IMG/VR virus record: IMGVR_UViG_3300044712_002699
Coordinates: 1 to 64,000 of that record
Source: a virus
Length of the DNA: 64,000 bases
Direction: 5' to 3' (one strand)
Shown one piece after another: positions 1 to 64,000 of this stretch; position 1 is the first letter of the stretch, and each line of letters begins with the position of its first letter. The notes under the pieces are model-generated. The model saw nothing but the letters and a program-made list of their open reading frames with translations, did no database searches and had not been told where the DNA came from. A program made the translations under genes and the position numbers.

Positions 1-975
1 CTGGGTTCCCTGCGATCCCTGAGCCCCTGTTACTCCTTGAGTTCCCTGAGGTCCAGTAACACCAGCAACTCCTTGAGCACCATCCGCGCCCTGATAACCC
101 TGTGGACCTTCAACGCCTTGTGCCCCAACAGCGCCTTGTGATCCAGTAGCCCCAGCGGCCCCTGGAGTGCCCTGAGGGCCGGTAGGACCTTCAAAGCCAA
201 GCGCTCCAGTATTACCCTGAGAACCCTGGTTTCCGGTTGCCCCCTGAGGACCGGCGTCTCCTTGAGGACCAGCGCTTCCCTGAGCCCCAACAGCGCCTGT
301 TGCTCCTTGAGGACCGGCATCTCCTTGAGAACCCTGTACTCCAGTTGTTCCCTGAGAACCCTGAGCACCCTGGGGTCCGGAGGGTCCAACTGGGCCTCCG
401 CTTGGACCCTGAGGACCAGTAGCGCCAGTCAAGCCTCTAAGACCGGTGGGTCCAGGAAGTCCAATAGAACCGGTTACTCCATCGGCTCCTCTAATTCCCT
501 GCGGACCTATTGGGCCGGTTGGTCCAACAGGACCACCTGAAGGACCGACAGGACCAGTTGGACCCATAGGGCCTCCTGAAGGACCCTGTGCTCCCTGGTG
601 TCCTTGAGGGCCTGCTGAGCCCGTGGCTCCTTGAGGACCGCCAGACGGACCTTGAGGGCCAACGGGTCCGGTGGGGCCTAACAGATAATCGTCAAAGATT
701 TTATCCAAAGCACCCTTAACGTTTGTAACGCTAGGTTGATCCTCTTTCGCATACTCCACTAAAGATGCCTCAGAAGGATACCTAGAAGACGAAGAAATTC
801 CCGTCTCTCCAGTAGTACCGCCGGTAGCCCCCGTTCCAACTATTTTAACTCTACCAGAATAATTAGAAAGAACGTAGCTCTCGTGTTCGGCTGCTATCGT
901 ATCTCCAATTTGGTAAAGTATAGACACGCCACCCTGGTAAAACTTGAGAGGTGTTTCACTAATATAAACAAGCAT
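1..975 (-). CDS. Collagen-like fibre protein, C-terminus off window
   Basis: The reading frame stays open to the left edge, so the C-terminus is missing and at least 325 residues are present. The first ~105 residues are a non-repetitive head domain starting [12 protein letters not shown]. From there to the edge the protein is almost pure Gly-X-Y triplets rich in GPQG, GPTG and GAQG. This is the collagen-triple-helix pattern found in phage tail fibres and head fibres. The ATG at 975 was chosen because GGAGG lies 9 bases upstream; another in-frame ATG at 981 sits too close to that site. It follows a second collagen-like gene on the same strand, so both probably form trimeric surface fibres. Fibre location (tail or head) is inferred and cannot be settled from the sequence. 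Confidence 0.85.
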
Positions 976-1020
976 TATCATTTACCTCCGTTTAGTTTTT
1001 AGCAATTAACAAAACTACCA

Positions 1021-1695
1021 TTAAGCACCTGTCATTCCGATAAGATACTCATTTCCAGATGTATCCATTAAATAGAGGTCACCGCCCTTAACATAGAGCT
1101 GGAAATTGCCAGCGTCTGCGGTAGGACTTGATGCAGTCGGACCCATCTTAAGGATTCCGTCCACCAATGCCGGATCACCTTGAGGCCCCTGAAATCCTTG
1201 GTTTCCTTGAGAACCTTGAGCCCCGGTGTCTCCTTGAGAACCTTGAGCCCCGGTGTCTCCTTGAGAACCTTGAGCCCCGGTGTCTCCTTGTGCCCCATCA
1301 TTTCCCTGTGACCCCTGCGATCCCTGCACACCTGGGGCACCCTGCGATCCCTGGTTTCCAGCAGACCCCTGAACTCCCTGTGGTCCTTGAGGACCTTGAG
1401 GGCCAGTTTCTCCTAAATCTCCCTGTGGTCCTGTAGGGCCAGGTAATGACTCACCAGTACCACCACCGGCCTCACCTTGAGGTCCTTGAGCACCCTGAGG
1501 TCCTTGAGGACCTGGGACTACACCAGATTGATAGTCACCCGCAGTTGGCCCACCCTCAATCTCTTCTATATCAGTCGGATGATTTGTTAACATATAAGGA
1601 ATATCTTCAGCTTCTAAAATATCCCCATAAGCCAAAGTTTTTGGCGCTAGATTTTCAAAATAGAGCGTGTCTGTTCCTATATATCGGTATCCCAT
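1021..1695 (-). CDS. Collagen-like fibre protein
   Basis: A 224-residue protein with three parts: an N-terminal ~70-residue head starting MGYRYIGTDTLYF, a central block of Gly-X-Y triplets (about residues 75-175) dominated by GPQG, GSQG and GAQG, and a ~45-residue C-terminal cap ending with YLIGMTGA. The capped collagen stem is typical of trimeric phage fibre proteins, where the cap could act as a tip or folding domain. The start has AAGGAG upstream. It sits 45 bases upstream of the larger collagen-like gene and is preceded by a TGTCTTTC element 48 bases upstream of the ATG. The central stem contains three exact 27-base repeats, so its length is likely to vary between relatives. The host receptor is unknown. 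Confidence 0.85.
   Translation of the reverse strand: MGYRYIGTDTLYFENLAPKTLAYGDILEAEDIPYMLTNHPTDIEEIEGGPTAGDYQSGVVPGPQGPQGAQGPQGEAGGGTGESLPGPTGPQGDLGETGPQGPQGPQGVQGSAGNQGSQGAPGVQGSQGSQGNDGAQGDTGAQGSQGDTGAQGSQGDTGAQGSQGNQGFQGPQGDPALVDGILKMGPTASSPTADAGNFQLYVKGGDLYLMDTSGNEYLIGMTGA
1204..1284. repeat. Three exact tandem copies of a 27-base unit
   Basis: Positions 1204-1230, 1231-1257 and 1258-1284 are identical and in frame within the collagen-like gene. On the minus strand each codes for three Gly-X-Y triplets (GDT, GAQ, GSQ). Perfect identity at the DNA level, including third positions, indicates recent duplication by slippage or unequal recombination. Confidence 0.95.
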
Positions 1696-1742
1696 GTTTC
1701 ATCTCCTTGACATTCCACAGTTAGAATGAAGAGTCTTTTTGA

Positions 1743-1750
1743 GAAAGACA
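1743..1750 (-). promoter_or_regulatory. TGTCTTTC upstream element, copy A
   Basis: On the minus strand this reads CGTGTCTTTCT, 48 bases before the start of the collagen-like gene. It is one of eight copies found in gaps before minus-strand genes. Here it is also the left arm of a short inverted repeat (GTCTTT and AAAGAC, 1733-1749). A phage-specific promoter is the favoured reading, but an RNA processing site is possible. Confidence 0.5.
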
Positions 1751-1814
1751 CGAACAAGAGACATTTTATTGAGAGGAAAACAACTAGGGCAGGTTCAAAA
1801 TGAAAAGTCAGAGC

Positions 1815-2900
1815 CTAAACAGAGGTAGGATTTAAAATATTCCATTTTCGTTCCAACTTAGGAATATCCAAAGTAGACAAGTCTTGAAGAACCGCTTCAG
1901 CCCTTCTACCCTTGATTCGATACTCCCAAGACTTCTTCCGTTTATAGGGACGAATATTTGCTAGTTTCTCGGAGGGATACCATGCATCGAACAGATTCTT
2001 GATCCAAGACAGGAGCATTTCAGTTCCAGTAATAGAGACATAGAAATAGCCCCTCTTGTCTCTTGAAATAGAACCGTCGCCGTCAATGATACCACAAATA
2101 TAGGCTTTGATAAGAACGTCACCTGAAAGATTTGGAGGTTCTAAGATATGAGACTTCTGAGGAACAACATTAAAATGGGCTTTAAGATCTTCACACCACT
2201 GAGGAACTCCATTGATTTTCAAAGTAGCATAACTTCGTATAATCCCCTTTGTTTTCCGCTGCCGTGAATTAATAGGACCTGTATAGCCTATATCTGTCTT
2301 AAATCTCTCCAAAAGGCATCTATCTTTTTCTTGCAACGTTACTGAGATACACGGTCTGTCCTTGACCACACATCCGTCTGCTGCCAAGAATCCACCCCAA
2401 TAGCAATTAAGGGCATTCAAGTCTCGAAAAAAGAGTTTATTAACTGAATAGCGAGTTCCTGCCGGTAGATATCTCTCAACATTATTTCTTCTGAAATAGT
2501 GCTTTACGCTAGAAGCCGACAGCCCCAGTAGCTTCGCTAAATCCTTGTTGTTTTTATTATCTTTATGCTTCTCTATCAACAAGATATCTTTTTTATTGAT
2601 TCTAGGATACTTAATCTGACAGTTTCTATACACATGAGATGCCACAGTACTTGCCTTACATTCTAAAGACTTTGCCATCTGTTCATAGGTCATGCTCTGA
2701 TAGTGAGTTCTTATGAACTCCCTTTGTTCCTCAGTTAAATCTACAGATGTTCTCTTCTTCAAACCCATCCTAAAAGATTGCTGTTTGACGACAGACGCGC
2801 TTCGCGCTAGAATAACTCCTATTTCTTTAGCAGTCATAATTTGATAATTGTCTTTTATAAACTGCTTCTCTATTTCTGTGAAAAGTCTTACCTTACCCAA
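1815..2900 (-). CDS. LAGLIDADG homing endonuclease, free-standing
   Basis: A 361-residue protein. Two LAGLIDADG-type helices are visible: YWGGFLAADG near residues 167-176 and AYICGIIDGDG near 266-276. Each ends in the acidic residue that binds the catalytic metal, so both active sites look intact. The first ~140 residues hold three repeated helix-turn-helix-like units (about 5-45, 55-95 and 103-140), which probably add DNA-binding specificity. The start is TTG at 2900; no in-frame ATG with a better ribosome site is nearby, and GAGAGG lies about 12 bases upstream. It lies directly downstream of the capsid gene, separated by a strong hairpin. A free-standing homing endonuclease next to a conserved gene usually cleaves relatives that lack it, spreading itself and its flanks. 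The target site is not known. Confidence 0.85.
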   Translation of the reverse strand: MGKVRLFTEIEKQFIKDNYQIMTAKEIGVILARSASVVKQQSFRMGLKKRTSVDLTEEQREFIRTHYQSMTYEQMAKSLECKASTVASHVYRNCQIKYPRINKKDILLIEKHKDNKNNKDLAKLLGLSASSVKHYFRRNNVERYLPAGTRYSVNKLFFRDLNALNCYWGGFLAADGCVVKDRPCISVTLQEKDRCLLERFKTDIGYTGPINSRQRKTKGIIRSYATLKINGVPQWCEDLKAHFNVVPQKSHILEPPNLSGDVLIKAYICGIIDGDGSISRDKRGYFYVSITGTEMLLSWIKNLFDAWYPSEKLANIRPYKRKKSWEYRIKGRRAEAVLQDLSTLDIPKLERKWNILNPTSV

Positions 2901-2934
2901 TTTAAAACAAGCCTCTCATCAAAGTGTTATACCT

Positions 2935-2964
2935 ATAATATACATCATCGCTTAAACTTTGCAA
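2935..2964 (-). promoter_or_regulatory. Possible sigma70-like promoter for the LAGLIDADG gene
   Basis: On the minus strand, TTGCAA (2959-2964) is followed after 18 bases by TATTAT (2935-2940). The gene start is 35 bases further on. The -35 box deviates from consensus, so this is a weak call. Confidence 0.35.
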
Positions 2965-2974
2965 CTAAGAACTG

Positions 2975-3030
2975 AAAAAGCCTACTATTCGATGTTACTT
3001 TACTAACAAACATCTCCTAATAGGCTTTTA
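2975..3030. terminator. Bidirectional terminator hairpin between capsid and endonuclease genes
   Basis: An imperfect inverted repeat pairs AAAAGCCTA and most of the following dozen bases (2975-2996) with the complementary arm at 3009-3029. The stem is flanked by A and T runs on both strands, so after transcription leftwards it ends in GGCTTTTT. It would insulate the endonuclease gene from highly transcribed capsid mRNA. Confidence 0.65.
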
Positions 3031-3070
3031 ATTTAAGGTCTAGGTCGATCTGTAGTAATTGACCCTATAC

Positions 3071-3103
3071 CAATTTTGGCTAGGCCGAAGCCTAGCCAAA
3101 TTG
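3071..3103. terminator. Stable UUCG-loop hairpin just after the capsid gene
   Basis: The arms GGCTAGGC and GCCTAGCC pair perfectly around a TTCG tetraloop on the minus strand, extended by AT pairs to CAA/TTG. It starts 9 bases after the capsid stop codon. C(UUCG)G is an unusually stable RNA loop common in T4-type terminators. There is no T run after it, so mRNA 3'-end protection is as likely as termination. Confidence 0.6.
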
Positions 3104-3111
3104 AAAGTCAA

Positions 3112-4563
3112 TTACGTGATATTGATAGCCGTTGTGAACACAGGGGCAACTACCTTGATACCTGCCGCATGTGCAACACCTCTCGCTCGACGCAGCGCAC
3201 TGTCGATAGCGACGGTGTCTGTGATGAACAGAGGAAGATAAGGAGAATAGACCACAGCGGCCTCAAACCAATTTGTTCCACGATATCCAGCATATATCTT
3301 GTCTGCGGGAATTATGTCCGTGCCCGGGACCTTGACAACGGTAATGGTATCATTCAGGATTCCGTAGACCTGAGGACCCATAGCATTACCAGTGGCAACT
3401 TTCTTGAAACCAGGCTGAGTTGCGATGTGAACCAGACCGGAACCGGCTGCGAGCATATAGTTAACAGTTCCACGACCGGCTGTATCAGCGATCTTCGTAG
3501 AAGCCGCTTCAATAGCATCGATGAAGGACAGTTTGTGCTCGTATGCGGAAGTTCCAGCAGGAGGAGTGTCATTCCAGTCAACTGAAGTCGGGCAGGCAGC
3601 AACGATACTCTTGATCGCGGCAGTTGCTACTTCAGCGTTGATTTCTGACACGAGGTCGGTTGCGACTTCTTCGTCCATCGCACGCCCAAACCTTTTCTGC
3701 AACGCAAACTCGGTAACCATACCCCAGTTACCTTCCAGCATGAATGTACGGGCACGAATTGTGTCGTCCACTGTCTGCCAAGAGACCTTGGGGATGTTGG
3801 TTGCGATTTCGATGTCAGTCTGATAGCTGATGACAACCTTGTCAGTTGTGGCAAGACCGGTGTTGTCAGTAATAGTGATAGCAAGCTCACCGGTATTGTA
3901 GTTAACAGTACCAATCAGGTTGGGGCCATAGATATTGCCCTTACCATCATCGATAGCGGCAATCTTAACAGCGCCTGTGGTAGCGTTGACAACGCTAAGT
4001 TCGAGGGTTCTCATAAGAACCGGCTTGTAGGCAGCGTCAGTAAGCGTCGGGGCGATAGGAACAGTTGTGCTCGCCAAAGTACCCTTCTGCTCTGCTGTAA
4101 TCTGGTTAGAAGCGTAATCCGCACGGTTAGCCCAGTCCCTCTGACCAAACTCAGAAAGAAGAACATCACCAGCATTCACGCCTTGGCGCGCCTGAGCAGC
4201 AACCATCTTCTTATAGAAAATAACGCCAACGAGTTCGTCAATCGGCTGAGTAGAAGCGATAACACTCATAATGCTGGTTGAATAGGCAGCAGAAATGAGG
4301 TCCAATGCAACAGGAAGAACGCGACCCAAGTTGTCCATAACGACGGACTCAGGCATCATCCTGCGCCAGGTCTCGAAATTCTCCAAGCATTTGCCAAGCG
4401 CGTAGGCATCAAACTTGTTGAACTTACGAATGTGCTTGCTGTTGAAAACGGGAACCGCTTCGTCAATCTTCTCGCGGTATACTTCATAAAGTCTCTCGGA
4501 CTGAATAGCAATCCTAGACTCATGAACATCAGGCATATCGAGTTTTGCTACATCTTTACCCAT
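3112..4563 (-). CDS. Major capsid protein (T4 gp23-like)
   Basis: A 483-residue protein, close to the usual length of T4-type major capsid proteins. Recognisable stretches include FALQKRFGRAMDEE in the middle and IYAGYRGTNWFEAAVVYSPY near the C-terminus, matching the gp23 pattern of a GYKG turn followed by a CPYIPL-like strand. It would form the hexamers of the head shell. The N-terminus contains KIDE-AVPV at residues 32-39, a likely (I/L)-x-E cleavage site for the prohead protease, giving removal of about 35 residues during maturation. AAGGAG lies 9 bases before the ATG. It follows the protease-scaffold gene as in T4, with a 250-base leader containing a TGTCTTTC element, in keeping with separate high-level late expression. 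Confidence 0.88.
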   Translation of the reverse strand: MGKDVAKLDMPDVHESRIAIQSERLYEVYREKIDEAVPVFNSKHIRKFNKFDAYALGKCLENFETWRRMMPESVVMDNLGRVLPVALDLISAAYSTSIMSVIASTQPIDELVGVIFYKKMVAAQARQGVNAGDVLLSEFGQRDWANRADYASNQITAEQKGTLASTTVPIAPTLTDAAYKPVLMRTLELSVVNATTGAVKIAAIDDGKGNIYGPNLIGTVNYNTGELAITITDNTGLATTDKVVISYQTDIEIATNIPKVSWQTVDDTIRARTFMLEGNWGMVTEFALQKRFGRAMDEEVATDLVSEINAEVATAAIKSIVAACPTSVDWNDTPPAGTSAYEHKLSFIDAIEAASTKIADTAGRGTVNYMLAAGSGLVHIATQPGFKKVATGNAMGPQVYGILNDTITVVKVPGTDIIPADKIYAGYRGTNWFEAAVVYSPYLPLFITDTVAIDSALRRARGVAHAAGIKVVAPVFTTAINIT

Positions 4564-4724
4564 AATATCTTACTCCTTCTAAGGTTTTTTTCAGTCATCA
4601 CCGGCCCCGCCAACCTTGGAAGTGCAAGAGTTATGGGCCTCTTGTCGGATTATCGCATTAGATGCGATTTAGAATTTCGTTTCAGTCAATGCTCTTGCAG
4701 TGAAGAGCAGTAAATTGCTTTACA

Positions 4725-4732
4725 GAAAGACA
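4725..4732 (-). promoter_or_regulatory. TGTCTTTC upstream element, copy D, before the capsid gene
   Basis: Reads CTGTCTTTCT on the minus strand, 162 bases before the capsid start, followed by GTAAAG. The long transcribed leader that results if this is a promoter would be unusual among the copies. Confidence 0.5.
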
Positions 4733-4747
4733 GTTTGTTGTGAAGAA

Positions 4748-4807
4748 ATACTCAGTATTTACGGGTATAAGAAAATTCCTTAATAATACCTAGTAATTAC
4801 TGAGTAT
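4748..4807. terminator. Inverted repeat after the 176-residue gene
   Basis: Arms at 4748-4762 and 4793-4807 pair over 15 positions with one mismatch (ATACTCAGTA type), enclosing a 30-base loop. It begins 8 bases after the stop codon at 4815. On the minus strand the stem is followed by TTTCTTC, a weak pyrimidine tract. It could end transcription of the scaffold operon ahead of the capsid leader. Confidence 0.45.
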
Positions 4808-4814
4808 CTCCGGT

Positions 4815-5345
4815 TTATCCAATGTACCCGTTGTCGATTATGCGAACGGTTCCATCTTCGTTTTTGATTACTTGGACCTTCTCTTCGGCCCGATAAAGTC
4901 CCTTAAGATTCTCCGGCTCTACGACGAATCCTATAGTGTGATCCTCGAACAACACTCTGGGATACTTTCTGTCTTCTGTAGGCACTGCCTCCAGAATAGT
5001 TGCCACTCTAGGCTCTGTCCTTCCATTGATCTCAATCTTTTGGAAGTCGAAAGTTTCCAGAAGAACACGCTTGTTCTGGATTCTTTTAGCTCTAGTCGGG
5101 TTGCCTTTAACAGCAACCCATACTTCAGAGAGTGGGCGACCAAAAGAGCCGGAATCTTTAACTCCGTTACTCTCGTGGACCCTCAGGACGAGTTTCCCGT
5201 CGTCCAGAGACAGAACGTTGAGGCTATTATCCTCTTCCCATCGAGTAAGTTCGCCGGACAGTACAGGAATCGCATGAGGACCATTGGAATCCAGGTCAAG
5301 TGACTTATCCATTATTTCCAGTAAATCAACTGCGGATTTCCTCAT
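4815..5345 (-). CDS. Unrecognised head-region protein with shared N-terminal leader
   Basis: A 176-residue protein between the scaffold and capsid genes. I do not recognise the family. The start MRKSAVDLLEIMDKS was chosen because GGAGG lies 7 bases before this ATG; the frame is open for 9 codons further upstream without a good ribosome site. The N-terminus belongs to the shared leader group (M-x-x-S-x-x-L-L-E). The rest is rich in predicted beta strands with charged turns and ends in a run of EKVQVIKNEDGTVRIID type, suggesting a compact beta domain. In T4-type phages this position holds head assembly or internal proteins, so a head role is likely. No catalytic motif was seen. Confidence 0.7.
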   Translation of the reverse strand: MRKSAVDLLEIMDKSLDLDSNGPHAIPVLSGELTRWEEDNSLNVLSLDDGKLVLRVHESNGVKDSGSFGRPLSEVWVAVKGNPTRAKRIQNKRVLLETFDFQKIEINGRTEPRVATILEAVPTEDRKYPRVLFEDHTIGFVVEPENLKGLYRAEEKVQVIKNEDGTVRIIDNGYIG

Positions 5346-5375
5346 GTCTTTACCTCCGGTTCCGAAAGTCACGGC

Positions 5376-6260
5376 TTAGCCCAAGCTTTCAGCGATTCTC
5401 TGAACGGTGTTCTTGGGGAGAACTTCGCGATCCTTGGTTGACTCCTCGGTCGGGAACAGGTTAACTTTGTTACGGCTTGCCTCTCTCAGCTTGCTAAGGG
5501 AAGCGCGGAGTTTGTCTTCATCGTCACCAATGGTTTCAACCATGATGCGAACGGTAGACTCAGGAAGACCGAACTCAACTGCCAGGTTGGGGATATCGTT
5601 CTGAAGCTGCTGAGTCTTGTGATACTTCACGAAGTCAACAACTCGGTCAAACGTTTCCTTGATGCTGGTCGGAGTGCCGAGGTCTTTGTAAGCCTTAAGC
5701 TCTTCGATAACTTCCAGTGTCCTCTCATAGGATTCCTGGATCTCATCAACCGTGCCGATCTCTTTGTAGGTCTGGATAATCTTGAAACCGTTTTCGGCTT
5801 TAGCGAACGCCTCAGAAATCTTCTCAGGGGTTCCAAGAGCCTTGTACGCGTTAAGAATATCACTCATCTTAGAAGCCTTAACATAGACTTCCTTGATTTC
5901 CTGAGGGGTTCCCATCTTCTTGTAATCAGCCAATTGCTTCAAAGCCTTCTGAGACTGATCGAAAACGGAGTTAATTTCATCAGGGGTTCCAAGCTCTTCA
6001 TACTGAGCCAACTTAGACTGCGCTGCTGCAATATCTTTCTCAAGATCGCCCAGGTCGTCCACTGATCCCTTTTCCATATATGCCTTCAGCATCACATTCT
6101 GCTCTTTCGCTATATCAAGGGCCTTTGTCAGTTCTTCGGGAGTACCGAGACTAGCATATGCCTCATTAGCGGCCAGGGCTTCTTGCAAAGACTGCTCAAG
6201 ACCTTTCTTTTCTTTGTAAAGGGCTTCCACCATTGCCTTGGTCGTGTCCTTATCTGCCAT
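5376..6260 (-). CDS. Nested in-frame scaffold protein (internal start)
   Basis: The ATG at 6260 is in frame with the protease gene at its residue 216 and is preceded by GGAGG with an 8-base spacer, as good as any start in the window. It would make a 294-residue protein starting MADKDTTKAMV and consisting only of the helical repeat region: LGTPEEL, GSVDDL, LGTPDEI, MGTPQEI, LGTPEKI, IGTVDEI and LGTPTSI mark the units. Nested scaffolds at the 3' end of protease genes are known in other phages (lambda C and Nu3). The expected stoichiometry is many free scaffold copies to few protease-scaffold fusions. Expression of the shorter form is inferred from the ribosome site. Confidence 0.7.
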   Translation of the reverse strand: MADKDTTKAMVEALYKEKKGLEQSLQEALAANEAYASLGTPEELTKALDIAKEQNVMLKAYMEKGSVDDLGDLEKDIAAAQSKLAQYEELGTPDEINSVFDQSQKALKQLADYKKMGTPQEIKEVYVKASKMSDILNAYKALGTPEKISEAFAKAENGFKIIQTYKEIGTVDEIQESYERTLEVIEELKAYKDLGTPTSIKETFDRVVDFVKYHKTQQLQNDIPNLAVEFGLPESTVRIMVETIGDDEDKLRASLSKLREASRNKVNLFPTEESTKDREVLPKNTVQRIAESLG

Positions 6261-6905
6261 TGGATTTACCTCCAGTCGTTCATTAGGTGTTTTTATAGAA
6301 GGTTTCTTATGTAGAACCTCATTCAGACTTCTCACATCTAACGTATGAGTCGGTTGTAGCAACGATTCCACTAGTTGAGGATGGGCATCAACAAATCCGG
6401 GGTCAGGGGTGAAGTCAAAGGTTTGAAGCTGATAGGTTTCAGGATCAACAATTGGAAGACCTGATTCATTAGTTTTCCCTGGGAGAAACCTGCCAGTTGC
6501 GCGGCTAGAAACACACCACTTACTGCCTAGCCTGAGCAATTTGTTCAATATTTGACCTTTAGGGGTGTTAAGAATTAATGCTTCCCCCATACCAACCTTA
6601 GGGTTTTGAGGATCGATCCATAACTTAGTGACAACGTGGCTGTATTCCTCAATCGGCGGCTCTTGCTGCGGGTGAAATACGGTGCCGTACATCGTAAGGT
6701 CACTTAACCTCTGCTGTACTGGCTCGTGGCCCAATGCCTTTTCCCACAACTCCGGCGGATAATACCTTTGATTTCGGCTCGTGCCTCCTGGGAAAAAGAA
6801 TGGGCCTCTCACTTTAGCGAGAACCACATCATTATCCACAGCAGGTCCGGCTTCCTCAAGGCTTAGAGCCATTGGTCCGCCAGTGTCATAAAGTTTTTCA
6901 GCCAT
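5376..6905 (-). CDS. Prohead protease fused to internal scaffold
   Basis: A 509-residue two-part protein. Residues ~25-150 match T4 gp21-type prohead serine proteases: a SRNQRYYPPELW stretch, the histidine in YGTVFHP and the serine in CVSSRATG, with the sheet-forming GMGEALILNTPKGQ between them. Residues ~216-509 are long charged helices made of about seven ~31-residue repeats marked by YKxLGTPEEI, as expected of a core scaffold. The protease would process scaffold, capsid and internal proteins once the prohead is complete. LSLEE-AGPAV at residues 14-23 could be its own processing site. A strong internal ribosome site begins a scaffold-only product. It lies upstream of the capsid gene, as genes 21, 22 and 23 do in T4, but with 21 and 22 fused. 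Confidence 0.85.
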   Translation of the reverse strand: MAEKLYDTGGPMALSLEEAGPAVDNDVVLAKVRGPFFFPGGTSRNQRYYPPELWEKALGHEPVQQRLSDLTMYGTVFHPQQEPPIEEYSHVVTKLWIDPQNPKVGMGEALILNTPKGQILNKLLRLGSKWCVSSRATGRFLPGKTNESGLPIVDPETYQLQTFDFTPDPGFVDAHPQLVESLLQPTHTLDVRSLNEVLHKKPSIKTPNERLEVNPMADKDTTKAMVEALYKEKKGLEQSLQEALAANEAYASLGTPEELTKALDIAKEQNVMLKAYMEKGSVDDLGDLEKDIAAAQSKLAQYEELGTPDEINSVFDQSQKALKQLADYKKMGTPQEIKEVYVKASKMSDILNAYKALGTPEKISEAFAKAENGFKIIQTYKEIGTVDEIQESYERTLEVIEELKAYKDLGTPTSIKETFDRVVDFVKYHKTQQLQNDIPNLAVEFGLPESTVRIMVETIGDDEDKLRASLSKLREASRNKVNLFPTEESTKDREVLPKNTVQRIAESLG

Positions 6906-6944
6906 TGCCTATCTCCTGTTACGTCAGCCCAAAACTCCTGGGGA

Positions 6945-7250
6945 CTAGACGCGATCAGTATCTACCAACGAAAGTCGGTAGCCGTACTTTTCGAAAATCT
7001 TGTCTTCCAGTTTCTCGAGTATTTTGGAGCTGCCGACCAGATCAACGAGGCCAGAAACTTCAGACTTAGCGCGCAAACCCTTAATCTTAACGTCGAAAGC
7101 CCGCTGGTCTGTCTCGTTAATGTCTAGGCCGTCCCACCTGGCATAAGGTCCTAAGAATTCCTCCACAAACTGCTCAACAAAAGTCAGTTCATGGTCATCA
7201 AAGGCTTTTATGCTCTCGTTGACAGCTCTTAGTACGGTGCTTGCCTTCAT
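6945..7250 (-). CDS. Small protein with shared N-terminal leader
   Basis: A 101-residue protein, family not recognised. It starts MKASTVLRAVNESIKAF, with GAGGAG 6 bases before the ATG; a TTG two codons earlier has no better site. The N-terminal helix belongs to the shared leader group, with VNE-S as a possible protease site at residues 10-13. The rest is charged and mostly helical, ending in LEDKIFEKYGYRLSLVD. It lies 39 bases upstream of the protease-scaffold gene and is preceded by a TGTCTTTC-type element. It may be an internal head or core protein. Confidence 0.65.
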   Translation of the reverse strand: MKASTVLRAVNESIKAFDDHELTFVEQFVEEFLGPYARWDGLDINETDQRAFDVKIKGLRAKSEVSGLVDLVGSSKILEKLEDKIFEKYGYRLSLVDTDRV

Positions 7251-7311
7251 TGACAACTCCTCTGTTTTCCTAACGGAAATACTTTCAGATATTGTTCCGC
7301 CTACTTGATAA

Positions 7312-7319
7312 GAAAGACG
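7312..7319 (-). promoter_or_regulatory. CGTCTTTC upstream element, copy C
   Basis: Reads CCGTCTTTCTTATC on the minus strand, 62 bases before the start of the 101-residue gene that heads the protease-scaffold cluster. The 149-base gap that holds it also contains an interrupted palindrome (TCCTAAGTTAGGA) about 30 bases upstream, a possible regulator site. Confidence 0.45.
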
Positions 7320-7405
7320 GATTATCGCTTGTAAATATGTCTTCCAATTATTCCTAAGTTAGGATTATAAGAGATAAGAAGAAAACTAGCAGGGATTCTA
7401 GTGGG

Positions 7406-8116
7406 TTAGTAGTCTGTATCTTCTATGTCTGATGCAGATGCGAGAACCGCATAATCATACTTATCATCTAGCAATGAATCTATCAAATAAACATCTTCTT
7501 CTCTTAATTGGAAGTCTTCGTAGTCAATTATTGCCTGTTCAACCCTTTGACACAGGTCCGATAATTCTGGTAATACAGTCTCTAGCATCACAAGGTAATC
7601 AGCCTCTTCTGAAGGCTGAAGATAGTATTGTGTCTCCAAAACTAACCTATTTGTAAGGGCCGTTAATAGGACCAGAAACTGCGATGAGTCAAACCTACTT
7701 AGAGTAGTATTACCTATTTCAAGATAATTCTGGTCTTCTCTTAACCGAGAACTTGTACCGTACTCCGCCTTCTTGGCCGGAGACTGGCTCAGAACTCCTC
7801 TCGATACCATAAAACGGGCAAGATTCCTGTGAAATCTTTTTCCCTCAACCGAACGAGAGAATTGACGAATACCTTTGAGGTATTTATACCTTCCAGCTCG
7901 CCAATTATGCTTTTGAATCTGTGACTTCCGAAAATCCTTAAGTCTCTTTAGCAGGTTTTTTCTTCGGCCAACAATATACTTCTTAACATCAGTTCTTTGG
8001 ATAAATGCTTCAAATTGCTTCTCATCTATTGGGTCAATATTTGAAATATCTATCCCAGAGTCCTCTCGCAGCTCTTGCAATAACAGTTCCTTATCTGTAC
8101 CATCACGAAACTTCAT
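7406..8116 (-). CDS. Unrecognised head-region protein
   Basis: A 236-residue protein with no family I recognise. GGAGG lies 6 bases before the ATG. The charge is strongly polar along the chain: residues ~45-115 are very basic (runs such as VGRRKNLLKRLKDFRKSQ) and the last ~60 residues are acidic, ending ASDIEDTDY. A long hydrophobic helix region (about 140-175) lies between. Basic central segments of this kind occur in DNA-binding internal head proteins, but that is inference. It lies between two genes carrying the shared leader and is followed by a 150-base gap. Confidence 0.6.
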   Translation of the reverse strand: MKFRDGTDKELLLQELREDSGIDISNIDPIDEKQFEAFIQRTDVKKYIVGRRKNLLKRLKDFRKSQIQKHNWRAGRYKYLKGIRQFSRSVEGKRFHRNLARFMVSRGVLSQSPAKKAEYGTSSRLREDQNYLEIGNTTLSRFDSSQFLVLLTALTNRLVLETQYYLQPSEEADYLVMLETVLPELSDLCQRVEQAIIDYEDFQLREEDVYLIDSLLDDKYDYAVLASASDIEDTDY

Positions 8117-8155
8117 TCATTGCCTCCAGAGCTTCCTTACGACATCCTTAACTGA

Positions 8156-8776
8156 TTAGGGCTCGTTGCTAACTACTCGAGTCGCGTCAGTCTTCCTGTC
8201 AATAGCAGCACCCTGAGCAATCTTAGTCAGGTACTCGGAAGACTCATCATGTCCAATCTGCTTAAGGTACTTAGCGGTTGCCATAATCGCACCAACAACA
8301 TCTGTGGGAACAGGATTGTTGGAACTTTGTACCACGTCTGCTGCTCTGGAAGCGGCTTGATCATTCGTAATGACTGTTTCCTTCGGGGGCAGAAGCGGAG
8401 AATGACCATCAGGATCAGGAGTCTGCATGAACTGTTTCGGCATAGCAGGGCGAGCCGAAAGATTTCTCTGCTGATCGATAGTTGTTTGGTCCTTAGGGTT
8501 AACATAAGGCGTCGAGTAAACTTCCGAAAGCAGCCGAGCGACCCTATTGGCAATTTTGTTAATCGTAGCCTCGCTAAGATCGACACTTTCTGTTACAGGA
8601 ATTGGGCTAGTTGTGTCGTTCATTTGCTCGGTAATGGCTTCCTCACCCCAAAGGTCAAAACCTTCAGAAATGAGCCTCTTGTAATCTCTGTCGGTAAATA
8701 CAGGATCGGGTGCCATTCCCAGAGTTTTCAAAGACTCGTTGAATTCCTCAACTATGTTTTTCTTCAAAGCACTCAT
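8156..8776 (-). CDS. Unrecognised protein with shared N-terminal leader
   Basis: A 206-residue protein. The start MSALKKNIVEEFNES is set by GGAGG 7 bases upstream; the frame is open for 18 codons further upstream but has no ribosome site there. The N-terminal helix has FNE-S at residues 12-15, like the other leader proteins. Residues ~70-95 form an amphipathic helix (INKIANRVARLLSE); the middle is rich in Pro, Asp and Gln and looks disordered. The C-terminal ~60 residues are helical (DVVGAIMATAKYLKQIG). No catalytic motif was seen. It lies in the head gene cluster, 39 bases upstream of the next gene. Confidence 0.6.
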   Translation of the reverse strand: MSALKKNIVEEFNESLKTLGMAPDPVFTDRDYKRLISEGFDLWGEEAITEQMNDTTSPIPVTESVDLSEATINKIANRVARLLSEVYSTPYVNPKDQTTIDQQRNLSARPAMPKQFMQTPDPDGHSPLLPPKETVITNDQAASRAADVVQSSNNPVPTDVVGAIMATAKYLKQIGHDESSEYLTKIAQGAAIDRKTDATRVVSNEP

Positions 8777-8792
8777 TTTTAATCCTCCATCG

Positions 8793-9053
8793 TCAAGATT
8801 CGGTGGCTTCTGTGTCCGTATCTCCCTCAATATTTTGGCTCACGAGAGCCCTCTTGAGGGCCTTATTCAGAAAAAGAGCAAATGCCTCTGTTTCCCTTCG
8901 TTCTCTAATATCCATATTATCGAGTGGAGTAACGGCCAAATAAACCGTCAACTGCGTTTGCATTATTTGAAGAGCGACAACATCATTAATCGAACACTCA
9001 CTCTTCTCAACTATACTCCAGATCTTTCTCCTTAACGTTTGAAAGAAATTCAT
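8793..9053 (-). CDS. Small acidic-tailed protein
   Basis: An 86-residue protein, family not recognised. AAAGGA lies 6 bases before the ATG at 9053; another ATG two codons upstream is too close to that site. It begins MNFFQTLRRKIWSIVEK, continues as a hydrophobic-charged helix bundle and ends with a Glu/Asp/Thr tail (GDTDTEATES). It is preceded by a TGTCTTTC element 46 bases upstream and followed 16 bases later by the next gene, so it probably heads that transcript. Confidence 0.6.
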   Translation of the reverse strand: MNFFQTLRRKIWSIVEKSECSINDVVALQIMQTQLTVYLAVTPLDNMDIRERRETEAFALFLNKALKRALVSQNIEGDTDTEATES

Positions 9054-9098
9054 AAGCATTCCTTTTATAGGTTGTGGGTTAAAGAGATACCTTACTTG

Positions 9099-9106
9099 GA
9101 AAGACA
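9099..9106 (-). promoter_or_regulatory. TGTCTTTC upstream element, copy H
   Basis: Reads ATTGTCTTTCC on the minus strand, 46 bases before the start of the 86-residue gene and downstream of a short T-rich tract that may end the previous transcript. Followed by AAGTAAGG. Confidence 0.45.
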
Positions 9107-9151
9107 ATACCGGCCAAAAAAATCAACCTACTCTCTTGATGTTATAGAGAC

Positions 9152-9640
9152 TTACTCGCTAACGTAAATAACTTCATCATCAGAGGAAGCCATCCCCCTC
9201 TTTTTTAATCCTCGTTCGTCTATAACATCATAAGTTCGATAACTGTCGTGGGTTTCCACAACATAGAATTGCTTCCCAGTACAAGCAGACAGAGCATCCG
9301 CCTGAGATATACACTCCTCCTCGGCTCTCTGTTCATATTCAGCCTGTTCCTTAAGGAAGCATTCTTTTATCTTAGAAATATCTGCCAGAACTTTTTTGTC
9401 TTTAACTGGGCAAGTTGTGTCGGTCGAAATTTCATCCGCGACAAGCGTAGGAGACACATGTGAACCCTTCCACTCCGACGCTTTAGAAGAAATATGCTGT
9501 AAGTTTTTTGTAGCCCCTCTTGCCCAAAGCTTTATCATCTGATCGACGGACTTCTTCCTCGATCGTTCCAAATCTTTGTACGGTTCGGGAGCACTTAGAG
9601 CTTCATTAATGGCATCTAAGACGTCTCTCGATTTTCTCAT
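9152..9640 (-). CDS. Unrecognised protein with shared N-terminal leader
   Basis: A 162-residue protein starting MRKSRDVLDAINEALS. The GAGG that precedes this ATG overlaps an earlier in-frame ATG, which settles the start at 9640. The leader is nearly identical in form to that of the 176-residue head gene (MRKSAVDLLE), and INE-A at residues 11-14 is the best T4-type protease site of the set. The remainder is charged and helical with several Cys residues, including a CISQADALSACTG stretch, and a C-terminal beta segment. No known domain was recognised. A TGTCTTTC element lies 40 bases upstream. Likely a packaged internal protein. Confidence 0.65.
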   Translation of the reverse strand: MRKSRDVLDAINEALSAPEPYKDLERSRKKSVDQMIKLWARGATKNLQHISSKASEWKGSHVSPTLVADEISTDTTCPVKDKKVLADISKIKECFLKEQAEYEQRAEEECISQADALSACTGKQFYVVETHDSYRTYDVIDERGLKKRGMASSDDEVIYVSE

Positions 9641-9679
9641 TCGACACCTCAACAGAAAAACTTCGCGTAGACTCTATTA

Positions 9680-9687
9680 GAAAGACA
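9680..9687 (-). promoter_or_regulatory. TGTCTTTC upstream element, copy B
   Basis: Reads TCGTGTCTTTCTAATAGAG on the minus strand, 40 bases before the 162-residue gene. The 12-base core TCGTGTCTTTCT is identical to copy A, eight kilobases away. Confidence 0.5.
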
Positions 9688-9728
9688 CGAGATTTGAATA
9701 AGAAGATAGAAATTTAAATCTAGGAATG

Positions 9729-10478
9729 CTATTTGAGGGGGGTTCTGAGGTAAGAAAAATTACAAGAGTCGTCTTTAGAACAATGCAAAATACCGAACAG
9801 GGCCTCCTGTTGCTGCACAAAACATGAATTATCGGCTGAGCAGGGAACAGTCGTCATAGGATAAACTTGAGTTGAGCCTATAATATACGGCTCTGCTAAA
9901 ACATCATAGTGTCCATAGAATAAAAATGACGGACTCAGATTGGATGTTAGTCTACTGACATAGGGAGAGCCGTACCGTCGAGTATCTTTAAACACGTGAC
10001 AGTACGGAGAGTCGTGACATAATAACACATCAACGGTCTCGTCTCCAGTAATCAGAGCCATCTCATCAGGCTGCGTATACTTAGCGAGCCTTCTCTTCTC
10101 AGAATTGTGACCCCAGTAGTATATCCCTCCCAACGATGCAACCCTGAGACCTATAACCGAGTGGATACCACTAGAGAGCAAGAAAAAATTATGTGGGAAA
10201 GGAGGAACCTCATCTCCTAGGAGAGAGTAATCGTCGTGATTGCCGCGAACAAAAAATAACGGAACCGGGAACTTTTTTCGTCCATCTATGAAAGAAAAAA
10301 TTTCAGACTGCCCTGAATCATTTCTAAAGTGTCTCTTAGATGTAATATCAAGAGAATCATAATTAGGGTAAAACCCGAGGTCGCCCACCTGAAAAACGGC
10401 GTCGGCATTGGTCTGGAAAACTAAATTTTCCAGGAAGTTTATTCTTCCGTGAATATCACCTGCGACGAGAATTTTCAT
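9729..10478 (-). CDS. Calcineurin-like metallophosphoesterase
   Basis: A 249-residue protein with all main motifs of the calcineurin-like phosphoesterase fold: GDIHG (residues 7-11), GDLGFY with Asp33, GNHDD (79-83), His155 in CHDSP, and GHYD (189-192). These bind two divalent metals and hydrolyse phosphomono- or diesters. Candidate substrates include cyclic nucleotides, nucleic acid ends or protein phosphate; the sequence does not decide between them. The C-terminal ~45 residues are Cys-containing and unusual. GGTGGAG lies 4 bases before the ATG. It follows the histidine kinase gene by 56 bases, so the two signalling-type enzymes may be co-transcribed. It could remove phosphate or a nucleotide second messenger during infection, but this is speculation. 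Confidence 0.85.
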   Translation of the reverse strand: MKILVAGDIHGRINFLENLVFQTNADAVFQVGDLGFYPNYDSLDITSKRHFRNDSGQSEIFSFIDGRKKFPVPLFFVRGNHDDYSLLGDEVPPFPHNFFLLSSGIHSVIGLRVASLGGIYYWGHNSEKRRLAKYTQPDEMALITGDETVDVLLCHDSPYCHVFKDTRRYGSPYVSRLTSNLSPSFLFYGHYDVLAEPYIIGSTQVYPMTTVPCSADNSCFVQQQEALFGILHCSKDDSCNFSYLRTPLK

Positions 10479-10534
10479 CTCGCTCCACCTCTACAGATAC
10501 AATACTATGAAAATAAGGATTTGTCAAACCAATA

Positions 10535-12601
10535 CTAGGGAGAAATCACTTTATTGATTGACCTAAGAAGGGCCTTAACATTAACAGGCTTTTCCAGCAC
10601 TAAATCAACACCGCTCTCCAAAATTTTCTCTTCTTTGACCTGCCCGCCCCATCCGGTGAGAAGAATAAGAGGAGGTTTTATCCTCCCCTCTGACACACTA
10701 AGTTCTTTAATCGCTTTTCCAACCTGCCAACCGTTCATCCCCGGCATCGCCAGGTCGCACACAATAACATCAATATCATTTTGAAGAAATTTTTCTATTC
10801 CAACAGCACCGTTCTGAGCAATTAGAACATCGTGCCCGTAAAGACCGAGCCCCTCTTTTAAGGTAAGTAAAATAGGTTCTACATCATCTATTGCCAAGAT
10901 TGTATAATGCCCCCCAAGAAATTCTTCACCTAAAACCCCGGTAATTACTGTTGTATCGTCTTCACAGAAAGGAAGGGTAATCAAGAACAAGGCCCCTCCC
11001 GACGGATTGTTTTGGACTGAGGTTTGTCCGCCGTGCTTAACAACAGTACCGTACGCGCTTGCCAACCCGATTCCAGTTCCCTGTACACCCTTCGTAGTCC
11101 AGAACGGCGTAAAAACTTTACCTAAATCTTCTTCCTTTATACCCAAACCCTCATCAGAAACTGAGAGGTGTATTAAGTTACCTTTCATTGAGGAAGAAAC
11201 ATTTATATGACCACCCCTTGGCATTGCTTCAACCGCGTTCTTTATAAGATTTACAAGAACTTCAAATATTTCATTCTCGTAGCCTCGGATGGTGCATCCT
11301 GCTTCGGCATCGACTCGCATTACAACATCAACACCGGCACGCTCTGCTCCGGTTTTCCATAACGGTTTTGTCATATCAACTGCTTGCTTAATCGTGTCTG
11401 AAATGTCGAAAACATGTGTTGGGGTCTCGTCATCTTTAGACCTAAGTTTTGCGAAATCTTGCAATCTACGTACGGTTTCTGCCCCAAACTTGGAACTCTC
11501 CAGTATTTGATCGAGTCCTTCCAACGCTTTTTTAAAATTTCCCAAATCTATGTTAAGGGCCGCAAGCTGGGCTCCTCCAACGACAACTTGAAGAAGGTTG
11601 TTAAAATTATGAGCCACGCCCGATGCTAATTCAGCGACTGCTTGTAATTTTTCTGATTGCAACAAGAGGTCGGCGGCGCGTTTCCTGTCTGCTATATCCT
11701 CGATGATCCCAGTCCCGCCTATAATGTAATCGTCTAAAGAAAACATTGGGCCAAAATCACATTTTATACAGACAGCGTGATCTGTGCCTGGTATTGAAAT
11801 ATCTCCCTCAAAACTTCCCCTTCCTCCAAGAAAAGCCTCATTGATTGCGGTAACTAACCCCTCCTCATCAATATCCTTTATCAGATTTACGCCTATCACC
11901 GCTTCTCTATTCACTCCAACTATCCTCAGAAACATTTCATTACAAGCCGTTATCTCTCCTTCCAGGTCAAAATGAATAATTCCTATCGGAGAAGCGTCAA
12001 AAATCATCCGGTACTTCTCCTCCGATGCGCGTAGCGCTTCCGTAACAGCCTCTTTTTCTGAAATTTCTTTTTGTAATAATTGATTCCTAGACGATAATTC
12101 TTGCTGAAACTTTTTATTCAGAAGTTCTTGCCGCTTTTCCTGGGTCAAATCCTCTATCAAAACCAGGAGCATCCTTTCATCGCCACACCTAATGGATTGA
12201 AAACTTAGCCTACCCCATATTTTTTTATCCTCATAACTGAGAATAGATTCTTTTACAACCGCTTTTCGTGTCTTCAAAACAGTAGTCGCCACCGAGATCA
12301 CGCCTTCTCTAGCTTTCTCTACAGAAAACAAAGACGAAAGAGGCTTACCCTCTAATTCAGCATATGCTGGATTTATTTTTCCCCACGCGGAGTTTAGAAA
12401 ACGGATTGTCAACGACTTATCAAGTAAAAGTGTCAGAATAGGTAGAACTCGAAGAAGTCTCCCAAAGGGAGAAAACTTTATCCAGCTTAGGTCAAAGCTT
12501 CCTGACTGCGTTATCTCATCCGGGAGAAGAGAATTAAGATCGATAGTCTCTGTGGGACTGTACAATCCTACTGATGGAGTTTCATCGTCATAGTCAAACA
12601 T
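10535..12601 (-). CDS. Soluble hybrid sensor histidine kinase with receiver domain
   Basis: A 688-residue protein with, in order, a degenerate PAS-like domain (~50-150), a coiled coil (~155-195), a PAS domain (~195-310), a HisKA dimerisation helix with phospho-acceptor His331 in GVAHNFNN, a HATPase domain (N-box NLIKNAVEAM at 451-460, G1 DEGLGI, F-box TPFWTTKG, G2 GTGIGLA) and a C-terminal receiver with acidic pair 572-573, phospho-acceptor Asp616, Thr649 and Lys671. All catalytic residues are present. No membrane segment is seen, so it should sense a cytoplasmic signal. Hybrid kinases are very rare in phage genomes. It lies among minus-strand phage genes between a SWIM-type protein gene and a phosphoesterase gene, with 11- and 56-base gaps. 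Its likely role is rewiring host signalling. Transfer from a bacterium is probable. Confidence 0.93.
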   Translation of the reverse strand: MFDYDDETPSVGLYSPTETIDLNSLLPDEITQSGSFDLSWIKFSPFGRLLRVLPILTLLLDKSLTIRFLNSAWGKINPAYAELEGKPLSSLFSVEKAREGVISVATTVLKTRKAVVKESILSYEDKKIWGRLSFQSIRCGDERMLLVLIEDLTQEKRQELLNKKFQQELSSRNQLLQKEISEKEAVTEALRASEEKYRMIFDASPIGIIHFDLEGEITACNEMFLRIVGVNREAVIGVNLIKDIDEEGLVTAINEAFLGGRGSFEGDISIPGTDHAVCIKCDFGPMFSLDDYIIGGTGIIEDIADRKRAADLLLQSEKLQAVAELASGVAHNFNNLLQVVVGGAQLAALNIDLGNFKKALEGLDQILESSKFGAETVRRLQDFAKLRSKDDETPTHVFDISDTIKQAVDMTKPLWKTGAERAGVDVVMRVDAEAGCTIRGYENEIFEVLVNLIKNAVEAMPRGGHINVSSSMKGNLIHLSVSDEGLGIKEEDLGKVFTPFWTTKGVQGTGIGLASAYGTVVKHGGQTSVQNNPSGGALFLITLPFCEDDTTVITGVLGEEFLGGHYTILAIDDVEPILLTLKEGLGLYGHDVLIAQNGAVGIEKFLQNDIDVIVCDLAMPGMNGWQVGKAIKELSVSEGRIKPPLILLTGWGGQVKEEKILESGVDLVLEKPVNVKALLRSINKVISP

Positions 12602-12612
12602 AGGACGGTCTC

Positions 12613-13200
12613 TTAGCCAAGAACTTTAGCTTGTCTAAGGGCAACAAAAACGTTAAGCAAGTGTTTACAAGCCCCAGGTATTCCGCCGGGGTTTACTGGA
12701 GGTCTATTTGTCTTCTTTCTGTAGGGCGGAGGCTTCACCCCGTATAAAGCATCTCCCTTAGAATCATTGTAATAAGCAAACCTCCACCTGTAATCCTGAC
12801 AGTCACAGCGAAACTTTGCAGGAGCACTTGAGGGAGAAATTTTTTGAAGAAATATACCGAATGGAGTCTCTACCGTAAACTCTTTACTCTTTTTCATAGA
12901 ACCTTTGATGCCAGTAAAAAGGACGAAAGTTCTGTAATAGCCCCGAAGAGAAGAGAAACCGCCCTCGGCGCTACCAACCCATTTCTTATCGACGTCTCCT
13001 GGTCCTCGCTCGCTCTGAGTAACCAATCGTACTAAAACCCGGTAGTCTTGTATCCCAGACCCCTTAAGGGGAGCGGGGCTTATCAAGCCCTCTTGGAAAG
13101 GAGTAATAAGTAGAGAAACGACGTTAATATCAGGAGGATTTCTTCTCTTTGACTGAAATTTAACGGTCGAGGCAACGATTTCCTTGATGGTCATAGGCAT
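12613..13200 (-). CDS. SWIM-like zinc-finger protein
   Basis: A 195-residue protein. The C-terminal half has the pattern C-x-C then C-x-H: FRCDCQDYRWRF near residue 133 and PGACKHLLNVF near residue 180, the SWIM zinc-binding signature. Similar proteins with CDC...CKH motifs occur in T4-like cyanophages, usually without a known role. The N-terminal half contains basic and beta-rich segments. AAGGAG lies 10 bases before the ATG at 13200; a TTG two codons earlier (13206) is the alternative. It lies 11 bases upstream of the histidine kinase gene. Binding to DNA or another protein is inferred from the motif. Confidence 0.65.
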   Translation of the reverse strand: MPMTIKEIVASTVKFQSKRRNPPDINVVSLLITPFQEGLISPAPLKGSGIQDYRVLVRLVTQSERGPGDVDKKWVGSAEGGFSSLRGYYRTFVLFTGIKGSMKKSKEFTVETPFGIFLQKISPSSAPAKFRCDCQDYRWRFAYYNDSKGDALYGVKPPPYRKKTNRPPVNPGGIPGACKHLLNVFVALRQAKVLG

Positions 13201-13272
13201 AGTCAATCATCTCCTTCGAGACCTTACACGATTGACTGAAAAACTCTTTGGGCTCAATTTTTGATCCAGTAA

Positions 13273-14382
13273 CTAGGAAGCTGCGGTTTGAAGACTCCCC
13301 GCGCCAGGTTTTCCCGAGCGCGCTCTCATCTCAAGATAGTCCCTGAACTCATCCATGTGACGAGGATCATCATAAAATTTCTCGTATTCTCTATTCTTCG
13401 TGGCACGAGACTTGAGTCTATAGTGTCTCTCCGCAATGAATTCATCCTTTCCCCATCGTGTTCTCCAATGACTCGCCAAGTCTTTCTTCTTCTGTATCAC
13501 AGCGGGGTGACTAAACGACTCCGCGTTCATATTCAAATAATGCACCATTCGACAAAAGATTCCAGCAGTTTGCTCAACATCAGCCCGCCCACTATGAGCC
13601 GCTGTATTGGGAACACTAAAAGCTATACCGAGTTTATTAAGCTTACAGCAAGTTATCATTCCCTTACCAATAGGCCAACCGTTAGGTTCGTCCTTCCGTC
13701 GTAGAATGAGAGACATAAAATGACTTGGATCATATCTATAATCAGGATACTCTTGAAAATACCACGAACCGGGCGCACATGTTTTAATGTACTTCTTATC
13801 GGCGGCATCAATCAGCGGAATGAGATAATGCCAAGCAATATCCATTGTGTCTAAGGTTGTAGTGTGCCTAATCGGACCGACGACACGACAAATTTGGTTG
13901 AGATCAAACCTAAGGTTATGCCCACAAAGAGTAACATTACTGTAACCCTCAATAAAATCTTTAAGCCCCATCAACCCCTCGATCAACGGCACAACCTCCA
14001 CCTGTGGGGTAGTGAGGTATCTATTCATAACCAGAACCTCTCCCATAGTCATCTCTTTAGTCTTATTAGGTTTTTCCTCTCTAACAGTTACCTTTCCTGT
14101 ATCTTCAAGAAACTGCCAAAAATAAGCAGGCTCATTTAAATCAATGTAAGTATGATACAATCCTATTGATTTAAGATCCAAGTCGGTCATTTCCTCAATC
14201 CCATCTTTTAGGTTATACGCAGCCGCAGCAACTTCAACTATCTGAACCCCCGGTCTTAATGGGTCGAGTCCTGTGGTCTCGACATCTGCTACAATTAAAG
14301 TCGAGCTTTCAGCAATCTCCTTAAAATCCTCTACCGTGTGAGAAAAATTCCAGTATTTTCGTCCACTGTCAGTGTCAGACAT
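13273..14382 (-). CDS. DEDDh 3'-5' exonuclease
   Basis: A 369-residue protein with the three motifs of DnaQ/RNase T-type exonucleases: VADVETTG (Asp33, Glu35), HNLRFDL (Asp160) and AAHSGRADVE (His263, Asp268). The histidine five residues before the last Asp makes it the DEDDh type. It should remove nucleotides from 3' ends of DNA or RNA with two metal ions. At ~290 residues between motif I and the end of the fold it is longer than most proofreading subunits, with an insertion of ~60 residues between motifs I and II. AAGGA lies 7 bases before the ATG. It lies between the adhesin cluster and the SWIM gene, away from any polymerase gene in this window. Proofreading, DNA repair and host nucleic acid breakdown are all possible roles. 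Confidence 0.88.
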   Translation of the reverse strand: MSDTDSGRKYWNFSHTVEDFKEIAESSTLIVADVETTGLDPLRPGVQIVEVAAAAYNLKDGIEEMTDLDLKSIGLYHTYIDLNEPAYFWQFLEDTGKVTVREEKPNKTKEMTMGEVLVMNRYLTTPQVEVVPLIEGLMGLKDFIEGYSNVTLCGHNLRFDLNQICRVVGPIRHTTTLDTMDIAWHYLIPLIDAADKKYIKTCAPGSWYFQEYPDYRYDPSHFMSLILRRKDEPNGWPIGKGMITCCKLNKLGIAFSVPNTAAHSGRADVEQTAGIFCRMVHYLNMNAESFSHPAVIQKKKDLASHWRTRWGKDEFIAERHYRLKSRATKNREYEKFYDDPRHMDEFRDYLEMRARSGKPGAGSLQTAAS

Positions 14383-14395
14383 TCTTTTATCCTTT

Positions 14396-17300
14396 CTAGG
14401 CTTTGTAGTAAGCCTTATACATAAGACTCACTTTCTTAATAAAAAAGTCATATCTAGCAATAGAGTTCGATTGCTCTTCGAAGAGACTATCATCTAAGAA
14501 TCGAATCTTAGTTACCAGTGTATCGCCCGGAGCTATCTGAAGACCTCCGACACAGCCTATCTCATCGCTCACTCGAAACGCTTTCGTTATATTTGTAGTC
14601 TTGGGGTCTGAATCCGAAAAGAGGTGGTATTCGTATGTGGAGTAAAACTCCGAAGATACAGGAGGTACCTCCACGACTCCAGAACTTATTGTTTGAGCAA
14701 AATCAACCTCTGAACCGAGGATCCAAGACTCAAAACGAACTCTCATAGTAGACCCAAACGGAGACTGCGTAAAACAATCGAGACTGATGCTGAATGGATA
14801 CCCGAAAGCTACTGCATCAGGGACTGTAAAAGCGACTACAAGGGTTCCACCAACCGGAAGCTTGGTAACGGTTCCCAGATTCTTCATCTCATAATAAAGC
14901 GGGGGTGGATCACCGTCCAGTGCCTTCAATGGAGTTGTTACCCAATCGACTATCATTCCCGTATAAGAAGTAGAGTGATCCTTAAGGTTTATCTTCCCAA
15001 GGTATAGGGCCTCAACGGTTTCATTGTTAACACTAACTGAAAGAACTCCGTTTTCCGGCCTAAGTTGAGATACAAATAGGTCAGCATTGAGGTCTAACGT
15101 TCCCCACGCGGGCTTGGCACTACAAAGATACAGCGACCAATCCCCTTCAAAGAGAGGGGTCTTCATCAAATTCCCGTCGAGTCCTTTCTTAAGACCGAAA
15201 TTACTCGTCTCTGACGATGGATCATATGACAAAGATAGAGTAGGCACCTGTTCTCCGTCCACAAAACGAACTTCCTCGACATCCCTGAATACGATACCAC
15301 CAAACTTAGAAAGTGTCAAGCCAGCAATGTCGGTGTCAATACTGGTGGCTATAAAATAGTAAGGGTGAAGATAGAGATAAGGGCTAGGACGAACATTTAC
15401 TCTACCTAAACAATAAGCATAATGAGTTTTAACAACCTCATCCGTCTCTTGAGACCAAAAAACCTGGTTGGTAGTTAGGGGAGCATCTGGACACAGGAAC
15501 ATCTCCATCATATACTCCTCCCATTCACGATCGATGGAAGCCACATACACGTAATAAGTTCCAGGTTCCCACGACAGGTACCGGGGGCGCGTAGCAGTCC
15601 CGCTCACGACCTTGAGAGGTTGTCGATAAACCCCAAAACCGAGATCAAGTGAGGACTTCCACTTATATCCAAGCCGTATACACCCCTCAGCAGTTGGAAT
15701 AAATGGTATAGAAGTGGTTGCATCATATGCCAACACCCCGTCCTCTAAGACGAGACGCTCAGACAGAGGAAATTGATCATCAAGTTCGATCACCGGCTTC
15801 GTTGTCATGGGGTAAGGGATAACCTCCCAAGTTACCGTAACCTCCCCAAGTTTTATAGCCCATGTTTCAAGACCGGGAATTTGCAGCACTTCTTTTCCAT
15901 CAATAATGACAGAGTCCAGATTAGAAAGAAAGAGTTTTCCAGCGTAGTTTTTCCACTCAGAGGAGGCAGGAGCAAGATAAACTCCATAATCTCCGGTATC
16001 TATATTATGAATAGAAGAAAAAAGGTCTACCGAATCCTTAACTAGAGGGCTACGAAACTTCCCGGCTCCCTCTCGAAGAGTTAAATACGAAGCGTTAACG
16101 TAAGTACCGCAAACAATCAGTTTTGATGAAGAACGAAAAATCAAATCTCCATCTTCAGTCACAGAAAGCTTAAGGTGATGAGGGTCTTTAAGTGTTATCG
16201 AATACTTCAACCAAGTTGTAACAATTCCAAGATCATAGTTAGACCTCCACTCAACATTAACTCGGCCTACCTTCAAAGCCTGAACATACTCTCCCCCATA
16301 ACTAATTAGCACATTTAGTAGATTAGAAGAAGGATCGGGCTCGGCCCTACTGAGGAATAACTGACTACGGTATCCCATTCCAGCAAGAACCCACTTAGGA
16401 TTGTTGTCGGCGATATAAACATTATACTCTCCAAATATCCCCTGTACTCTAGATGCTACACTATCTTCACCCCCAGGGTCCAGAGGCAACCGATACCTAC
16501 CTCCGGATGTTAGGAGGCTGAGATCCGACACATCTACGAGATAGCCCCCCACTTCAATTGTAGGATCAATAGTATCAACATAGTTGAGCCGATCAGATGA
16601 TTCCCCGGTCAGGAGATGATAGTTTGGATGAGTTGTCTCCTCTTCCAATGACAACGAAACTTTACCGATACACTTACTAGTGATAGAACCAGTCTCCAAA
16701 GGAATCGTGAGGAAATTATCAGTTGCAGGGATATCCTTGCTTAGGTATAAATTGGCTCGATAATCAGGATTTACCGAGTCCCACGTATCTTCATCAGAAC
16801 CAATATAGACATAATAGTCTCCAGGCTCAAAGTTTTGAACATCTAGGGCACCGCCCAGGATTTTCAGACTCATAATATCCTTATAGTTAAAGAGCGGGAG
16901 CCGAATCTCTAAATAAGAAACATCCACGTCTTTGAGATTAATTGATCTAGTCGTATCAACCGAATCGGAAAAATATAGTATGTTATCTGGAGTAATTCCT
17001 AGATGATCATCGGAGCCCTCTTCAATAGAAATTTTGACGCACCGATGACCGAAGGCTTGGGTAAAATCATCTATAACTTGCTGAAACGTAGCTGTTATCT
17101 TTCCTACATTGATACAATAAGCAGGCTTTTTATCAAGATTAAGAACTAAGTAAGACCCCTCTGGATCAATTATAGAATTGATTAGGAACAGTTGCCCCTT
17201 ATAGTAATGGTTTAACTCATCCCAGCAATCTTCAATCCCGGCAATATACACTTGATATGACTGCTCAGTTCCTAAGTCAAATTTAGTTTCCGGCATCCAA

Positions 17301-20300
17301 TCCAATGTGAAGCTTTGAGGAATAAGTGGAGACCACCTATACGCTTTATGTTTTCTCTCCAAGTCATAGCTTTGAGCCGACTCAGCCTCATTAACGATCA
17401 AAGTATCTCTCAATAACTTGATATCTGAAACGTACGCGCCGCTAAGAGAGGGTGCCGGTTCACAAAAGTTAAATGGCACATCGGGTGCGGCACAAAAGAA
17501 GAATTCAGAAACCCACTCACACTTTTCACCAGTAGCATCTAAGATATCGGCTCCGTCCATTCTCCACCTGTAGACGTTGCCACTGTCTCGACGGATTTCT
17601 ATCTTAAACCATTTCCCTGCCGGTATGGTTGTGTCAAACAAATCGAAGGTTTGAGTTATAAGAGGATTGCCTGTTGGTATATCTAGTAATGTATATTCCA
17701 ACACTCGCCCCTCCCGTATGGCGGCTTGAACCTGACCTAAGTTTACCCTGAGATCGAACAGCACAATTTCTCTATCCACTAATTCAGATAATTCAGGAAA
17801 CCTCAAATAACAAGAAAATGAGAAACGGAGCCCAAGCTGCCAGTCATATGACTCGTAATCAAAAACCGGAAAACCAGACGTAGTCATAATACTGGTAGGG
17901 TTACCGTAAGGATCAACTATGTTTTCTACTGAAGACCCTAAGCCCGGGCTTACCTGATGTTGAAATGGTTCACAGGAGAAAAAATGACCCACAGCGGGAA
18001 TAGTGGTTTCTGTAAGGGGAACACTCAACATTACAGTCGAACCCTCTTGTGCAGACGGGGCTTCTCCAAAATATCGAATCGATTTGTTAAAAATATTTAT
18101 TTTCAAGTACGCGCTATGATCTTCAAACCAAGACTCTTGAATAGAATACCCCTCCCATGACTCAAAATTATTTGTCAGAGGTTTCAAAATTACGTGCCAT
18201 GTTCCTATATAAGTAGCCCGGTAATCGCCTGTCAAGAACATAGTCTGATCTAAGTCATGCTTAGCGGGCGTAACAAAAATCTGGTTTCGGTACTCTGGAT
18301 CGAATAGGCTCCACTTGTGGTCTCTGCTGGAAATATAAACGTGATAGGCCCCCGACTCATAACGATCCATTGTGTAGGGAAGACCGTTCTCAAAATACAG
18401 AGGTGGTCTTAAATCAAGGATCCCAAGACTCAACCTGCGTTCACGAATATATGTGAGATAACCGCTTATAGTACTGTAATATGTATCCGGGCTTCGGTAA
18501 ACAAGATCGTTTTGACCCGCGTCCCAATGAAGAGCCGGGCCAACTTTACATCGATACGCTCCCAAGAAAGTATCAGAACTCTGAATGTCCAGCACTGTCC
18601 ACTCAGAACCGTCCCACTTGATAACAACCCCATCTCCTGCGGCATAGACGTTGTCCGGGTTTGTTCCATGTACAGAGAAGAGATTAGAGACAGTTGGAGA
18701 GTCCATCTCGCCCCACACGGTTCCGTTAAAATAGAGAATTTTACCTCCGTCCCCGACAACAAATACGTCCCATCTAGAATGAGCCCAAGCGCCGTTGAGC
18801 CGTTCTGTAACAAATTGAGGGGCCTGTAAGAATGGGCCGCTTATTATATTACCCGAGAACAAAAACCCAATATACCCGTCATCCCCCACAACAACCGTGA
18901 AGGGATATTCTCCAGCAACAGTTGACACTCCATTGAGACGAGTTCCTGTGTACGCACATCTATTCCAAACAACATTTGCGCTTCCCACGCCTCTATTGAG
19001 AACCCTTCCATTCTCTCCCACAGCAATTACCATCTCGTGAGATGCTGAGACTGCTCTCATACCATCCGTAATTGGAGGAATATACTTCTCCCACACCTCT
19101 CCAACAATAAACATCAAAAACTTAGCATAACATCGAAACCTGAAATATCTAGATGGAGGTTCTGGCAAAACATAGTTGTTGTAAAGAATAGTTATTGGCT
19201 GCCAATAATCTGTCCAATCTTTCTGCCAAGTCTTACCGCTATCTTCAGAAACCAATATGGTAGTAGCAAGTCTAACATCCGGTAATAAAGAGGGCTGGTC
19301 TACCGGATCACCGACGCAGTAGATATAACCGTGTTCTGACGTAATCCCCTGGAGATGAGAGGGCTGGAAATCGAGTTGCTCCTGAGTAGGGGACACATCG
19401 CTCCAGTTATTCCCGTCCGCCGATTCGTTGTAATAACCAACATAACAATCCTCGCCACAAAAAAGAAGATTGTTCTTGTCGAATGTCGTATCGAAAGTAA
19501 CACCAAGCCAAGTATTGATACCAACCGGCTCAGACACCTGAGTAAACTCTGGGTCTCCTGAAACCGTCTTGTGGTATCGGTAACATTGCGACCCAGCGAG
19601 ATATAAGTCTTCTACAAGAGTCCCAGCGTTGGTCGGATCAAGGGTACACTTACTGATGTACCCGTCTTCAACAATTAGGTCTACTTCACCAACATATTTT
19701 GCTCCAATCTTATGGATCGGCTCCTGATAAATGGGGAAAGTGAGGTGAAATTCATCCGTTGATGCATCTATAAGAAACAACTGGTTTCGATAACCAGGAC
19801 ATAAAATATCCCATCTCTGAGTATTGGCTCCGACATAAACGTGATACTTACCAGTCTTGATGGCTTCAGTTCTCAGGTAATTGTACAGAATTCGACCATG
19901 TCCTAATGGGTACCGAAAGTTAGTAGCAGATGAGGAAACTGTTAAGTATCTGGTATCTACATTTGTCCCAGCTATCAGTTCAACTTCGTAGCCGATATAC
20001 ACCAAGTGACCGTGGACAAGATGAAGCCGAGTCGTTGGATTGTCAAGGATAGTTATTGTGGCTATCCTGGCTTTCTCCCTTGTAAAAGGGCTTACCACTT
20101 CTTCTAGATCAACATCAACATTCCCTACATACGCAGCCCCAACCCCTCTGTCTTGACCTATATTTAGTGAGAATAAACTATGATGACCCGGTCGATGACA
20201 AAAATCACTGCTGGATTCTACGAGAAAAAGATCACCCCGATAACCTACTCTTACAGCATCCCACTCTTCCTGGTTGGAGGCTATATACACATTACAGTTT

Positions 20301-21007
20301 ATCGTAGAAGTCGAAGATAATGGGTCGTAAACTTTTCTGGCATTGATCTGTAAAGGTTTTCGGAAGTCTCGTTTATCCGCCTTCAACGTTACGTACGCGG
20401 TAGAAACTTCTGTATCACCAACAAGTCTGGTGGGGGATACTCCAGGATCGTCCAGAACCAATCCACCAGGAATCTCAGAAAGATAAGGGTCGCTACCTTC
20501 CAACACGATTACGTTGAACCTAAAACCGCTTCCGTCAATTATCCTCGCGTTTATCCTAGCAGACCCTAAATGGAGTCCATAAACTCTTCGTTTTACCTGA
20601 CCATCTCGTATGATAACAGGTAAATTCAGAAGGTTTCCGTCGTTAGGAGTAGAGAGAGAAAGGAAAACCTGTCCTCGATAAACTTCGGGCCAATAGACGG
20701 TCGTGCTCGCAAGATAAACCTGATAAGTGCCGGGAACAAACTCTTCCCAATCGAGACGCGCCGATCCAGTAGTCCTCCACGTAACCTTTAAGATAGGTCT
20801 ATACTTACCCATACCCTGTCTTAGGGTTAAAAAAGAGGCAGGAACATCAGTACCACCTATCGGGAGAATAAAATTAGGGTCTGATGACTCATACTTTAGA
20901 CCCTCATACTCATCCAGGTTCAAGCCAGGATCGTAGGCTATCAAGTTCGTAATTTTAGGAGACGGTAAAGTATCTCCAAGCACAGTTATAGTAGGGTAGT
21001 AAGGCAC
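14396..21007 (-). CDS. Giant modular tail-fibre/adhesin protein (2203 residues)
   Basis: The GTG start at 21007 has AAAGGA 6 bases upstream. The N-terminus (MPYYPTITVLGDT) is like that of the 1661-residue neighbour. About ten copies of the repeated module follow the pattern YxVYxAS, W, YxxxLFL, then a KxxGKV strand: for example PGTYQVYLASTTVYW near residue 105 and GTYYVYVASIDREW near 1820. Residues ~456-810 form a BNR/Ycf48-like beta-propeller (VGENGRVLN, VGDGGKILYF, SEDSGKTW). Residues ~1000-1200 resemble a LamG jelly roll. The last ~160 residues share a domain with the 425- and 4329-residue proteins. Together these indicate a long surface fibre with carbohydrate- or protein-binding domains. 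Assignment to tail or baseplate is inferred from size, repeats and neighbours. Confidence 0.75.
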   Translation of the reverse strand: MPYYPTITVLGDTLPSPKITNLIAYDPGLNLDEYEGLKYESSDPNFILPIGGTDVPASFLTLRQGMGKYRPILKVTWRTTGSARLDWEEFVPGTYQVYLASTTVYWPEVYRGQVFLSLSTPNDGNLLNLPVIIRDGQVKRRVYGLHLGSARINARIIDGSGFRFNVIVLEGSDPYLSEIPGGLVLDDPGVSPTRLVGDTEVSTAYVTLKADKRDFRKPLQINARKVYDPLSSTSTINCNVYIASNQEEWDAVRVGYRGDLFLVESSSDFCHRPGHHSLFSLNIGQDRGVGAAYVGNVDVDLEEVVSPFTREKARIATITILDNPTTRLHLVHGHLVYIGYEVELIAGTNVDTRYLTVSSSATNFRYPLGHGRILYNYLRTEAIKTGKYHVYVGANTQRWDILCPGYRNQLFLIDASTDEFHLTFPIYQEPIHKIGAKYVGEVDLIVEDGYISKCTLDPTNAGTLVEDLYLAGSQCYRYHKTVSGDPEFTQVSEPVGINTWLGVTFDTTFDKNNLLFCGEDCYVGYYNESADGNNWSDVSPTQEQLDFQPSHLQGITSEHGYIYCVGDPVDQPSLLPDVRLATTILVSEDSGKTWQKDWTDYWQPITILYNNYVLPEPPSRYFRFRCYAKFLMFIVGEVWEKYIPPITDGMRAVSASHEMVIAVGENGRVLNRGVGSANVVWNRCAYTGTRLNGVSTVAGEYPFTVVVGDDGYIGFLFSGNIISGPFLQAPQFVTERLNGAWAHSRWDVFVVGDGGKILYFNGTVWGEMDSPTVSNLFSVHGTNPDNVYAAGDGVVIKWDGSEWTVLDIQSSDTFLGAYRCKVGPALHWDAGQNDLVYRSPDTYYSTISGYLTYIRERRLSLGILDLRPPLYFENGLPYTMDRYESGAYHVYISSRDHKWSLFDPEYRNQIFVTPAKHDLDQTMFLTGDYRATYIGTWHVILKPLTNNFESWEGYSIQESWFEDHSAYLKINIFNKSIRYFGEAPSAQEGSTVMLSVPLTETTIPAVGHFFSCEPFQHQVSPGLGSSVENIVDPYGNPTSIMTTSGFPVFDYESYDWQLGLRFSFSCYLRFPELSELVDREIVLFDLRVNLGQVQAAIREGRVLEYTLLDIPTGNPLITQTFDLFDTTIPAGKWFKIEIRRDSGNVYRWRMDGADILDATGEKCEWVSEFFFCAAPDVPFNFCEPAPSLSGAYVSDIKLLRDTLIVNEAESAQSYDLERKHKAYRWSPLIPQSFTLDWMPETKFDLGTEQSYQVYIAGIEDCWDELNHYYKGQLFLINSIIDPEGSYLVLNLDKKPAYCINVGKITATFQQVIDDFTQAFGHRCVKISIEEGSDDHLGITPDNILYFSDSVDTTRSINLKDVDVSYLEIRLPLFNYKDIMSLKILGGALDVQNFEPGDYYVYIGSDEDTWDSVNPDYRANLYLSKDIPATDNFLTIPLETGSITSKCIGKVSLSLEEETTHPNYHLLTGESSDRLNYVDTIDPTIEVGGYLVDVSDLSLLTSGGRYRLPLDPGGEDSVASRVQGIFGEYNVYIADNNPKWVLAGMGYRSQLFLSRAEPDPSSNLLNVLISYGGEYVQALKVGRVNVEWRSNYDLGIVTTWLKYSITLKDPHHLKLSVTEDGDLIFRSSSKLIVCGTYVNASYLTLREGAGKFRSPLVKDSVDLFSSIHNIDTGDYGVYLAPASSEWKNYAGKLFLSNLDSVIIDGKEVLQIPGLETWAIKLGEVTVTWEVIPYPMTTKPVIELDDQFPLSERLVLEDGVLAYDATTSIPFIPTAEGCIRLGYKWKSSLDLGFGVYRQPLKVVSGTATRPRYLSWEPGTYYVYVASIDREWEEYMMEMFLCPDAPLTTNQVFWSQETDEVVKTHYAYCLGRVNVRPSPYLYLHPYYFIATSIDTDIAGLTLSKFGGIVFRDVEEVRFVDGEQVPTLSLSYDPSSETSNFGLKKGLDGNLMKTPLFEGDWSLYLCSAKPAWGTLDLNADLFVSQLRPENGVLSVSVNNETVEALYLGKINLKDHSTSYTGMIVDWVTTPLKALDGDPPPLYYEMKNLGTVTKLPVGGTLVVAFTVPDAVAFGYPFSISLDCFTQSPFGSTMRVRFESWILGSEVDFAQTISSGVVEVPPVSSEFYSTYEYHLFSDSDPKTTNITKAFRVSDEIGCVGGLQIAPGDTLVTKIRFLDDSLFEEQSNSIARYDFFIKKVSLMYKAYYKA

Positions 21008-21018
21008 ATCAAATCCTT

Positions 21019-23742
21019 TTACTCGTCTATAGACAAGTAATGGCTAATCCTAAAATTGGAAAAGAAAAGTCGATGGACAGGGAATCGGTAAAAATACGAC
21101 TCTCCATACTGAGAAATTATACCCCAGCTATTTTCTGACTCCCTAAATGACATAATATAGTACTCTCGATTCGGAGAATCAGTTTCAAATAACGTTCTCG
21201 AGTATTGATACTCACACAAATCCCCATTTACGTCCCGAAGAATCTTCCAGTCTTCGTTTGAAGGTTTGATGTAAATCCTGATAATGGAGCTTGCTTTTTC
21301 TCTCTCGAACCGAAATCCCGTCACATAACCTTCGGGCGGAAAAATAAAATCAGGCCCCATATCAAATGGCATCCCCTCCACCGTGATACGCCCATACGAT
21401 CCACCGACTTCGTTACCGTTATAATAGGCTAGAGTAATCTCCCACGGAACAATGTTATCCTCAGTATCTTCAACCGCGTAACCAGACAAGATTGTTGATG
21501 TAAATTGAACCTGGGGAAATTTCATAAATAGCTCGACTCGGTATCCCTGAGACATTCTCATAGGATCTCTTCCAAGACTCAAGTCAGGGTGTACTATTAT
21601 CTTCACTTCTTTAAATTCGTACCCGCCGCCGTCTTCTGTTAAGGCATAAGAACTAACTCCAAGACACATACCCCCATCTTGCTGAGGCAAGTAACCCATA
21701 GACCCCCCACAATACACAAGAGAGGGAGACCATCCATACTCCCAATGCACGTCACCATACTCAGAAGTACCGGGGATCAACTCTGTAACTACAGTAGAAG
21801 CACATCGATATGTTACACAGAGTTCTCGAAAAAATTGCTCGGTCGTTAAAAAACCAGGACTCCCAGACTCAGATTCACAAGGAATACTGGTATCTTCGTA
21901 CCGGGTAAACGCATTTGCTAAATAATAGAACCCTGTAATCCAGTCATACTCTTCTACCGGGGCTGTACTCATAGCACCGGCACAGTCAGAGATATAGAGA
22001 GGAGAAACCTTTGTTGGGAGAGAGGTTCCTTTCTGTATCTTTATGTTTTTATAGTAGACCTTACCGTTATTACAAGAAAGCAAAGACGATTCAACCCCAT
22101 AACTCTGTGAACCAGTAAAGAAAGAGTCCGTGTCCCAATAAACGTCACTCTCCCAACCACAATATCTAGATCGCCTATCAAGAAGCACCTCATCGTTAAG
22201 GTACCACGTATAGGCATTCGTATCCTTATTTCTTGTAAGAGTTAACTTGAACCAAGAGTCGATAGGAATTGCTGAGAGATTTAATGCAAACTTGGCACAA
22301 AAACTCCCCCAGTTAATCTGAGACGCCTCGCTGTGAAAGACCCAAAATTTTCCAACTCTACTAAAACGAGCAAAAAACCAAGTTTCCATAGAAGGCATAA
22401 AAGGTTGAGGAGGCTGTTCCGAGGTAGAAAAGCTAAATAATGAAACACTCAGAGTAGTATATGTTACGTGAGAATCGATAAACAAATCAACATCAAATAT
22501 AAAGTTGGGGCCAGTAATAAAGGTATCTACGTTTCCTCCGTCAACAGTATTCAGATCTAAAATTACAAATCCCTGCCCGGCTCCTGTCATATATGCAGTA
22601 TAAGGCAAGCCCGTCCGGTCATCACTAGCTGCGGTAATAGTAATTGATCTATCAAAAACTTCGTCCTTAATAGTTCTCGTACCAACAGAGGGTATCTCAG
22701 TAAGAGGCAACTCAAAACTTGTCATTGGGTAAGGTATATAAGCAAAATCTTTCTTCCACAGGTCACTGGGAGTTGCTTCAGGTGGAGGCGGAGTAGTGGT
22801 CAGGGGCTCTGAGATATAAAAGATATCTACGGCGTACTCTTCATTAGATGACTCTCCTCCAAGATAATATATCTTATTTTGATACCCCACACCAACATGA
22901 GCCTCTCGATGAGTCCCCCCGTCAAGAATCGAACTCCAGTGTCCTATAGAAGGGTCGTACATCTCGTTATATGATGGGATAATACCTACGTCAAACGAGC
23001 CAGACCATACAAAGATACGATTCGCAATAACAGCACCAGCAGTATCACTTCGACCTGTAATGAGACCTGGACCCAGGGACCACGTAGAAGTCGAAAAGTT
23101 GAATATTTCTACTAAATTTTCTCTGTATTTAGCAAGAGAATTTCCGCCTATAGTAAAAAACTGGTTATTCAGAACAAGCCCTAAACCGAAAACTCTCCCA
23201 GTACCTCCGCTGACGCCCGATGTCCACTGACCTGTTGTGAAATCGAAAATATCCATAGAAGTAAAAACGCGCTGGTCATTACCCCAAAATCGCCTATCTG
23301 TCCCTCCCCACGCGTACATCTTTGTTCCGTAAACACCGCAACAATGTCCGAAGCGAGGTTGTCCTCCTGTAAGAGCACCTGTCCAGGTGTAATTACTAAA
23401 ATTGAATATATCCATTGTGTTCAAAACAACTTCACTGTAATAGTCTGAAACACCTCCCCATACATACATGTTATCATTGTAAACAACCGCGGAATGGTAT
23501 CTACGCGGAGTCGGGGCCTCTGGGCCTAGTGTCCAGACTCCATCGGCAATATCCAAAATATAGAGATTATTCGAGATGTGGTCGGTATCATTTGGATCGG
23601 TTCCCCATCCACCGAAATAGAATATCTTACCGCCATACTGAACAGCGGATCCCCACCCTGTCGGGTACATCTCTAGAGACATAGCAGGTCCGACAGACCA
23701 ACCATAAGATAGCGGAGATATTGTACGGGTTGTTTGAGTCAT
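21019..23742 (-). CDS. Kelch-propeller fibre protein with LamG-like domains
   Basis: A 907-residue protein. Residues ~15-330 contain about six kelch repeats, each with the typical GG, spaced Tyr and Trp (for example IFYFGGWGTDPNDTD, MYVWGGVSDYYSE, MYAWGGTDRRFWG, IYYLGGESSNEE), forming a beta-propeller. Residues ~360-575 look like a concanavalin/LamG jelly roll (SWFKLTLTRNKDTNAYTWYL), and a second jelly-roll-like region covers ~700-900. It lacks the repeated YxVYxAS module of its neighbours. It starts at an ATG without a good ribosome site, 15 bases after the previous stop, so it may be translated by coupling. Kelch propellers are uncommon in phage structural proteins; here one probably serves as a binding tip or enzyme-like head of a fibre. 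Confidence 0.8.
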   Translation of the reverse strand: MTQTTRTISPLSYGWSVGPAMSLEMYPTGWGSAVQYGGKIFYFGGWGTDPNDTDHISNNLYILDIADGVWTLGPEAPTPRRYHSAVVYNDNMYVWGGVSDYYSEVVLNTMDIFNFSNYTWTGALTGGQPRFGHCCGVYGTKMYAWGGTDRRFWGNDQRVFTSMDIFDFTTGQWTSGVSGGTGRVFGLGLVLNNQFFTIGGNSLAKYRENLVEIFNFSTSTWSLGPGLITGRSDTAGAVIANRIFVWSGSFDVGIIPSYNEMYDPSIGHWSSILDGGTHREAHVGVGYQNKIYYLGGESSNEEYAVDIFYISEPLTTTPPPPEATPSDLWKKDFAYIPYPMTSFELPLTEIPSVGTRTIKDEVFDRSITITAASDDRTGLPYTAYMTGAGQGFVILDLNTVDGGNVDTFITGPNFIFDVDLFIDSHVTYTTLSVSLFSFSTSEQPPQPFMPSMETWFFARFSRVGKFWVFHSEASQINWGSFCAKFALNLSAIPIDSWFKLTLTRNKDTNAYTWYLNDEVLLDRRSRYCGWESDVYWDTDSFFTGSQSYGVESSLLSCNNGKVYYKNIKIQKGTSLPTKVSPLYISDCAGAMSTAPVEEYDWITGFYYLANAFTRYEDTSIPCESESGSPGFLTTEQFFRELCVTYRCASTVVTELIPGTSEYGDVHWEYGWSPSLVYCGGSMGYLPQQDGGMCLGVSSYALTEDGGGYEFKEVKIIVHPDLSLGRDPMRMSQGYRVELFMKFPQVQFTSTILSGYAVEDTEDNIVPWEITLAYYNGNEVGGSYGRITVEGMPFDMGPDFIFPPEGYVTGFRFEREKASSIIRIYIKPSNEDWKILRDVNGDLCEYQYSRTLFETDSPNREYYIMSFRESENSWGIISQYGESYFYRFPVHRLFFSNFRISHYLSIDE

Positions 23743-23757
23743 TGCTAATAAACCACT

Positions 23758-25035
23758 TTACGGGCCGGGGTTTTCTGTTGTCGAAGTAAGAATAGTGCCC
23801 GTCGTAGTAGTGGAAAACGTAGTTGTCGTTGTGGTAGAAGAGGACTTTTCCATAGCCGTCTCAGTAGAGTCCAACTCAACGAGGAGTGAAGGACCTCCTG
23901 AGGGCCGCTTAACGATTGCTGCCGCTCTCCGAATACTAATAGGAACCTTGCCAAGAGAAGCCATTTCATCAGGTATCAATTTGTTAAGAGGATTAGATTC
24001 TAAAGAAACAAAAATGTTATCGCCCACAGACGGCATAATCCCTCCGATAACACCGTTTTCAGTTGATATCTGAAATATCCTGTTGAGTCCAAAACCCGTC
24101 AACTCTCCTGATGGCAAAACGCCTATCATACTGCCTTCTGCGGTATAAAAATACCTATCCGGCCAAATGGGGATATCTACTCGACCCGACTGAACCATCT
24201 TGTTAATGTCTACACTTTTGGAAACAACCCAAGACTTCAAAACAATCTGGTCATAATAATCCATTACGTCTCGGTCAGTTTCAAACTCAATACCGAAATA
24301 TATCGGGTTACAGTTCAAAAAATCCGGTTGCCAAACAAAACCGCAGATAAGGGATCCTCCAGAATACCTTGATTCCGTTGTCACGCCTGATACAATTATC
24401 CTCTTCGAGCCGCCCGACGTATTGAGAATAGTAACAGGTTGCTCGACATAACTTAGAGGTCTATTCAGCTCGAAACTCCTGGTACTCTTAATCTTAACTT
24501 CTGCGAGATAAAGAGCCGTAACCGGAACCCCTCCTATCCTCCCTTTCAAGAGAGGAAGATCGTCATCATTGATTGGCTCCTTAGAAGCAATTATTGCCCC
24601 GCAATAGTGACGACCCAAAACTTTCCACTTCTCGTGAGCCGAGGTGAGGTAAAGATAGTAAAGAGAGGAACCGTAACCTTCATAATCTATTGTAAATTCC
24701 TCATTTTTAAGATAGAGAGGGGGGTTCAAGGCACTAACCGGGGAAAATGATAGACGAACGGTATCGAGAACAGTATCGTCAAGCATCAAAAACCTAGTGT
24801 CTCCCTCATTCCGGTAAATAAACTCTCCGGTATGGAGAAAGGCTTCTGTTGGCCCATCAATAATCCTAGCCACAAACGATCGGACGTCTCCTTCCGAGGG
24901 TACTAAATGATATTTACTATACCTAACCCTAACCATTCCAACCTTGGCGGATCGAATATCAAGATCCGCCCCGCCTGTATCAGATGGATTGGCGACCCAC
25001 CACCACCCGCAATCATCACTTGACCAAATACTCAT
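23758..25035 (-). CDS. Short adhesin with one repeat module and Thr-rich tail
   Basis: A 425-residue protein. Residues ~105-190 hold one copy of the repeated module (SSLYYLYLTSAHEKW, then a strand ending ALYLAEVKI). Residues ~260-370 hold the domain shared with the C-termini of the 2203- and 4329-residue proteins (KSWVVSKSVDINKMVQSG, then VIGGIMPSVGDNI). The last ~30 residues are almost all Thr and Ser, mucin-like and probably disordered, which is unusual for a phage protein and could carry sugars. The ribosome site is weak (AAGAGA). It lies 9 bases after the 70-residue gene and 15 bases before the kelch gene. It may be a short fibre or an adaptor that joins longer fibres. Confidence 0.65.
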   Translation of the reverse strand: MSIWSSDDCGWWWVANPSDTGGADLDIRSAKVGMVRVRYSKYHLVPSEGDVRSFVARIIDGPTEAFLHTGEFIYRNEGDTRFLMLDDTVLDTVRLSFSPVSALNPPLYLKNEEFTIDYEGYGSSLYYLYLTSAHEKWKVLGRHYCGAIIASKEPINDDDLPLLKGRIGGVPVTALYLAEVKIKSTRSFELNRPLSYVEQPVTILNTSGGSKRIIVSGVTTESRYSGGSLICGFVWQPDFLNCNPIYFGIEFETDRDVMDYYDQIVLKSWVVSKSVDINKMVQSGRVDIPIWPDRYFYTAEGSMIGVLPSGELTGFGLNRIFQISTENGVIGGIMPSVGDNIFVSLESNPLNKLIPDEMASLGKVPISIRRAAAIVKRPSGGPSLLVELDSTETAMEKSSSTTTTTTFSTTTTGTILTSTTENPGP

Positions 25036-25044
25036 ACTAGTCTC

Positions 25045-25257
25045 TTATCCACCAATGCCGCCGCTGAATGTTATGTTAGACTGGGCCAAGAAGATTTTTC
25101 CTGCATAGTCTCCCCACTCTTCTCGTAACGGCCCTACACAGACACACCAGTATCCAGGAACTAGGGGAACTCTTTTTATAGACCACGTAAAAGTCGGTTC
25201 TGTGTCTTCTCTTGGTATCGATCCAGCAGGATCTCTCTGTTTTAGATCACTGTCCAT
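25045..25257 (-). CDS. Single repeat-module mini-protein (70 residues)
   Basis: The ATG at 25257 has AAGGAG 7 bases upstream and overlaps the end of the glycosyltransferase gene by 11 bases. The 70 residues contain one copy of the first half of the adhesin module (PGYWCVCVGPLREEW, then YAGKIFLAQ), preceded by a Pro-rich segment, and stop after a GGIGG tail. A free-standing half module suggests either a remnant of a larger adhesin gene or a small subunit that completes a fibre. Good ribosome site and tight packing favour a real product. Confidence 0.6.
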   Translation of the reverse strand: MDSDLKQRDPAGSIPREDTEPTFTWSIKRVPLVPGYWCVCVGPLREEWGDYAGKIFLAQSNITFSGGIGG

Positions 25258-26017
25258 TACTTTTCTCCTTAGATATAAGAATAAATTGAGGCATAATATT
25301 AACATCAAGGAAAAACTTATCTTGAAGACCTCTCCTAACGATAGCCCGCTCGATTGCTTCTTGGGAACACTTAATTTGCTCCATTCTATGCTCCTTCGTA
25401 ATAGAATTTCTATGAACTCGATGATAATGGAGGAACCTTTTTAATTGATAGACACGTGTAATTTCACATATCCGTAGACAGAGGTCATAGTCAAAACTAT
25501 AACGTATCGACTCATCAATTCCGCCAACACTGTCATAAATTGATTTACGTAGGAGGCGAAAGTGAAACGTAAGAAATTCTGTCAACATTCCTAAATCTGT
25601 ATAGGGTAAAAGCGAACTCCTTGATTTACCTACAATCCTACCGCACTCATCAATTAGTTTACAGTGGGTATAAACTAAACCTACATCAGGAAAAGCGTCC
25701 AAAACTGCAACTGTTTCTGTAAGCGTCTCTCTATCTATCCTGTCATCACTATCAACCCACCCCAAATACTCGCCCCTCGCTTCTCTAGCAGCTAACAGCA
25801 GCGGATAAGGCGTGCCTAAGTGGTGATGATAGATAACTCTCATTCGGTCATCCATAGCCTCATAGTCTCTCAGAATATCTATTGACTTGTCAGTTGAGCC
25901 GTCATCCCACACAATAAACTCGAAGTCTTCAAAATCTTGACATAAAACACTCTCTAAAGACCTCGCAAGATACTTCTCTCTATTATAAACCGACATTAAA
26001 ATTGATACTTTAGGCAT
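25247..26017 (-). CDS. Family 2 glycosyltransferase
   Basis: A 256-residue GT-A type glycosyltransferase. The N-terminus VSILMSVYNREKYL, the nucleotide-binding DDGSTD (residues 38-43) and the metal-binding DSDD (89-92) are all intact. The His-rich stretch at 64-66 and LGTPYPLLLAAREARG are typical of family 2 enzymes. It would transfer a sugar from a nucleotide-sugar donor. It has no membrane segment. Its start overlaps the stop of the 1661-residue adhesin gene by one base and its end overlaps the 70-residue gene, so it is part of the adhesin operon. That position makes fibre glycosylation the most likely role; modification of host surface sugars or of DNA is less likely from context. Confidence 0.88.
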   Translation of the reverse strand: MPKVSILMSVYNREKYLARSLESVLCQDFEDFEFIVWDDGSTDKSIDILRDYEAMDDRMRVIYHHHLGTPYPLLLAAREARGEYLGWVDSDDRIDRETLTETVAVLDAFPDVGLVYTHCKLIDECGRIVGKSRSSLLPYTDLGMLTEFLTFHFRLLRKSIYDSVGGIDESIRYSFDYDLCLRICEITRVYQLKRFLHYHRVHRNSITKEHRMEQIKCSQEAIERAIVRRGLQDKFFLDVNIMPQFILISKEKSNGQ

Positions 26018-29000
26018 TAAGCTTCTGGCCCCGGTCCTGACCCTACCGCGGTGATAAAAAGCGGAGGTCGGTACGACACCGGCCCTAATCTAATATGGTC
26101 ATAGACAGAGGGCGAGTCAAGAATTTGAGTCTCCCAAACACCGGGGAGCCAAGTTGGGTCCGGGCCATTCCACCTGTATTCAATATCATACTTGTCATCC
26201 GTAACATTCAACATCTCGGAATGCGGGCCAAACATATCGAATACAAAGAGAGGTCTAAGAGTAGAATACTCCTCATATGTTACCTCAACACCAACCTTCC
26301 CTAATACAGAGAGCGTAAAACCCTCAATCATATTTACTATTAGATTCGGGTCGAGTTTTGTGAAAAAAACAACACTATCGGTTCCCGTAGAACTCTGTGT
26401 GACGAGACGATTATAATCCCCGAACAACACACTGTAGACGCCATCCATCCACAAATCTTCGGAAAATACAAGAGCATCAAGTACTAAATAGTCACCGCTA
26501 TATGCACCTGCATTTCTGAACCTGACCACTGTGAGTGGCTCATATCCAACTTCTTTACAAGGAATTCCTACGCGACCGAAAGCGTAGAAATACAGCGACC
26601 GATCTGGATCAAGGTATTTAGTTACTCCCTCGAAATGCCCCCGGTTAACATTATCCCACTCCCAGGAACGAATTAACCCCCGCCTGTTTTCAATATCTAC
26701 CTGGTTCTCGGAGGAGATAGTGATTGAACGAGAAACAGGTTCTTGTTCTCTTGTAATGGCATTAACTGTTATGCCTCGTACAGACGGCTGAGATTCTCCA
26801 TCTGAAACAAGTCCGAAAACAACGTCTGCTCTCTCAAGACTTACATCTATTCTTTGCCATGCATCCTTAGCAAGATCGGTAAAGTAAAGACTCGGACTTT
26901 GATTGAAGGATATTTCCATAGCCTGTCTGAGACAGGAGAGTAAATTGTTCTCGCTGGCAGCCTCCCAGGCATTATCCTTGTTCTTAAATTGCCAAATATG
27001 CACATCCGTATACTGTGCTATATCTTTCCACGCGCCTGAAATAAAAATTTTCCACGTCTTCTTGCGATCGAAAGAAAAGGCATAAAAAATAGAACATTGA
27101 GGAGGCACGTGTTCAAGAAAAGAAACAGATCGAATCTGAGCAATATTGGTAAGATCGATATAATGGGATGATGCAGTAACCGCGGTGGAAACCTGCTTCG
27201 GACTCTTTAAATTCCCACCCAAGTCGTAAGATACCATCGTCAAACCATTCACAGGAGAAACCATAAGGTGTGTTACGCTCCTCACATTTCCATCTAAATG
27301 ATCTACGGAGGAGGAAACATCGCCACTACCTGATCCGTCCCCGGTTATACCTAGAACAAAAAACTCCTGACCGTCTTCCAACCCTATGAGAGAATATTCT
27401 TCAACTAAGGTATTATCTACACCAATTCTAATAATCTGTTTAACAGTAGAGTCTTCCGTTATGGCGTCTTCAGCCCACTCTTCCCTGATAATTATTTCAT
27501 TTTCTCGAGCAGCCGACACTGCTGTCAGCGGAGGCCGGGGACGCCCAGGACCAAGTCTCGTACACCAAAGTTGAGGATACCGCTCCTGCTCACCAGGTAC
27601 CTGGGACCCGGGGCTCTCCCTAATCCATTCATCGTCAGGTGTTACAGTACTATACTTATCCATTATCTCAATAGGATCCATTTTGATAACACGATACTTG
27701 TACATCTGCTTTTGACAATTCCACTCAAAATCAACTGACCCAACCTTAATGGCTTTCAATGAAATCCCACTATCCGTAGTATAGTACCTTATGCCGTTCA
27801 CGGGGTCACAGTCATCGGTTGATAAAAACATTGAGGCTCGGTAACCATACTGGAAATCAGACCAGTCGGATTTATCGGGAGTAAGGAATACATTATAAGT
27901 CCCGCCCAACTCTTGAACTACACCTACTGTCCCGTTGTTTGTATCCTCTAAAAGAGGGAGCCTATACCGACCAGGAGCATCCAAAAGAGAGATACCGGAT
28001 ACATCAACCTCAGTAGCGTCAATCTCTAAAACAGGATCAATTACATCAGCATATATTAAATCCCCCTTCAGGGCATCGTAACTTAATTGATAAGAGGCTT
28101 TCACTGAATATTTTGAGAGATGAATATCAACCGAACCCATAAACTCCGCTTCCAAATAAACATTACTACCGGTGTCGGGATCTGCATAAGGTATGCGGAG
28201 TAAATCATTCCCGTCAGGTTCTTCCGCAGCCAAAAACATCTTACCTTTATAGTTTCTTCCGTTACTTACCTGGTACAACCAATCCCGTTGGTTAGACCCC
28301 AAAAAGATGTTATATTTCCGTTCCTCGAAAACCCCCTCTCCCAATGCTTCTATCAAATCTGTGGGCCTTAAAAAATGGTGTTGGTAATGAAAAACCGGCA
28401 AATGAAGATACTGGGGATTATCCCACTCACCTCCGCTCTGACTCAACCAATCGGCTTCTACATAATAGGTATCATCGAGTTCTTTGTCATAAAAAGCATT
28501 TCCGTAGTGATCGATAAAGAAACCTCTGGGAGCAGAGTCAGGATTCCCTAATGGTATATTTTGTTTGTAAAAATCATTCGTCTTAACCGACTCGATCCTA
28601 TGTCCCTTGGTTCCTGTATAAGGGTCTTCAGAGGTTTTAAATACCCAAGAGAATGACCCTAAGGAATAAAGAGCTACGGGAAACTCTGTCCTCGGGTTTG
28701 TAGAGCCGGGAGAGGGATCCATACCTGAATTATTGTAGTAGGATAGCGCAGCCCACGTTGGTCTTAAAAACATCTTACCGGGATAGTCTGCATGAACGAG
28801 AGACCACTCTGACTTTAGAGTAGCAATAGCCGTATCATATCGCGTAGTGTAGGCATCAAAGTATTCGTAACCTAATGACAATCCCCTAAGATACTTAAAA
28901 TCAAAAAGAATAACAGGTCTATACGAATCTTGAGGAAGTTTGAGCCTTAATAACTCTACAGAGATTGGCTCAAAACCAATATCCTCGGTTGCTCCGGTGC

Positions 29001-31002
29001 CTCCAGTAAATATGATGTCATTATCTTGTCCTAGACTTAATCGTGGATCACTTCCCTCTAGTATCTTTGCTGACGTTATTCGGTATGTAGTATCTCCTGT
29101 GTAGGAGTTAACAACTGTTTCTACTGAGAGAGTCGCCTGCCCAACATACTTGGCATTGATTGCACTTTGACCGGCCTGTATGTGCGGGAACCAGTCCTTA
29201 TCCGGATCCTCTGTCGCGTCTACAAGAAAAAGAACTCCTTCATAGTTTGTCTCCAAACCAAGTTCCGACCAATTTCTAATCCCTGAAATATATATGTTGT
29301 AAGTACTGGACTCAAAAATGGAACTCTGGATTAATCCTGTGAGATCCTTCGTGAGCGGGACTCGAAAATAGAATGACGTTCTTTTAAGGGTCAAACCCTT
29401 TGCCACAACTCGATAGCCGTCAACCTCAGTCCAAGGAGCCTCATCATTAAAGACAATTTCATTGTTGTCATCAACAGTTAACCGGGGATCTCCTGAATAC
29501 TTATTATTGAAGATTACTCGGGCAATACCAGTGCCATCCTCAGACATAATGATACGAGCACTTGTCAAATAGATGGCATGTAAGGATTGATCGATTCCAT
29601 ACTTAAGAGGGAAAACCTCTTTAAGCTTAACCGTAGAAGTTACCGGGACTCCCTCCTCGGTCTTATAAGGATCTATTTGACTCGAGTACCAAAAACCCGA
29701 CCTCTCCTTGAAGAACTCCGTATTCATTACAAAATCAGTTTTTGGATCGGTTAAGAAAAGGTTTCCCTTAATACCCTCTCCAAAGAGCTGATCCCACGCC
29801 TTTTGATCCGACGCCAAGTAAATATTGTAATCCCCCGTCACTAAAGTTTCATAGGAAAACCTTGGAGTAGTGTAGCGCGCAGCGTGTAGGCAGGGTCTAT
29901 AATGAAACACTGAAAGTAGGTTCGATAAACCGTCAACATTAACGACAGTGCCCCCTATAACTCGAGTGGGTTGTTTGTTGTCTACAAAAATTAACTCCCC
30001 GTATGAATGCGGGTCATCGGGTGCGGCCCAATTAAGACGATCTCCCTCCACGTCTCTCACAATTTTACAGTAATTACAGAGATGCCCTGTAACCGTACTG
30101 TCATAAGGAGATACGACAGTTCGGAAAGCCATTGAAACCTCTCCAATATAAAGAGCATCGAGGTAAATGCCGCTTCCTATGTAGCGAGGGAATAAGAGAG
30201 GATCCCCCGTGTCGTAATCCTTATCAATAAACAACATTTGACCCTTATACAGGGGGTTTACGAGATCCCACTCAGACTGATTTGATGCTATATATACTCG
30301 ATAGTTATGAGGAGCCGCTGGCAAAGATTGCACCTCAAACGTTTTTGTGGGATCATAAAAAAGCGGTTTTCTAAATCTAGAAAAACTAACATTCAGATAC
30401 AAGTATTCAGAAGGAGTAGGAATTCCGGCCACGGGAATAGTAGCGCCTGGGTTAAGATCCTCATAAATAATGGTATCATTGTCAACTCTAATATTCGTTA
30501 AGTAAGGATCAGTTATAACCACTGAATAAGACATCTCCGTCTGACCTAAGTAACGGGCATTTATTGTAACATTTGCCATTCTCAATGCAAAGAGAATCCT
30601 ACTTTCCGACACAGGTATTCTCAACATATTTGTCGGATAGTTGGGAAACATCTTCGACAAAAACATCTGTCCACTTAGATAACCCCACCCCTGTTGGTCA
30701 GCCGCCAGATAAAGGTACCACTCCCCCGGTTCCGACGCCTTTATCTCCTTGATCGTCCAAAGGCTTGTGTACTCGTTCTCTTCGAACTCAAGGGGATAGC
30801 TGACCTCACCAATACCAAGCTTCAGAGTTAAGCGATGAAAATACACCGCAGTATTTCCTATAGTCTTAGGAGGTCTAGTCTCATCATCAAAATATAAAAC
30901 GTGATCTCCGTCAACAACTATTGGATAAATTGCCTCCAGATTCTTCGCTTCCGGCTTCTGTATTGTGTTATCTAAGATCGTTATTGTGGGTGTTACAGGC
31001 AT
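26017..31002 (-). CDS. Giant modular tail-fibre/adhesin protein (1661 residues)
   Basis: The ATG lies one base after the previous stop, with a GGGG ribosome site. The N-terminus MPVTPTITILDNTIQKP matches that of the 2203-residue protein, suggesting a common attachment domain. Seven copies of the YxVYxAS-W-FL module follow, among them EPGEWYLYLAADQQGW, GDYNIYLASDQKAW and GTYNVFLTPDKSDW, over residues ~80-1100. Residues ~1130-1650 have a different composition with an Asp-box-like FDRKKTW stretch and several beta-rich segments, perhaps the receptor-binding end. No enzyme motif was recognised. Order in the operon places it between the 4329-residue protein and the glycosyltransferase. Confidence 0.75.
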   Translation of the reverse strand: MPVTPTITILDNTIQKPEAKNLEAIYPIVVDGDHVLYFDDETRPPKTIGNTAVYFHRLTLKLGIGEVSYPLEFEENEYTSLWTIKEIKASEPGEWYLYLAADQQGWGYLSGQMFLSKMFPNYPTNMLRIPVSESRILFALRMANVTINARYLGQTEMSYSVVITDPYLTNIRVDNDTIIYEDLNPGATIPVAGIPTPSEYLYLNVSFSRFRKPLFYDPTKTFEVQSLPAAPHNYRVYIASNQSEWDLVNPLYKGQMLFIDKDYDTGDPLLFPRYIGSGIYLDALYIGEVSMAFRTVVSPYDSTVTGHLCNYCKIVRDVEGDRLNWAAPDDPHSYGELIFVDNKQPTRVIGGTVVNVDGLSNLLSVFHYRPCLHAARYTTPRFSYETLVTGDYNIYLASDQKAWDQLFGEGIKGNLFLTDPKTDFVMNTEFFKERSGFWYSSQIDPYKTEEGVPVTSTVKLKEVFPLKYGIDQSLHAIYLTSARIIMSEDGTGIARVIFNNKYSGDPRLTVDDNNEIVFNDEAPWTEVDGYRVVAKGLTLKRTSFYFRVPLTKDLTGLIQSSIFESSTYNIYISGIRNWSELGLETNYEGVLFLVDATEDPDKDWFPHIQAGQSAINAKYVGQATLSVETVVNSYTGDTTYRITSAKILEGSDPRLSLGQDNDIIFTGGTGATEDIGFEPISVELLRLKLPQDSYRPVILFDFKYLRGLSLGYEYFDAYTTRYDTAIATLKSEWSLVHADYPGKMFLRPTWAALSYYNNSGMDPSPGSTNPRTEFPVALYSLGSFSWVFKTSEDPYTGTKGHRIESVKTNDFYKQNIPLGNPDSAPRGFFIDHYGNAFYDKELDDTYYVEADWLSQSGGEWDNPQYLHLPVFHYQHHFLRPTDLIEALGEGVFEERKYNIFLGSNQRDWLYQVSNGRNYKGKMFLAAEEPDGNDLLRIPYADPDTGSNVYLEAEFMGSVDIHLSKYSVKASYQLSYDALKGDLIYADVIDPVLEIDATEVDVSGISLLDAPGRYRLPLLEDTNNGTVGVVQELGGTYNVFLTPDKSDWSDFQYGYRASMFLSTDDCDPVNGIRYYTTDSGISLKAIKVGSVDFEWNCQKQMYKYRVIKMDPIEIMDKYSTVTPDDEWIRESPGSQVPGEQERYPQLWCTRLGPGRPRPPLTAVSAARENEIIIREEWAEDAITEDSTVKQIIRIGVDNTLVEEYSLIGLEDGQEFFVLGITGDGSGSGDVSSSVDHLDGNVRSVTHLMVSPVNGLTMVSYDLGGNLKSPKQVSTAVTASSHYIDLTNIAQIRSVSFLEHVPPQCSIFYAFSFDRKKTWKIFISGAWKDIAQYTDVHIWQFKNKDNAWEAASENNLLSCLRQAMEISFNQSPSLYFTDLAKDAWQRIDVSLERADVVFGLVSDGESQPSVRGITVNAITREQEPVSRSITISSENQVDIENRRGLIRSWEWDNVNRGHFEGVTKYLDPDRSLYFYAFGRVGIPCKEVGYEPLTVVRFRNAGAYSGDYLVLDALVFSEDLWMDGVYSVLFGDYNRLVTQSSTGTDSVVFFTKLDPNLIVNMIEGFTLSVLGKVGVEVTYEEYSTLRPLFVFDMFGPHSEMLNVTDDKYDIEYRWNGPDPTWLPGVWETQILDSPSVYDHIRLGPVSYRPPLFITAVGSGPGPEA

Positions 31003-31003
31003 A

Positions 31004-34000
31004 TTACCCCTGCTCTTCGCTCTCTACCGGATGAAAAAGAAACGTTAGAGAACTAATAACTGGCTCCGGAACTATCTGGAGTGTTTTATTCGAGACCACA
31101 GCATTGCTCTTAACTACAACCTTCGCAATAATACTATCTCCAAGATTAACTTGCCGCTGCCCAATTCTACCGCTGTTGTCGGTGACTTTGAACATTTTGA
31201 TCCGACTATTCATAAGATCATCTAAACCAATTTCCTGTGTCAGTAAAAAGGAAGCATTATCTATCACAGGAGGAGGCTGACCCGAAACAAAATACTCATC
31301 CAAATCAATAGTATAGTCTAGACACCAACTGGTTATCTGTATGACACAATCCTTATTATTCAGATCAGGCGGAAGAATGAACTGCAGTTCGAGATAAATC
31401 GGCTTCCCTTCCGCGTAAATAGGCAACATTACAGCCCCGATATAAACCTCCCCTCCCGAGAAGAAGGAACGGATTCCCGAGTCTGGAACGACTGTTTCAG
31501 TGGCTATTGGGTTGGTTCCAGATACCACAGTACTCCCAAATCCAGAAAATTTACTCTCCGGCTGAGATTCGCTTGCTCTAAAATAAGTCACCTGGACTCG
31601 GCCTACTTTCCATGCCTGAACTTGCTCGCTACCTATGTAAGAGGTGAGAATATCCCCAACAGTGTTAGGCTCGGCTTGACATAAAAAGAGAGAGCCAATA
31701 TAGTCCAAACTTAGATCTTCCCATCCAAGTTCCATAGAAGAAACATACACATTATAAATCCCCTCCAAGAACTCATCAACTACGCTGATCTGACTTGTTA
31801 ATGGATCAAAGAATAGGGGTTTTCCGTTTCCATCCGAATAAGACCACGACATACCCAAAAGAACGACCTCTGTGGCCCGTATCGTCTTTTTCCAATTGTC
31901 CTCATCAACATATCTAAGGCTATTATCAGAAACAATCCTTAGATAGTCCGAGCCCTCAAGTATCTGCGCTGCCCCTGGATATACTTGTTCTAGGCTTTGA
32001 GAAGGCCCATACCTCAGTATAACTTTTCCAACACACCACGACCTAACCTCAGTAGTCTCAAAGAAACCGCTCCAACTCTTCTCACCAGATTTGTCGGGTG
32101 GTGACATGCTGAGAAATGCAGCATCCGAAAAACTCATCCAACGAACGTCTGGTACCGTTCTATAGATATAATATATACCAGCGTCAACCCTTTCGGCAGC
32201 AGGAAAGTGAGTTTCGTAACCGGGTAACGAAAGGGCTAGTGGCTTATCCTCAAATAATAACAAAACTTTACCTACTAATAATGGATTCACGCGATCCCCG
32301 TACTCATTGTACGGACTGCTACCACTATATACTGCAGCCCCGTCACTAAGGCAGTGATGTTCAAACTGTGGTAATCTCTCTTCCCAATACAAATCTTCCG
32401 AACTTTCTCCCACCTTGAGTTGAATATCGCTCCCAGGAAAAACATCAAAAATATAATTACCGTAGTTGCTAGTTAAGGTAAGTTCCTTCGTAGTCGAGAC
32501 GCGTCCTATACACAGAGCCTTTGCAAGAGTTATGGAAGAATCAAGAACATATTCCCCCTCAAAGAGAGACGGACTTTCTGAAGACAAAAATAGTTGGCCT
32601 GAAAAATCCTGCCAAGATGGATCACTAGGCGCTAAATAGAGATAGTAAGCCAACCCAGGGTCTATCTTAGTAACTTCTGGGTATCCACCTATAAGCCTTA
32701 GAGGATTTCTAAACTTACCAACGCCTGATCTAAGAGACTTAATACTGGAGTCAACGCACGTCCCTGATACCTCTTTAGGCCCCGGTCCTCTCAACAACAA
32801 GTCCCCGTCTTCTGTGACAAAAATGATATAAAACGTAAAATTATCAACTAAATAAAACTCTTTACTCAATCCCTCAACAACAACGGGAGATGTCCAACTG
32901 TGGGTTGGTACATCCGAAAGGGTAAGAAAAGAGAAGCCAAACTGCTCCATCTTTTGTCTCCGAAGACTTGACAGTTGACCGACATACCCGAGAACAATCC
33001 TGTGCTTCGTTAGGTTACGGACCACAATCTCCCAATCCCTAATATCCGACAATGAATAGTGACCCCCAGGAACGGTTCTATCGAGATCAGGATATATCCC
33101 TATTGTAGCATCCTCGTCCTGGCTAACCGTTGGGTCAATAAAAATTTCAGGCATCAACTCTGCCTTACTTGTTATCCAACTAGCAGCAACAGATTCCCCC
33201 ACCTTACAAGTCCCAATCTTGAAGGCTGAACAAAGTTGAGGATAATTCCACCAGGAAAAAGACGTAGCCTCTGGTGCCGTCAAATAGATATAACCATATT
33301 GATCCGGCTCTGCCTGTGATAAAAATATTCGCCCATCATAGCCCACAATGTTGGTAGCATCATACTCTGACCCAGCATCGCTGGTTTCTGTAGTAATGTT
33401 ATAAAAAAAGTTCTCATCCGCCATTTGGTAGATATAGTAAACCCCATCTTTCATGTCTACTTGCTTGGCAAAAGCAGCCTTATTCCACCTATCAAATTCA
33501 ACGACTTGGAGTGGATTAAATGTATCAGACGAATACTGGGTCTCTTCTACAGAGTCTGTTAAATATTGAGGAAGACAGAAAGGAACACCCTCAGAGGTCA
33601 CCAGTGTACCTAAGGATGTGTCTTCCGGGCTCCCCACCACTATTGAATTAGCGGTTTCAGTTCGTTGGACATTTATCAAAGGACTCTTACCAAGATTTAC
33701 CTCTTTCATCTGAACCTCAACAACTCCTACTAATTTAGAGGTAACCTCCCTCTCATAATACTCTATTCCCTTTATATCAAATTCAGTGATATCAATAATA
33801 TTGGCTCTATTTACTCCTCCAATACGAGCACTAGGCACCGCAGTAAGATAACCCACGGCACTCCCATCCCATGTCAGTAAGTACTTATGACCTTGTAAAA
33901 TATCATACCGCATCCAATCAGACCAAACATCAATTTCAGTTCCACTCATAGTGAACCCGCTAACTCCTCCAAAAGTAACTCTTATTTTGGGAGGGCTTGT

Positions 34001-37000
34001 TAGGAACCCATAAGTGTCTTGGTCTCTATATCCAAAGTGTGCTTGATTAAGAGAAAAGTCCTGATCCTGATAAGGTCGAGAAAACCGAAATCGTATATAG
34101 TTTCCGCTTGTAGTAAAATCCACAAACCTTCGAAATGTTCCTGAAACAGAGTCCCATCCATTTATACTGTCTGCGGATGTAAGGGTTGATTCCTCTTCCT
34201 CGAGAATATCTTTAACTTCGATACGAGTTATATCAGCAGACGCTGATGGAGAATAGAGCCCGTAACCGGAGACTGAATCCAGATGGGCCTCGCTGGCACC
34301 TCCTTTATAATACGTAGCCTCCTTAGACCCCCGGTTACCTATAGACAGACCCTCAGTATACAGTTGTAACCTCGACATCGCCTCTTCAGTAGGAATTGTT
34401 ACCCAATCTGACCACACTGACTCTGATCCTAAATCTAAGAATAGAGACGTATCTTGCCCCTCGTTGAAAGTGATCTGAGCCACAACTGGGTCTTCAATAG
34501 GTGGAGTATTAAATGCCCCCCATTCACCCACCCACACTTCAGAAATTAAAAGAGGCTCTTGTGCCAGGGGAGGGATAGTAAACTTAAATCTCACAACCTT
34601 AAACTCTTCTCTTGTGAAAATGTTTTGTACACAAGAAATAGTCTTATTTGTGGAGGGCGTATAGATTTGACGTGAAAACTCAGTAACGACAGAACCACCC
34701 TTCTTAGATTCAATACTAACGACATCACCATAAGTGTAAGTATCAAAAGACTCAGAGGGCTCATCAGTAGCAGCATTAGCAGCCGATCCAAAATAAAAAA
34801 CTCTTGGTTCGGGACAGAAATTTCCTATTCCGTACCCGTCCCACGAAAGAAGATAAGTCTTATAAGCCCAACCAGTGTCTGGCCCAGGAAAAGCATACGA
34901 AATCCAGTCTGACCAAACGGTTGTTGTAGTTCGCGGATCAATTACCACGGACGATTGTCCGCTAAACGTTACCCTTCTGACCAGTCCGGGAGTAGAAGTA
35001 AAGTTATGGCTCCAACTATACTCTGCGACACCAAAGAAACAGTTATAAATATTTGCTGGAACTATTGATCCGGGAGGGACGGAGAATTGAAAGCGTATAC
35101 GGGAAAAACTCGAGTACATGTTTAGGGCTCGTCTTATTAGAACCGGCTCAGATGAATTAAATTCGCTGTTAACAATGTTCGCTCTGAAGACTGTTCTTGC
35201 CTGACTGCTTTCTTCTACCTGAATCTCCGAGACGTCAAGTTTTTTAGTCGTATTCCCTGAACTGTTCCGGTATGCTTCTCCCACATCATCTTTGTTAAGG
35301 AGCCCGTATCCATCCCAAGAGATGAGGTAGTCATAAGAGGTATTAACAGAATAGTCTAACCAATCGGTCCACACCTCTGTTTTGCCGACTGACGCGTCTA
35401 ACACATACTGTGATCCCCCCGAAAAAGTTAGGGGTAATTTTCCTGTATAGAAGACGTAATTATAGTTTCGTTGCCCAAAATAAGCCTGGTTAATAATCGC
35501 GTAGCCCTTAGTGGACCCGCAGGGCAAGGAAAACTTGAATCTAACTCGATCAGAATCCTTAACAAAGGACACAACTTGTCTTACATGACACGCCGAGGCC
35601 GAGGACGCCGTCAGAGTATCGTAGTGACAAGACGCCGTGTCAGTCCCATCAAATGCCTCGACTTCAGAGAACGTACTGTACGTATAAGACGATTCAGAGA
35701 GTCTCGGTACGTCTTCTGAGGCTTGATTTGAATTTGATTCAAAAAACGTAGTCAAGAAATCTGAACTAAACCCGAAATCTACAGCCGATCCATCAAAGGC
35801 TAATAAATACTCAATATCCTCTGATATATCAAAATCTACCCAATCCGACCACACCGATGATCCTGGACTAATCTGTAATCCCTCGTTTGAGGAAAACGTC
35901 ACTTGGGATTTTAGGGGATCAGGAGCAAAAGCGTAAGACCCGCTCAGCTGTCCAAAGTAACACTGAGACAGAGAAAAATCGGTCACAGAACTAGTGGGAC
36001 AAGAAAACAAGAATCTGATTCGAGAAGCCGCTTCTCTGGGTCTAATCACGATACGAAACTCGGTATTCCTTGATACAATGTCTTTAGAAATAAACAGTGT
36101 ACTCAATCGATCAGGAAGTGTGGACGAACTAGTTTCAAAAAGTTGAAATTCATTGAATGATATAGAATACGAATACCACCGGGCACTAGCATAGAAGCGG
36201 TAGTATCTGTAAGCCGTAGTATTATTAAAAGTCAGAACGGCAAACTCAGGATAGTTACCCAGAGATGGATTAAAATACGTAGTGCTGTACAGGTTAACCC
36301 AGTTCGAATTATCATTTGATCCCTGTATTGCAAAGTCTCTTGGGGCGTAGTAGGAGCCACCAATCATATATCTAATCTTAGTGACAACTCTTGCATTGCC
36401 TGACCCGAGATCTATCTTCGTCCAATAAGGCGCTGAACCACTTATTGGATTTGATGTCGTAGTATTATCATCATAGACTCGATAAGCATAATTAGAACCA
36501 TCAGACTGAGAAACAACGGCAGGAGATGGAGATGAGTTAGCGTACATGCCCACATTGATTCTCCCCACTAAGTCCTGATTATCACTATACTCAAACCCAC
36601 CCACTACCGGTAAATTATAGAAGTTATCATAATCACCGCCAGGAAATTCTGCTGAATCAACCCCCCACACACCCGATTTTTTGAAAGCATACCTGTAAAC
36701 ACCTCCGGCTATACTACTTCTGTGCCCAAGATATCCTCCCTCATAAGAAACCATATAGGTCTTACCTTTTTGAATGCTAAATGTCCCCCAATCTGTCCAA
36801 GATGAACGAAGGTCTCCTATTAACTGTTTTCCACTACTACCCGAAAATGTGAGTTGGATTTTTGAAGGGGTCGAAGCAAAATGGTAATTAGTCCCAGGGG
36901 CCACTTCTCCAAAATAACAAGAAGTGAGGAGCATAGGCGACGCCGAATCCTTTCCAAACCTTACCCTTACCCCCATCGCGTCTCTAGGCGCTACCCAAGG

Positions 37001-40000
37001 AGCCCTAAAATTATAGGAATAAGTCGGAAATCCAGATGATAAATCGTTGTTTACCTGATAAATAGTTTCTACAGTTCCGGATCCTCCTGCTGACGAGGAC
37101 AAATCTATACCTATTATATCCATCCACGCTGTGTCACTTCCATAAGAAAAGGAAGGAACATCTACGTTTGCATAACCAGAACCACTAGTATAATATACAT
37201 AGGGGGTAGCCACACCGTGCAACGGTTCATACGTATCAATAGCAATTAGAAGATACGGGTCTCCGTAATCACTAGAAAGTTCTGTTATTGATACCCAGTC
37301 CGACCACAAAGATTCACCCGGAGACAGGGTAACGCCCGCGGACCCGGAGTTAAAGGTTACCGGGATTATACTACCAGCAAAAATCGTTGATAGGTTACCG
37401 TTAGTTATTCCAACAGTCATAGCCTGTATAGTTAAATCATCAGTGGCATCCTCCGGGTTAACCAACTTCAATCTAATATGACCATTTCCCATATATTTAT
37501 CAGTTATTACAAAACGAACATGATACTTTTTTCGTTCCGAAGCACCTTCTCCGGTAGTTATCGGGAATGTATGGAGACGTTTTATCCCCGATCCATCATA
37601 ATCAACCTCGACACTGGAAAGAGGAGCTGACCAATCTATTCCTAGTGACGTAAAATCAGTCGGAGGTTCCTCCATATGAGAATTAGAAGAAGAGACACTT
37701 TTATAGCCAGACCCCACAGAAGCAGTTTCAACATTCGTATAAGCATCTCCGGAAGACTCATCCCAAGACAAGACATAGTTACCGGAACTAATGTCAAAGT
37801 TAATCCAGTCAGACCAGATTTCTGTATCTTGATCACTTAAAAAAATAAGTCTTTGAGAACTATTAAACGTTACAGGCTGCTTTTGCGGACTCGACGCGAA
37901 ACAATATGGGTCTGAAGCCAGTGAGTCTTGCTTTCCAAAATAGACCTCACTAATACAGATGAGCGAAACTATGTCGGGCGGAGCAGACACCTTAAACCTA
38001 ACTCTGCTAAATGAACCATCGAAGTATAAGACTCGACGGCGGGTCGCTGCGGCTTGGCCTGTTCCAGTCACTGGTCTGGCAAAATTATTCGTTACCTCTC
38101 CATCGAGGCTAGTTTCTATTTGTGACACATCAAGTGCAGTTGTAGAAGATACTAGGTTCCACGAGTAATCTTCTTCAGCATCCAATGCCTCTCTGCCGTA
38201 AGCAATCTCCAAGTCCGACCCGAAATTGTTATTAAGAGACCCATCCCACCATAAGAGATAAATGCTGTCAGGGGGCTGCTCAGAAAAATCAAAATCAATC
38301 CAATCGCTCCAAAACTCTTGCATATATGTATCGATATCTATTGACGGATAGCCCGCAAAAGTTAACGGGATAGGATCAAGGCTTGGGTCAAAAACAAATG
38401 CTATATTACTTTGAAGTCCAAACTTTGCCGACTTTATCCTAACAGATTGAACGTCAGTTATATTCGTCGAGAACCTAAATCGAATCTTTGTGGCTGAATT
38501 TGATGCCGTCTTGAAAGCTTTAATACATATATCTCCATAAGCCTCTCTCGAAATAATCACCTGTTCCCGGACGTCTACTACTCCGGAGCTGGGCGTTACT
38601 TCGATCTGAGAAACGTCACAGAGATCATAAATATAATCGAATCCGTAAGTATAATCGGCTGCTCCGAGCTGATTTTTCTTATATGAATCATTAAGAACAA
38701 CAGTATTTCCAGCAGTAGGACCGCCCCACGAGATAATATAACGTACTCCCTTTGTCATCGAGAACGAAACCCAGTCAGACCAAATCGTAGAGAGGGGAGG
38801 TAGATTTAGGTAGGGTTGACCGTTATTGAAGGTAACAGGAACTTTCGATGGAGGATTGACAAAATGAGGGCCGATGTCATCATATTCATCAAGAACTCCC
38901 TGATTAGCCATTCCGAAATATGCCCGCGTGATAACCAACGGCTCTGATGTATTAAGTGACTTAAACTTGAACCTTATCTGGTCACAGTCTTGACTCGGGG
39001 TGACCCATAACCTAAAACTGTTCCCGGTTATCTTACTGTATGTAAGATCATTATCTAACTTTACAGCGGGGATAGAGGATATCCTCGATCCTATAACGGT
39101 AGCCGTGATAACATCAGTACCCGGATCCGGTTCTATAGAACTTAGAATGAGAGAATTTTGACTGCCAATTAGAACTTGATCTTCCCATTCAGGCTCATTA
39201 CCAGTCAAATAAACATTATAAGTCCCACTTTTCGGTTCGGCAGGAAGAGATAGAGAAAGCGTATCACCTCTATAAGAAATAATCGGAGGTAACTGATACG
39301 TCTTCGGAACGTTTAGTGTTAGATAAGAAACATCAATAACAGACCCCCCAATCTCCATAATTCCGAGATCGGGGTCTGAAAAATACAGTTCATTCGTCAC
39401 GGGGTGTGTTGCTAAACCCTTCGTGTAGGGCTCAAGAATCTCTATCTCAGAGATTTGATACGTCGGCATAGCATAGTTTATCGTATCCTGGATTCTAGAA
39501 AACTTAATCCAGGCTTGCCCGAGCTTAATAGCATCGACAGAATTTTCGGAATCTACTGAGATAGGAAATGAAAAATTTTCCGACGCCCTAGTTAAAAACA
39601 GCCCACCACTAGAAGATAGATTGTAGTAAGACTCAGCCTGCTCCCACCCATAAAGAGAAGGAGTGACCCAAATATCCCACAGTTCTCTCTGTCCTCGGTC
39701 GAACAGACTCACCCCGAGAAGAGTGTTCTTATAATAACGAATAGTCTTCTTAACATTTGTGTAAAACCGCCGAGAACTAATCAGATCGAGATTAGCAACT
39801 TTCGTTCGGTAAGGCCCGATAAATTTGTAGGGATTCTGACTGTTAACGTAGGCTGGATTACTGCCGCCTCCGTAATAATCCATTCCAGCGTCTACTCGGT
39901 CTATGATAACTCCCTCTGTTGGATAGTATCGGTATCTTTGCTCTTCTTCATCGAAGAAACTATTAATAGTGTAACTCATCGCCCCGAGATAGTAAGCATA

Positions 40001-43000
40001 ATAATGTTCGCCTGTATCAGGAGTGTGGGGGTCGAAAACCAGTCCATCGCTTGCCCTTGTGAGAAACATCTTACCGCGATGGTCTACACTTAAATTTTCC
40101 CACTCCTGCTGATCAGCAGATATCCATACAGGATAACTAGAATCAGAATACGATTGATAGGAATCTTGGGGAACTGTTAGAGTCCGTTCGTCTCGGTTCA
40201 AAAGAATACTTGAGCCACCAGCAGTTAAGGTCAGGTCAAGCCCAGGTGTTCCTGAGACCGAAAAGGACTGGGCAGTTTCGATAATATCACATGAAATAGC
40301 GCGCCCGAGTGAATTTGTGGTAATCTCTACTACGCCATAGTACGTGGCGGTAAAGAGATTATTGGTAGCATAATGCTGGAGAGGAAAATAGTTCTGAAGA
40401 ACTTCTCCAGTCAGATCGTCTCGATGCTTAACAAGGAAGGCTTTTCCACTGTACCTCGTCAATTCCGTATAGCCAAAAGCCCCCGAAGTCGAAGCCTTAA
40501 AAACTTTGTACTGAACAGTCTCCGAGGCTGTGAGAGAAAACATTGATGGGTGCATATACCCAGGAGCCAGAGCAAGCCCGCCCAGAACGATCCCTGTCAA
40601 AAAATCGTGAAACAACTCTGTAAGATTATTTGTTATACTTCCTAGGAGGATTCCGTCTCTATCTAAGGCATAAGAAATAGTCCCCAAAAAATCACCCTTT
40701 ATAACCCGTTCCTCGTCAACAATTTGAAAATGTCGTCTCCAATTAGACTCTCCGTACTGAACAGGTATGCCTGACCGGTACTCTTTAAAGGTCATAGCGC
40801 CGGGGTCATCAGCGGGACGTATCATAAAAGGAGGCCCGTCAATAGAAACGCTCTCAAGTATGTACTGATTACCCACATAGCCCAAGTCGAGTTCGTACCT
40901 TCCTCCAGGTCTTCCACAGTACTTCGCTGCTATAGTCTCAGTGAAGTTCATTTGTGTAAGTATTCGTATATCAAATACTCCACCTTCAATTTCTTTATAA
41001 TGATAACCCACGGGGGCATAAACATTGAAAGTGATCGATCCCTGCTCGAAAATTCTCTTATCTGATACAAGATCGTAGTATCTTGGCCCGGGAAATAGTC
41101 TTCTATCTCTGCAATGTAATGCCATCCCCTGCAAAATAAGGGAAGTGGTTCTAAGAGTGACGTGAATATCCCACTCAGTTGGGGATACTTGAGTCGCAGT
41201 CATAACCGGATTGTTATCCCACGTTCTCGAGTCCTTGAGACCTGAAAACTTATAGAGCCAATCGTTTATTGTTTTTGGTTCAATAAAAGGAGTTCCAGCT
41301 ACTTGACCCTTCCATTTCAGAAATTCATTAACTTTATCGACGGCTTCGTAGAGTTTTAGACTCAGGGGATATTCGGTAAAACGAAGTATCTTTACTTCTG
41401 CTTTCAATAAAAAAGCAACGTCGGTAAGTTCTAATGGATTGGTGCATACAGCGTAAATCTCATAGTAATCACCTGGCTCTAAATAGACGACGTTGGGGGG
41501 AACTTTAAGTTCATACTTCTCAAGGTATCCGGAAACAGGGAAATGAAGAGAAGGTAAACCTCCAGGTGGATCTGGTTCTCCATTGAGTCTCAACCCCACG
41601 GTACCTGTAAAAGGTCTATCCGCATAAAGGCTATAATATATCTCATAGTATCCGGCCTGCTTGATACGCATCTTCGAACCATCAAGCTCACAGTAGGCCG
41701 AGTTTTCGGTAACAGGTAAATCGAGGTCTAACACTACTCCTGGGAACACCCTCAAATTTAGAGACGTATCTCTACAAATAGCATCCCCTACTACGGGATT
41801 AACCAGCGTCGTCTGTCCGCCCTGTGTAAAAGAGGTAATCCTATTATTCTTTAAGTGAACGTCAACATTGAAAATATCCTTAGAAATAGCAGGCGATTCA
41901 ATGCTTACGCGCTCGCTGCCCCAAAGGTCTACCCAACCATCAGGACCAGGTGATCCCCCAGGACCTCCTGGTGGAGATTGGTAAGAGTTGTAAGGCACTT
42001 CGGCCCAAAAATCTTCCCACGCTCCAGCCCCATCATTGGGGCGATCAAAAACGGTTGATCGATGCGTCTGAAGACATTGGTAGACCGTAGTAACCCTTAA
42101 TACGTACTCGTCCTGTTCGTAGAAAAAGTCATCCTCCCACGGGTCCGGATCTTCTTTAAGATGTGGCCCCCAGTATCCTTGGTTAGCCTCCATCGAATAG
42201 GTAATTTTCCCCATATAGTAGGCCCTAAGTATCCCGTACACGCTATCGTACGGAAATTCTCTCGGCGGGTCTACAGTATCGGGGGTACCTTCATAGGGCA
42301 TCAGAAAAATCTGTCCGCGGTAAACCGGGTCGAAGTGTTCCCATGTAGGATCATCTAAGGCCATCCAAACTCGATAAACCGGATACTGAGTCGTAGCAAA
42401 AGTCAGTTTTTCTAATGTTCCGTTTGCTAAATTTTTCTGGATCGGAGGTCTCCAAGAACCTGATGGGGACATTCTAGCGAGTCGTTTAACCGGATATTTA
42501 AATCCTATCGACTTACGCTTGACCATCTTCAGTGGATTCTTGAAACTCTCGTTGTCATTCTCAACAACAACTAAATCTCGATAGACCCATTTATGTAACT
42601 GCAGGGTATACTTATCCGTCCCTTCAGTGTATTGAGGTTCATTGTTTGCATTAACGGTTAGGTTGACATCAGACCCATCCGCAATTTCCGTCTCCATAAT
42701 GTACTCATTACCATCTGTAAGTGTTATAGATGCAATCCCCAGGAATTTATCGGTAACTAGGGCGTGAGTAGGATCGGTTTCAAAGTCTGTCGCTTGGAGA
42801 CACTTACGCCCAACCAGAGGTATTGCTTCTGGATCAATGACCTCTACCAGCGAAAGATTATAAATTCCAGAAGTCAGAGTACGGTATTCACTCCGGAGTT
42901 GTATTGTTTTATCCAGAGTAATTACTGGCCTAAATAGGTGAGAATTAAAATGAAGAGGAATATACCGGCACTGTACTTGCTCACCCCCAATCAATCGAGA

Positions 43001-43993
43001 GGGAACATCTTCATTAGCATAAAACAAAACATATTCATCTCCTATCATTCTAGATTGGAGATAAGGTTCACCTTCTATGATAGTCAGACCATAAATATAA
43101 AGCCCGGTATTTGGATAACTGTGATTCGTATCTACATCGATAGTAACCTTTCCTACATAAAAAGCGTCCAGCGTCCTACCGTCTCTCAAATTAATTGGGA
43201 ACGGATTTCCGCTGCCTGTACTCGACGTCATAAGAATTAAATGACCCGACAGACCAGGCCATACCTCTTCCCACTCCGGTTGGCCGGAAGCTATAAAAAC
43301 ATTACAAGTCCCACTGGACGCCGGAGAAACCCCAAAGAAATCCTTCACCGAGGGCACTAGCGGTAAATTCAGAAGAGGATATCCGAAACGACAAAAGAGA
43401 TACTCATATGGTATTGAATCTTCTCCAACTTCTACCTGTTCACCTTCTTCTCCAATATAGTAGATTCGGTTTCTCGAACAAGCTAGTTTTCCATTGGTTC
43501 GGTCACTGTCTATATAAGAGGTATAGTCGTAACGAGAACCAACTAAATAACCAATAGTTGAAATAGAACCTAAATAACGACAAGAAATAGTTTTACCACT
43601 AACTAAAGGGATCTCCTTAATAACTTCTACCTGCTCTGAATCAGGCTCCATATTATCACTAAGAAAAAGGTTTAGCCGATAATAGCCCCACGCCTGATCC
43701 CCCGATGCAACGTAGACGTGATAGGTTCCTTGTTTATATTCAACAGGTACTAAGGCAAATTTAGACCCCACAGCAGTAAGATGAAGGATGGGTTTTCCTG
43801 AGTCACGGTTAGTGACATAACCCGCAGCCATCGGACTAGTTCCCAAATAAACGTTAGGATCGCTCTGATCACTAAGTATAAGTCCCTGAGGATCTTTTTG
43901 ATCCATATTAATTCGCGGGTCTCTAGTGTCTAGGAGCTGGATGTCCGGTACGTGCGTATATTCGTCAAGGATTTCGAATTCAGTTTTAGCCAT
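31004..43993 (-). CDS. Giant modular tail-fibre/adhesin protein (4329 residues)
   Basis: The largest gene in the window (13 kb) and among the largest proteins known in phages. About eight YxVYxAS-W-FL modules lie in residues ~60-1640 (GTYHVYVASGDQAW, SGTYNVYLTGNEPEW), with a C1q-like jelly roll at ~750-870 and a short PPGGPGGSPGPDG linker near 670. Residues ~1650-3410 hold ten copies of a second module marked by YFG, VTF and WSDW, interrupted at ~2475-2625 by a discoidin (F5/8 C) domain. Four more YxVYxAS-type modules follow, then the C-terminal domain shared with the 2203- and 425-residue proteins. AGGAG lies 2 bases before the ATG, a short spacing. It would be a very long fibre, probably homotrimeric, that displays many binding domains. 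Function is inferred from domain content. Confidence 0.78.
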   Translation of the reverse strand: MAKTEFEILDEYTHVPDIQLLDTRDPRINMDQKDPQGLILSDQSDPNVYLGTSPMAAGYVTNRDSGKPILHLTAVGSKFALVPVEYKQGTYHVYVASGDQAWGYYRLNLFLSDNMEPDSEQVEVIKEIPLVSGKTISCRYLGSISTIGYLVGSRYDYTSYIDSDRTNGKLACSRNRIYYIGEEGEQVEVGEDSIPYEYLFCRFGYPLLNLPLVPSVKDFFGVSPASSGTCNVFIASGQPEWEEVWPGLSGHLILMTSSTGSGNPFPINLRDGRTLDAFYVGKVTIDVDTNHSYPNTGLYIYGLTIIEGEPYLQSRMIGDEYVLFYANEDVPSRLIGGEQVQCRYIPLHFNSHLFRPVITLDKTIQLRSEYRTLTSGIYNLSLVEVIDPEAIPLVGRKCLQATDFETDPTHALVTDKFLGIASITLTDGNEYIMETEIADGSDVNLTVNANNEPQYTEGTDKYTLQLHKWVYRDLVVVENDNESFKNPLKMVKRKSIGFKYPVKRLARMSPSGSWRPPIQKNLANGTLEKLTFATTQYPVYRVWMALDDPTWEHFDPVYRGQIFLMPYEGTPDTVDPPREFPYDSVYGILRAYYMGKITYSMEANQGYWGPHLKEDPDPWEDDFFYEQDEYVLRVTTVYQCLQTHRSTVFDRPNDGAGAWEDFWAEVPYNSYQSPPGGPGGSPGPDGWVDLWGSERVSIESPAISKDIFNVDVHLKNNRITSFTQGGQTTLVNPVVGDAICRDTSLNLRVFPGVVLDLDLPVTENSAYCELDGSKMRIKQAGYYEIYYSLYADRPFTGTVGLRLNGEPDPPGGLPSLHFPVSGYLEKYELKVPPNVVYLEPGDYYEIYAVCTNPLELTDVAFLLKAEVKILRFTEYPLSLKLYEAVDKVNEFLKWKGQVAGTPFIEPKTINDWLYKFSGLKDSRTWDNNPVMTATQVSPTEWDIHVTLRTTSLILQGMALHCRDRRLFPGPRYYDLVSDKRIFEQGSITFNVYAPVGYHYKEIEGGVFDIRILTQMNFTETIAAKYCGRPGGRYELDLGYVGNQYILESVSIDGPPFMIRPADDPGAMTFKEYRSGIPVQYGESNWRRHFQIVDEERVIKGDFLGTISYALDRDGILLGSITNNLTELFHDFLTGIVLGGLALAPGYMHPSMFSLTASETVQYKVFKASTSGAFGYTELTRYSGKAFLVKHRDDLTGEVLQNYFPLQHYATNNLFTATYYGVVEITTNSLGRAISCDIIETAQSFSVSGTPGLDLTLTAGGSSILLNRDERTLTVPQDSYQSYSDSSYPVWISADQQEWENLSVDHRGKMFLTRASDGLVFDPHTPDTGEHYYAYYLGAMSYTINSFFDEEEQRYRYYPTEGVIIDRVDAGMDYYGGGSNPAYVNSQNPYKFIGPYRTKVANLDLISSRRFYTNVKKTIRYYKNTLLGVSLFDRGQRELWDIWVTPSLYGWEQAESYYNLSSSGGLFLTRASENFSFPISVDSENSVDAIKLGQAWIKFSRIQDTINYAMPTYQISEIEILEPYTKGLATHPVTNELYFSDPDLGIMEIGGSVIDVSYLTLNVPKTYQLPPIISYRGDTLSLSLPAEPKSGTYNVYLTGNEPEWEDQVLIGSQNSLILSSIEPDPGTDVITATVIGSRISSIPAVKLDNDLTYSKITGNSFRLWVTPSQDCDQIRFKFKSLNTSEPLVITRAYFGMANQGVLDEYDDIGPHFVNPPSKVPVTFNNGQPYLNLPPLSTIWSDWVSFSMTKGVRYIISWGGPTAGNTVVLNDSYKKNQLGAADYTYGFDYIYDLCDVSQIEVTPSSGVVDVREQVIISREAYGDICIKAFKTASNSATKIRFRFSTNITDVQSVRIKSAKFGLQSNIAFVFDPSLDPIPLTFAGYPSIDIDTYMQEFWSDWIDFDFSEQPPDSIYLLWWDGSLNNNFGSDLEIAYGREALDAEEDYSWNLVSSTTALDVSQIETSLDGEVTNNFARPVTGTGQAAATRRRVLYFDGSFSRVRFKVSAPPDIVSLICISEVYFGKQDSLASDPYCFASSPQKQPVTFNSSQRLIFLSDQDTEIWSDWINFDISSGNYVLSWDESSGDAYTNVETASVGSGYKSVSSSNSHMEEPPTDFTSLGIDWSAPLSSVEVDYDGSGIKRLHTFPITTGEGASERKKYHVRFVITDKYMGNGHIRLKLVNPEDATDDLTIQAMTVGITNGNLSTIFAGSIIPVTFNSGSAGVTLSPGESLWSDWVSITELSSDYGDPYLLIAIDTYEPLHGVATPYVYYTSGSGYANVDVPSFSYGSDTAWMDIIGIDLSSSAGGSGTVETIYQVNNDLSSGFPTYSYNFRAPWVAPRDAMGVRVRFGKDSASPMLLTSCYFGEVAPGTNYHFASTPSKIQLTFSGSSGKQLIGDLRSSWTDWGTFSIQKGKTYMVSYEGGYLGHRSSIAGGVYRYAFKKSGVWGVDSAEFPGGDYDNFYNLPVVGGFEYSDNQDLVGRINVGMYANSSPSPAVVSQSDGSNYAYRVYDDNTTTSNPISGSAPYWTKIDLGSGNARVVTKIRYMIGGSYYAPRDFAIQGSNDNSNWVNLYSTTYFNPSLGNYPEFAVLTFNNTTAYRYYRFYASARWYSYSISFNEFQLFETSSSTLPDRLSTLFISKDIVSRNTEFRIVIRPREAASRIRFLFSCPTSSVTDFSLSQCYFGQLSGSYAFAPDPLKSQVTFSSNEGLQISPGSSVWSDWVDFDISEDIEYLLAFDGSAVDFGFSSDFLTTFFESNSNQASEDVPRLSESSYTYSTFSEVEAFDGTDTASCHYDTLTASSASACHVRQVVSFVKDSDRVRFKFSLPCGSTKGYAIINQAYFGQRNYNYVFYTGKLPLTFSGGSQYVLDASVGKTEVWTDWLDYSVNTSYDYLISWDGYGLLNKDDVGEAYRNSSGNTTKKLDVSEIQVEESSQARTVFRANIVNSEFNSSEPVLIRRALNMYSSFSRIRFQFSVPPGSIVPANIYNCFFGVAEYSWSHNFTSTPGLVRRVTFSGQSSVVIDPRTTTTVWSDWISYAFPGPDTGWAYKTYLLSWDGYGIGNFCPEPRVFYFGSAANAATDEPSESFDTYTYGDVVSIESKKGGSVVTEFSRQIYTPSTNKTISCVQNIFTREEFKVVRFKFTIPPLAQEPLLISEVWVGEWGAFNTPPIEDPVVAQITFNEGQDTSLFLDLGSESVWSDWVTIPTEEAMSRLQLYTEGLSIGNRGSKEATYYKGGASEAHLDSVSGYGLYSPSASADITRIEVKDILEEEESTLTSADSINGWDSVSGTFRRFVDFTTSGNYIRFRFSRPYQDQDFSLNQAHFGYRDQDTYGFLTSPPKIRVTFGGVSGFTMSGTEIDVWSDWMRYDILQGHKYLLTWDGSAVGYLTAVPSARIGGVNRANIIDITEFDIKGIEYYEREVTSKLVGVVEVQMKEVNLGKSPLINVQRTETANSIVVGSPEDTSLGTLVTSEGVPFCLPQYLTDSVEETQYSSDTFNPLQVVEFDRWNKAAFAKQVDMKDGVYYIYQMADENFFYNITTETSDAGSEYDATNIVGYDGRIFLSQAEPDQYGYIYLTAPEATSFSWWNYPQLCSAFKIGTCKVGESVAASWITSKAELMPEIFIDPTVSQDEDATIGIYPDLDRTVPGGHYSLSDIRDWEIVVRNLTKHRIVLGYVGQLSSLRRQKMEQFGFSFLTLSDVPTHSWTSPVVVEGLSKEFYLVDNFTFYIIFVTEDGDLLLRGPGPKEVSGTCVDSSIKSLRSGVGKFRNPLRLIGGYPEVTKIDPGLAYYLYLAPSDPSWQDFSGQLFLSSESPSLFEGEYVLDSSITLAKALCIGRVSTTKELTLTSNYGNYIFDVFPGSDIQLKVGESSEDLYWEERLPQFEHHCLSDGAAVYSGSSPYNEYGDRVNPLLVGKVLLLFEDKPLALSLPGYETHFPAAERVDAGIYYIYRTVPDVRWMSFSDAAFLSMSPPDKSGEKSWSGFFETTEVRSWCVGKVILRYGPSQSLEQVYPGAAQILEGSDYLRIVSDNSLRYVDEDNWKKTIRATEVVLLGMSWSYSDGNGKPLFFDPLTSQISVVDEFLEGIYNVYVSSMELGWEDLSLDYIGSLFLCQAEPNTVGDILTSYIGSEQVQAWKVGRVQVTYFRASESQPESKFSGFGSTVVSGTNPIATETVVPDSGIRSFFSGGEVYIGAVMLPIYAEGKPIYLELQFILPPDLNNKDCVIQITSWCLDYTIDLDEYFVSGQPPPVIDNASFLLTQEIGLDDLMNSRIKMFKVTDNSGRIGQRQVNLGDSIIAKVVVKSNAVVSNKTLQIVPEPVISSLTFLFHPVESEEQG
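33750..39060 (-). repeat. Ten-copy WSDW protein repeat array
   Basis: Within the 4329-residue protein, units of ~130-190 residues repeat: a VRFKFS strand, AYFG, a VTF strand, WSDW (once WTDW in two units), then a YLLSWDG strand. Copies differ too much at DNA level to align exactly, so the array is old. I do not know the domain. Confidence 0.75.
36125..36575 (-). other. Discoidin (F5/8 type C)-like domain inside the giant adhesin
   Basis: Residues ~2475-2625 read VGRINVGMYANSS, then YRVYDDNTTTSNPIS, WTKIDLGSG, IRYMIGG, FAIQGSNDNSNW and YRYYRFYAS, the strand order of F5/8 type C domains, which bind sugars or lipids on cell surfaces. Confidence 0.75.
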
Positions 43994-44016
43994 ATCTCCT
44001 CACTAATGCAATGAGG

Positions 44017-44517
44017 TTATTTAGAGGTATCTCGGACTTGAATAAGGCTCTTCTTATTTTTAGGCTGGAGTTTTGAGAGACCGGGTCTCATCGACCTCAT
44101 CTGGTTAATCTTGTCTCGCGGAGTTTTGGCACCTGCAACTCCTAAATCTATATCACCACTGAACCAATTTCGGTTATGATAATCTTGAGATTCCTTTCCG
44201 CCCACCTGGGTCGCTTGACCGGTACCTGTTGAGGAACCAATGGCATAGGCTTCTATCTCCTCTTTTTTGTAAGGCGTCTCCATGTCAACTATGGCCGTCT
44301 TTTCAATGGGAAAGTTATACCTCTTCGACGGATCATCGGGATCACGGCAAAGAATCGTTTTCTGCCCCACACTTAAAATTTCATAATATTTAGGATCATC
44401 TTGTAGAATATCACAAGTAATATATCTACCTTGGACGTAACCGCTCATGTCCATCGGGTTATCCACTATTCCGATAACGGTTTCACACAACTCTATAACA
44501 TCTTTGGCTCTGAGCAT
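44017..44517 (-). CDS. Unrecognised protein with shared N-terminal leader
   Basis: A 166-residue protein starting MLRAKDVIELCETVIG, a clear member of the shared leader group with LCE-T at residues 10-13. Residues ~25-85 look like a small beta-barrel (GRYITCDILQDDPKYYEI, ILCRDPDDPSKRYNF). The C-terminal half is rich in Gly, Gln and Lys and probably disordered, with basic residues at the end. No catalytic motif was seen. It lies 24 bases upstream of the 4329-residue adhesin gene and 22 bases downstream of a double-HNH gene. The leader suggests packaging in the head, in contrast to its adhesin neighbour. Confidence 0.6.
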   Translation of the reverse strand: MLRAKDVIELCETVIGIVDNPMDMSGYVQGRYITCDILQDDPKYYEILSVGQKTILCRDPDDPSKRYNFPIEKTAIVDMETPYKKEEIEAYAIGSSTGTGQATQVGGKESQDYHNRNWFSGDIDLGVAGAKTPRDKINQMRSMRPGLSKLQPKNKKSLIQVRDTSK

Positions 44518-44538
44518 TTTCGCCTCGAGAAGTTAAAA

Positions 44539-45618
44539 CTACCTGTAGAGGAAAGACGCGGACTGAATGATTTTTTCTTCGCTGCTGCGTCTGCCTGGTA
44601 CCAATATGAGATCATCATATCTACCATAATGAACCGATGCGTGACAGTTCCTACAAAGGAGTGCGCACTTATCAAGTTCAGGCTGTATGATGGTTTCCCA
44701 GTCTTTACCCCTAAGTTTTCCAATATTATATGTCTTGGAGAAAGAGTCTATGTGGTGAAAATCATACTTAGCGAAATCATTGGTTACAAGACCACAAATT
44801 TGACAACCATTTCCTATGTATTCGACACAGAGTCTTTTGTACATATTTGCTCTATCATCATATCTTTGTTTCCATTGGCGGTCTTCGGTAGGTTTTAATC
44901 GAGCAATTTGGCTGGTCAAAGAACTGTGACAGGAGGCGCAGACAAGAATGCACTTTCGAAGTTCTGGAACGATTATTGTGTCCCAATCTTTATAACGCAT
45001 TCCGGCAATGCCGTATTCTTTTTCTTCTGGATTTAAGTGGTGACAGTCATAAACTTCATACCACTCTGTTTTTAAGCCACAAACTTCACACTTGCCTCCT
45101 TTATGCAGAACTACTTTCTTCTTAAATTCGGCTATTGCGAGTTTGGTACCTGCGCCGTAACATGTTTTACATGTATTAGTTCTGCCGTCTTTGTGCCCGA
45201 CGTGTTTGCGAAACTCCTCTACGGGTTTTTCCAATCCACACTTTTTACACCTTTTCTTCCCATTAACTATCTTTGCCAAACAGTTTCGCCTAGCCGGATC
45301 CGGATGTCTTCCTTTAATACTGACACAGACTTTACATCTATTTTTCCGTTCGCCAGTTCCCGTTGTACTCCTGTGAAATTCCTCTAGTGGTTTTTCCAAC
45401 CCGCAATCCTTACACTTCTTCTTTCCATTTATTACCTCTGCCCGGTAATTTCTCCTAGATGGATGAGAAATCTCATAATACCTAGATATCGACTTATTAC
45501 GGCGACATGCTTTACACTCGTTTACCCATCCATCCTTACACCCTAATTGTTTATAGAACTCACCCAAGACTTTTTCTTTACCACAGTTACAACAAACTTT
45601 ACTGTTTAAGTGTTCCAT
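44539..45618 (-). CDS. Double-HNH homing endonuclease with three zinc fingers
   Basis: A 359-residue protein. The ATG at 45618 was chosen because AAGG lies 8 bases upstream; an ATG two codons earlier is too close. Three Cys4 zinc knuckles of the form CxxC...CxxC lie at ~9-38, 69-98 and 124-153. Two HNH nuclease units follow, at ~177-231 (KCEVCGLKTEWYEVYDCHH ... CASCH) and ~272-326 (CQICGLVTNDFAKYDFHH ... CRNCH), both with the paired His and zinc Cys present. Tandem HNH units in one chain are unusual and might let one protein cut both strands. It is paralogous to the gene at 61686-62528. A TGTCTTTC element lies 30 bases upstream. It probably is a selfish homing gene, placed beside the adhesin operon. 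Confidence 0.85.
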   Translation of the reverse strand: MEHLNSKVCCNCGKEKVLGEFYKQLGCKDGWVNECKACRRNKSISRYYEISHPSRRNYRAEVINGKKKCKDCGLEKPLEEFHRSTTGTGERKNRCKVCVSIKGRHPDPARRNCLAKIVNGKKRCKKCGLEKPVEEFRKHVGHKDGRTNTCKTCYGAGTKLAIAEFKKKVVLHKGGKCEVCGLKTEWYEVYDCHHLNPEEKEYGIAGMRYKDWDTIIVPELRKCILVCASCHSSLTSQIARLKPTEDRQWKQRYDDRANMYKRLCVEYIGNGCQICGLVTNDFAKYDFHHIDSFSKTYNIGKLRGKDWETIIQPELDKCALLCRNCHASVHYGRYDDLILVPGRRSSEEKIIQSASFLYR

Positions 45619-45647
45619 ATCCATGACCTTATCTTAAAGAATTTAAT

Positions 45648-45655
45648 GAAAGACA
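45648..45655 (-). promoter_or_regulatory. TGTCTTTC upstream element, copy E
   Basis: Reads GTGTCTTTCATTAAATTC on the minus strand, 30 bases before the double-HNH start, the shortest spacing of all copies. The divergent ligase promoter begins 32 bases away on the other strand. Confidence 0.5.
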
Positions 45656-45686
45656 CTTTCTATCTTAAACTTTCAAAAAATTTTTC

Positions 45687-45715
45687 TTGACAAGCGTTAT
45701 ATCTTGTGATATTAT
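45687..45715 (+). promoter_or_regulatory. Sigma70-like promoter for the DNA ligase gene
   Basis: TTGACA (45687-45692), a 17-base spacer and TATTAT (45710-45715), followed by a further AT-rich stretch. The ligase start is 30 bases downstream. It is a near-consensus host-type promoter. Confidence 0.75.
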
Positions 45716-45744
45716 ATAATACAGATAATACTGAGGAGATTGCA

Positions 45745-47538
45745 ATGCTGACTAAAGAACAGCTCGATAAAGCAAGTCCAGTACAGTTGGATACCTTCAT
45801 CCGAAAGTGCTCAAAATCTTACTATGAGGGGAACCCGATTGTCCCAGACGATATCTTCGACTACGCGCTCGATCTCATAAAGGTAAAAGATCCCTCATCA
45901 CCTCTTCCGTACTCTATTGGACATGGTTATGTAGTAGACGGAACTCTAACCTTGCCTCACAAAGTTGCTACAAGCAGTCTTCCAAAAATACACAGTCTCG
46001 GAAAGGTTTCTAGTGATGCTTATGCTACCCCAAAGTTCGACGGCATGTCTTTTGTGGCTTATTACAATAAAGGCGAAATAGAGAACATTCTAACAAGAGG
46101 AGGTGACGAGGCAGCAGGTGAACCTATTTACAACCTTGCATACTTCTTCAAACAAAATGGACTGGACAAGATGCCCCCTGAAGTCTTTGCAATCTCAGGT
46201 GAAGTTGTGGTCAGGGTCAGCATCTTCCTCAAGAAAATGGACCAAGAAGTCGGCGGACCTTACGCCAACCCAAGAAGCGCAGCAACTGGTATAGCGCGCT
46301 CCAAGTTCCTTCATGAGTTCTATCAAGACTTGGAAGCCAAACCGTTTCGTATTCACTTCACTGACGGAACTCATGTCAGTATCAAAGATTCGACTTCAAA
46401 AGACCTTTTCTTCAAATACTGCAAGATTGATGTTCCATATATCCCCCTCGAAGGTGAAACCCTGCAAACTCTCCACGATTGGGTTCGCAAATTCGATTAC
46501 TACACCGACGGTGTCGTCCTAGAAGACCGGGAAGCCTTAAAGTTCCCTACCGAGTACAAGAAAACGACGATCAAACGGATCGTTTGGAATACCCCCAAGT
46601 CAGGTAACCTCATCCCCGTGGCCCACTTTGAAACGGTTCACCTTTATGGAACCAAAGTTTCTAAATGTACGCTCACTGCGGGTTCCTGGGTTATAGAACA
46701 TAAACTGGGGGCCGGTGCGATTATCACAGTCACTAAGGCAAATGAAATAATCCCCGAGTTCGGCGAGGCTATCGAACCGCTAGAGCGCGGTGAGATTCCA
46801 ACTGAGTGTCCGGCATGCGGGGGGCCTGTAAGGTGGGGCGTAAATGATTGGGACAAACTCCACCTTACCTGCAAAAACAGGTGTATGGTCGAGAAATTCC
46901 GAATTTTCACATTCGTCTTCTGCCATGCCGAACTCAAGGGTTATAGAAACTCAACACTCGTAAAAATCCTGGACGAGAACGACATCAAGACCTTTGATGA
47001 TTTCTTGGAAAAAGCCGGAAGTCTAGTCTCTGTCAATCTGACAGACCACGAAAAAAAATTTCTCGATTACATCAATACCCAGTTTCAGGGAACACTATCT
47101 CTTGAAAAGTTCCTGGACTCCCTCAACATCCAAGGTATAGGGCCAGAGTGGTCGGCGAAGCTGGCTCCATTTATAATTCCCTACCTCCACGGCGGCGGAT
47201 TATTTCCCTTCAATGTATCATCAAACGTCCAACAGGTTATAGACGAAAATAGAGATCTCATCTTGAAAACCTATAATCTCTTTAAGTGGGTTGTTGATGA
47301 CGGCAACGGTAAGAAAAAGACCCCAGTAACGATTACAGGGGCGTTAACCCTTCCAAAGGCTGAGTTCTGTCAGAAATATGACCTCGTCCAAGTAAGTATT
47401 GGTAAAGCAGAACTCCTCATTACTGCTGACAAATCCAGCACTTCAAACAAGACAAAGGATGCTATCAAGCGCGGTATCCAGATTATGACTGAAAGGGAGT
47501 TTTTGGCTTCTAGGAATGTAAAAATAGATAATCCCTAA
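45745..47538 (+). CDS. ligA: NAD-dependent DNA ligase
   Basis: A 597-residue ligase, slightly shorter than bacterial LigA (~670). The ATG at 45745 has GAGGAG 6 bases upstream; the frame is open for 13 codons further without a ribosome site. Domains in order: Ia NAD-binding (SYYEGNPIVPDD near 25-36, with the paired Tyr), adenylation core with catalytic Lys97 in KFDG, Glu153 in GEVVV, NPRSAATG near 175-182 and DGVVLE near 255-260, an OB fold, a Cys4 zinc finger (355, 358, 376, 380), helix-hairpin-helix region (NIQGIGPEW near 461) and a BRCT domain (~525-597). It seals nicks in duplex DNA using NAD. It is one of only three rightward genes and has its own sigma70-like promoter, fitting early replication-related expression. 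The stop is followed by a hairpin region controlling the next gene. Confidence 0.95.
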   Translation: MLTKEQLDKASPVQLDTFIRKCSKSYYEGNPIVPDDIFDYALDLIKVKDPSSPLPYSIGHGYVVDGTLTLPHKVATSSLPKIHSLGKVSSDAYATPKFDGMSFVAYYNKGEIENILTRGGDEAAGEPIYNLAYFFKQNGLDKMPPEVFAISGEVVVRVSIFLKKMDQEVGGPYANPRSAATGIARSKFLHEFYQDLEAKPFRIHFTDGTHVSIKDSTSKDLFFKYCKIDVPYIPLEGETLQTLHDWVRKFDYYTDGVVLEDREALKFPTEYKKTTIKRIVWNTPKSGNLIPVAHFETVHLYGTKVSKCTLTAGSWVIEHKLGAGAIITVTKANEIIPEFGEAIEPLERGEIPTECPACGGPVRWGVNDWDKLHLTCKNRCMVEKFRIFTFVFCHAELKGYRNSTLVKILDENDIKTFDDFLEKAGSLVSVNLTDHEKKFLDYINTQFQGTLSLEKFLDSLNIQGIGPEWSAKLAPFIIPYLHGGGLFPFNVSSNVQQVIDENRDLILKTYNLFKWVVDDGNGKKKTPVTITGALTLPKAEFCQKYDLVQVSIGKAELLITADKSSTSNKTKDAIKRGIQIMTEREFLASRNVKIDNP

Positions 47539-47546
47539 TGACTTTT

Positions 47547-47574
47547 TGACACGGATGCCTATATTAGTAATAAA
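47547..47574 (+). promoter_or_regulatory. Sigma70-like promoter for the 63-residue gene
   Basis: TTGACA (47547-47552) followed after 16 bases by TAATAA (47569-47574). The expected start of transcription, ~47580-47582, is just before the ribosome site of the small gene. The -35 box overlaps the left arm of the neighbouring inverted repeat. Confidence 0.5.
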
Positions 47575-47596
47575 CTGCAATGGAGGCATCCGTGTC
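47548..47596 (+). promoter_or_regulatory. Inverted repeat hiding a ribosome binding site and start codon
   Basis: GACACGGATGCCT (47548-47560) is exactly complementary to 47584-47596, 13 pairs with a 23-base loop. The right arm contains most of the GGAGG and the GTG start of the 63-residue gene. Transcripts reading through from the ligase gene would fold and block translation; transcripts from the internal promoter lack the left arm and would not. T4 uses this arrangement for gene e. It might instead be an operator. Confidence 0.6.
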
Positions 47597-47783
47597 AAAG
47601 AAGTACAAACCTGACCCCGCTCAAAAAGAACTCTACAATACCGTTGAAGCCTGCTACGAGATGCTGACTTCACACGATACTCAAAGACTAGCAAACCACA
47701 AACTAAATGAACTTGTTGAAGAACATGGAAAAGAAACGATTGTAGCCCTAATGGAGAGGGTAAGAGATAAGAAGAAGAGATGA
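47592..47783 (+). CDS. Small helical protein, possible start-regulated
   Basis: A 63-residue protein of unknown function. The GTG at 47592 was chosen because GGAGG lies 5 bases upstream; the ATG at 47580 precedes that site. It begins MSKKYKPDPAQKEL and is highly charged and helical, ending in a basic ERVRDKKKR tail. It may bind nucleic acid. It follows the ligase gene on the same strand, has its own promoter inside an inverted repeat and ends at a strong shared terminator. Confidence 0.65.
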   Translation: MSKKYKPDPAQKELYNTVEACYEMLTSHDTQRLANHKLNELVEEHGKETIVALMERVRDKKKR

Positions 47784-47807
47784 GAGAAGGCAAATCGCCT
47801 TCTCTCA
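47781..47807. terminator. Bidirectional terminator between convergent genes
   Basis: TGAGAGAAGGC (47781-47791) pairs perfectly over 11 bases with 47797-47807 around a 5-base loop. It lies between the 63-residue gene (+) and the 193-residue gene (-), overlapping the stop of the first. The flanking T content is modest. Confidence 0.75.
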
Positions 47808-47813
47808 TTATTG

Positions 47814-48395
47814 TCACAACACCGCTGAAGAATAGCGTGTTTCTTGAAAGGCATCGTCGAGATCGAATGGTAAACCGCAATCCTCTTGAGGCTCCTCTAA
47901 TTGAACTCTTGAGGGTAGCGGTTTTTGTTTTGGCTTTTTCCGCTTAACCCACGAACTGAGCGCTGTATCAAGAGCGTCTACGAGTGAAATGTCCTCTGAC
48001 GCGGATCGCCGTTTAACACTCTCCAAGAGACCCTTATCAACTGATACGAAAATTAAAGTATCGGATTTACCTCGCCTCAAGGATTCAGCCATCTTTTCAA
48101 TGAATCCGCGGATAATTGCTTCTTCCGTGTAAAGATTCTGCTTCGGTCTGTTTTGATCCGATACATCCATGAGCCAGCCCCGGTTGCTTGATATATACTT
48201 ACCGAGGCTTTTTGCCGTCCACTCTTTTCCCTTCGGGGCTGTCACTTTTCTCTCATTGAGACGATTTGCTGCTTCAAGAATAGGGAATCTTGAACTTGAA
48301 CACTCAATTAGGGCTTCCCTAATAAATGAAATCAGTCGCTCCTTTTCTTCGGAAAGTGAAACAGTTAAGGGAATGCTTTTTTCTACTGCATTCAT
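47814..48395 (-). CDS. Possible DNA-binding protein with recombinase-like segment
   Basis: A 193-residue protein. The ATG at 48395 has GAGAGG 6 bases upstream; an ATG at 48419 lacks one. Residues ~35-72 (ILEAANRLNERKVTAPKG, then EWTAKSLGKYI) resemble the DNA-binding region of large serine recombinases, where a similar string precedes the helix that contacts DNA. There is no catalytic serine domain, so it is not a recombinase. Residues ~110-155 form a beta-helix unit (DTLIFVSVDKGLLES) and the C-terminus is basic then acidic. It may be a regulator or nucleoid-type protein. A sigma70-like promoter lies directly upstream. Confidence 0.6.
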   Translation of the reverse strand: MNAVEKSIPLTVSLSEEKERLISFIREALIECSSSRFPILEAANRLNERKVTAPKGKEWTAKSLGKYISSNRGWLMDVSDQNRPKQNLYTEEAIIRGFIEKMAESLRRGKSDTLIFVSVDKGLLESVKRRSASEDISLVDALDTALSSWVKRKKPKQKPLPSRVQLEEPQEDCGLPFDLDDAFQETRYSSAVL

Positions 48396-48428
48396 TGGTT
48401 TCCTCTCGACAAGATTCATGATGAATAC

Positions 48429-48457
48429 ATAATACCAACCCACATAAACCTTGTCAA
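48429..48457 (-). promoter_or_regulatory. Sigma70-like promoter for the 193-residue gene
   Basis: On the minus strand TTGACA (48452-48457), a 17-base spacer and TATTAT (48429-48434). Both boxes are identical to those of the ligase promoter. It lies in the gap after the nucleotidyltransferase gene. Confidence 0.7.
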
Positions 48458-48467
48458 GAGAAAATTT

Positions 48468-49613
48468 TCAAGCCACTTTCAGATAATCCTTGTCGTGATA
48501 AAAACGAAGATGAATCTCCTCCATTGTTCTTCCAATCAAAACGCGGTCTGGATCGTTCCGCAGCTTAGATGCTTTCATCAACTGAGTCAACTCTTTATCC
48601 TCTTTTTCAGCAAACTCTACAAGTTCCGAATACGTCCACGTCCCGAAATAACGAATAGCCTTGAGTTCTTCAGCATCAGGTCGCTTAACCTGAACTTTAC
48701 CGGTAGTTAGAATCTCTCTCGCCATTCTCATCAACTGAACAAGGCGGGCGGCGTGTTTGGTGTCGTACCCAAACTTAGCTTCGAGTTCTTTTCTCTTTGC
48801 GTTCCTCTCTTTAAGCCACCTCCGGTAACCTTCCCACATCTTCACTGCCGCCCGATACGCCTTCTCTTTAGCGAGATACTCCATAAAATTCGTATCAAAA
48901 TTCATGACTCGAAAGGCGGCTCGCTCCAGAATTGATTTGAGTTCCTTTATCTCAAGATCAACACCAATCTGATTCAAGACGATATTGGTCATGTCAATAA
49001 TCTCAGGATAAAGCTTGATCTTCAAATCTTCAGGTAACTCGGTTTGATCGATAAGCCACTCCTCAACTATGAGTTCAAGAATCTTGTCCACCGCGTTGAG
49101 TTGGTCTTCAGGGAACTTATAGAGATGAAGTCCGTACTCCTCCCTGCTTGGCTCGTGGCTAGGCGGGTTTACAAGATATTGATAAGACGATTCAATACGT
49201 TTCAACTGCTGAACCGCGTAACCCGAAAACCGGTGCTTTAGAACCTTACTCAAGAAAGATTCTCTAATATCAACGAGTTGTTTCCAATATGGAGTGGACA
49301 AAATCCAATCCGACTCCTCTGTAAAGAGAAGTTCAATAACATTCGGGTTTCCGTGAGCAGCAAGTTCAACAAACCGTTGCAGAGAATACACCTCCACGTC
49401 ATCACTATCAACAGTGATAATTCCCTTATAGTACGTAGAGGTCTGCTTAGACTGCGCGTGTTGGAACCTATCGAGTCCAAAAATGTAGTTGAGTGGAGGG
49501 ATCGCTACTCCCCTTAGGTCCGTATCACTCGTTTCGATGTTAGTGCCGTACGACTCGGAGCCAGCCCTAGTCATGTAGATAGTATTTTTAGCAATCCAAT
49601 CCTTGATCTGCAT
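48468..49613 (-). CDS. RlaP-type nucleotidyltransferase
   Basis: A 381-residue protein of the DNA polymerase beta superfamily. The motif GSESYG (residues 18-23) followed by SDTDLRG (29-35) is the metal- and nucleotide-binding signature, with Asp30 and Asp32 as metal ligands; the third acidic residue is probably Asp77/78 in VDSDDVEVYSL. The rest is a long helical region as in RlaP family proteins common in large phages. The ATG at 49613 has AAGGA 8 bases upstream. Proposed roles for the family include RNA-end modification and repair of cut tRNA, but substrates are mostly unknown. It lies 4 bases after the preceding gene in an operon. Confidence 0.82.
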   Translation of the reverse strand: MQIKDWIAKNTIYMTRAGSESYGTNIETSDTDLRGVAIPPLNYIFGLDRFQHAQSKQTSTYYKGIITVDSDDVEVYSLQRFVELAAHGNPNVIELLFTEESDWILSTPYWKQLVDIRESFLSKVLKHRFSGYAVQQLKRIESSYQYLVNPPSHEPSREEYGLHLYKFPEDQLNAVDKILELIVEEWLIDQTELPEDLKIKLYPEIIDMTNIVLNQIGVDLEIKELKSILERAAFRVMNFDTNFMEYLAKEKAYRAAVKMWEGYRRWLKERNAKRKELEAKFGYDTKHAARLVQLMRMAREILTTGKVQVKRPDAEELKAIRYFGTWTYSELVEFAEKEDKELTQLMKASKLRNDPDRVLIGRTMEEIHLRFYHDKDYLKVA

Positions 49614-49617
49614 CGTC

Positions 49618-50088
49618 TCAATCCTTAAAAACAACTCCCTCTTTTCGGGGAGGTAACGGTACCACCGACCGCACATAGTCTTTTGCATCATCGAGGGAAA
49701 TCCCCTCATCTTCTTTCAGCACATCATATTCCCATCCAATGCCCTTCTCGTGTCTAAGTCTATACGTCAGGTCTAACTCAGTCAGAATCCCCACTGCTTC
49801 ATCGCTATTGGGATAGTAAAATTCTATCTCGATCCCCCCGTCTGTCAACGGATAGGCATCAGTCTTTAGGCCGAGGCTTACCCCAAATTCATGGAGCGCA
49901 ATCGCTGAGTCTACGACGTGTTGAGGCGACGGATCACCATCTCCAAAATCCCACCCCTTTGGGTGGTTCTTGAATTCTTCTATCTTCTCGAGAGTCGATA
50001 GGCTAAAGTAGGGGTCACTTGTTATAATCTTATGAGCCTCGTCCCAGGTGATATCTTCACCGACCCTCAAACATTTCCATTTTGTCAT
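49618..50088 (-). CDS. Unrecognised small protein, DGG-type beta domain
   Basis: A 156-residue protein. GAGAGG lies 5 bases before the ATG. Residues ~58-95 (VVDSAIALHEFGVSLGL, then LTDGGIEIEFY) resemble a group of bacterial proteins of unknown function with a P-x-x-DGGV-x-LEW motif, often near toxin-antitoxin or regulatory genes; the similarity is from memory of the pattern only. The N-terminal third is helical, the C-terminus ends RSVVPLPPRKEGVVF. It lies 4 bases before the nucleotidyltransferase gene, so the two are probably co-translated. Confidence 0.6.
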   Translation of the reverse strand: MTKWKCLRVGEDITWDEAHKIITSDPYFSLSTLEKIEEFKNHPKGWDFGDGDPSPQHVVDSAIALHEFGVSLGLKTDAYPLTDGGIEIEFYYPNSDEAVGILTELDLTYRLRHEKGIGWEYDVLKEDEGISLDDAKDYVRSVVPLPPRKEGVVFKD

Positions 50089-50097
50089 AACAACCTC

Positions 50098-50301
50098 TCA
50101 GCCCTGAGGCCCCATCGCCCCCGGGGGACGCTTCCAACGGTACCGCTCACATTCGACATACCCCTTCTTTCCGTTGGTATATTCACAAGATGGCTCATAG
50201 TTTAAACAAGAATCGACCGATTCACACGGAGATTTAGCCACACCAATATCTACACGCTGAGAACGGTCTCTCTGTTTATGAATGTCCCTTAAACTTCCCA
50301 T
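50098..50301 (-). CDS. Small Cys-rich protein with MGSLR start
   Basis: A 67-residue protein starting MGSLRDIHKQRDRS. Its ATG overlaps the TAA of the previous gene (TAATG), so translation is probably coupled. It has four Cys residues (CESVDSC, CEYTNGKKGYVEC) that could hold a zinc ion and a Pro-Gly rich tail ending AMGPQG. It shares its first seven residues with the 161-residue gene nearby, and the first five with the 110-residue gene. Function unknown. Confidence 0.6.
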   Translation of the reverse strand: MGSLRDIHKQRDRSQRVDIGVAKSPCESVDSCLNYEPSCEYTNGKKGYVECERYRWKRPPGAMGPQG

Positions 50302-50960
50302 TATTCGCCAACGGCTCGCCTATCAATCTTTCCTCCCCAAGACGTCTCCAGAAAATCTAGAGAATCGGAAAGGGAACCGTAGGCGTAATCGAGAACTTTA
50401 TCAAGAATCCCATCTCGTGTCAAGTCAATTCCGAGCAGATCAAATTTTTCCAGAGTGCCAGAACTAATCCTAAAAGGATCGGGCTGTTCCTGAGCAGCCT
50501 CCTCTGCGCGCATCCCTGCTTGCAGATCATACTTTTTAGACAAAGCCCGTGCTATCTGAGGGTCACAGATAAATGAGAGAGATGACTTGTCAGGAGAGTA
50601 CGCCTCGACTGGGAAATAGTGTGGATAAGAACTATCCAGTCCCATCTCCCTCATCTGAGCGACGAATGATGTATGGACGTAACCGTACTTCGAGGCAGCG
50701 TTGCTGAACCGATAGAGTTTGGCACGATCTTTCCGGCTGATATCCCCAAATTTGAGTGTGACTCGGTAAGACTCCGGAGAACAGAATATCTTAGCAACCG
50801 TAGCCTCATCGCTGACGAGGCCGACCCTCTCAAGATTGTGAGCAAAAACCACAAGTTTGATAGAGTCTGTCTCTGTGTTTCCATAGACCGCGACACAGTC
50901 CAATTTCTGTTCGATGATTCTAGCGATTCCAGGATAAAGATCTACTAGCGTCTTAGCCAT
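50301..50960 (-). CDS. Unrecognised protein in the MGSLR operon
   Basis: A 219-residue protein. The ATG at 50960 has GGAGG 5 bases upstream and overlaps the TGA of the previous gene by one base. Residues ~1-90 are mixed alpha-beta (LYPGIARIIEQKLDCVAVYG, then IKLVVFAHNLERVG), suggesting a compact fold; residues ~115-215 are helical and acidic. No catalytic motif was seen and the family is not recognised. It is flanked by two MGSLR genes, all translationally coupled. Confidence 0.6.
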   Translation of the reverse strand: MAKTLVDLYPGIARIIEQKLDCVAVYGNTETDSIKLVVFAHNLERVGLVSDEATVAKIFCSPESYRVTLKFGDISRKDRAKLYRFSNAASKYGYVHTSFVAQMREMGLDSSYPHYFPVEAYSPDKSSLSFICDPQIARALSKKYDLQAGMRAEEAAQEQPDPFRISSGTLEKFDLLGIDLTRDGILDKVLDYAYGSLSDSLDFLETSWGGKIDRRAVGE

Positions 50961-51445
50961 CACTTCCTCCAAGGTATTAAGACTTGCCCCAACTTGAACG
51001 CGTTCTTCAGATACTCATACGCATCATTAAGAAGACCTTGTTTGGGAACAGGGCGGTTTCGATAGTTCCAACTAGGTTCGCACTCTTTTTTATTCTGAGG
51101 ACACTCAGGCCCGCACGTCCCTGTTCCGGGGTGACACTGCCAAGGCTGCGGTAGGTTCGGTTGGGATACTACATTGTGAGTATGATTTGCCCTCGCGGCT
51201 GACGGGGCTGAGCCCTGCCAACCAGGCCCAGACACTACAGGCCCACTACCTTTAGCGCCGCGAGGACCTGTTGGCGTAGCGGGAGGTCCCACGTAAGGCT
51301 TACCTGCAGGTCCGGTGGGGCCGAAGACGACATTGACTGGGCCTGTCATACCCCAAGGAGTATGGACTGCTTCTTCAGGCTCAGGGACATACTTAGGAAC
51401 GAACGAACTATGCGCTTCTCTACGAATATCTCTTAGACTGCCCAT
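50960..51445 (-). CDS. Gly/Pro-rich protein with MGSLR start and Cys cluster
   Basis: A 161-residue protein starting MGSLRDIRREAHSS. Residues ~30-85 contain irregular GPTGPAGKPYVGPP and PTGPRGAKGSG stretches, collagen-like but too short and broken for a triple-helix stem. Residues ~105-125 hold CHPGTGTCGPECPQNKKEC, a four-Cys cluster likely to bind zinc. The C-terminal ~35 residues are helical (LLNDAYEYLKNAFKLG). The gene starts an operon behind a sigma70-like promoter. It might be a minor virion or adaptor protein; function unknown. Confidence 0.6.
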   Translation of the reverse strand: MGSLRDIRREAHSSFVPKYVPEPEEAVHTPWGMTGPVNVVFGPTGPAGKPYVGPPATPTGPRGAKGSGPVVSGPGWQGSAPSAARANHTHNVVSQPNLPQPWQCHPGTGTCGPECPQNKKECEPSWNYRNRPVPKQGLLNDAYEYLKNAFKLGQVLIPWRK

Positions 51446-51483
51446 ACTATTCCTATGCTTGAATTATATAGATGTGTAGAGAT

Positions 51484-51512
51484 ACATTACACCACGAGAG
51501 GAAAAATGTCAA
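51484..51512 (-). promoter_or_regulatory. Sigma70-like promoter for the MGSLR operon
   Basis: On the minus strand TTGACA (51507-51512), a 17-base spacer and TAATGT (51484-51489), with the gene start 38 bases further on. It lies in the gap after the PcfJ-ankyrin gene. Confidence 0.55.
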
Positions 51513-51524
51513 GCCTAACAGCGG

Positions 51525-54500
51525 TTAGTGCGCTCCCGCTTTCTGGAGGAGGGAAAGGAGACGCGGCGCGCCTATATTCTGAGCAAGTTCTAGGAGAGAA
51601 GCACCAGATTTCATTTTCGGGTTGGGGTTTGCTCCTTTATCAAGGAGATACTGAGCAACTTTGAACTTACCAAGACTCACAGCATACCAAAGAGGTGTTC
51701 TACCGTCATCGTCCGAGGCTTCTATATCAGATCCATTCGAGAGGAACAAATCTATTACTTGAAGGGCCTCGGGTTTCTTACTCTCTATTGCTCTCATAAG
51801 GGCTGTCTTACCAGTGGAAGTCCTCTCCTGAACATCTCCGCTTGCTCCGTGCTTGGCAAGGTACATAACAAGTTCGAGGTCTTTCCTGGCATCAAAAGCA
51901 GCAATAAGGAGAGGATCGCCATCCTTGGTGTACGCATAGTCTGCGCTTGCTCCGTATTGGAAAAGGAGATCGGCTAATTTGTAATCAGATACGGTAACCT
52001 GCCCTCTTCTATACTGCCACTGGCTTACAAGAAGAGCAGGAATAAGGGCAGTCTCTTTAGAATCGTTCTGATCGTTAGGATCTTCCCCTTCCTTCAAGAT
52101 ATACTTGATTGTGGCAAGAACCTTGTTCTTATCAATCTTTTCTCTCTCAGCATACCACTGATCTCGGTGAAACTGCCGGATAAGATGCATTAACAAGGTA
52201 TCACCATAATCGCCTATCCTGTTTTCAAGGTGCGCTCCGTTGTTTAACAATTCATCTGCGATATCGAGGTCACCCTGAAGAAGTGCATGAACAATCAGAG
52301 TATTCCCGTCGTCTAGTTCGATATCAGGATCAATACCATCATCCATAGCCTTCTTCACAGTCGTAAGATCGTGATTAATAACCGCATCCACAAGCATTAC
52401 TTCCTGAGGAAGGTTGAGGCGATGAGTCACTTCGTTATCAAACATCACGCTCTTAGCATTGAGAAGTTCCTTCTCATCGATTTCCTTGAAAACACCAGCG
52501 GTCTTCGCCTTCTTAAGAAAATCCAAGACATAGTGATGAAAATCATCGTCAACAAGACCATCGCCTCGACCGCGTATTGCAGTAATTTTCTTAGACTGCT
52601 GGTTGAGAAAAATTATAACCTGACCTCTGTCCTGTCTGTCTCTGAGACAATAGATAACAAGCTTCTTATTCGCAACATCCTCTTCATGTTTATTGAGTTG
52701 TTCATCCTCTTTCTCATCACTGCTGCTGTAATAGCTGCTATAAGATGAAGATTTTATTCTGACCTTCATCTCCTTGAGAGCAGATTTAATTTCCAATCCA
52801 CTGTTCAGGATTTCCCACTGAAACCCGTTGGGGTAGTCCTTGAGGGGGATGCGCCCGATTATCTCGGAAGAATGAATGTCCCTATCGACTCGAGTATCAC
52901 CTACCTTCATTGCATTGAGAGACTTCTCATATATACCAAAATCTTTTACGCCGAGTTTCTTAAGAAGAGCATAGAAATATCCTCTGTCTTGGGAGCGTAT
53001 CACATCCCCATATCCAGCTTCTTTTCCATCTTCGCCGATCCCGGCTATTCCATCTATTCTGTACTTGGAAACGTCACCGTAATCCGAGCCGTATGTGGAT
53101 AGACCTAACGCTCCGATAACCGATGATCCATCCTTGAGAGCATAGATAAAGTCTTTTCCCGAAGTAATATCTCTCAAATTACTCCCATTGGCTTTGAACT
53201 TATAATCATCCTTAAGGGTCTTACATATCTCGCTTAGTTGACTCACTGTATAAACAGGGTACCACGCAAGCCCACCTGAGAAAGTTAAGACCGGGTCCGG
53301 GTCTCCAACGATGTCTTCATAATTTTCATAGGAAAGATAGGAGCCTTTGAAGTAAATAGACCCAATCGCGTCGAGATAACTTCCATCGATTTGTGTGATG
53401 TGTTGGTTATTCAAAAACTCAATAACGTAAGGTTTGAAACTATCTTCAACGTCTCCGCCAAGCTCCAGACCTCGGAGATACTCTACCTTAGAGCCATTAA
53501 CTATTGCAATAACTCGAGAAGATTCTCCCGAGTCTCTCAAGCTGTAGAAATTGCCCTTACTTATCGAATTCGAAAGCGACCATGAATCTGTCTTGCCTTT
53601 ATAAGGAATTATTTCTAGGTCTATTTCGTCCTTGTTTTTAAGGTAAATCCACCTGATTCCGCTGGGCCAACTCATAACGTCCGGCACATCAAGAAGGCGA
53701 GCCCCCGCCTCTTCAGGAGTATGAAGTTCTCCATTGATCAGATAACCGCCAATATTTTCATATTCCTTGCTGCGATTATACTGGTCGGAATACGTGAGGT
53801 AACCTTCCTCTTCCTTAATACTTTTCAAAACATCATAACAATAAGACCAGTACTTCGTTTCTACCTTTCCCCCAGTATCTAAACCGCGGATAATGGTTAC
53901 TGTTCCACTATGATTTATGAGGATCACTGCGCGGGGGTTGCTTCCGGAGTCCTCAAGAACCATTAACTTCGATCCACCATTAATAAGGCTATATTCCAGA
54001 CGTAATAGGTCAACACCAAATGTCTGACGTACCTCTGAAATGTCTTCTTCGAGGAACAGATTAATCCACCTCAAACCATTACCGTATGATTTCCTAACCA
54101 AACTCTCCGCCGTAGTAATTTGCCTAAACTCATCCCGACTCATTACTCTGTCTTGATAGAGAACTGCCCCAACTGCGACAAGTAGTTCCGAATGTTCCTC
54201 AAGTCTGGATTGATAAAGTTCGTTCAATAAATCGTAACAGGGAGGCCAATATTGCTCTCTAACCATATTGCCAACATTAGACGTCACCGAGGTTTTAATA
54301 TCCTGACGAATATCTCTACCGTCACCGCCGATGTTGGTGGGATAAGTTTTATTTACTGCAATCAAGGCTCTAGTCTGGCCCGAAGAATCTTTCAAGAGGT
54401 AGGTTCTGGGTTTGTCAGGATCTCCGACTATCAGTTTACTTTCATACCGATCCATACCATATCCTGCTTCAGAAATACCTACGGCATCGAACCCTTCCTC

Positions 54501-55991
54501 AAGTTCTTCCTGAAGTACGGCGAGTGTCCACTCTAATCCCCCCGGATAGGTACGTTTTGGTTCTCTTTCCTTCATCAAATTTGAAAATTCTTCTCTCGTC
54601 AAAAGATTATTCTCGTAGTAAAGAACCCCAAGAGCCTGCAAAGTATCCGAATGGTATCCGATAGTGCCCTTCTTGCTGAGGTCGCTTAACAAATCGAAAC
54701 AGTATTTCCTCACCTCTTCCGAGAATGAAGTTTGATTGTTGTAGTACCCCCGAGTACCTAGCGTGGCCGATCCGTCACTCACAAAATCAAGTCTGTTTCC
54801 CGACACGCCAACTAGAACACGGGTCTTTTCAGAGGTGTCACGTAACACGTAGAGGCTATTGGAAGTTTTTCCACCAAGAAGGTCATCCTCGAGACGACTG
54901 TATGAATAAGGCACAGAAAGATTAATATCTGTAAAGGAAGCAGTCACATCATCCTGAACTATCACAGACCTCCACTGAAACCTATTGGGGTATTCGAGCA
55001 GAGGCTTTTGATTTCGAAGCTCGGCAAGATAATCATCTCGCTTCATAATCTCGCCATTGTAAAAGACTCCTCCTACATTACCAAGCTCCCGGACATTACT
55101 TATCCATCCCTCTTTCTTTCCTTGTCTAAGAAAACTAATTACATAGTCGTGATATCTTTCAACAACCGCTTGGTTTCCCTTACCCTTAATCTGGTTGACA
55201 TCTCTGCCCCGAACTTCTATCGTGACGTGAGGCTCATTCTTCTCGTCTCTGAGGCTATAAATGATACACTGCTTCGCCTCTACTTGAGACGCATAAGAAC
55301 CGACACAGTGACCCATCTGAGAGCCTTCTCGGTTTAGGGCATCTTCCGAAGTTACTTCAACCCACCGATAGCCATTCCCATAGACCTTTATTGTTGTAGT
55401 ACCTGGTTCGTCTACGGTTTCCGCAGCACCGCCAGCCTTCGATTGATTGATAAGCCAAGAAGTCCACTGCTCTGATTTCTTGATAGCTTCAGGAACAGAG
55501 ATTCGAGTCAAATCATTTACTTTGAGGTCACGTAAAATAGTATCTGGATGCTCCAGCATATAATTGAAGTAGTCCACAACATGAGTGACTTTCTCCGTAA
55601 AATCCTCTGATTCTACCCCGTTTACATCTACAATAAAGATTTCTTCTCCCCTCTGAAGTGCAGCATCCATCCAGGCTTGATAATCCCTCGAAGTAGGATC
55701 GGGTAACTTAGTCACTTGGTCGGCTTCGGGGTAGTCGTTGATGAGGAACTTTCTAAGATTGGATTGGAGCCACTTATTTATCTCGGGAAACTGAGCCTGT
55801 GCGGTGAACTGTTTGACATATTCATCTATCTCCCACACGTTCGCGACATTCCTCTCATTGAGAGGCATCACAACATTAAGGGCTTCCAATAAGCCAACAG
55901 CGCTAATTAAAGTTCCAGGCAGAACGGGTCTTCGAGCCACAACTCCTCCAACAGAGTCTAGCGTTTCAAAAATCTGCCTAGATTTTATCAT
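51525..55991 (-). CDS. Seven-module PcfJ-like protein with C-terminal ankyrin repeats
   Basis: A 1488-residue protein. The N-terminus MIKSRQIFETLDS belongs to the shared leader group. Module 1 (~205-290) is PcfJ-like: GSQMGHCVGSYAS with His228-Cys229, then YSLRDEKNEPHVTIEVRG and QIKGKGNQ. Six further modules start with the same [YF]-x-x-G-x-x-W signature (YPNRFQW, YPGGLEW, YGNGLRW, WPSGIRW, FSGGLAW, YPNGFQW) and keep a VLRD/SLRD strand but have lost the HC motif. Residues ~1190-1488 are about seven ankyrin repeats (NTLIVHALLQGDLDIADELL, KTALMRAIESKKPEALQ). Ankyrin arrays bind proteins and are rare in phages. A phage effector acting on host proteins is a reasonable hypothesis. Whether module 1 is an enzyme is unknown. 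The start is discussed under findings: a promoter lies across it. Confidence 0.82.
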   Translation of the reverse strand: MIKSRQIFETLDSVGGVVARRPVLPGTLISAVGLLEALNVVMPLNERNVANVWEIDEYVKQFTAQAQFPEINKWLQSNLRKFLINDYPEADQVTKLPDPTSRDYQAWMDAALQRGEEIFIVDVNGVESEDFTEKVTHVVDYFNYMLEHPDTILRDLKVNDLTRISVPEAIKKSEQWTSWLINQSKAGGAAETVDEPGTTTIKVYGNGYRWVEVTSEDALNREGSQMGHCVGSYASQVEAKQCIIYSLRDEKNEPHVTIEVRGRDVNQIKGKGNQAVVERYHDYVISFLRQGKKEGWISNVRELGNVGGVFYNGEIMKRDDYLAELRNQKPLLEYPNRFQWRSVIVQDDVTASFTDINLSVPYSYSRLEDDLLGGKTSNSLYVLRDTSEKTRVLVGVSGNRLDFVSDGSATLGTRGYYNNQTSFSEEVRKYCFDLLSDLSKKGTIGYHSDTLQALGVLYYENNLLTREEFSNLMKEREPKRTYPGGLEWTLAVLQEELEEGFDAVGISEAGYGMDRYESKLIVGDPDKPRTYLLKDSSGQTRALIAVNKTYPTNIGGDGRDIRQDIKTSVTSNVGNMVREQYWPPCYDLLNELYQSRLEEHSELLVAVGAVLYQDRVMSRDEFRQITTAESLVRKSYGNGLRWINLFLEEDISEVRQTFGVDLLRLEYSLINGGSKLMVLEDSGSNPRAVILINHSGTVTIIRGLDTGGKVETKYWSYCYDVLKSIKEEEGYLTYSDQYNRSKEYENIGGYLINGELHTPEEAGARLLDVPDVMSWPSGIRWIYLKNKDEIDLEIIPYKGKTDSWSLSNSISKGNFYSLRDSGESSRVIAIVNGSKVEYLRGLELGGDVEDSFKPYVIEFLNNQHITQIDGSYLDAIGSIYFKGSYLSYENYEDIVGDPDPVLTFSGGLAWYPVYTVSQLSEICKTLKDDYKFKANGSNLRDITSGKDFIYALKDGSSVIGALGLSTYGSDYGDVSKYRIDGIAGIGEDGKEAGYGDVIRSQDRGYFYALLKKLGVKDFGIYEKSLNAMKVGDTRVDRDIHSSEIIGRIPLKDYPNGFQWEILNSGLEIKSALKEMKVRIKSSSYSSYYSSSDEKEDEQLNKHEEDVANKKLVIYCLRDRQDRGQVIIFLNQQSKKITAIRGRGDGLVDDDFHHYVLDFLKKAKTAGVFKEIDEKELLNAKSVMFDNEVTHRLNLPQEVMLVDAVINHDLTTVKKAMDDGIDPDIELDDGNTLIVHALLQGDLDIADELLNNGAHLENRIGDYGDTLLMHLIRQFHRDQWYAEREKIDKNKVLATIKYILKEGEDPNDQNDSKETALIPALLVSQWQYRRGQVTVSDYKLADLLFQYGASADYAYTKDGDPLLIAAFDARKDLELVMYLAKHGASGDVQERTSTGKTALMRAIESKKPEALQVIDLFLSNGSDIEASDDDGRTPLWYAVSLGKFKVAQYLLDKGANPNPKMKSGASLLELAQNIGAPRLLSLLQKAGAH

Positions 55992-56010
55992 ATATTTCTC
56001 ACTTTGTCAA
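55982..56010 (-). promoter_or_regulatory. Sigma70-like promoter overlapping the PcfJ-ankyrin start
   Basis: On the minus strand TTGACA (56005-56010), a 17-base spacer and TAAAAT (55982-55987) with an extended TGn before it. Transcription would start near 55975, after the first ATG (55991). A GTG at 55940 with GGAGGAG upstream would then be the first usable start. Confidence 0.55.
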
Positions 56011-56072
56011 GTAAATTCTTGTGCAGGATGAATCAAAAGAAAAACAAAGAGGAGGATAAAAAAGTTGAAGAG

Positions 56073-56816
56073 TTAACGCGGCTTCTTTTGGAACGGTCTC
56101 TTCGGAGGGGGTTGACTCTTACCCGAGCGCGGTGATCGACCAGATGAAAAGGAGCCGCCCCTAGACATTCCCTGTTCTGGTCTCTTTTCACCTCGAAAAC
56201 TCAAACCTCGGTACATCTCTTCTGTGAGACACCTCAAAACGTTCTCCCTCCCATAGACTTGCTCGACTTGCCTTAGAAGAATCATCATCGGGATATCGTC
56301 TTGATTCCTCTCAATGAATGCCGCCGAATCGATTGAGGCATCAGGCTCGGAATAATCCCCTTCCGAAATAGAAGGAACTTTTTTATCTGATTCTTTTGCC
56401 AGTTTCCGCTCCCACAACCAGTTTTTAAGTTCAGTATCAGTCCTGCCTTTACAGGAACTCATAGCGACCGGTATATCCTCATTATCGAGCCACCCCAACT
56501 CAGCAAAAGAAGCAAGGATTTGAATCTTAGAGAACCCTATCTTAGATATATCCCTACTACTCAATCCTTGTTTTTTTATAAAATCTCCTACCTTTAGACA
56601 CGTCTCTGCCGTCTCGAATCCGCAGGAAAGGTTTCGCTCTACCATATCTCTAAGATCATTATAACCCAAGGTAGAAAGAGTCGGTTTGCCCGATCCGTTG
56701 TTAGATTGGCAGAGACGCGTAAGTATATCGGACATTACCGTCTTATACTTCGCGGCAAGCGAGTCAGCCTCCAAGAGATCCTTCAACAAGGTCTCTGTCT
56801 CATTATTGTTTGTCAT
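56073..56816 (-). CDS. Unrecognised protein with basic disordered tail
   Basis: A 247-residue protein. Residues ~1-125 are helical (ETETLLKDLLEADSLAAKYK; later SSRDISKIGFSKIQILASF), the middle is acidic (SEGDYSEPDASIDS) and the last ~45 residues are rich in Arg, Gly, Ser and Pro (RSGKSQPPPKRPFQKK), typical of an RNA- or DNA-binding tail. No known domain was recognised. The ribosome site is weak. It lies 36 bases after the 110-residue gene and 80 bases before the PcfJ-ankyrin gene. A nucleic-acid role is inferred from the tail only. Confidence 0.55.
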   Translation of the reverse strand: MTNNNETETLLKDLLEADSLAAKYKTVMSDILTRLCQSNNGSGKPTLSTLGYNDLRDMVERNLSCGFETAETCLKVGDFIKKQGLSSRDISKIGFSKIQILASFAELGWLDNEDIPVAMSSCKGRTDTELKNWLWERKLAKESDKKVPSISEGDYSEPDASIDSAAFIERNQDDIPMMILLRQVEQVYGRENVLRCLTEEMYRGLSFRGEKRPEQGMSRGGSFSSGRSPRSGKSQPPPKRPFQKKPR

Positions 56817-56851
56817 CTGATTCCAGTGGTTAGATATGAGGGTGCAGTCTA

Positions 56852-57184
56852 TCAGTGTCTATGCTTAATCCCAAAATCAATTTCGAGTTGTTTCAAATCA
56901 ATAGCCCAATGTTTCACGCTGTGGTGGAGATTGTCTACAGAAATACGGGTGAGCATCTCATCCCATGTCTCTTCTTCAATAGTATCTTTTGCTTCTTTTA
57001 AACCAGCGCCGGAGACTTGCCGGAGCAATTTTATAGCGAGTATTTTCCTGTTTTTACGTTTATACAACGTTTCTAAGAGCAGACTAATTCGATCCCTGAT
57101 GCTGTTCCACTCTTCGATCTCGGCCTGAAGCCTCACCTGCTCCTCTTGATATGCTTTAGTAGCCAAAGTTCGTAGCGAACCCAA
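56852..57184 (-). CDS. L7/L12-like small protein with MGSLR start
   Basis: A 110-residue protein starting at TTG (57184) with GGAG about 8 bases upstream. Residues ~47-70 (ILAIKLLRQVSGAGLKEAKD) match the C-terminal helix-turn of ribosomal protein L7/L12, whose pattern is KIxVIKxVRxxTGLGLKEAKxLVE. In L7/L12 that surface binds translation factors. Here it is flanked by N-terminal and C-terminal helices with no L12 hinge or dimer domain. It may contact a translation GTPase or simply share a fold; this is a motif-level similarity only. It shares its first five residues with two other genes. Confidence 0.55.
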   Translation of the reverse strand: MGSLRTLATKAYQEEQVRLQAEIEEWNSIRDRISLLLETLYKRKNRKILAIKLLRQVSGAGLKEAKDTIEEETWDEMLTRISVDNLHHSVKHWAIDLKQLEIDFGIKHRH

Positions 57185-57198
57185 AAACTCTCTCCGTT

Positions 57199-57555
57199 CT
57201 ACTTAGACGCGTGAAACTCAATGAGAGGAAAAACCTTAACAGGAATTTCAGCCTCGATACCTTTTCCTCGACCCATAATAATATCAGACTCTGATGCGTA
57301 AGTAAACGTATAATCCGGCCACTTGTCAAATTTTTTCTTTCCAAAGGGCATAGGAGGAGGGCCAACATTCGTTCCGGGTGGAAGAAAAATCTCTTCATTA
57401 TCGACACAGAAATGGACTCCTTCTTCTATACCCAGAGCAGTCAAAAACTGTATCAAATCCTCTTTTATCACGCGGGTATCGGGAATGGTTGGATCCATGT
57501 CATCTCCAGATGCTTCATATAGTAAAATTTCGATTTGTTCGCTGATACTAAACAC
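57199..57555 (-). CDS. Unrecognised small protein
   Basis: A 118-residue protein if started at GTG 57555, 14 bases after the previous stop. That N-terminus (MFSISEQIEILLYEAS) resembles the shared leader group. A second in-frame start, ATG 57498, has GGAG 5 bases upstream and would give 99 residues beginning MDPTIPDTRV. Both are possible. The core has a hydrophobic beta segment (VHFCVDNEEIFLPPG), a Pro-Gly linker and a basic stretch (GKKKFDKWPDY). Family not recognised. Confidence 0.5.
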   Translation of the reverse strand: MFSISEQIEILLYEASGDDMDPTIPDTRVIKEDLIQFLTALGIEEGVHFCVDNEEIFLPPGTNVGPPPMPFGKKKFDKWPDYTFTYASESDIIMGRGKGIEAEIPVKVFPLIEFHASK

Positions 57556-57568
57556 GTCGTGGGATCTC

Positions 57569-58144
57569 TTAGTTTGAGGAAAATGTCTTTATATGATGAA
57601 GTCTACGCGCAGCAGCGAGCCCCATTTTCTGTTGCTCTCCCAATCGCCTGTTTCTTTTCTGATGAGTCACGACACTGATTTTTCTATTGCCCTTCATAGT
57701 AAAGGCTTCATCAAGCAACGATTTGGTTAAACCGCATGTCCCGCTCTCTTTCACTTCTTGGTAGTCAACCTTTCCAGCACTCATTAAGTTGGTAAGAACC
57801 GCCTTCCTTAACCACCGACCGTCTCCAAATACGACTCTATCTCTATTAATCGGCATAACACCTTCCAGATCGATCCAACCCATTTCATCGTCTGTAAGGG
57901 GGTTAAGGATAGAACACCCAGGAACTTCGTCCTGATAGGTTAATATTGCGTCAATACTATCACCTTCTTGGTCAGTTAGATTAATAAAAACGTCACCCGT
58001 AGTCTCATCACAATAAGCATAAGAATCACTAACCACAAGATTATACCTAGAGAGGAGACGCGTTAGAACATCGGAACAGTCTGTCAAGTCGTAGTTAAGA
58101 CTACAAACGCGAGCCATAGGATTGCCAAGTGCTCCAAAAGACAT
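57569..58144 (-). CDS. Unrecognised protein, mixed alpha-beta
   Basis: A 191-residue protein, GGAGG 8 bases before the ATG at 58144, which overlaps the previous stop by one base. Residues ~10-110 form a mixed alpha-beta domain with three Cys residues (VCSLNYDLTDCSDVLTRLL; later VFINLTDQEGDSIDAILTY). The C-terminal ~45 residues are basic (THQKRNRRLGEQQK), possibly binding nucleic acid. No known motif found. Confidence 0.55.
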   Translation of the reverse strand: MSFGALGNPMARVCSLNYDLTDCSDVLTRLLSRYNLVVSDSYAYCDETTGDVFINLTDQEGDSIDAILTYQDEVPGCSILNPLTDDEMGWIDLEGVMPINRDRVVFGDGRWLRKAVLTNLMSAGKVDYQEVKESGTCGLTKSLLDEAFTMKGNRKISVVTHQKRNRRLGEQQKMGLAAARRLHHIKTFSSN

Positions 58145-58500
58145 CAGGAGTTCCTCCGGTCTTCAGTATAGGATTTTCTCAACACCACTTGCTGTCGCCA
58201 CTTTTCAACTTCCTCTTCGAGACATGACGATCTATAACAACACTTGAGCTGATCACAAAAGTCTTCAGCCTTTAAGTAACAGGTAGGATAACCGTTTTGT
58301 TTTTGGCTTTTTCTTATCTTGCTGACAGCCTGTCCTCGAAGACACTCGGGACAATAGCCTGAGGAGATATCTACTTGATCACGCTCTATCATCTCCCTTA
58401 TATTCTCGGGAGTATCCTCACTCATTGTCCAGTATACCCCGCACTTGATGCAACGATAAATAAAAGCTTCGGCTTCTTTAAGAACCGCTTGAGTTGACAA
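58144..58500 (-). CDS. Cys-rich zinc-ribbon-like protein
   Basis: A 118-residue protein starting at TTG 58500, with AGAGG 9 bases upstream. CIKC near residues 17-20 and CPEC near 46-49 form a zinc-ribbon pattern. A further Cys group (CYLKAEDFCDQLKCC, then SSC) may hold a second metal. The C-terminus is basic. It may bind nucleic acid or serve as a protein adaptor. It overlaps the next gene by one base, giving coupled translation. Confidence 0.6.
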   Translation of the reverse strand: MSTQAVLKEAEAFIYRCIKCGVYWTMSEDTPENIREMIERDQVDISSGYCPECLRGQAVSKIRKSQKQNGYPTCYLKAEDFCDQLKCCYRSSCLEEEVEKWRQQVVLRKSYTEDRRNS

Positions 58501-58516
58501 GGTCGTGTACCTCTGA

Positions 58517-59293
58517 TCATCCGATTAATTGCTGCTTCACCTGAAGGGTGTAACGAACCATCTTATCAAAGTCAGCGAACCTTTTGTTCCTAAGAAAAAC
58601 ACTACTATCTAACACAATCGTTAGGATTCTGTCAAGACCCCGGCAATTCACATGAAACTCTATTTGTTTCTCAATTTGTGTTTGAGCCATCCAATGCTCT
58701 ACATATAAGATATAGTTATCTACGGAGAAGTCAACTTTCAAGTAAGCAAGATCGCCGAACTCGAATCTTATCTTATTCCATAAAAGACTCGCCTCGTCTC
58801 GCATTTCCAATTCAGATACCTTTTGCGCGTTCACACCCCGAGGCTCATCTCGTCTAATATATGAAACTATGGCAGGAATATGTGTAAATCCAAACTCAAT
58901 ACTGACGTTGGCGCGGTGAATCCCGTCTGAGATTTGAAAATGACCACCGTCAGGATTTTGATGTAATCTTATAGGCGACAGAGGAATTCCAGATTCGATA
59001 TCTCTGCGAACGCGCTCAGATTTGCCGCTGCTCCACGGCTTTTCCAGTTCAACTCTATCAAGAGGAAAAATCTCTAATTTATCTCGAGTCCAGTATCCGT
59101 AATCGCGCCAAGAAAGGTAGGCTTCCGCGGGGTCTTGTTTCTTAAGGAGAGATTTGTCGTATTGAGTTAATTGGTACTTATAGTACAACTTATTGTTATT
59201 ACTACTTTCTGTACATGTACCAATTTTTCTCTTTTTTTCGCTTTGTTTCAACGCCTCTCGGCTTAATTTAATGATGGAACGCGCGGTTGTCAA
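58517..59293 (-). CDS. ParB/sulfiredoxin-fold protein with shared N-terminal leader
   Basis: A 258-residue protein starting at TTG 59293, with GAGG 8 bases upstream. Residues 1-20 (MTTARSIIKLSREALK) belong to the shared leader group. Residues ~75-155 are a ParB/Srx domain: VELEKPWSSGKSERV, SPIRLHQNPDGGHFQISDG and DGIHRANVSIEFGFTHIPAI, the last being the family's phosphate-binding motif. ParB folds use CTP or ATP and some cut or load on DNA. There is no ParB DNA-binding helix-turn-helix domain, so a partition role is unlikely; a nuclease or kinase-like role is possible. It lies between genes near the portal. Confidence 0.72.
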   Translation of the reverse strand: MTTARSIIKLSREALKQSEKKRKIGTCTESSNNNKLYYKYQLTQYDKSLLKKQDPAEAYLSWRDYGYWTRDKLEIFPLDRVELEKPWSSGKSERVRRDIESGIPLSPIRLHQNPDGGHFQISDGIHRANVSIEFGFTHIPAIVSYIRRDEPRGVNAQKVSELEMRDEASLLWNKIRFEFGDLAYLKVDFSVDNYILYVEHWMAQTQIEKQIEFHVNCRGLDRILTIVLDSSVFLRNKRFADFDKMVRYTLQVKQQLIG

Positions 59294-59303
59294 GGGGTTT
59301 GCC

Positions 59304-59708
59304 TCAAAAAAATGAAACTCTTTTTCCTCTCACAGAATTTTTGTAAGATTTGAGTATCTTAGAAATATCTCTAGCGTTTAGTATCATCCCTTTCCTTTTA
59401 GCCTTCTTAATTTCCTTATCAATTCTCTCGTCACTATCTTCTTTACCGTCTTGATTATCCGGTTCCGGGTATTTAGCACTAACAATTCCAATCTTCCCTT
59501 TCCGAAACGCGCCCCCGCCTACACCAGATGCAAGCGGTCGTCCTAGATTATTAAGACTAATACCGCCCCCAGGGGATACCGCGCTGGCATAGTTACTAGC
59601 GCCCATTCCACCTATACCGCCAGCCCCTATTCCGTTGCTGAGACCCCCCATACCGTCTTCAGGCAGTTCTCTCTCAAGCAACTCGAGCAATTCTTTTGCT
59701 TTCGACAT
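59304..59708 (-). CDS. Gly-rich protein with shared N-terminal leader
   Basis: A 134-residue protein starting MSKAKELLELLERELPEDG, the clearest member of the leader group with LPE-D near residues 15-18. Residues ~19-70 are Gly-rich and low complexity (GIGAGGIGGMGASNY), and the C-terminal half is charged and helical with a basic end. Its start overlaps the end of the 75-residue gene by 35 bases. Next to the portal gene it may be a core or internal head protein, the position taken by genes 67 and 68 in T4. Function is inferred from position. Confidence 0.6.
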   Translation of the reverse strand: MSKAKELLELLERELPEDGMGGLSNGIGAGGIGGMGASNYASAVSPGGGISLNNLGRPLASGVGGGAFRKGKIGIVSAKYPEPDNQDGKEDSDERIDKEIKKAKRKGMILNARDISKILKSYKNSVRGKRVSFF

Positions 59709-59901
59709 TTTTCTGTCTCCGCTCCACCCGTTTCAAAAACTCAATCTTAATATGTCTAGTTAAAGATTCAACAACTTCTTCAAGGTTTTTACATTGTATC
59801 TTGCCTGCCCGAACCGGGAACCCGATGTTCCTCAAATACTGCTCGTAATCTTTTAAGAATGAATCAAGTATTTCACAGAATTCCTCATGAGATATTTCCA
59901 T
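59674..59901 (-). CDS. Small helical protein after the portal gene
   Basis: A 75-residue protein, AAAGG 7 bases before the ATG at 59901; an earlier in-frame start at 59979 would overlap the portal gene. It is helical and charged (HEEFCEILDSFLKDYEQYL, then SLTRHIKIEFLKRVERRQK) with a basic tail. Position just after the portal gene resembles T4 gene 67/68, but no sequence match is visible. It overlaps the following gene by 35 bases. Confidence 0.55.
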   Translation of the reverse strand: MEISHEEFCEILDSFLKDYEQYLRNIGFPVRAGKIQCKNLEEVVESLTRHIKIEFLKRVERRQKNVESKRIARVA

Positions 59902-59923
59902 TGTGCTACCTTTCTGTGTTTGT

Positions 59924-61573
59924 TCAGGGTTTGCCCCACTTCCTGGGAACCTGTGAAGATGATCTTCGTTTTGATGCACCCTCGTTCAATTCATCCCAAG
60001 CACTTTCTATGAGGTTCATAGCCTCTTCTCTTGCCCCCTTCGGGAGCGATTCTACTAGGTCTCGGATATGTGAATCTACGTCTTTCTTTTTCCTTTGCTC
60101 TTCAAAATCAGTAACTTTGAGAGGAGCCTCTGCTCCAGGAAAGTGTTTCAATTTACCGTAAACAAATTGGATCATCGCCAACGTATCGATATACTCTCCC
60201 GCGCCCTCCATCTCTTTCAGGGTTCCTATAAAGTTTGTGTAGTTTCCGAGGAGTGACACGAGAATGTCAAGAAACTCCAACCTCTCAATATTAGCAATAG
60301 AGACTATATTGGAGAAGGTTACGTCAATGTCACTTTTGACGGCATCATTGTACCCGTGGAGGTAAAGTTCTATTAGGCCCAGATGTTTCAGTCCCTCCTT
60401 GAGACACGTCTGTACCGACTCAAGTTTCCTCAAATACCTCACGTAAGATTTCAACGACTCCATTGAAGTAGCACCAGTTTCTCCAAACACGTAGGACGGA
60501 GGAAGCCCGACACTCGTAACAATCTGGTTCCTCATATCAACGATGTCATTGAGATCACCCATTTCAGGTGGATTGACCGGCATTTCCTCAACAGTTCCCT
60601 TATCACCTAAGATAGGGAGTACTTTATACTTACCGATATTGTTAACGACTTGATTTATATCGAGAGATGCTGTTGAGGTGACGCGTGTGTTAAGAAACCT
60701 TTCATATTCTCGACAAGCCGAAAGGGCTTGTTTGAGTTGCATTTGTTGGCCTAACCTTACACCAAGAACGGTATTCCTGTCAAGTTGTAAGAGGCGGCTC
60801 AGGGGGATCAAGCTCTCCATAAGAGCAAGGGCTTTTATCTTTTCAAGAGTTTGGAGAGGAAAAATAGACCTTCCCACCTTCATAGTTCCTCGAGTCAGAT
60901 AGGAATGGTACTCAGATGGTATCACCCTCATCTTTTTTGGGTTCCTGAGGAACATAATAAAATCGCCTGGTGAAACCTGTCGGACTCCACCTCCAAATTG
61001 TCCCCACGATCCTCCCGTCTTTACGAGATATTTCACAATCTCTAAGTTCTGATACATTGGAACAATAGACCAAGGATTCATAAGTTCTTCTAGGGATTCA
61101 ATCTGTTCAAGATTCGAGAAGATTTTAAGGGGGTATTCTCCAAATAGAAGAAGGTCGGCGCATATTTCATTGATGAGTTGGTCTAAACAAAGCCGCGATT
61201 CCATACCCTTCAAAACCGCGTCGTATTTTTTATCATCTGAACTTATCTGAAAAATTTCTCCCGTTGCCTCGTTCGGGCTTAACACGTCATCTTTCATAAT
61301 TTCAATGATCATGGTTGGAAGTGTATATTCTTCCAAGTCCATTAAGGCTCGGTATATCTGTTCCTTGTAGTTTCCTATCTGTACAAAACTAGTGTAAAGT
61401 CTTGCTATACCATCTCCGGAATCGCCTGATGCTAGAGACTGAGGGATAGTAGAACCAGCATCAGAGAATCCTGGCATTACAGTCCGGCCACTGGCTTTAT
61501 TCTGCATTTGGGCGGCTCTATAATATTTTCCGCCTAAAAGTCTGGCACTTATATTCCATTCATAACTTGGCAC
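59924..61573 (-). CDS. Portal vertex protein (T4 gp20-like)
   Basis: A 549-residue protein. The GTG start at 61573 has AAGGA 7 bases upstream. The portal signature is clear: residues ~335-400 read MRNQIVTSVGLPPSYVFG, then TGATSMESLKSYVRYLRKLE, the loop and long helix typical of T4-type portals, and the N-terminal half contains TRGTMKVGRSIFPLQTLEK, a dodecamer-forming region. It would form the ring through which DNA enters and leaves and which starts prohead assembly. Its length matches gp20 (524). A TGTCTTTC element lies 90 bases upstream. Next to it upstream is a double-HNH gene and downstream two small genes. The protease and capsid genes, adjacent in T4, are ~53 kb away. Confidence 0.88.
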   Translation of the reverse strand: MPSYEWNISARLLGGKYYRAAQMQNKASGRTVMPGFSDAGSTIPQSLASGDSGDGIARLYTSFVQIGNYKEQIYRALMDLEEYTLPTMIIEIMKDDVLSPNEATGEIFQISSDDKKYDAVLKGMESRLCLDQLINEICADLLLFGEYPLKIFSNLEQIESLEELMNPWSIVPMYQNLEIVKYLVKTGGSWGQFGGGVRQVSPGDFIMFLRNPKKMRVIPSEYHSYLTRGTMKVGRSIFPLQTLEKIKALALMESLIPLSRLLQLDRNTVLGVRLGQQMQLKQALSACREYERFLNTRVTSTASLDINQVVNNIGKYKVLPILGDKGTVEEMPVNPPEMGDLNDIVDMRNQIVTSVGLPPSYVFGETGATSMESLKSYVRYLRKLESVQTCLKEGLKHLGLIELYLHGYNDAVKSDIDVTFSNIVSIANIERLEFLDILVSLLGNYTNFIGTLKEMEGAGEYIDTLAMIQFVYGKLKHFPGAEAPLKVTDFEEQRKKKDVDSHIRDLVESLPKGAREEAMNLIESAWDELNEGASKRRSSSQVPRKWGKP

Positions 61574-61662
61574 TTTATATTCCTTTTCTATTTCTTTGTA
61601 ATAACTTTATTACTTAACCAAAATAAGTGTTGAGTTAGTGTTTTTTAGGCACTATTCCTTAT

Positions 61663-61670
61663 GAAAGACA
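61663..61670 (-). promoter_or_regulatory. TGTCTTTC upstream element, copy F, before the portal gene
   Basis: Reads CTTGTCTTTCATAAGG on the minus strand, 90 bases before the portal start. It is separated from the HNH gene stop by 16 bases, so a new transcript could begin here. Confidence 0.5.
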
Positions 61671-61685
61671 AGTATTAGGCTGAGT

Positions 61686-62528
61686 TTATAGTGCGAGAGA
61701 GATAAGTCTATCCTTGTTAAGGCTTCTTGCGCCAGGAACGAAAACTAAATCCGGGTATCTCCCAAAGGTATAGGATCTATGACAGTTACCACACAAAACT
61801 ACACACTTATTTAATTCCGGAATAAGGTTCTCGAATGAGAGGCTTCGGCGGTTGGTGATAGTAAAACTTTTTGTAGATGGATCGACGTGATGAAATTCGT
61901 ACCTCGGGAGGTCTACGTGAACCCGCCCACAAATTTCACATTTTCCGCCTAGGTATTCCACGCATTTCCACTTTCGGGCATCTAACCTCTTATCTCTTAC
62001 TAAGTTATCGTGGTGTTTATTAGGTTTTGACCTCATAGTTTGTTGGGTCAAGACATTATGACATTCAGTACATAGAAGAATACACTTCCTCATTTCAGGA
62101 ATAGCTTCAGTCTCCCAATTCTTATGCATCATATTAGTTATCTGACTGTCTTTTTCCTCCGGGTTTCTGTGATGACAATGGTATACCTCGTACCAATCTG
62201 TTTCTAGTCCGCACAGTTCACACTTTGCTCCCATATACAAGACTACTTTCCTAGCAAATTCCCAATAGATTTCCCTTTTCCCGGCTGCTATCCGATCCCT
62301 ATTTTCGACCCGATACTGCTTTTTCTGTCGGTGTATCTGGTCATAGTTATCTTGGCGGTATTGTACACTGTATATCCTTGCTTCCTCTTTATGCTTATCC
62401 CGATATACCTTATCGCAAGATTTACATTTGTTCTGGTAACCGTCGGGTGACCTTCGCAAGATAGCATATTCACTTAGCGGCTTAACTTGTTTACAAATAT
62501 TACATCTCTTCGAGTTTACTTCTGTCAT
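61686..62528 (-). CDS. Double-HNH homing endonuclease with one zinc finger
   Basis: A 280-residue paralogue of the gene at 44539-45618. One Cys4 zinc knuckle (CNICKQVKPLSEYAILRRS, then CKSC) is followed by two HNH units: near ~102-156 (CELCGLETDWYEVYHCHH ... CTECH) and ~195-250 (CEICGRVHVDLPRYEFHHV ... CGNCH). Linkers include LVFVPGARSL, almost identical to LILVPGRRSS in the paralogue. The start overlaps the stop of the HTH gene by four bases (ATGA), so the two are translated together. It lies directly upstream of the portal gene, a favoured position for a homing endonuclease. Confidence 0.85.
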   Translation of the reverse strand: MTEVNSKRCNICKQVKPLSEYAILRRSPDGYQNKCKSCDKVYRDKHKEEARIYSVQYRQDNYDQIHRQKKQYRVENRDRIAAGKREIYWEFARKVVLYMGAKCELCGLETDWYEVYHCHHRNPEEKDSQITNMMHKNWETEAIPEMRKCILLCTECHNVLTQQTMRSKPNKHHDNLVRDKRLDARKWKCVEYLGGKCEICGRVHVDLPRYEFHHVDPSTKSFTITNRRSLSFENLIPELNKCVVLCGNCHRSYTFGRYPDLVFVPGARSLNKDRLISLAL

Positions 62529-62719
62529 TCCACCTCTCCTACAATCATACCTCTAATCCTCTCTACTTCATCCCTAGAAATCATATACTTTCCTCGTTTA
62601 CTGAGAGTTCTGCCCGCCTTAATCTTACCCTCCGTGATCCAACGACGGATCGTAGATTCATGCAGACTTAATTCCTCTGCTACTTCTTTTGTAGTCAAGA
62701 ACTTCTTCTCTCCGCTCAT
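62525..62719 (-). CDS. Excisionase-like HTH protein
   Basis: A 64-residue protein starting MSGEKKFLTTKEVAEELS; the ATG at 62719 has AAGGAAG 5 bases upstream. The pattern FLTTKEVAEEL, then ESTIRRWITEGKI and GKYMISRDEVERI, is the MerR-type helix-turn-helix of the excisionase/HTH_17 family. It binds DNA as a small regulator. It overlaps the HNH gene by ATGA, so it may control that gene or be its mobility partner. No integrase is seen nearby, so a role in phage excision is unlikely. A CGTCTTTC element lies 33 bases upstream. Confidence 0.8.
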   Translation of the reverse strand: MSGEKKFLTTKEVAEELSLHESTIRRWITEGKIKAGRTLSKRGKYMISRDEVERIRGMIVGEVE

Positions 62720-62751
62720 TGCACTTCCTTCCAGAAACTCATTTCTTAGAA

Positions 62752-62759
62752 GAAAGACG
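62752..62759 (-). promoter_or_regulatory. CGTCTTTC upstream element, copy G
   Basis: Reads GTCGTCTTTCTTCTAAG on the minus strand, 33 bases before the HTH-HNH pair. It lies 9 bases from the -35 box of the divergent YqeY gene. Confidence 0.45.
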
Positions 62760-62767
62760 ACTTTTGG

Positions 62768-62796
62768 TTGACAAATTTTTGATGTGTACCATCTTA
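62768..62796 (+). promoter_or_regulatory. Possible sigma70-like promoter for the YqeY gene
   Basis: TTGACA (62768-62773) followed after 17 bases by ATCTTA (62791-62796), a poor -10 box. The -35 is perfect, the -10 is not, so this is a moderate call. Confidence 0.45.
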
Positions 62797-62817
62797 TCTT
62801 CAAACAGAGGAGTAGAG

Positions 62818-63222
62818 ATGACACTACAAGAAACCCTACAAAATGATATGAGGTCGGCTGAGGCAGGAAGAAGAAAAGAAGCCCTTAAGTTGGCCGTATC
62901 AGAGATGCAACGAGAGCCTCAAAAAATTGTTACGGACGAGCGAGTCGTTAAAATTCTCAACAAACTCATTGTGAGTGAACGTGAAATGTTAAAGGCACTG
63001 GCAGAAAGAAACGGCACAGTTTTTGTGGACAGTACCTTCATTACTACCCTAGAGTCTTATTTGCCAAAGGAAGTGAGCGAAGAAGAAGTTCGGGCATGGG
63101 TTCAAGCCAATATAGACCTCTCAACGTTCAAGAATCGTATGCAGGCTATGAAACCTGTGATGGCACAATTTACGGGTCGGATCGATGGGAACAAAGTCAA
63201 AGCAATCTTAGAGAATTTGTAA
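62818..63222 (+). CDS. YqeY/GatB-tail-like protein
   Basis: A 134-residue protein starting MTLQETLQNDMRSAEAGRR. The ATG at 62818 has GAGGAG 5 bases upstream; the frame is open further upstream without a ribosome site. It matches the YqeY family along its length: helical N-terminus with KEALKLAVSEM, the EREMLKALAE stretch, YLPKEVSEEEV in the middle and the C-terminal TGRIDGNKVKAILEN, as in the tRNA-binding tail domain of GatB/GatE. The family's role is poorly known; tRNA or amidotransferase interaction is inferred from the domain. A phage copy is unusual. It is one of only three rightward genes and overlaps no neighbour. Confidence 0.8.
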   Translation: MTLQETLQNDMRSAEAGRRKEALKLAVSEMQREPQKIVTDERVVKILNKLIVSEREMLKALAERNGTVFVDSTFITTLESYLPKEVSEEEVRAWVQANIDLSTFKNRMQAMKPVMAQFTGRIDGNKVKAILENL

Positions 63223-63225
63223 TAA

Positions 63226-63759
63226 CTACCGCGGCAGCATTTTAGAAGATGATCTAATTGTAGTCTCTCCTAAAATTCTTTCCATTTCTCTCGGTGATAA
63301 CCAACTCTTAAATGCTCCGGGATGTTTTTCCCATCTATCAGGAAAATCAAGTCCTCGCCACGATTTATGCGATTTTACGCGTTGGATTAGCTTATGAATT
63401 ACTTCAGCAGGATTAGAAGTATAGGAGGATTCGTCAATTTTAATTGAATAGTGTCCTTCTAGTTGGTGTTGAGTCATACTAAAAGCAGCAATTTTGAGAC
63501 TAGGTAACAACATATAAGTATCTCTGTCAGGCGCATGTGTTGATTCGCCATACAGGTGAAGGTCAAAGACGTGTCCAGGATACTCTTGCCAACCAAGGTG
63601 GGGTCCTCCAAACACACTCTTTCCCTCTGCTACAATATGAAAGGGGTGTTCTGACGTTACATAGAGTTTGAACCCCCACGCATCCCACTCTTTCTCTTGA
63701 TCTGATCGCTTTCTAAATATGTCGAGAACTGACTCAATGACTTTATTCGCGGTTATCAT
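63226..63759 (-). CDS. Unrecognised protein with shared N-terminal leader
   Basis: A 177-residue protein starting MITANKVIESVLDIF, AAGG 8 bases before the ATG. The leader has VIE-S at residues 7-10. The core contains WDAWGFKLYVTSEHPF and VFDLHLYGESTHAPDRDTYM, an alternating beta pattern with several His residues that might bind metal, and a C-terminal basic helix (FPDRWEKHPGAFKSWLSP). I do not recognise the family. Its ATG lies inside the end of the upstream gene (17-base overlap), which suggests coupled translation. Confidence 0.65.
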   Translation of the reverse strand: MITANKVIESVLDIFRKRSDQEKEWDAWGFKLYVTSEHPFHIVAEGKSVFGGPHLGWQEYPGHVFDLHLYGESTHAPDRDTYMLLPSLKIAAFSMTQHQLEGHYSIKIDESSYTSNPAEVIHKLIQRVKSHKSWRGLDFPDRWEKHPGAFKSWLSPREMERILGETTIRSSSKMLPR

Positions 63760-64000
63760 AAGAGAAACCTTCCTTAAGTGAGGTGACGTCCCTTGCCTGA
63801 AGTATCTTTCTCGACACGTCCGAGAAAAGATTAGCCTTATCCACGTCTCCTTGAGTCATATAAGCCCAGGCTTTCATAACATAGCGAGAATATTCTTTTT
63901 GGAGAATTGAGATTGCTTTGTTTTTGTTCCCATCAGCAGCATCAAGTGCCCATTCAGTGATTTGCTCAGGAGAGGCAGCAACCCAATCAGGGGTTTCTTC
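63743..64000 (-). CDS. C-terminal part of an unrecognised protein, start off window
   Basis: The frame is open from the right edge and ends at TAA 63743-63745, overlapping the next gene by 17 bases. The 85 visible residues are helical (PEQITEWALDAADGNKNKAI, then FSDVSRKILQARDVTSL) with charged faces, and no motif was recognised. Confidence 0.6.
   Translation of the reverse strand, partial: EETPDWVAASPEQITEWALDAADGNKNKAISILQKEYSRYVMKAWAYMTQGDVDKANLFSDVSRKILQARDVTSLKEGFSYDNRE

Follow-up and report, generated by a model that had tools for sequence, protein, structure and literature searches.

In phage RaK2, many large fiber proteins are encoded in a cluster of ~19 kb that lies away from the other structural genes (PMC10253068), and these long tail fibers resemble the proteins described here in the comparable total size of the fiber proteins (PMC10253068). 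The RaK2 fibers carry depolymerase domains, whereas none are recognized in the present cluster, which is also larger and owes its bulk to one repeated module. At the level of single domains, the nearest possible counterpart lies in the major tropism determinant (Mtd), by which Bordetella phage BPP-1 binds its receptor: Mtd, whose second domain is Pfam PF21916 (structure 1yu0), gives the top three fold matches to a two-unit model of the repeated module, here called unit 1, and has the two motifs in the same order, at a score far below significance. The Mtd domain occurs once, whereas unit 1 is repeated ~30 times and is marked by a short helix and a W that never varies. With respect to head genes, Rhizobium phage RHph_TM30 (Kleczkowskaviridae) offers the same order, TerL–portal–gp280–protease–capsid, although its head genes fit within ~7 kb and its genome contains no copy of unit 1.

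The window analyzed here consists of positions 1 to 64,000 of the 80,743-base IMG/VR virus fragment IMGVR_UViG_3300044712_002699. A single minus-strand operon runs from 43993 to 14396, with at most about 15 bases between genes, and encodes, in order, proteins of 4,329 aa (31004 to 43993) and 1,661 aa (26017 to 31002), a GT2 glycosyltransferase of 256 aa (25247 to 26017; PF00535, E 7e-27), proteins of 70 aa (25045 to 25257) and 425 aa (23758 to 25035), a Kelch protein of 907 aa (21019 to 23742), and a protein of 2,203 aa (14396 to 21007). The five reading frames singled out by the original prediction (4,329, 1,661, 70, 425, and 2,203 aa) had been placed and measured correctly, all on the minus strand. 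At 29.6 kb, the cluster takes up 37% of the 80.7-kb contig; this size agrees with its having been called exceptional for a phage, but the ~19-kb fiber cluster of RaK2 (PMC10253068) tempers that description.

We modeled unit 1 with a profile seeded on Y-x-V-Y ... W ... L-F-L, which was aligned and iterated to 121 positions. At i-E < 0.01, the profile identifies 30 copies: 11 in the 4,329-aa protein, 7 in the 1,661-aa protein, a partial one in the 70-aa protein, one in the 425-aa protein, and 10 in the 2,203-aa protein. A weak copy near residue 3550 of the 4,329-aa protein (i-E 0.0067) is counted separately; all others reach 1e-13 or better, and no copy is present in the rest of the contig. Shuffling residues in 50 protein sets produced a best i-E of 0.0015 and values below 0.01 in 2 of the 50 sets. 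Because the profile is trained on the very copies that it detects, we repeated the training with single genes: the profiles of the three large proteins gave 17, 21, and 19 matches in the held-out genes at i-E < 0.01, most of them between 1e-7 and 1e-17. A profile built from the copies thus recovers all 30, most of them again when their gene is held out, which, together with the shuffled controls, bears out the original claim of some 30 copies of one repeated unit in five proteins; as judged by these matches, unit 1 is one homologous unit across the genes of the cluster.

The motif by which the unit had first been described is correct, as is its repetition, but its length was underestimated at ~100 residues: the conserved core spans ~121 residues in a period of ~146. 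The conserved block takes in G-G-T-x-V ... Y-L-x-L ... R-x-P-L upstream and a terminal [LIV]-G-x-V, and the W is invariant in an alignment of 25 copies. Pairs of copies are 20% identical on average and 36% at most, in line with the view that, by sequence, the array is old and highly diverged. DNA repeats within the cluster are short and imperfect, and tandem DNA repeats are confined to collagen-like genes outside it. With a maximum identity of 36% and no long DNA repeat left, the further suggestion that the array still expands is unsupported, and we reject recent expansion.

Several other elements, all absent from the original prediction, accompany unit 1: an array of a second module (unit 2), a discoidin domain, a Kelch propeller, a shared C-terminal domain, and a split copy of unit 1. 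The 4,329-aa protein carries unit 1 at both ends and unit 2 in the middle. Its copies 1 to 4 (residues 51 to 609; 42167 to 43843, minus strand, as are all features of the operon) match the profile at i-E 1e-15 to 1e-24, and the same search places copies 5 to 8 at residues 1151 to 1646 (39056 to 40543) and the C-terminal copies at residues 3741 to 4157 (31523 to 32773); the weak copy, recognized by its i-E and by eye, lacks the W and covers residues ~3520 to 3600 (33194 to 33436). Between them lie ten copies of unit 2, a W-S-D-W module (residues 1656 to 3386; 33836 to 39028), detected with a self-trained profile at i-E 1e-28 or better. Unit 2 has no match in Pfam, and in the PDB its profile finds only chains of SGNH esterases, at nonsignificant E values of 0.027 to 0.32. 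The likeness is to the N-terminal domain of SGNH/GDSL esterases, the only PDB family found; unlike those enzymes, unit 2 adjoins no catalytic domain and stands in ten tandem copies. This resemblance, though weak, fits a putative sugar-binding beta domain. The unit 2 array is interrupted by a discoidin (F5/8 type C) domain (residues 2497 to 2606; 36176 to 36505), which scores 29 bits against PF22633, above the cutoff of 27.8.

The remaining proteins of the operon are variations on these elements. The 1,661-aa protein has its seven unit 1 copies at 27682 to 30864, and the region C-terminal to them is without a match. In the 2,203-aa protein, ten copies (19637 to 20860, 18143 to 18469, and 14936 to 17377) have two other stretches inserted among them. 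The Kelch protein contains no unit 1 copy; its propeller (22837 to 23673) exceeds the cutoff of PF24681 with 99.7 bits and shows Kelch_1 in four stretches. A C-terminal domain, identified with leave-one-out profiles, is common to the 4,329-aa (31007 to 31471; 6e-10), 2,203-aa (14399 to 14860), and 425-aa (about 23956 to 24378) proteins, and the N termini of the giant proteins resemble one another. A simple hydropathy scan, as opposed to a trained predictor, revealed no signal peptide or N-terminal hydrophobic segment in the giant proteins (N-terminal hydropathy at most 0.67) and no strong membrane span. One reading frame contains both the 70-aa and the 425-aa gene, with a TAA at 25045 to 25047 plus three codons between them. 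A unit 1 match at 24913 to 25176 spans this stop, so that one copy is cut in two, with its first part in the 70-aa protein and the rest in the 425-aa protein, which also contains a whole copy (24421 to 24783). The TAA may be a real mutation, the boundary between split but coupled genes, or an error of sequencing; stop-codon recoding is rejected, since TAA is the commonest gene stop on the contig.

By sequence, unit 1 resists assignment to any known family. Searches of Pfam, PHROGs, and NCBIfam with its copies returned no confident match; GP88 (E 0.0035) and DCD_N (E 0.011) each appeared in 1 of 12 copies and were rejected as chance. No relative was found by tblastn of the proteins and the unit consensus against 50,697 phage records, by peptide-pattern scans of IMG/VR, by degenerate DNA patterns run on IMG/VR and on 84,980 species genomes (with retrieved matches scored by the profile and, for the first IMG/VR scan, among the 80 of 113 matches listed), or by the profile itself on ~795 genomes of bacteria and eight records of phages or viruses, a search that included a positive control. 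The pattern scans are shallow, and as no DNA pattern covers more than a few of the 30 copies, an absence of relatives among their results is no proof. Nor was a close relative of the phage itself found.

Structure prediction gives unit 1 a possible, distant connection. An AlphaFold model of a single unit, based on 25 aligned copies, has a confident core (block-mean pLDDT of about 83 to 98) and no Foldseek match in the PDB or BFVD. Confidence is lower for a model of two units (mean pLDDT 70, pTM 0.46), in which both have the same strand order and short helix; the first three PDB matches of this model are all Mtd variants (1yu0, 1yu2, and 1yu3, with E values of 0.028, 0.053, and 0.073 and probabilities of 0.89, 0.54, and 0.75). 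The original statement that the unit could not be matched to a family therefore stands for sequence, but the two-unit comparison points weakly to the second domain of Mtd. On the Mtd sequence, the unit 1 profile scores far below significance, although its two motifs (G-x-Y-x-V-Y and the strand G-x-V) align correctly in position and order. Compared with a profile of the Mtd second domain built from 72 sequences, unit 1 attains a score that is reached by 9 to 10 of 200 column-permuted controls; against a broader profile combining Mtd with W-Y-x-V-Y tail-fiber modules, it exceeds all 150 controls, and against the eight non-Mtd members alone, it does not beat the controls. We reject membership in PF21916, whose model matches nothing in the whole contig up to E 10 and none of the unit 1 copies. 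Unit 1 may nonetheless be remotely related to the second domain of Mtd, a relation that we treat as a lead and not as membership. Mtd is the target of a diversity-generating retroelement; a search of the present contig, a fragment, for the corresponding reverse transcriptase (PF00078) found no match, although positive controls were detected.

The position of the operon is odder than its size. The contig encodes homologues of the capsid, protease, gp280-like, portal, and TerL proteins of RHph_TM30, at 28 to 36% identity, and the presence of capsid, protease, portal, and TerL identifies it as a phage. In RHph_TM30, one IMG/VR contig, and the more distant phiLo, the head genes fall within about 8 kb. 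Here, the portal gene (59924 to 61573; 28% identity to the RHph_TM30 portal, E 3e-52) lies on the upstream side of an insertion of ~52 kb that includes the operon, and the genes for the gp280-like protein (7406 to 8116; 32%, E 4e-26), head maturation protease (5376 to 6905), and major capsid protein (3112 to 4563), the latter two recognized by homology, lie on its downstream side, all on the minus strand. Such a separation is unusual, and it does not in itself tell where on the particle the proteins are located. The contig, being a fragment, has no recognized tail gene.

We think that the cluster is probably a tailed-phage operon for very long, multidomain adhesins or fibers borne on the virion. 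Arguing for this interpretation are the phage genes of the contig, the homologous units, the discoidin and Kelch matches, the weak esterase matches of unit 2, the shared ends of the proteins, the two-unit model with Mtd as its first fold matches, the lack of an N-terminal hydrophobic segment on the giant proteins, and the fiber proteins of comparable total size in RaK2 (PMC10253068); arguing against it are the subsignificant resemblances of unit 2 and of Mtd, the single-unit model without a fold match, the placement of the operon between head genes and not beside tail genes, of which none is recognized on the contig, and the failure of the searches to turn up a relative in which the cluster is conserved. 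The original term "adhesin" is plausible in view of the discoidin domain, the possible esterase-type beta modules, the Kelch protein in the operon, and the lack of a signal peptide on the giant proteins. The placement of the operon is what the main rival explanation addresses: if the proteins were head fibers or a decoration of the capsid surface, attached to the capsid or a vertex instead of the tail, their location between the portal and capsid genes would be explained, and the collagen-like genes that adjoin the capsid gene would fit as well. Gene position, however, says little about where on the particle a protein is found, and searches of family libraries found no similarity to a known head fiber. 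We regard this alternative as unlikely.

Two further explanations appear to us very improbable. The giant proteins have a layout comparable to that of large bacterial repeat adhesins, and they could be cargo destined for the surface of the host cell or for export rather than parts of the virion; against this stand the lack of a signal peptide or strong membrane span and the embedding of the genes in a phage head block. The cluster might also derive from another genome through chimeric assembly, in which case the 52-kb separation of head genes, adjacent in the relative, would be an artifact of a record that is itself a fragment. Yet the composition of the cluster is that of its surroundings, nearly all genes are on one strand, and the two flanks point to one and the same phage family.

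If the proteins are virion adhesins or fibers, as we favor, the ~30 unit 1 modules, small beta-rich domains that may be remotely related to the second domain of Mtd, would be strung into arms, among which the ten esterase-N-terminal-like units, the discoidin domain, and the other stretches are interspersed, with the Kelch protein supplied by the same operon. The shared N-terminal stretch and C-terminal domain could allow several arms to dock with one another or at a common site on the particle. Glycans on the host surface would be the ligands of the arms, with weak contacts adding up by avidity, presumably before the tail engages, and the glycosyltransferase of the operon may decorate the arms. 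More tentatively, and with considerable doubt, unit 1 could represent a domain family with a fold absent from the PDB and restricted so far to a single phage lineage, where it forms giant appendages of the virion whose genes lie within the block of head genes. Unit 1 is a phage domain that sequence libraries have missed despite its 30 copies and confident model, and its profile could help to recognize other giant unannotated phage proteins. Were the link to Mtd true, a domain present singly in a receptor-binding protein would have been turned into the repeat brick of giant fibers. With an insertion of ~52 kb interrupting a head block that relatives keep compact, it may further be asked where on the particle such proteins are located and how they are assembled.

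Other genes on the contig merit mention. Possible homing endonucleases are encoded near the edges of the inserted stretch (44539 to 45624, 61686 to 62528, and 1815 to 2900, all minus strand); two resemble each other and look HNH-like by eye only, and one has a LAGLIDADG match. Collagen-repeat proteins follow the capsid gene (1 to 981 and 1021 to 1695, minus strand), one of them with a perfect 27-base tandem repeat. The sole large opposite-strand gene in the window (45706 to 47538, plus strand) is, by eye only, NAD-dependent DNA ligase-like. At least nine unrelated minus-strand genes, the giant genes not among them, start with M-x-[TSK]-A-x-x-I-L-x-x-I-x-E-A-L (51528 to 56006, 59307 to 59732, 9155 to 9673, and 6948 to 7358 in the window, plus five more at 67760 to 72021 of the contig). 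This pattern, defined after some instances had already been noticed, occurs nine times at N termini, never at plus-strand N termini, and twice elsewhere in 27,788 residues; we take it to resemble the capsid-targeting leader of T4-type phages. Also on the minus strand are a hybrid sensor histidine kinase with two PAS, HATPase, and receiver domains (10535 to 12601), here part of a phage genome; a 1,488-aa protein that has ankyrin repeats at its C terminus and a PcfJ-like stretch (51525 to 55991); an RlaP-like RNA-repair nucleotidyltransferase (48468 to 49709; PF10127); and, elsewhere on the same contig (L007 numbering), a spermidine synthase (2946 to 3797), a dihydroorotate-dehydrogenase-like protein (8129 to 8968), and an M24 peptidase (12026 to 12922).
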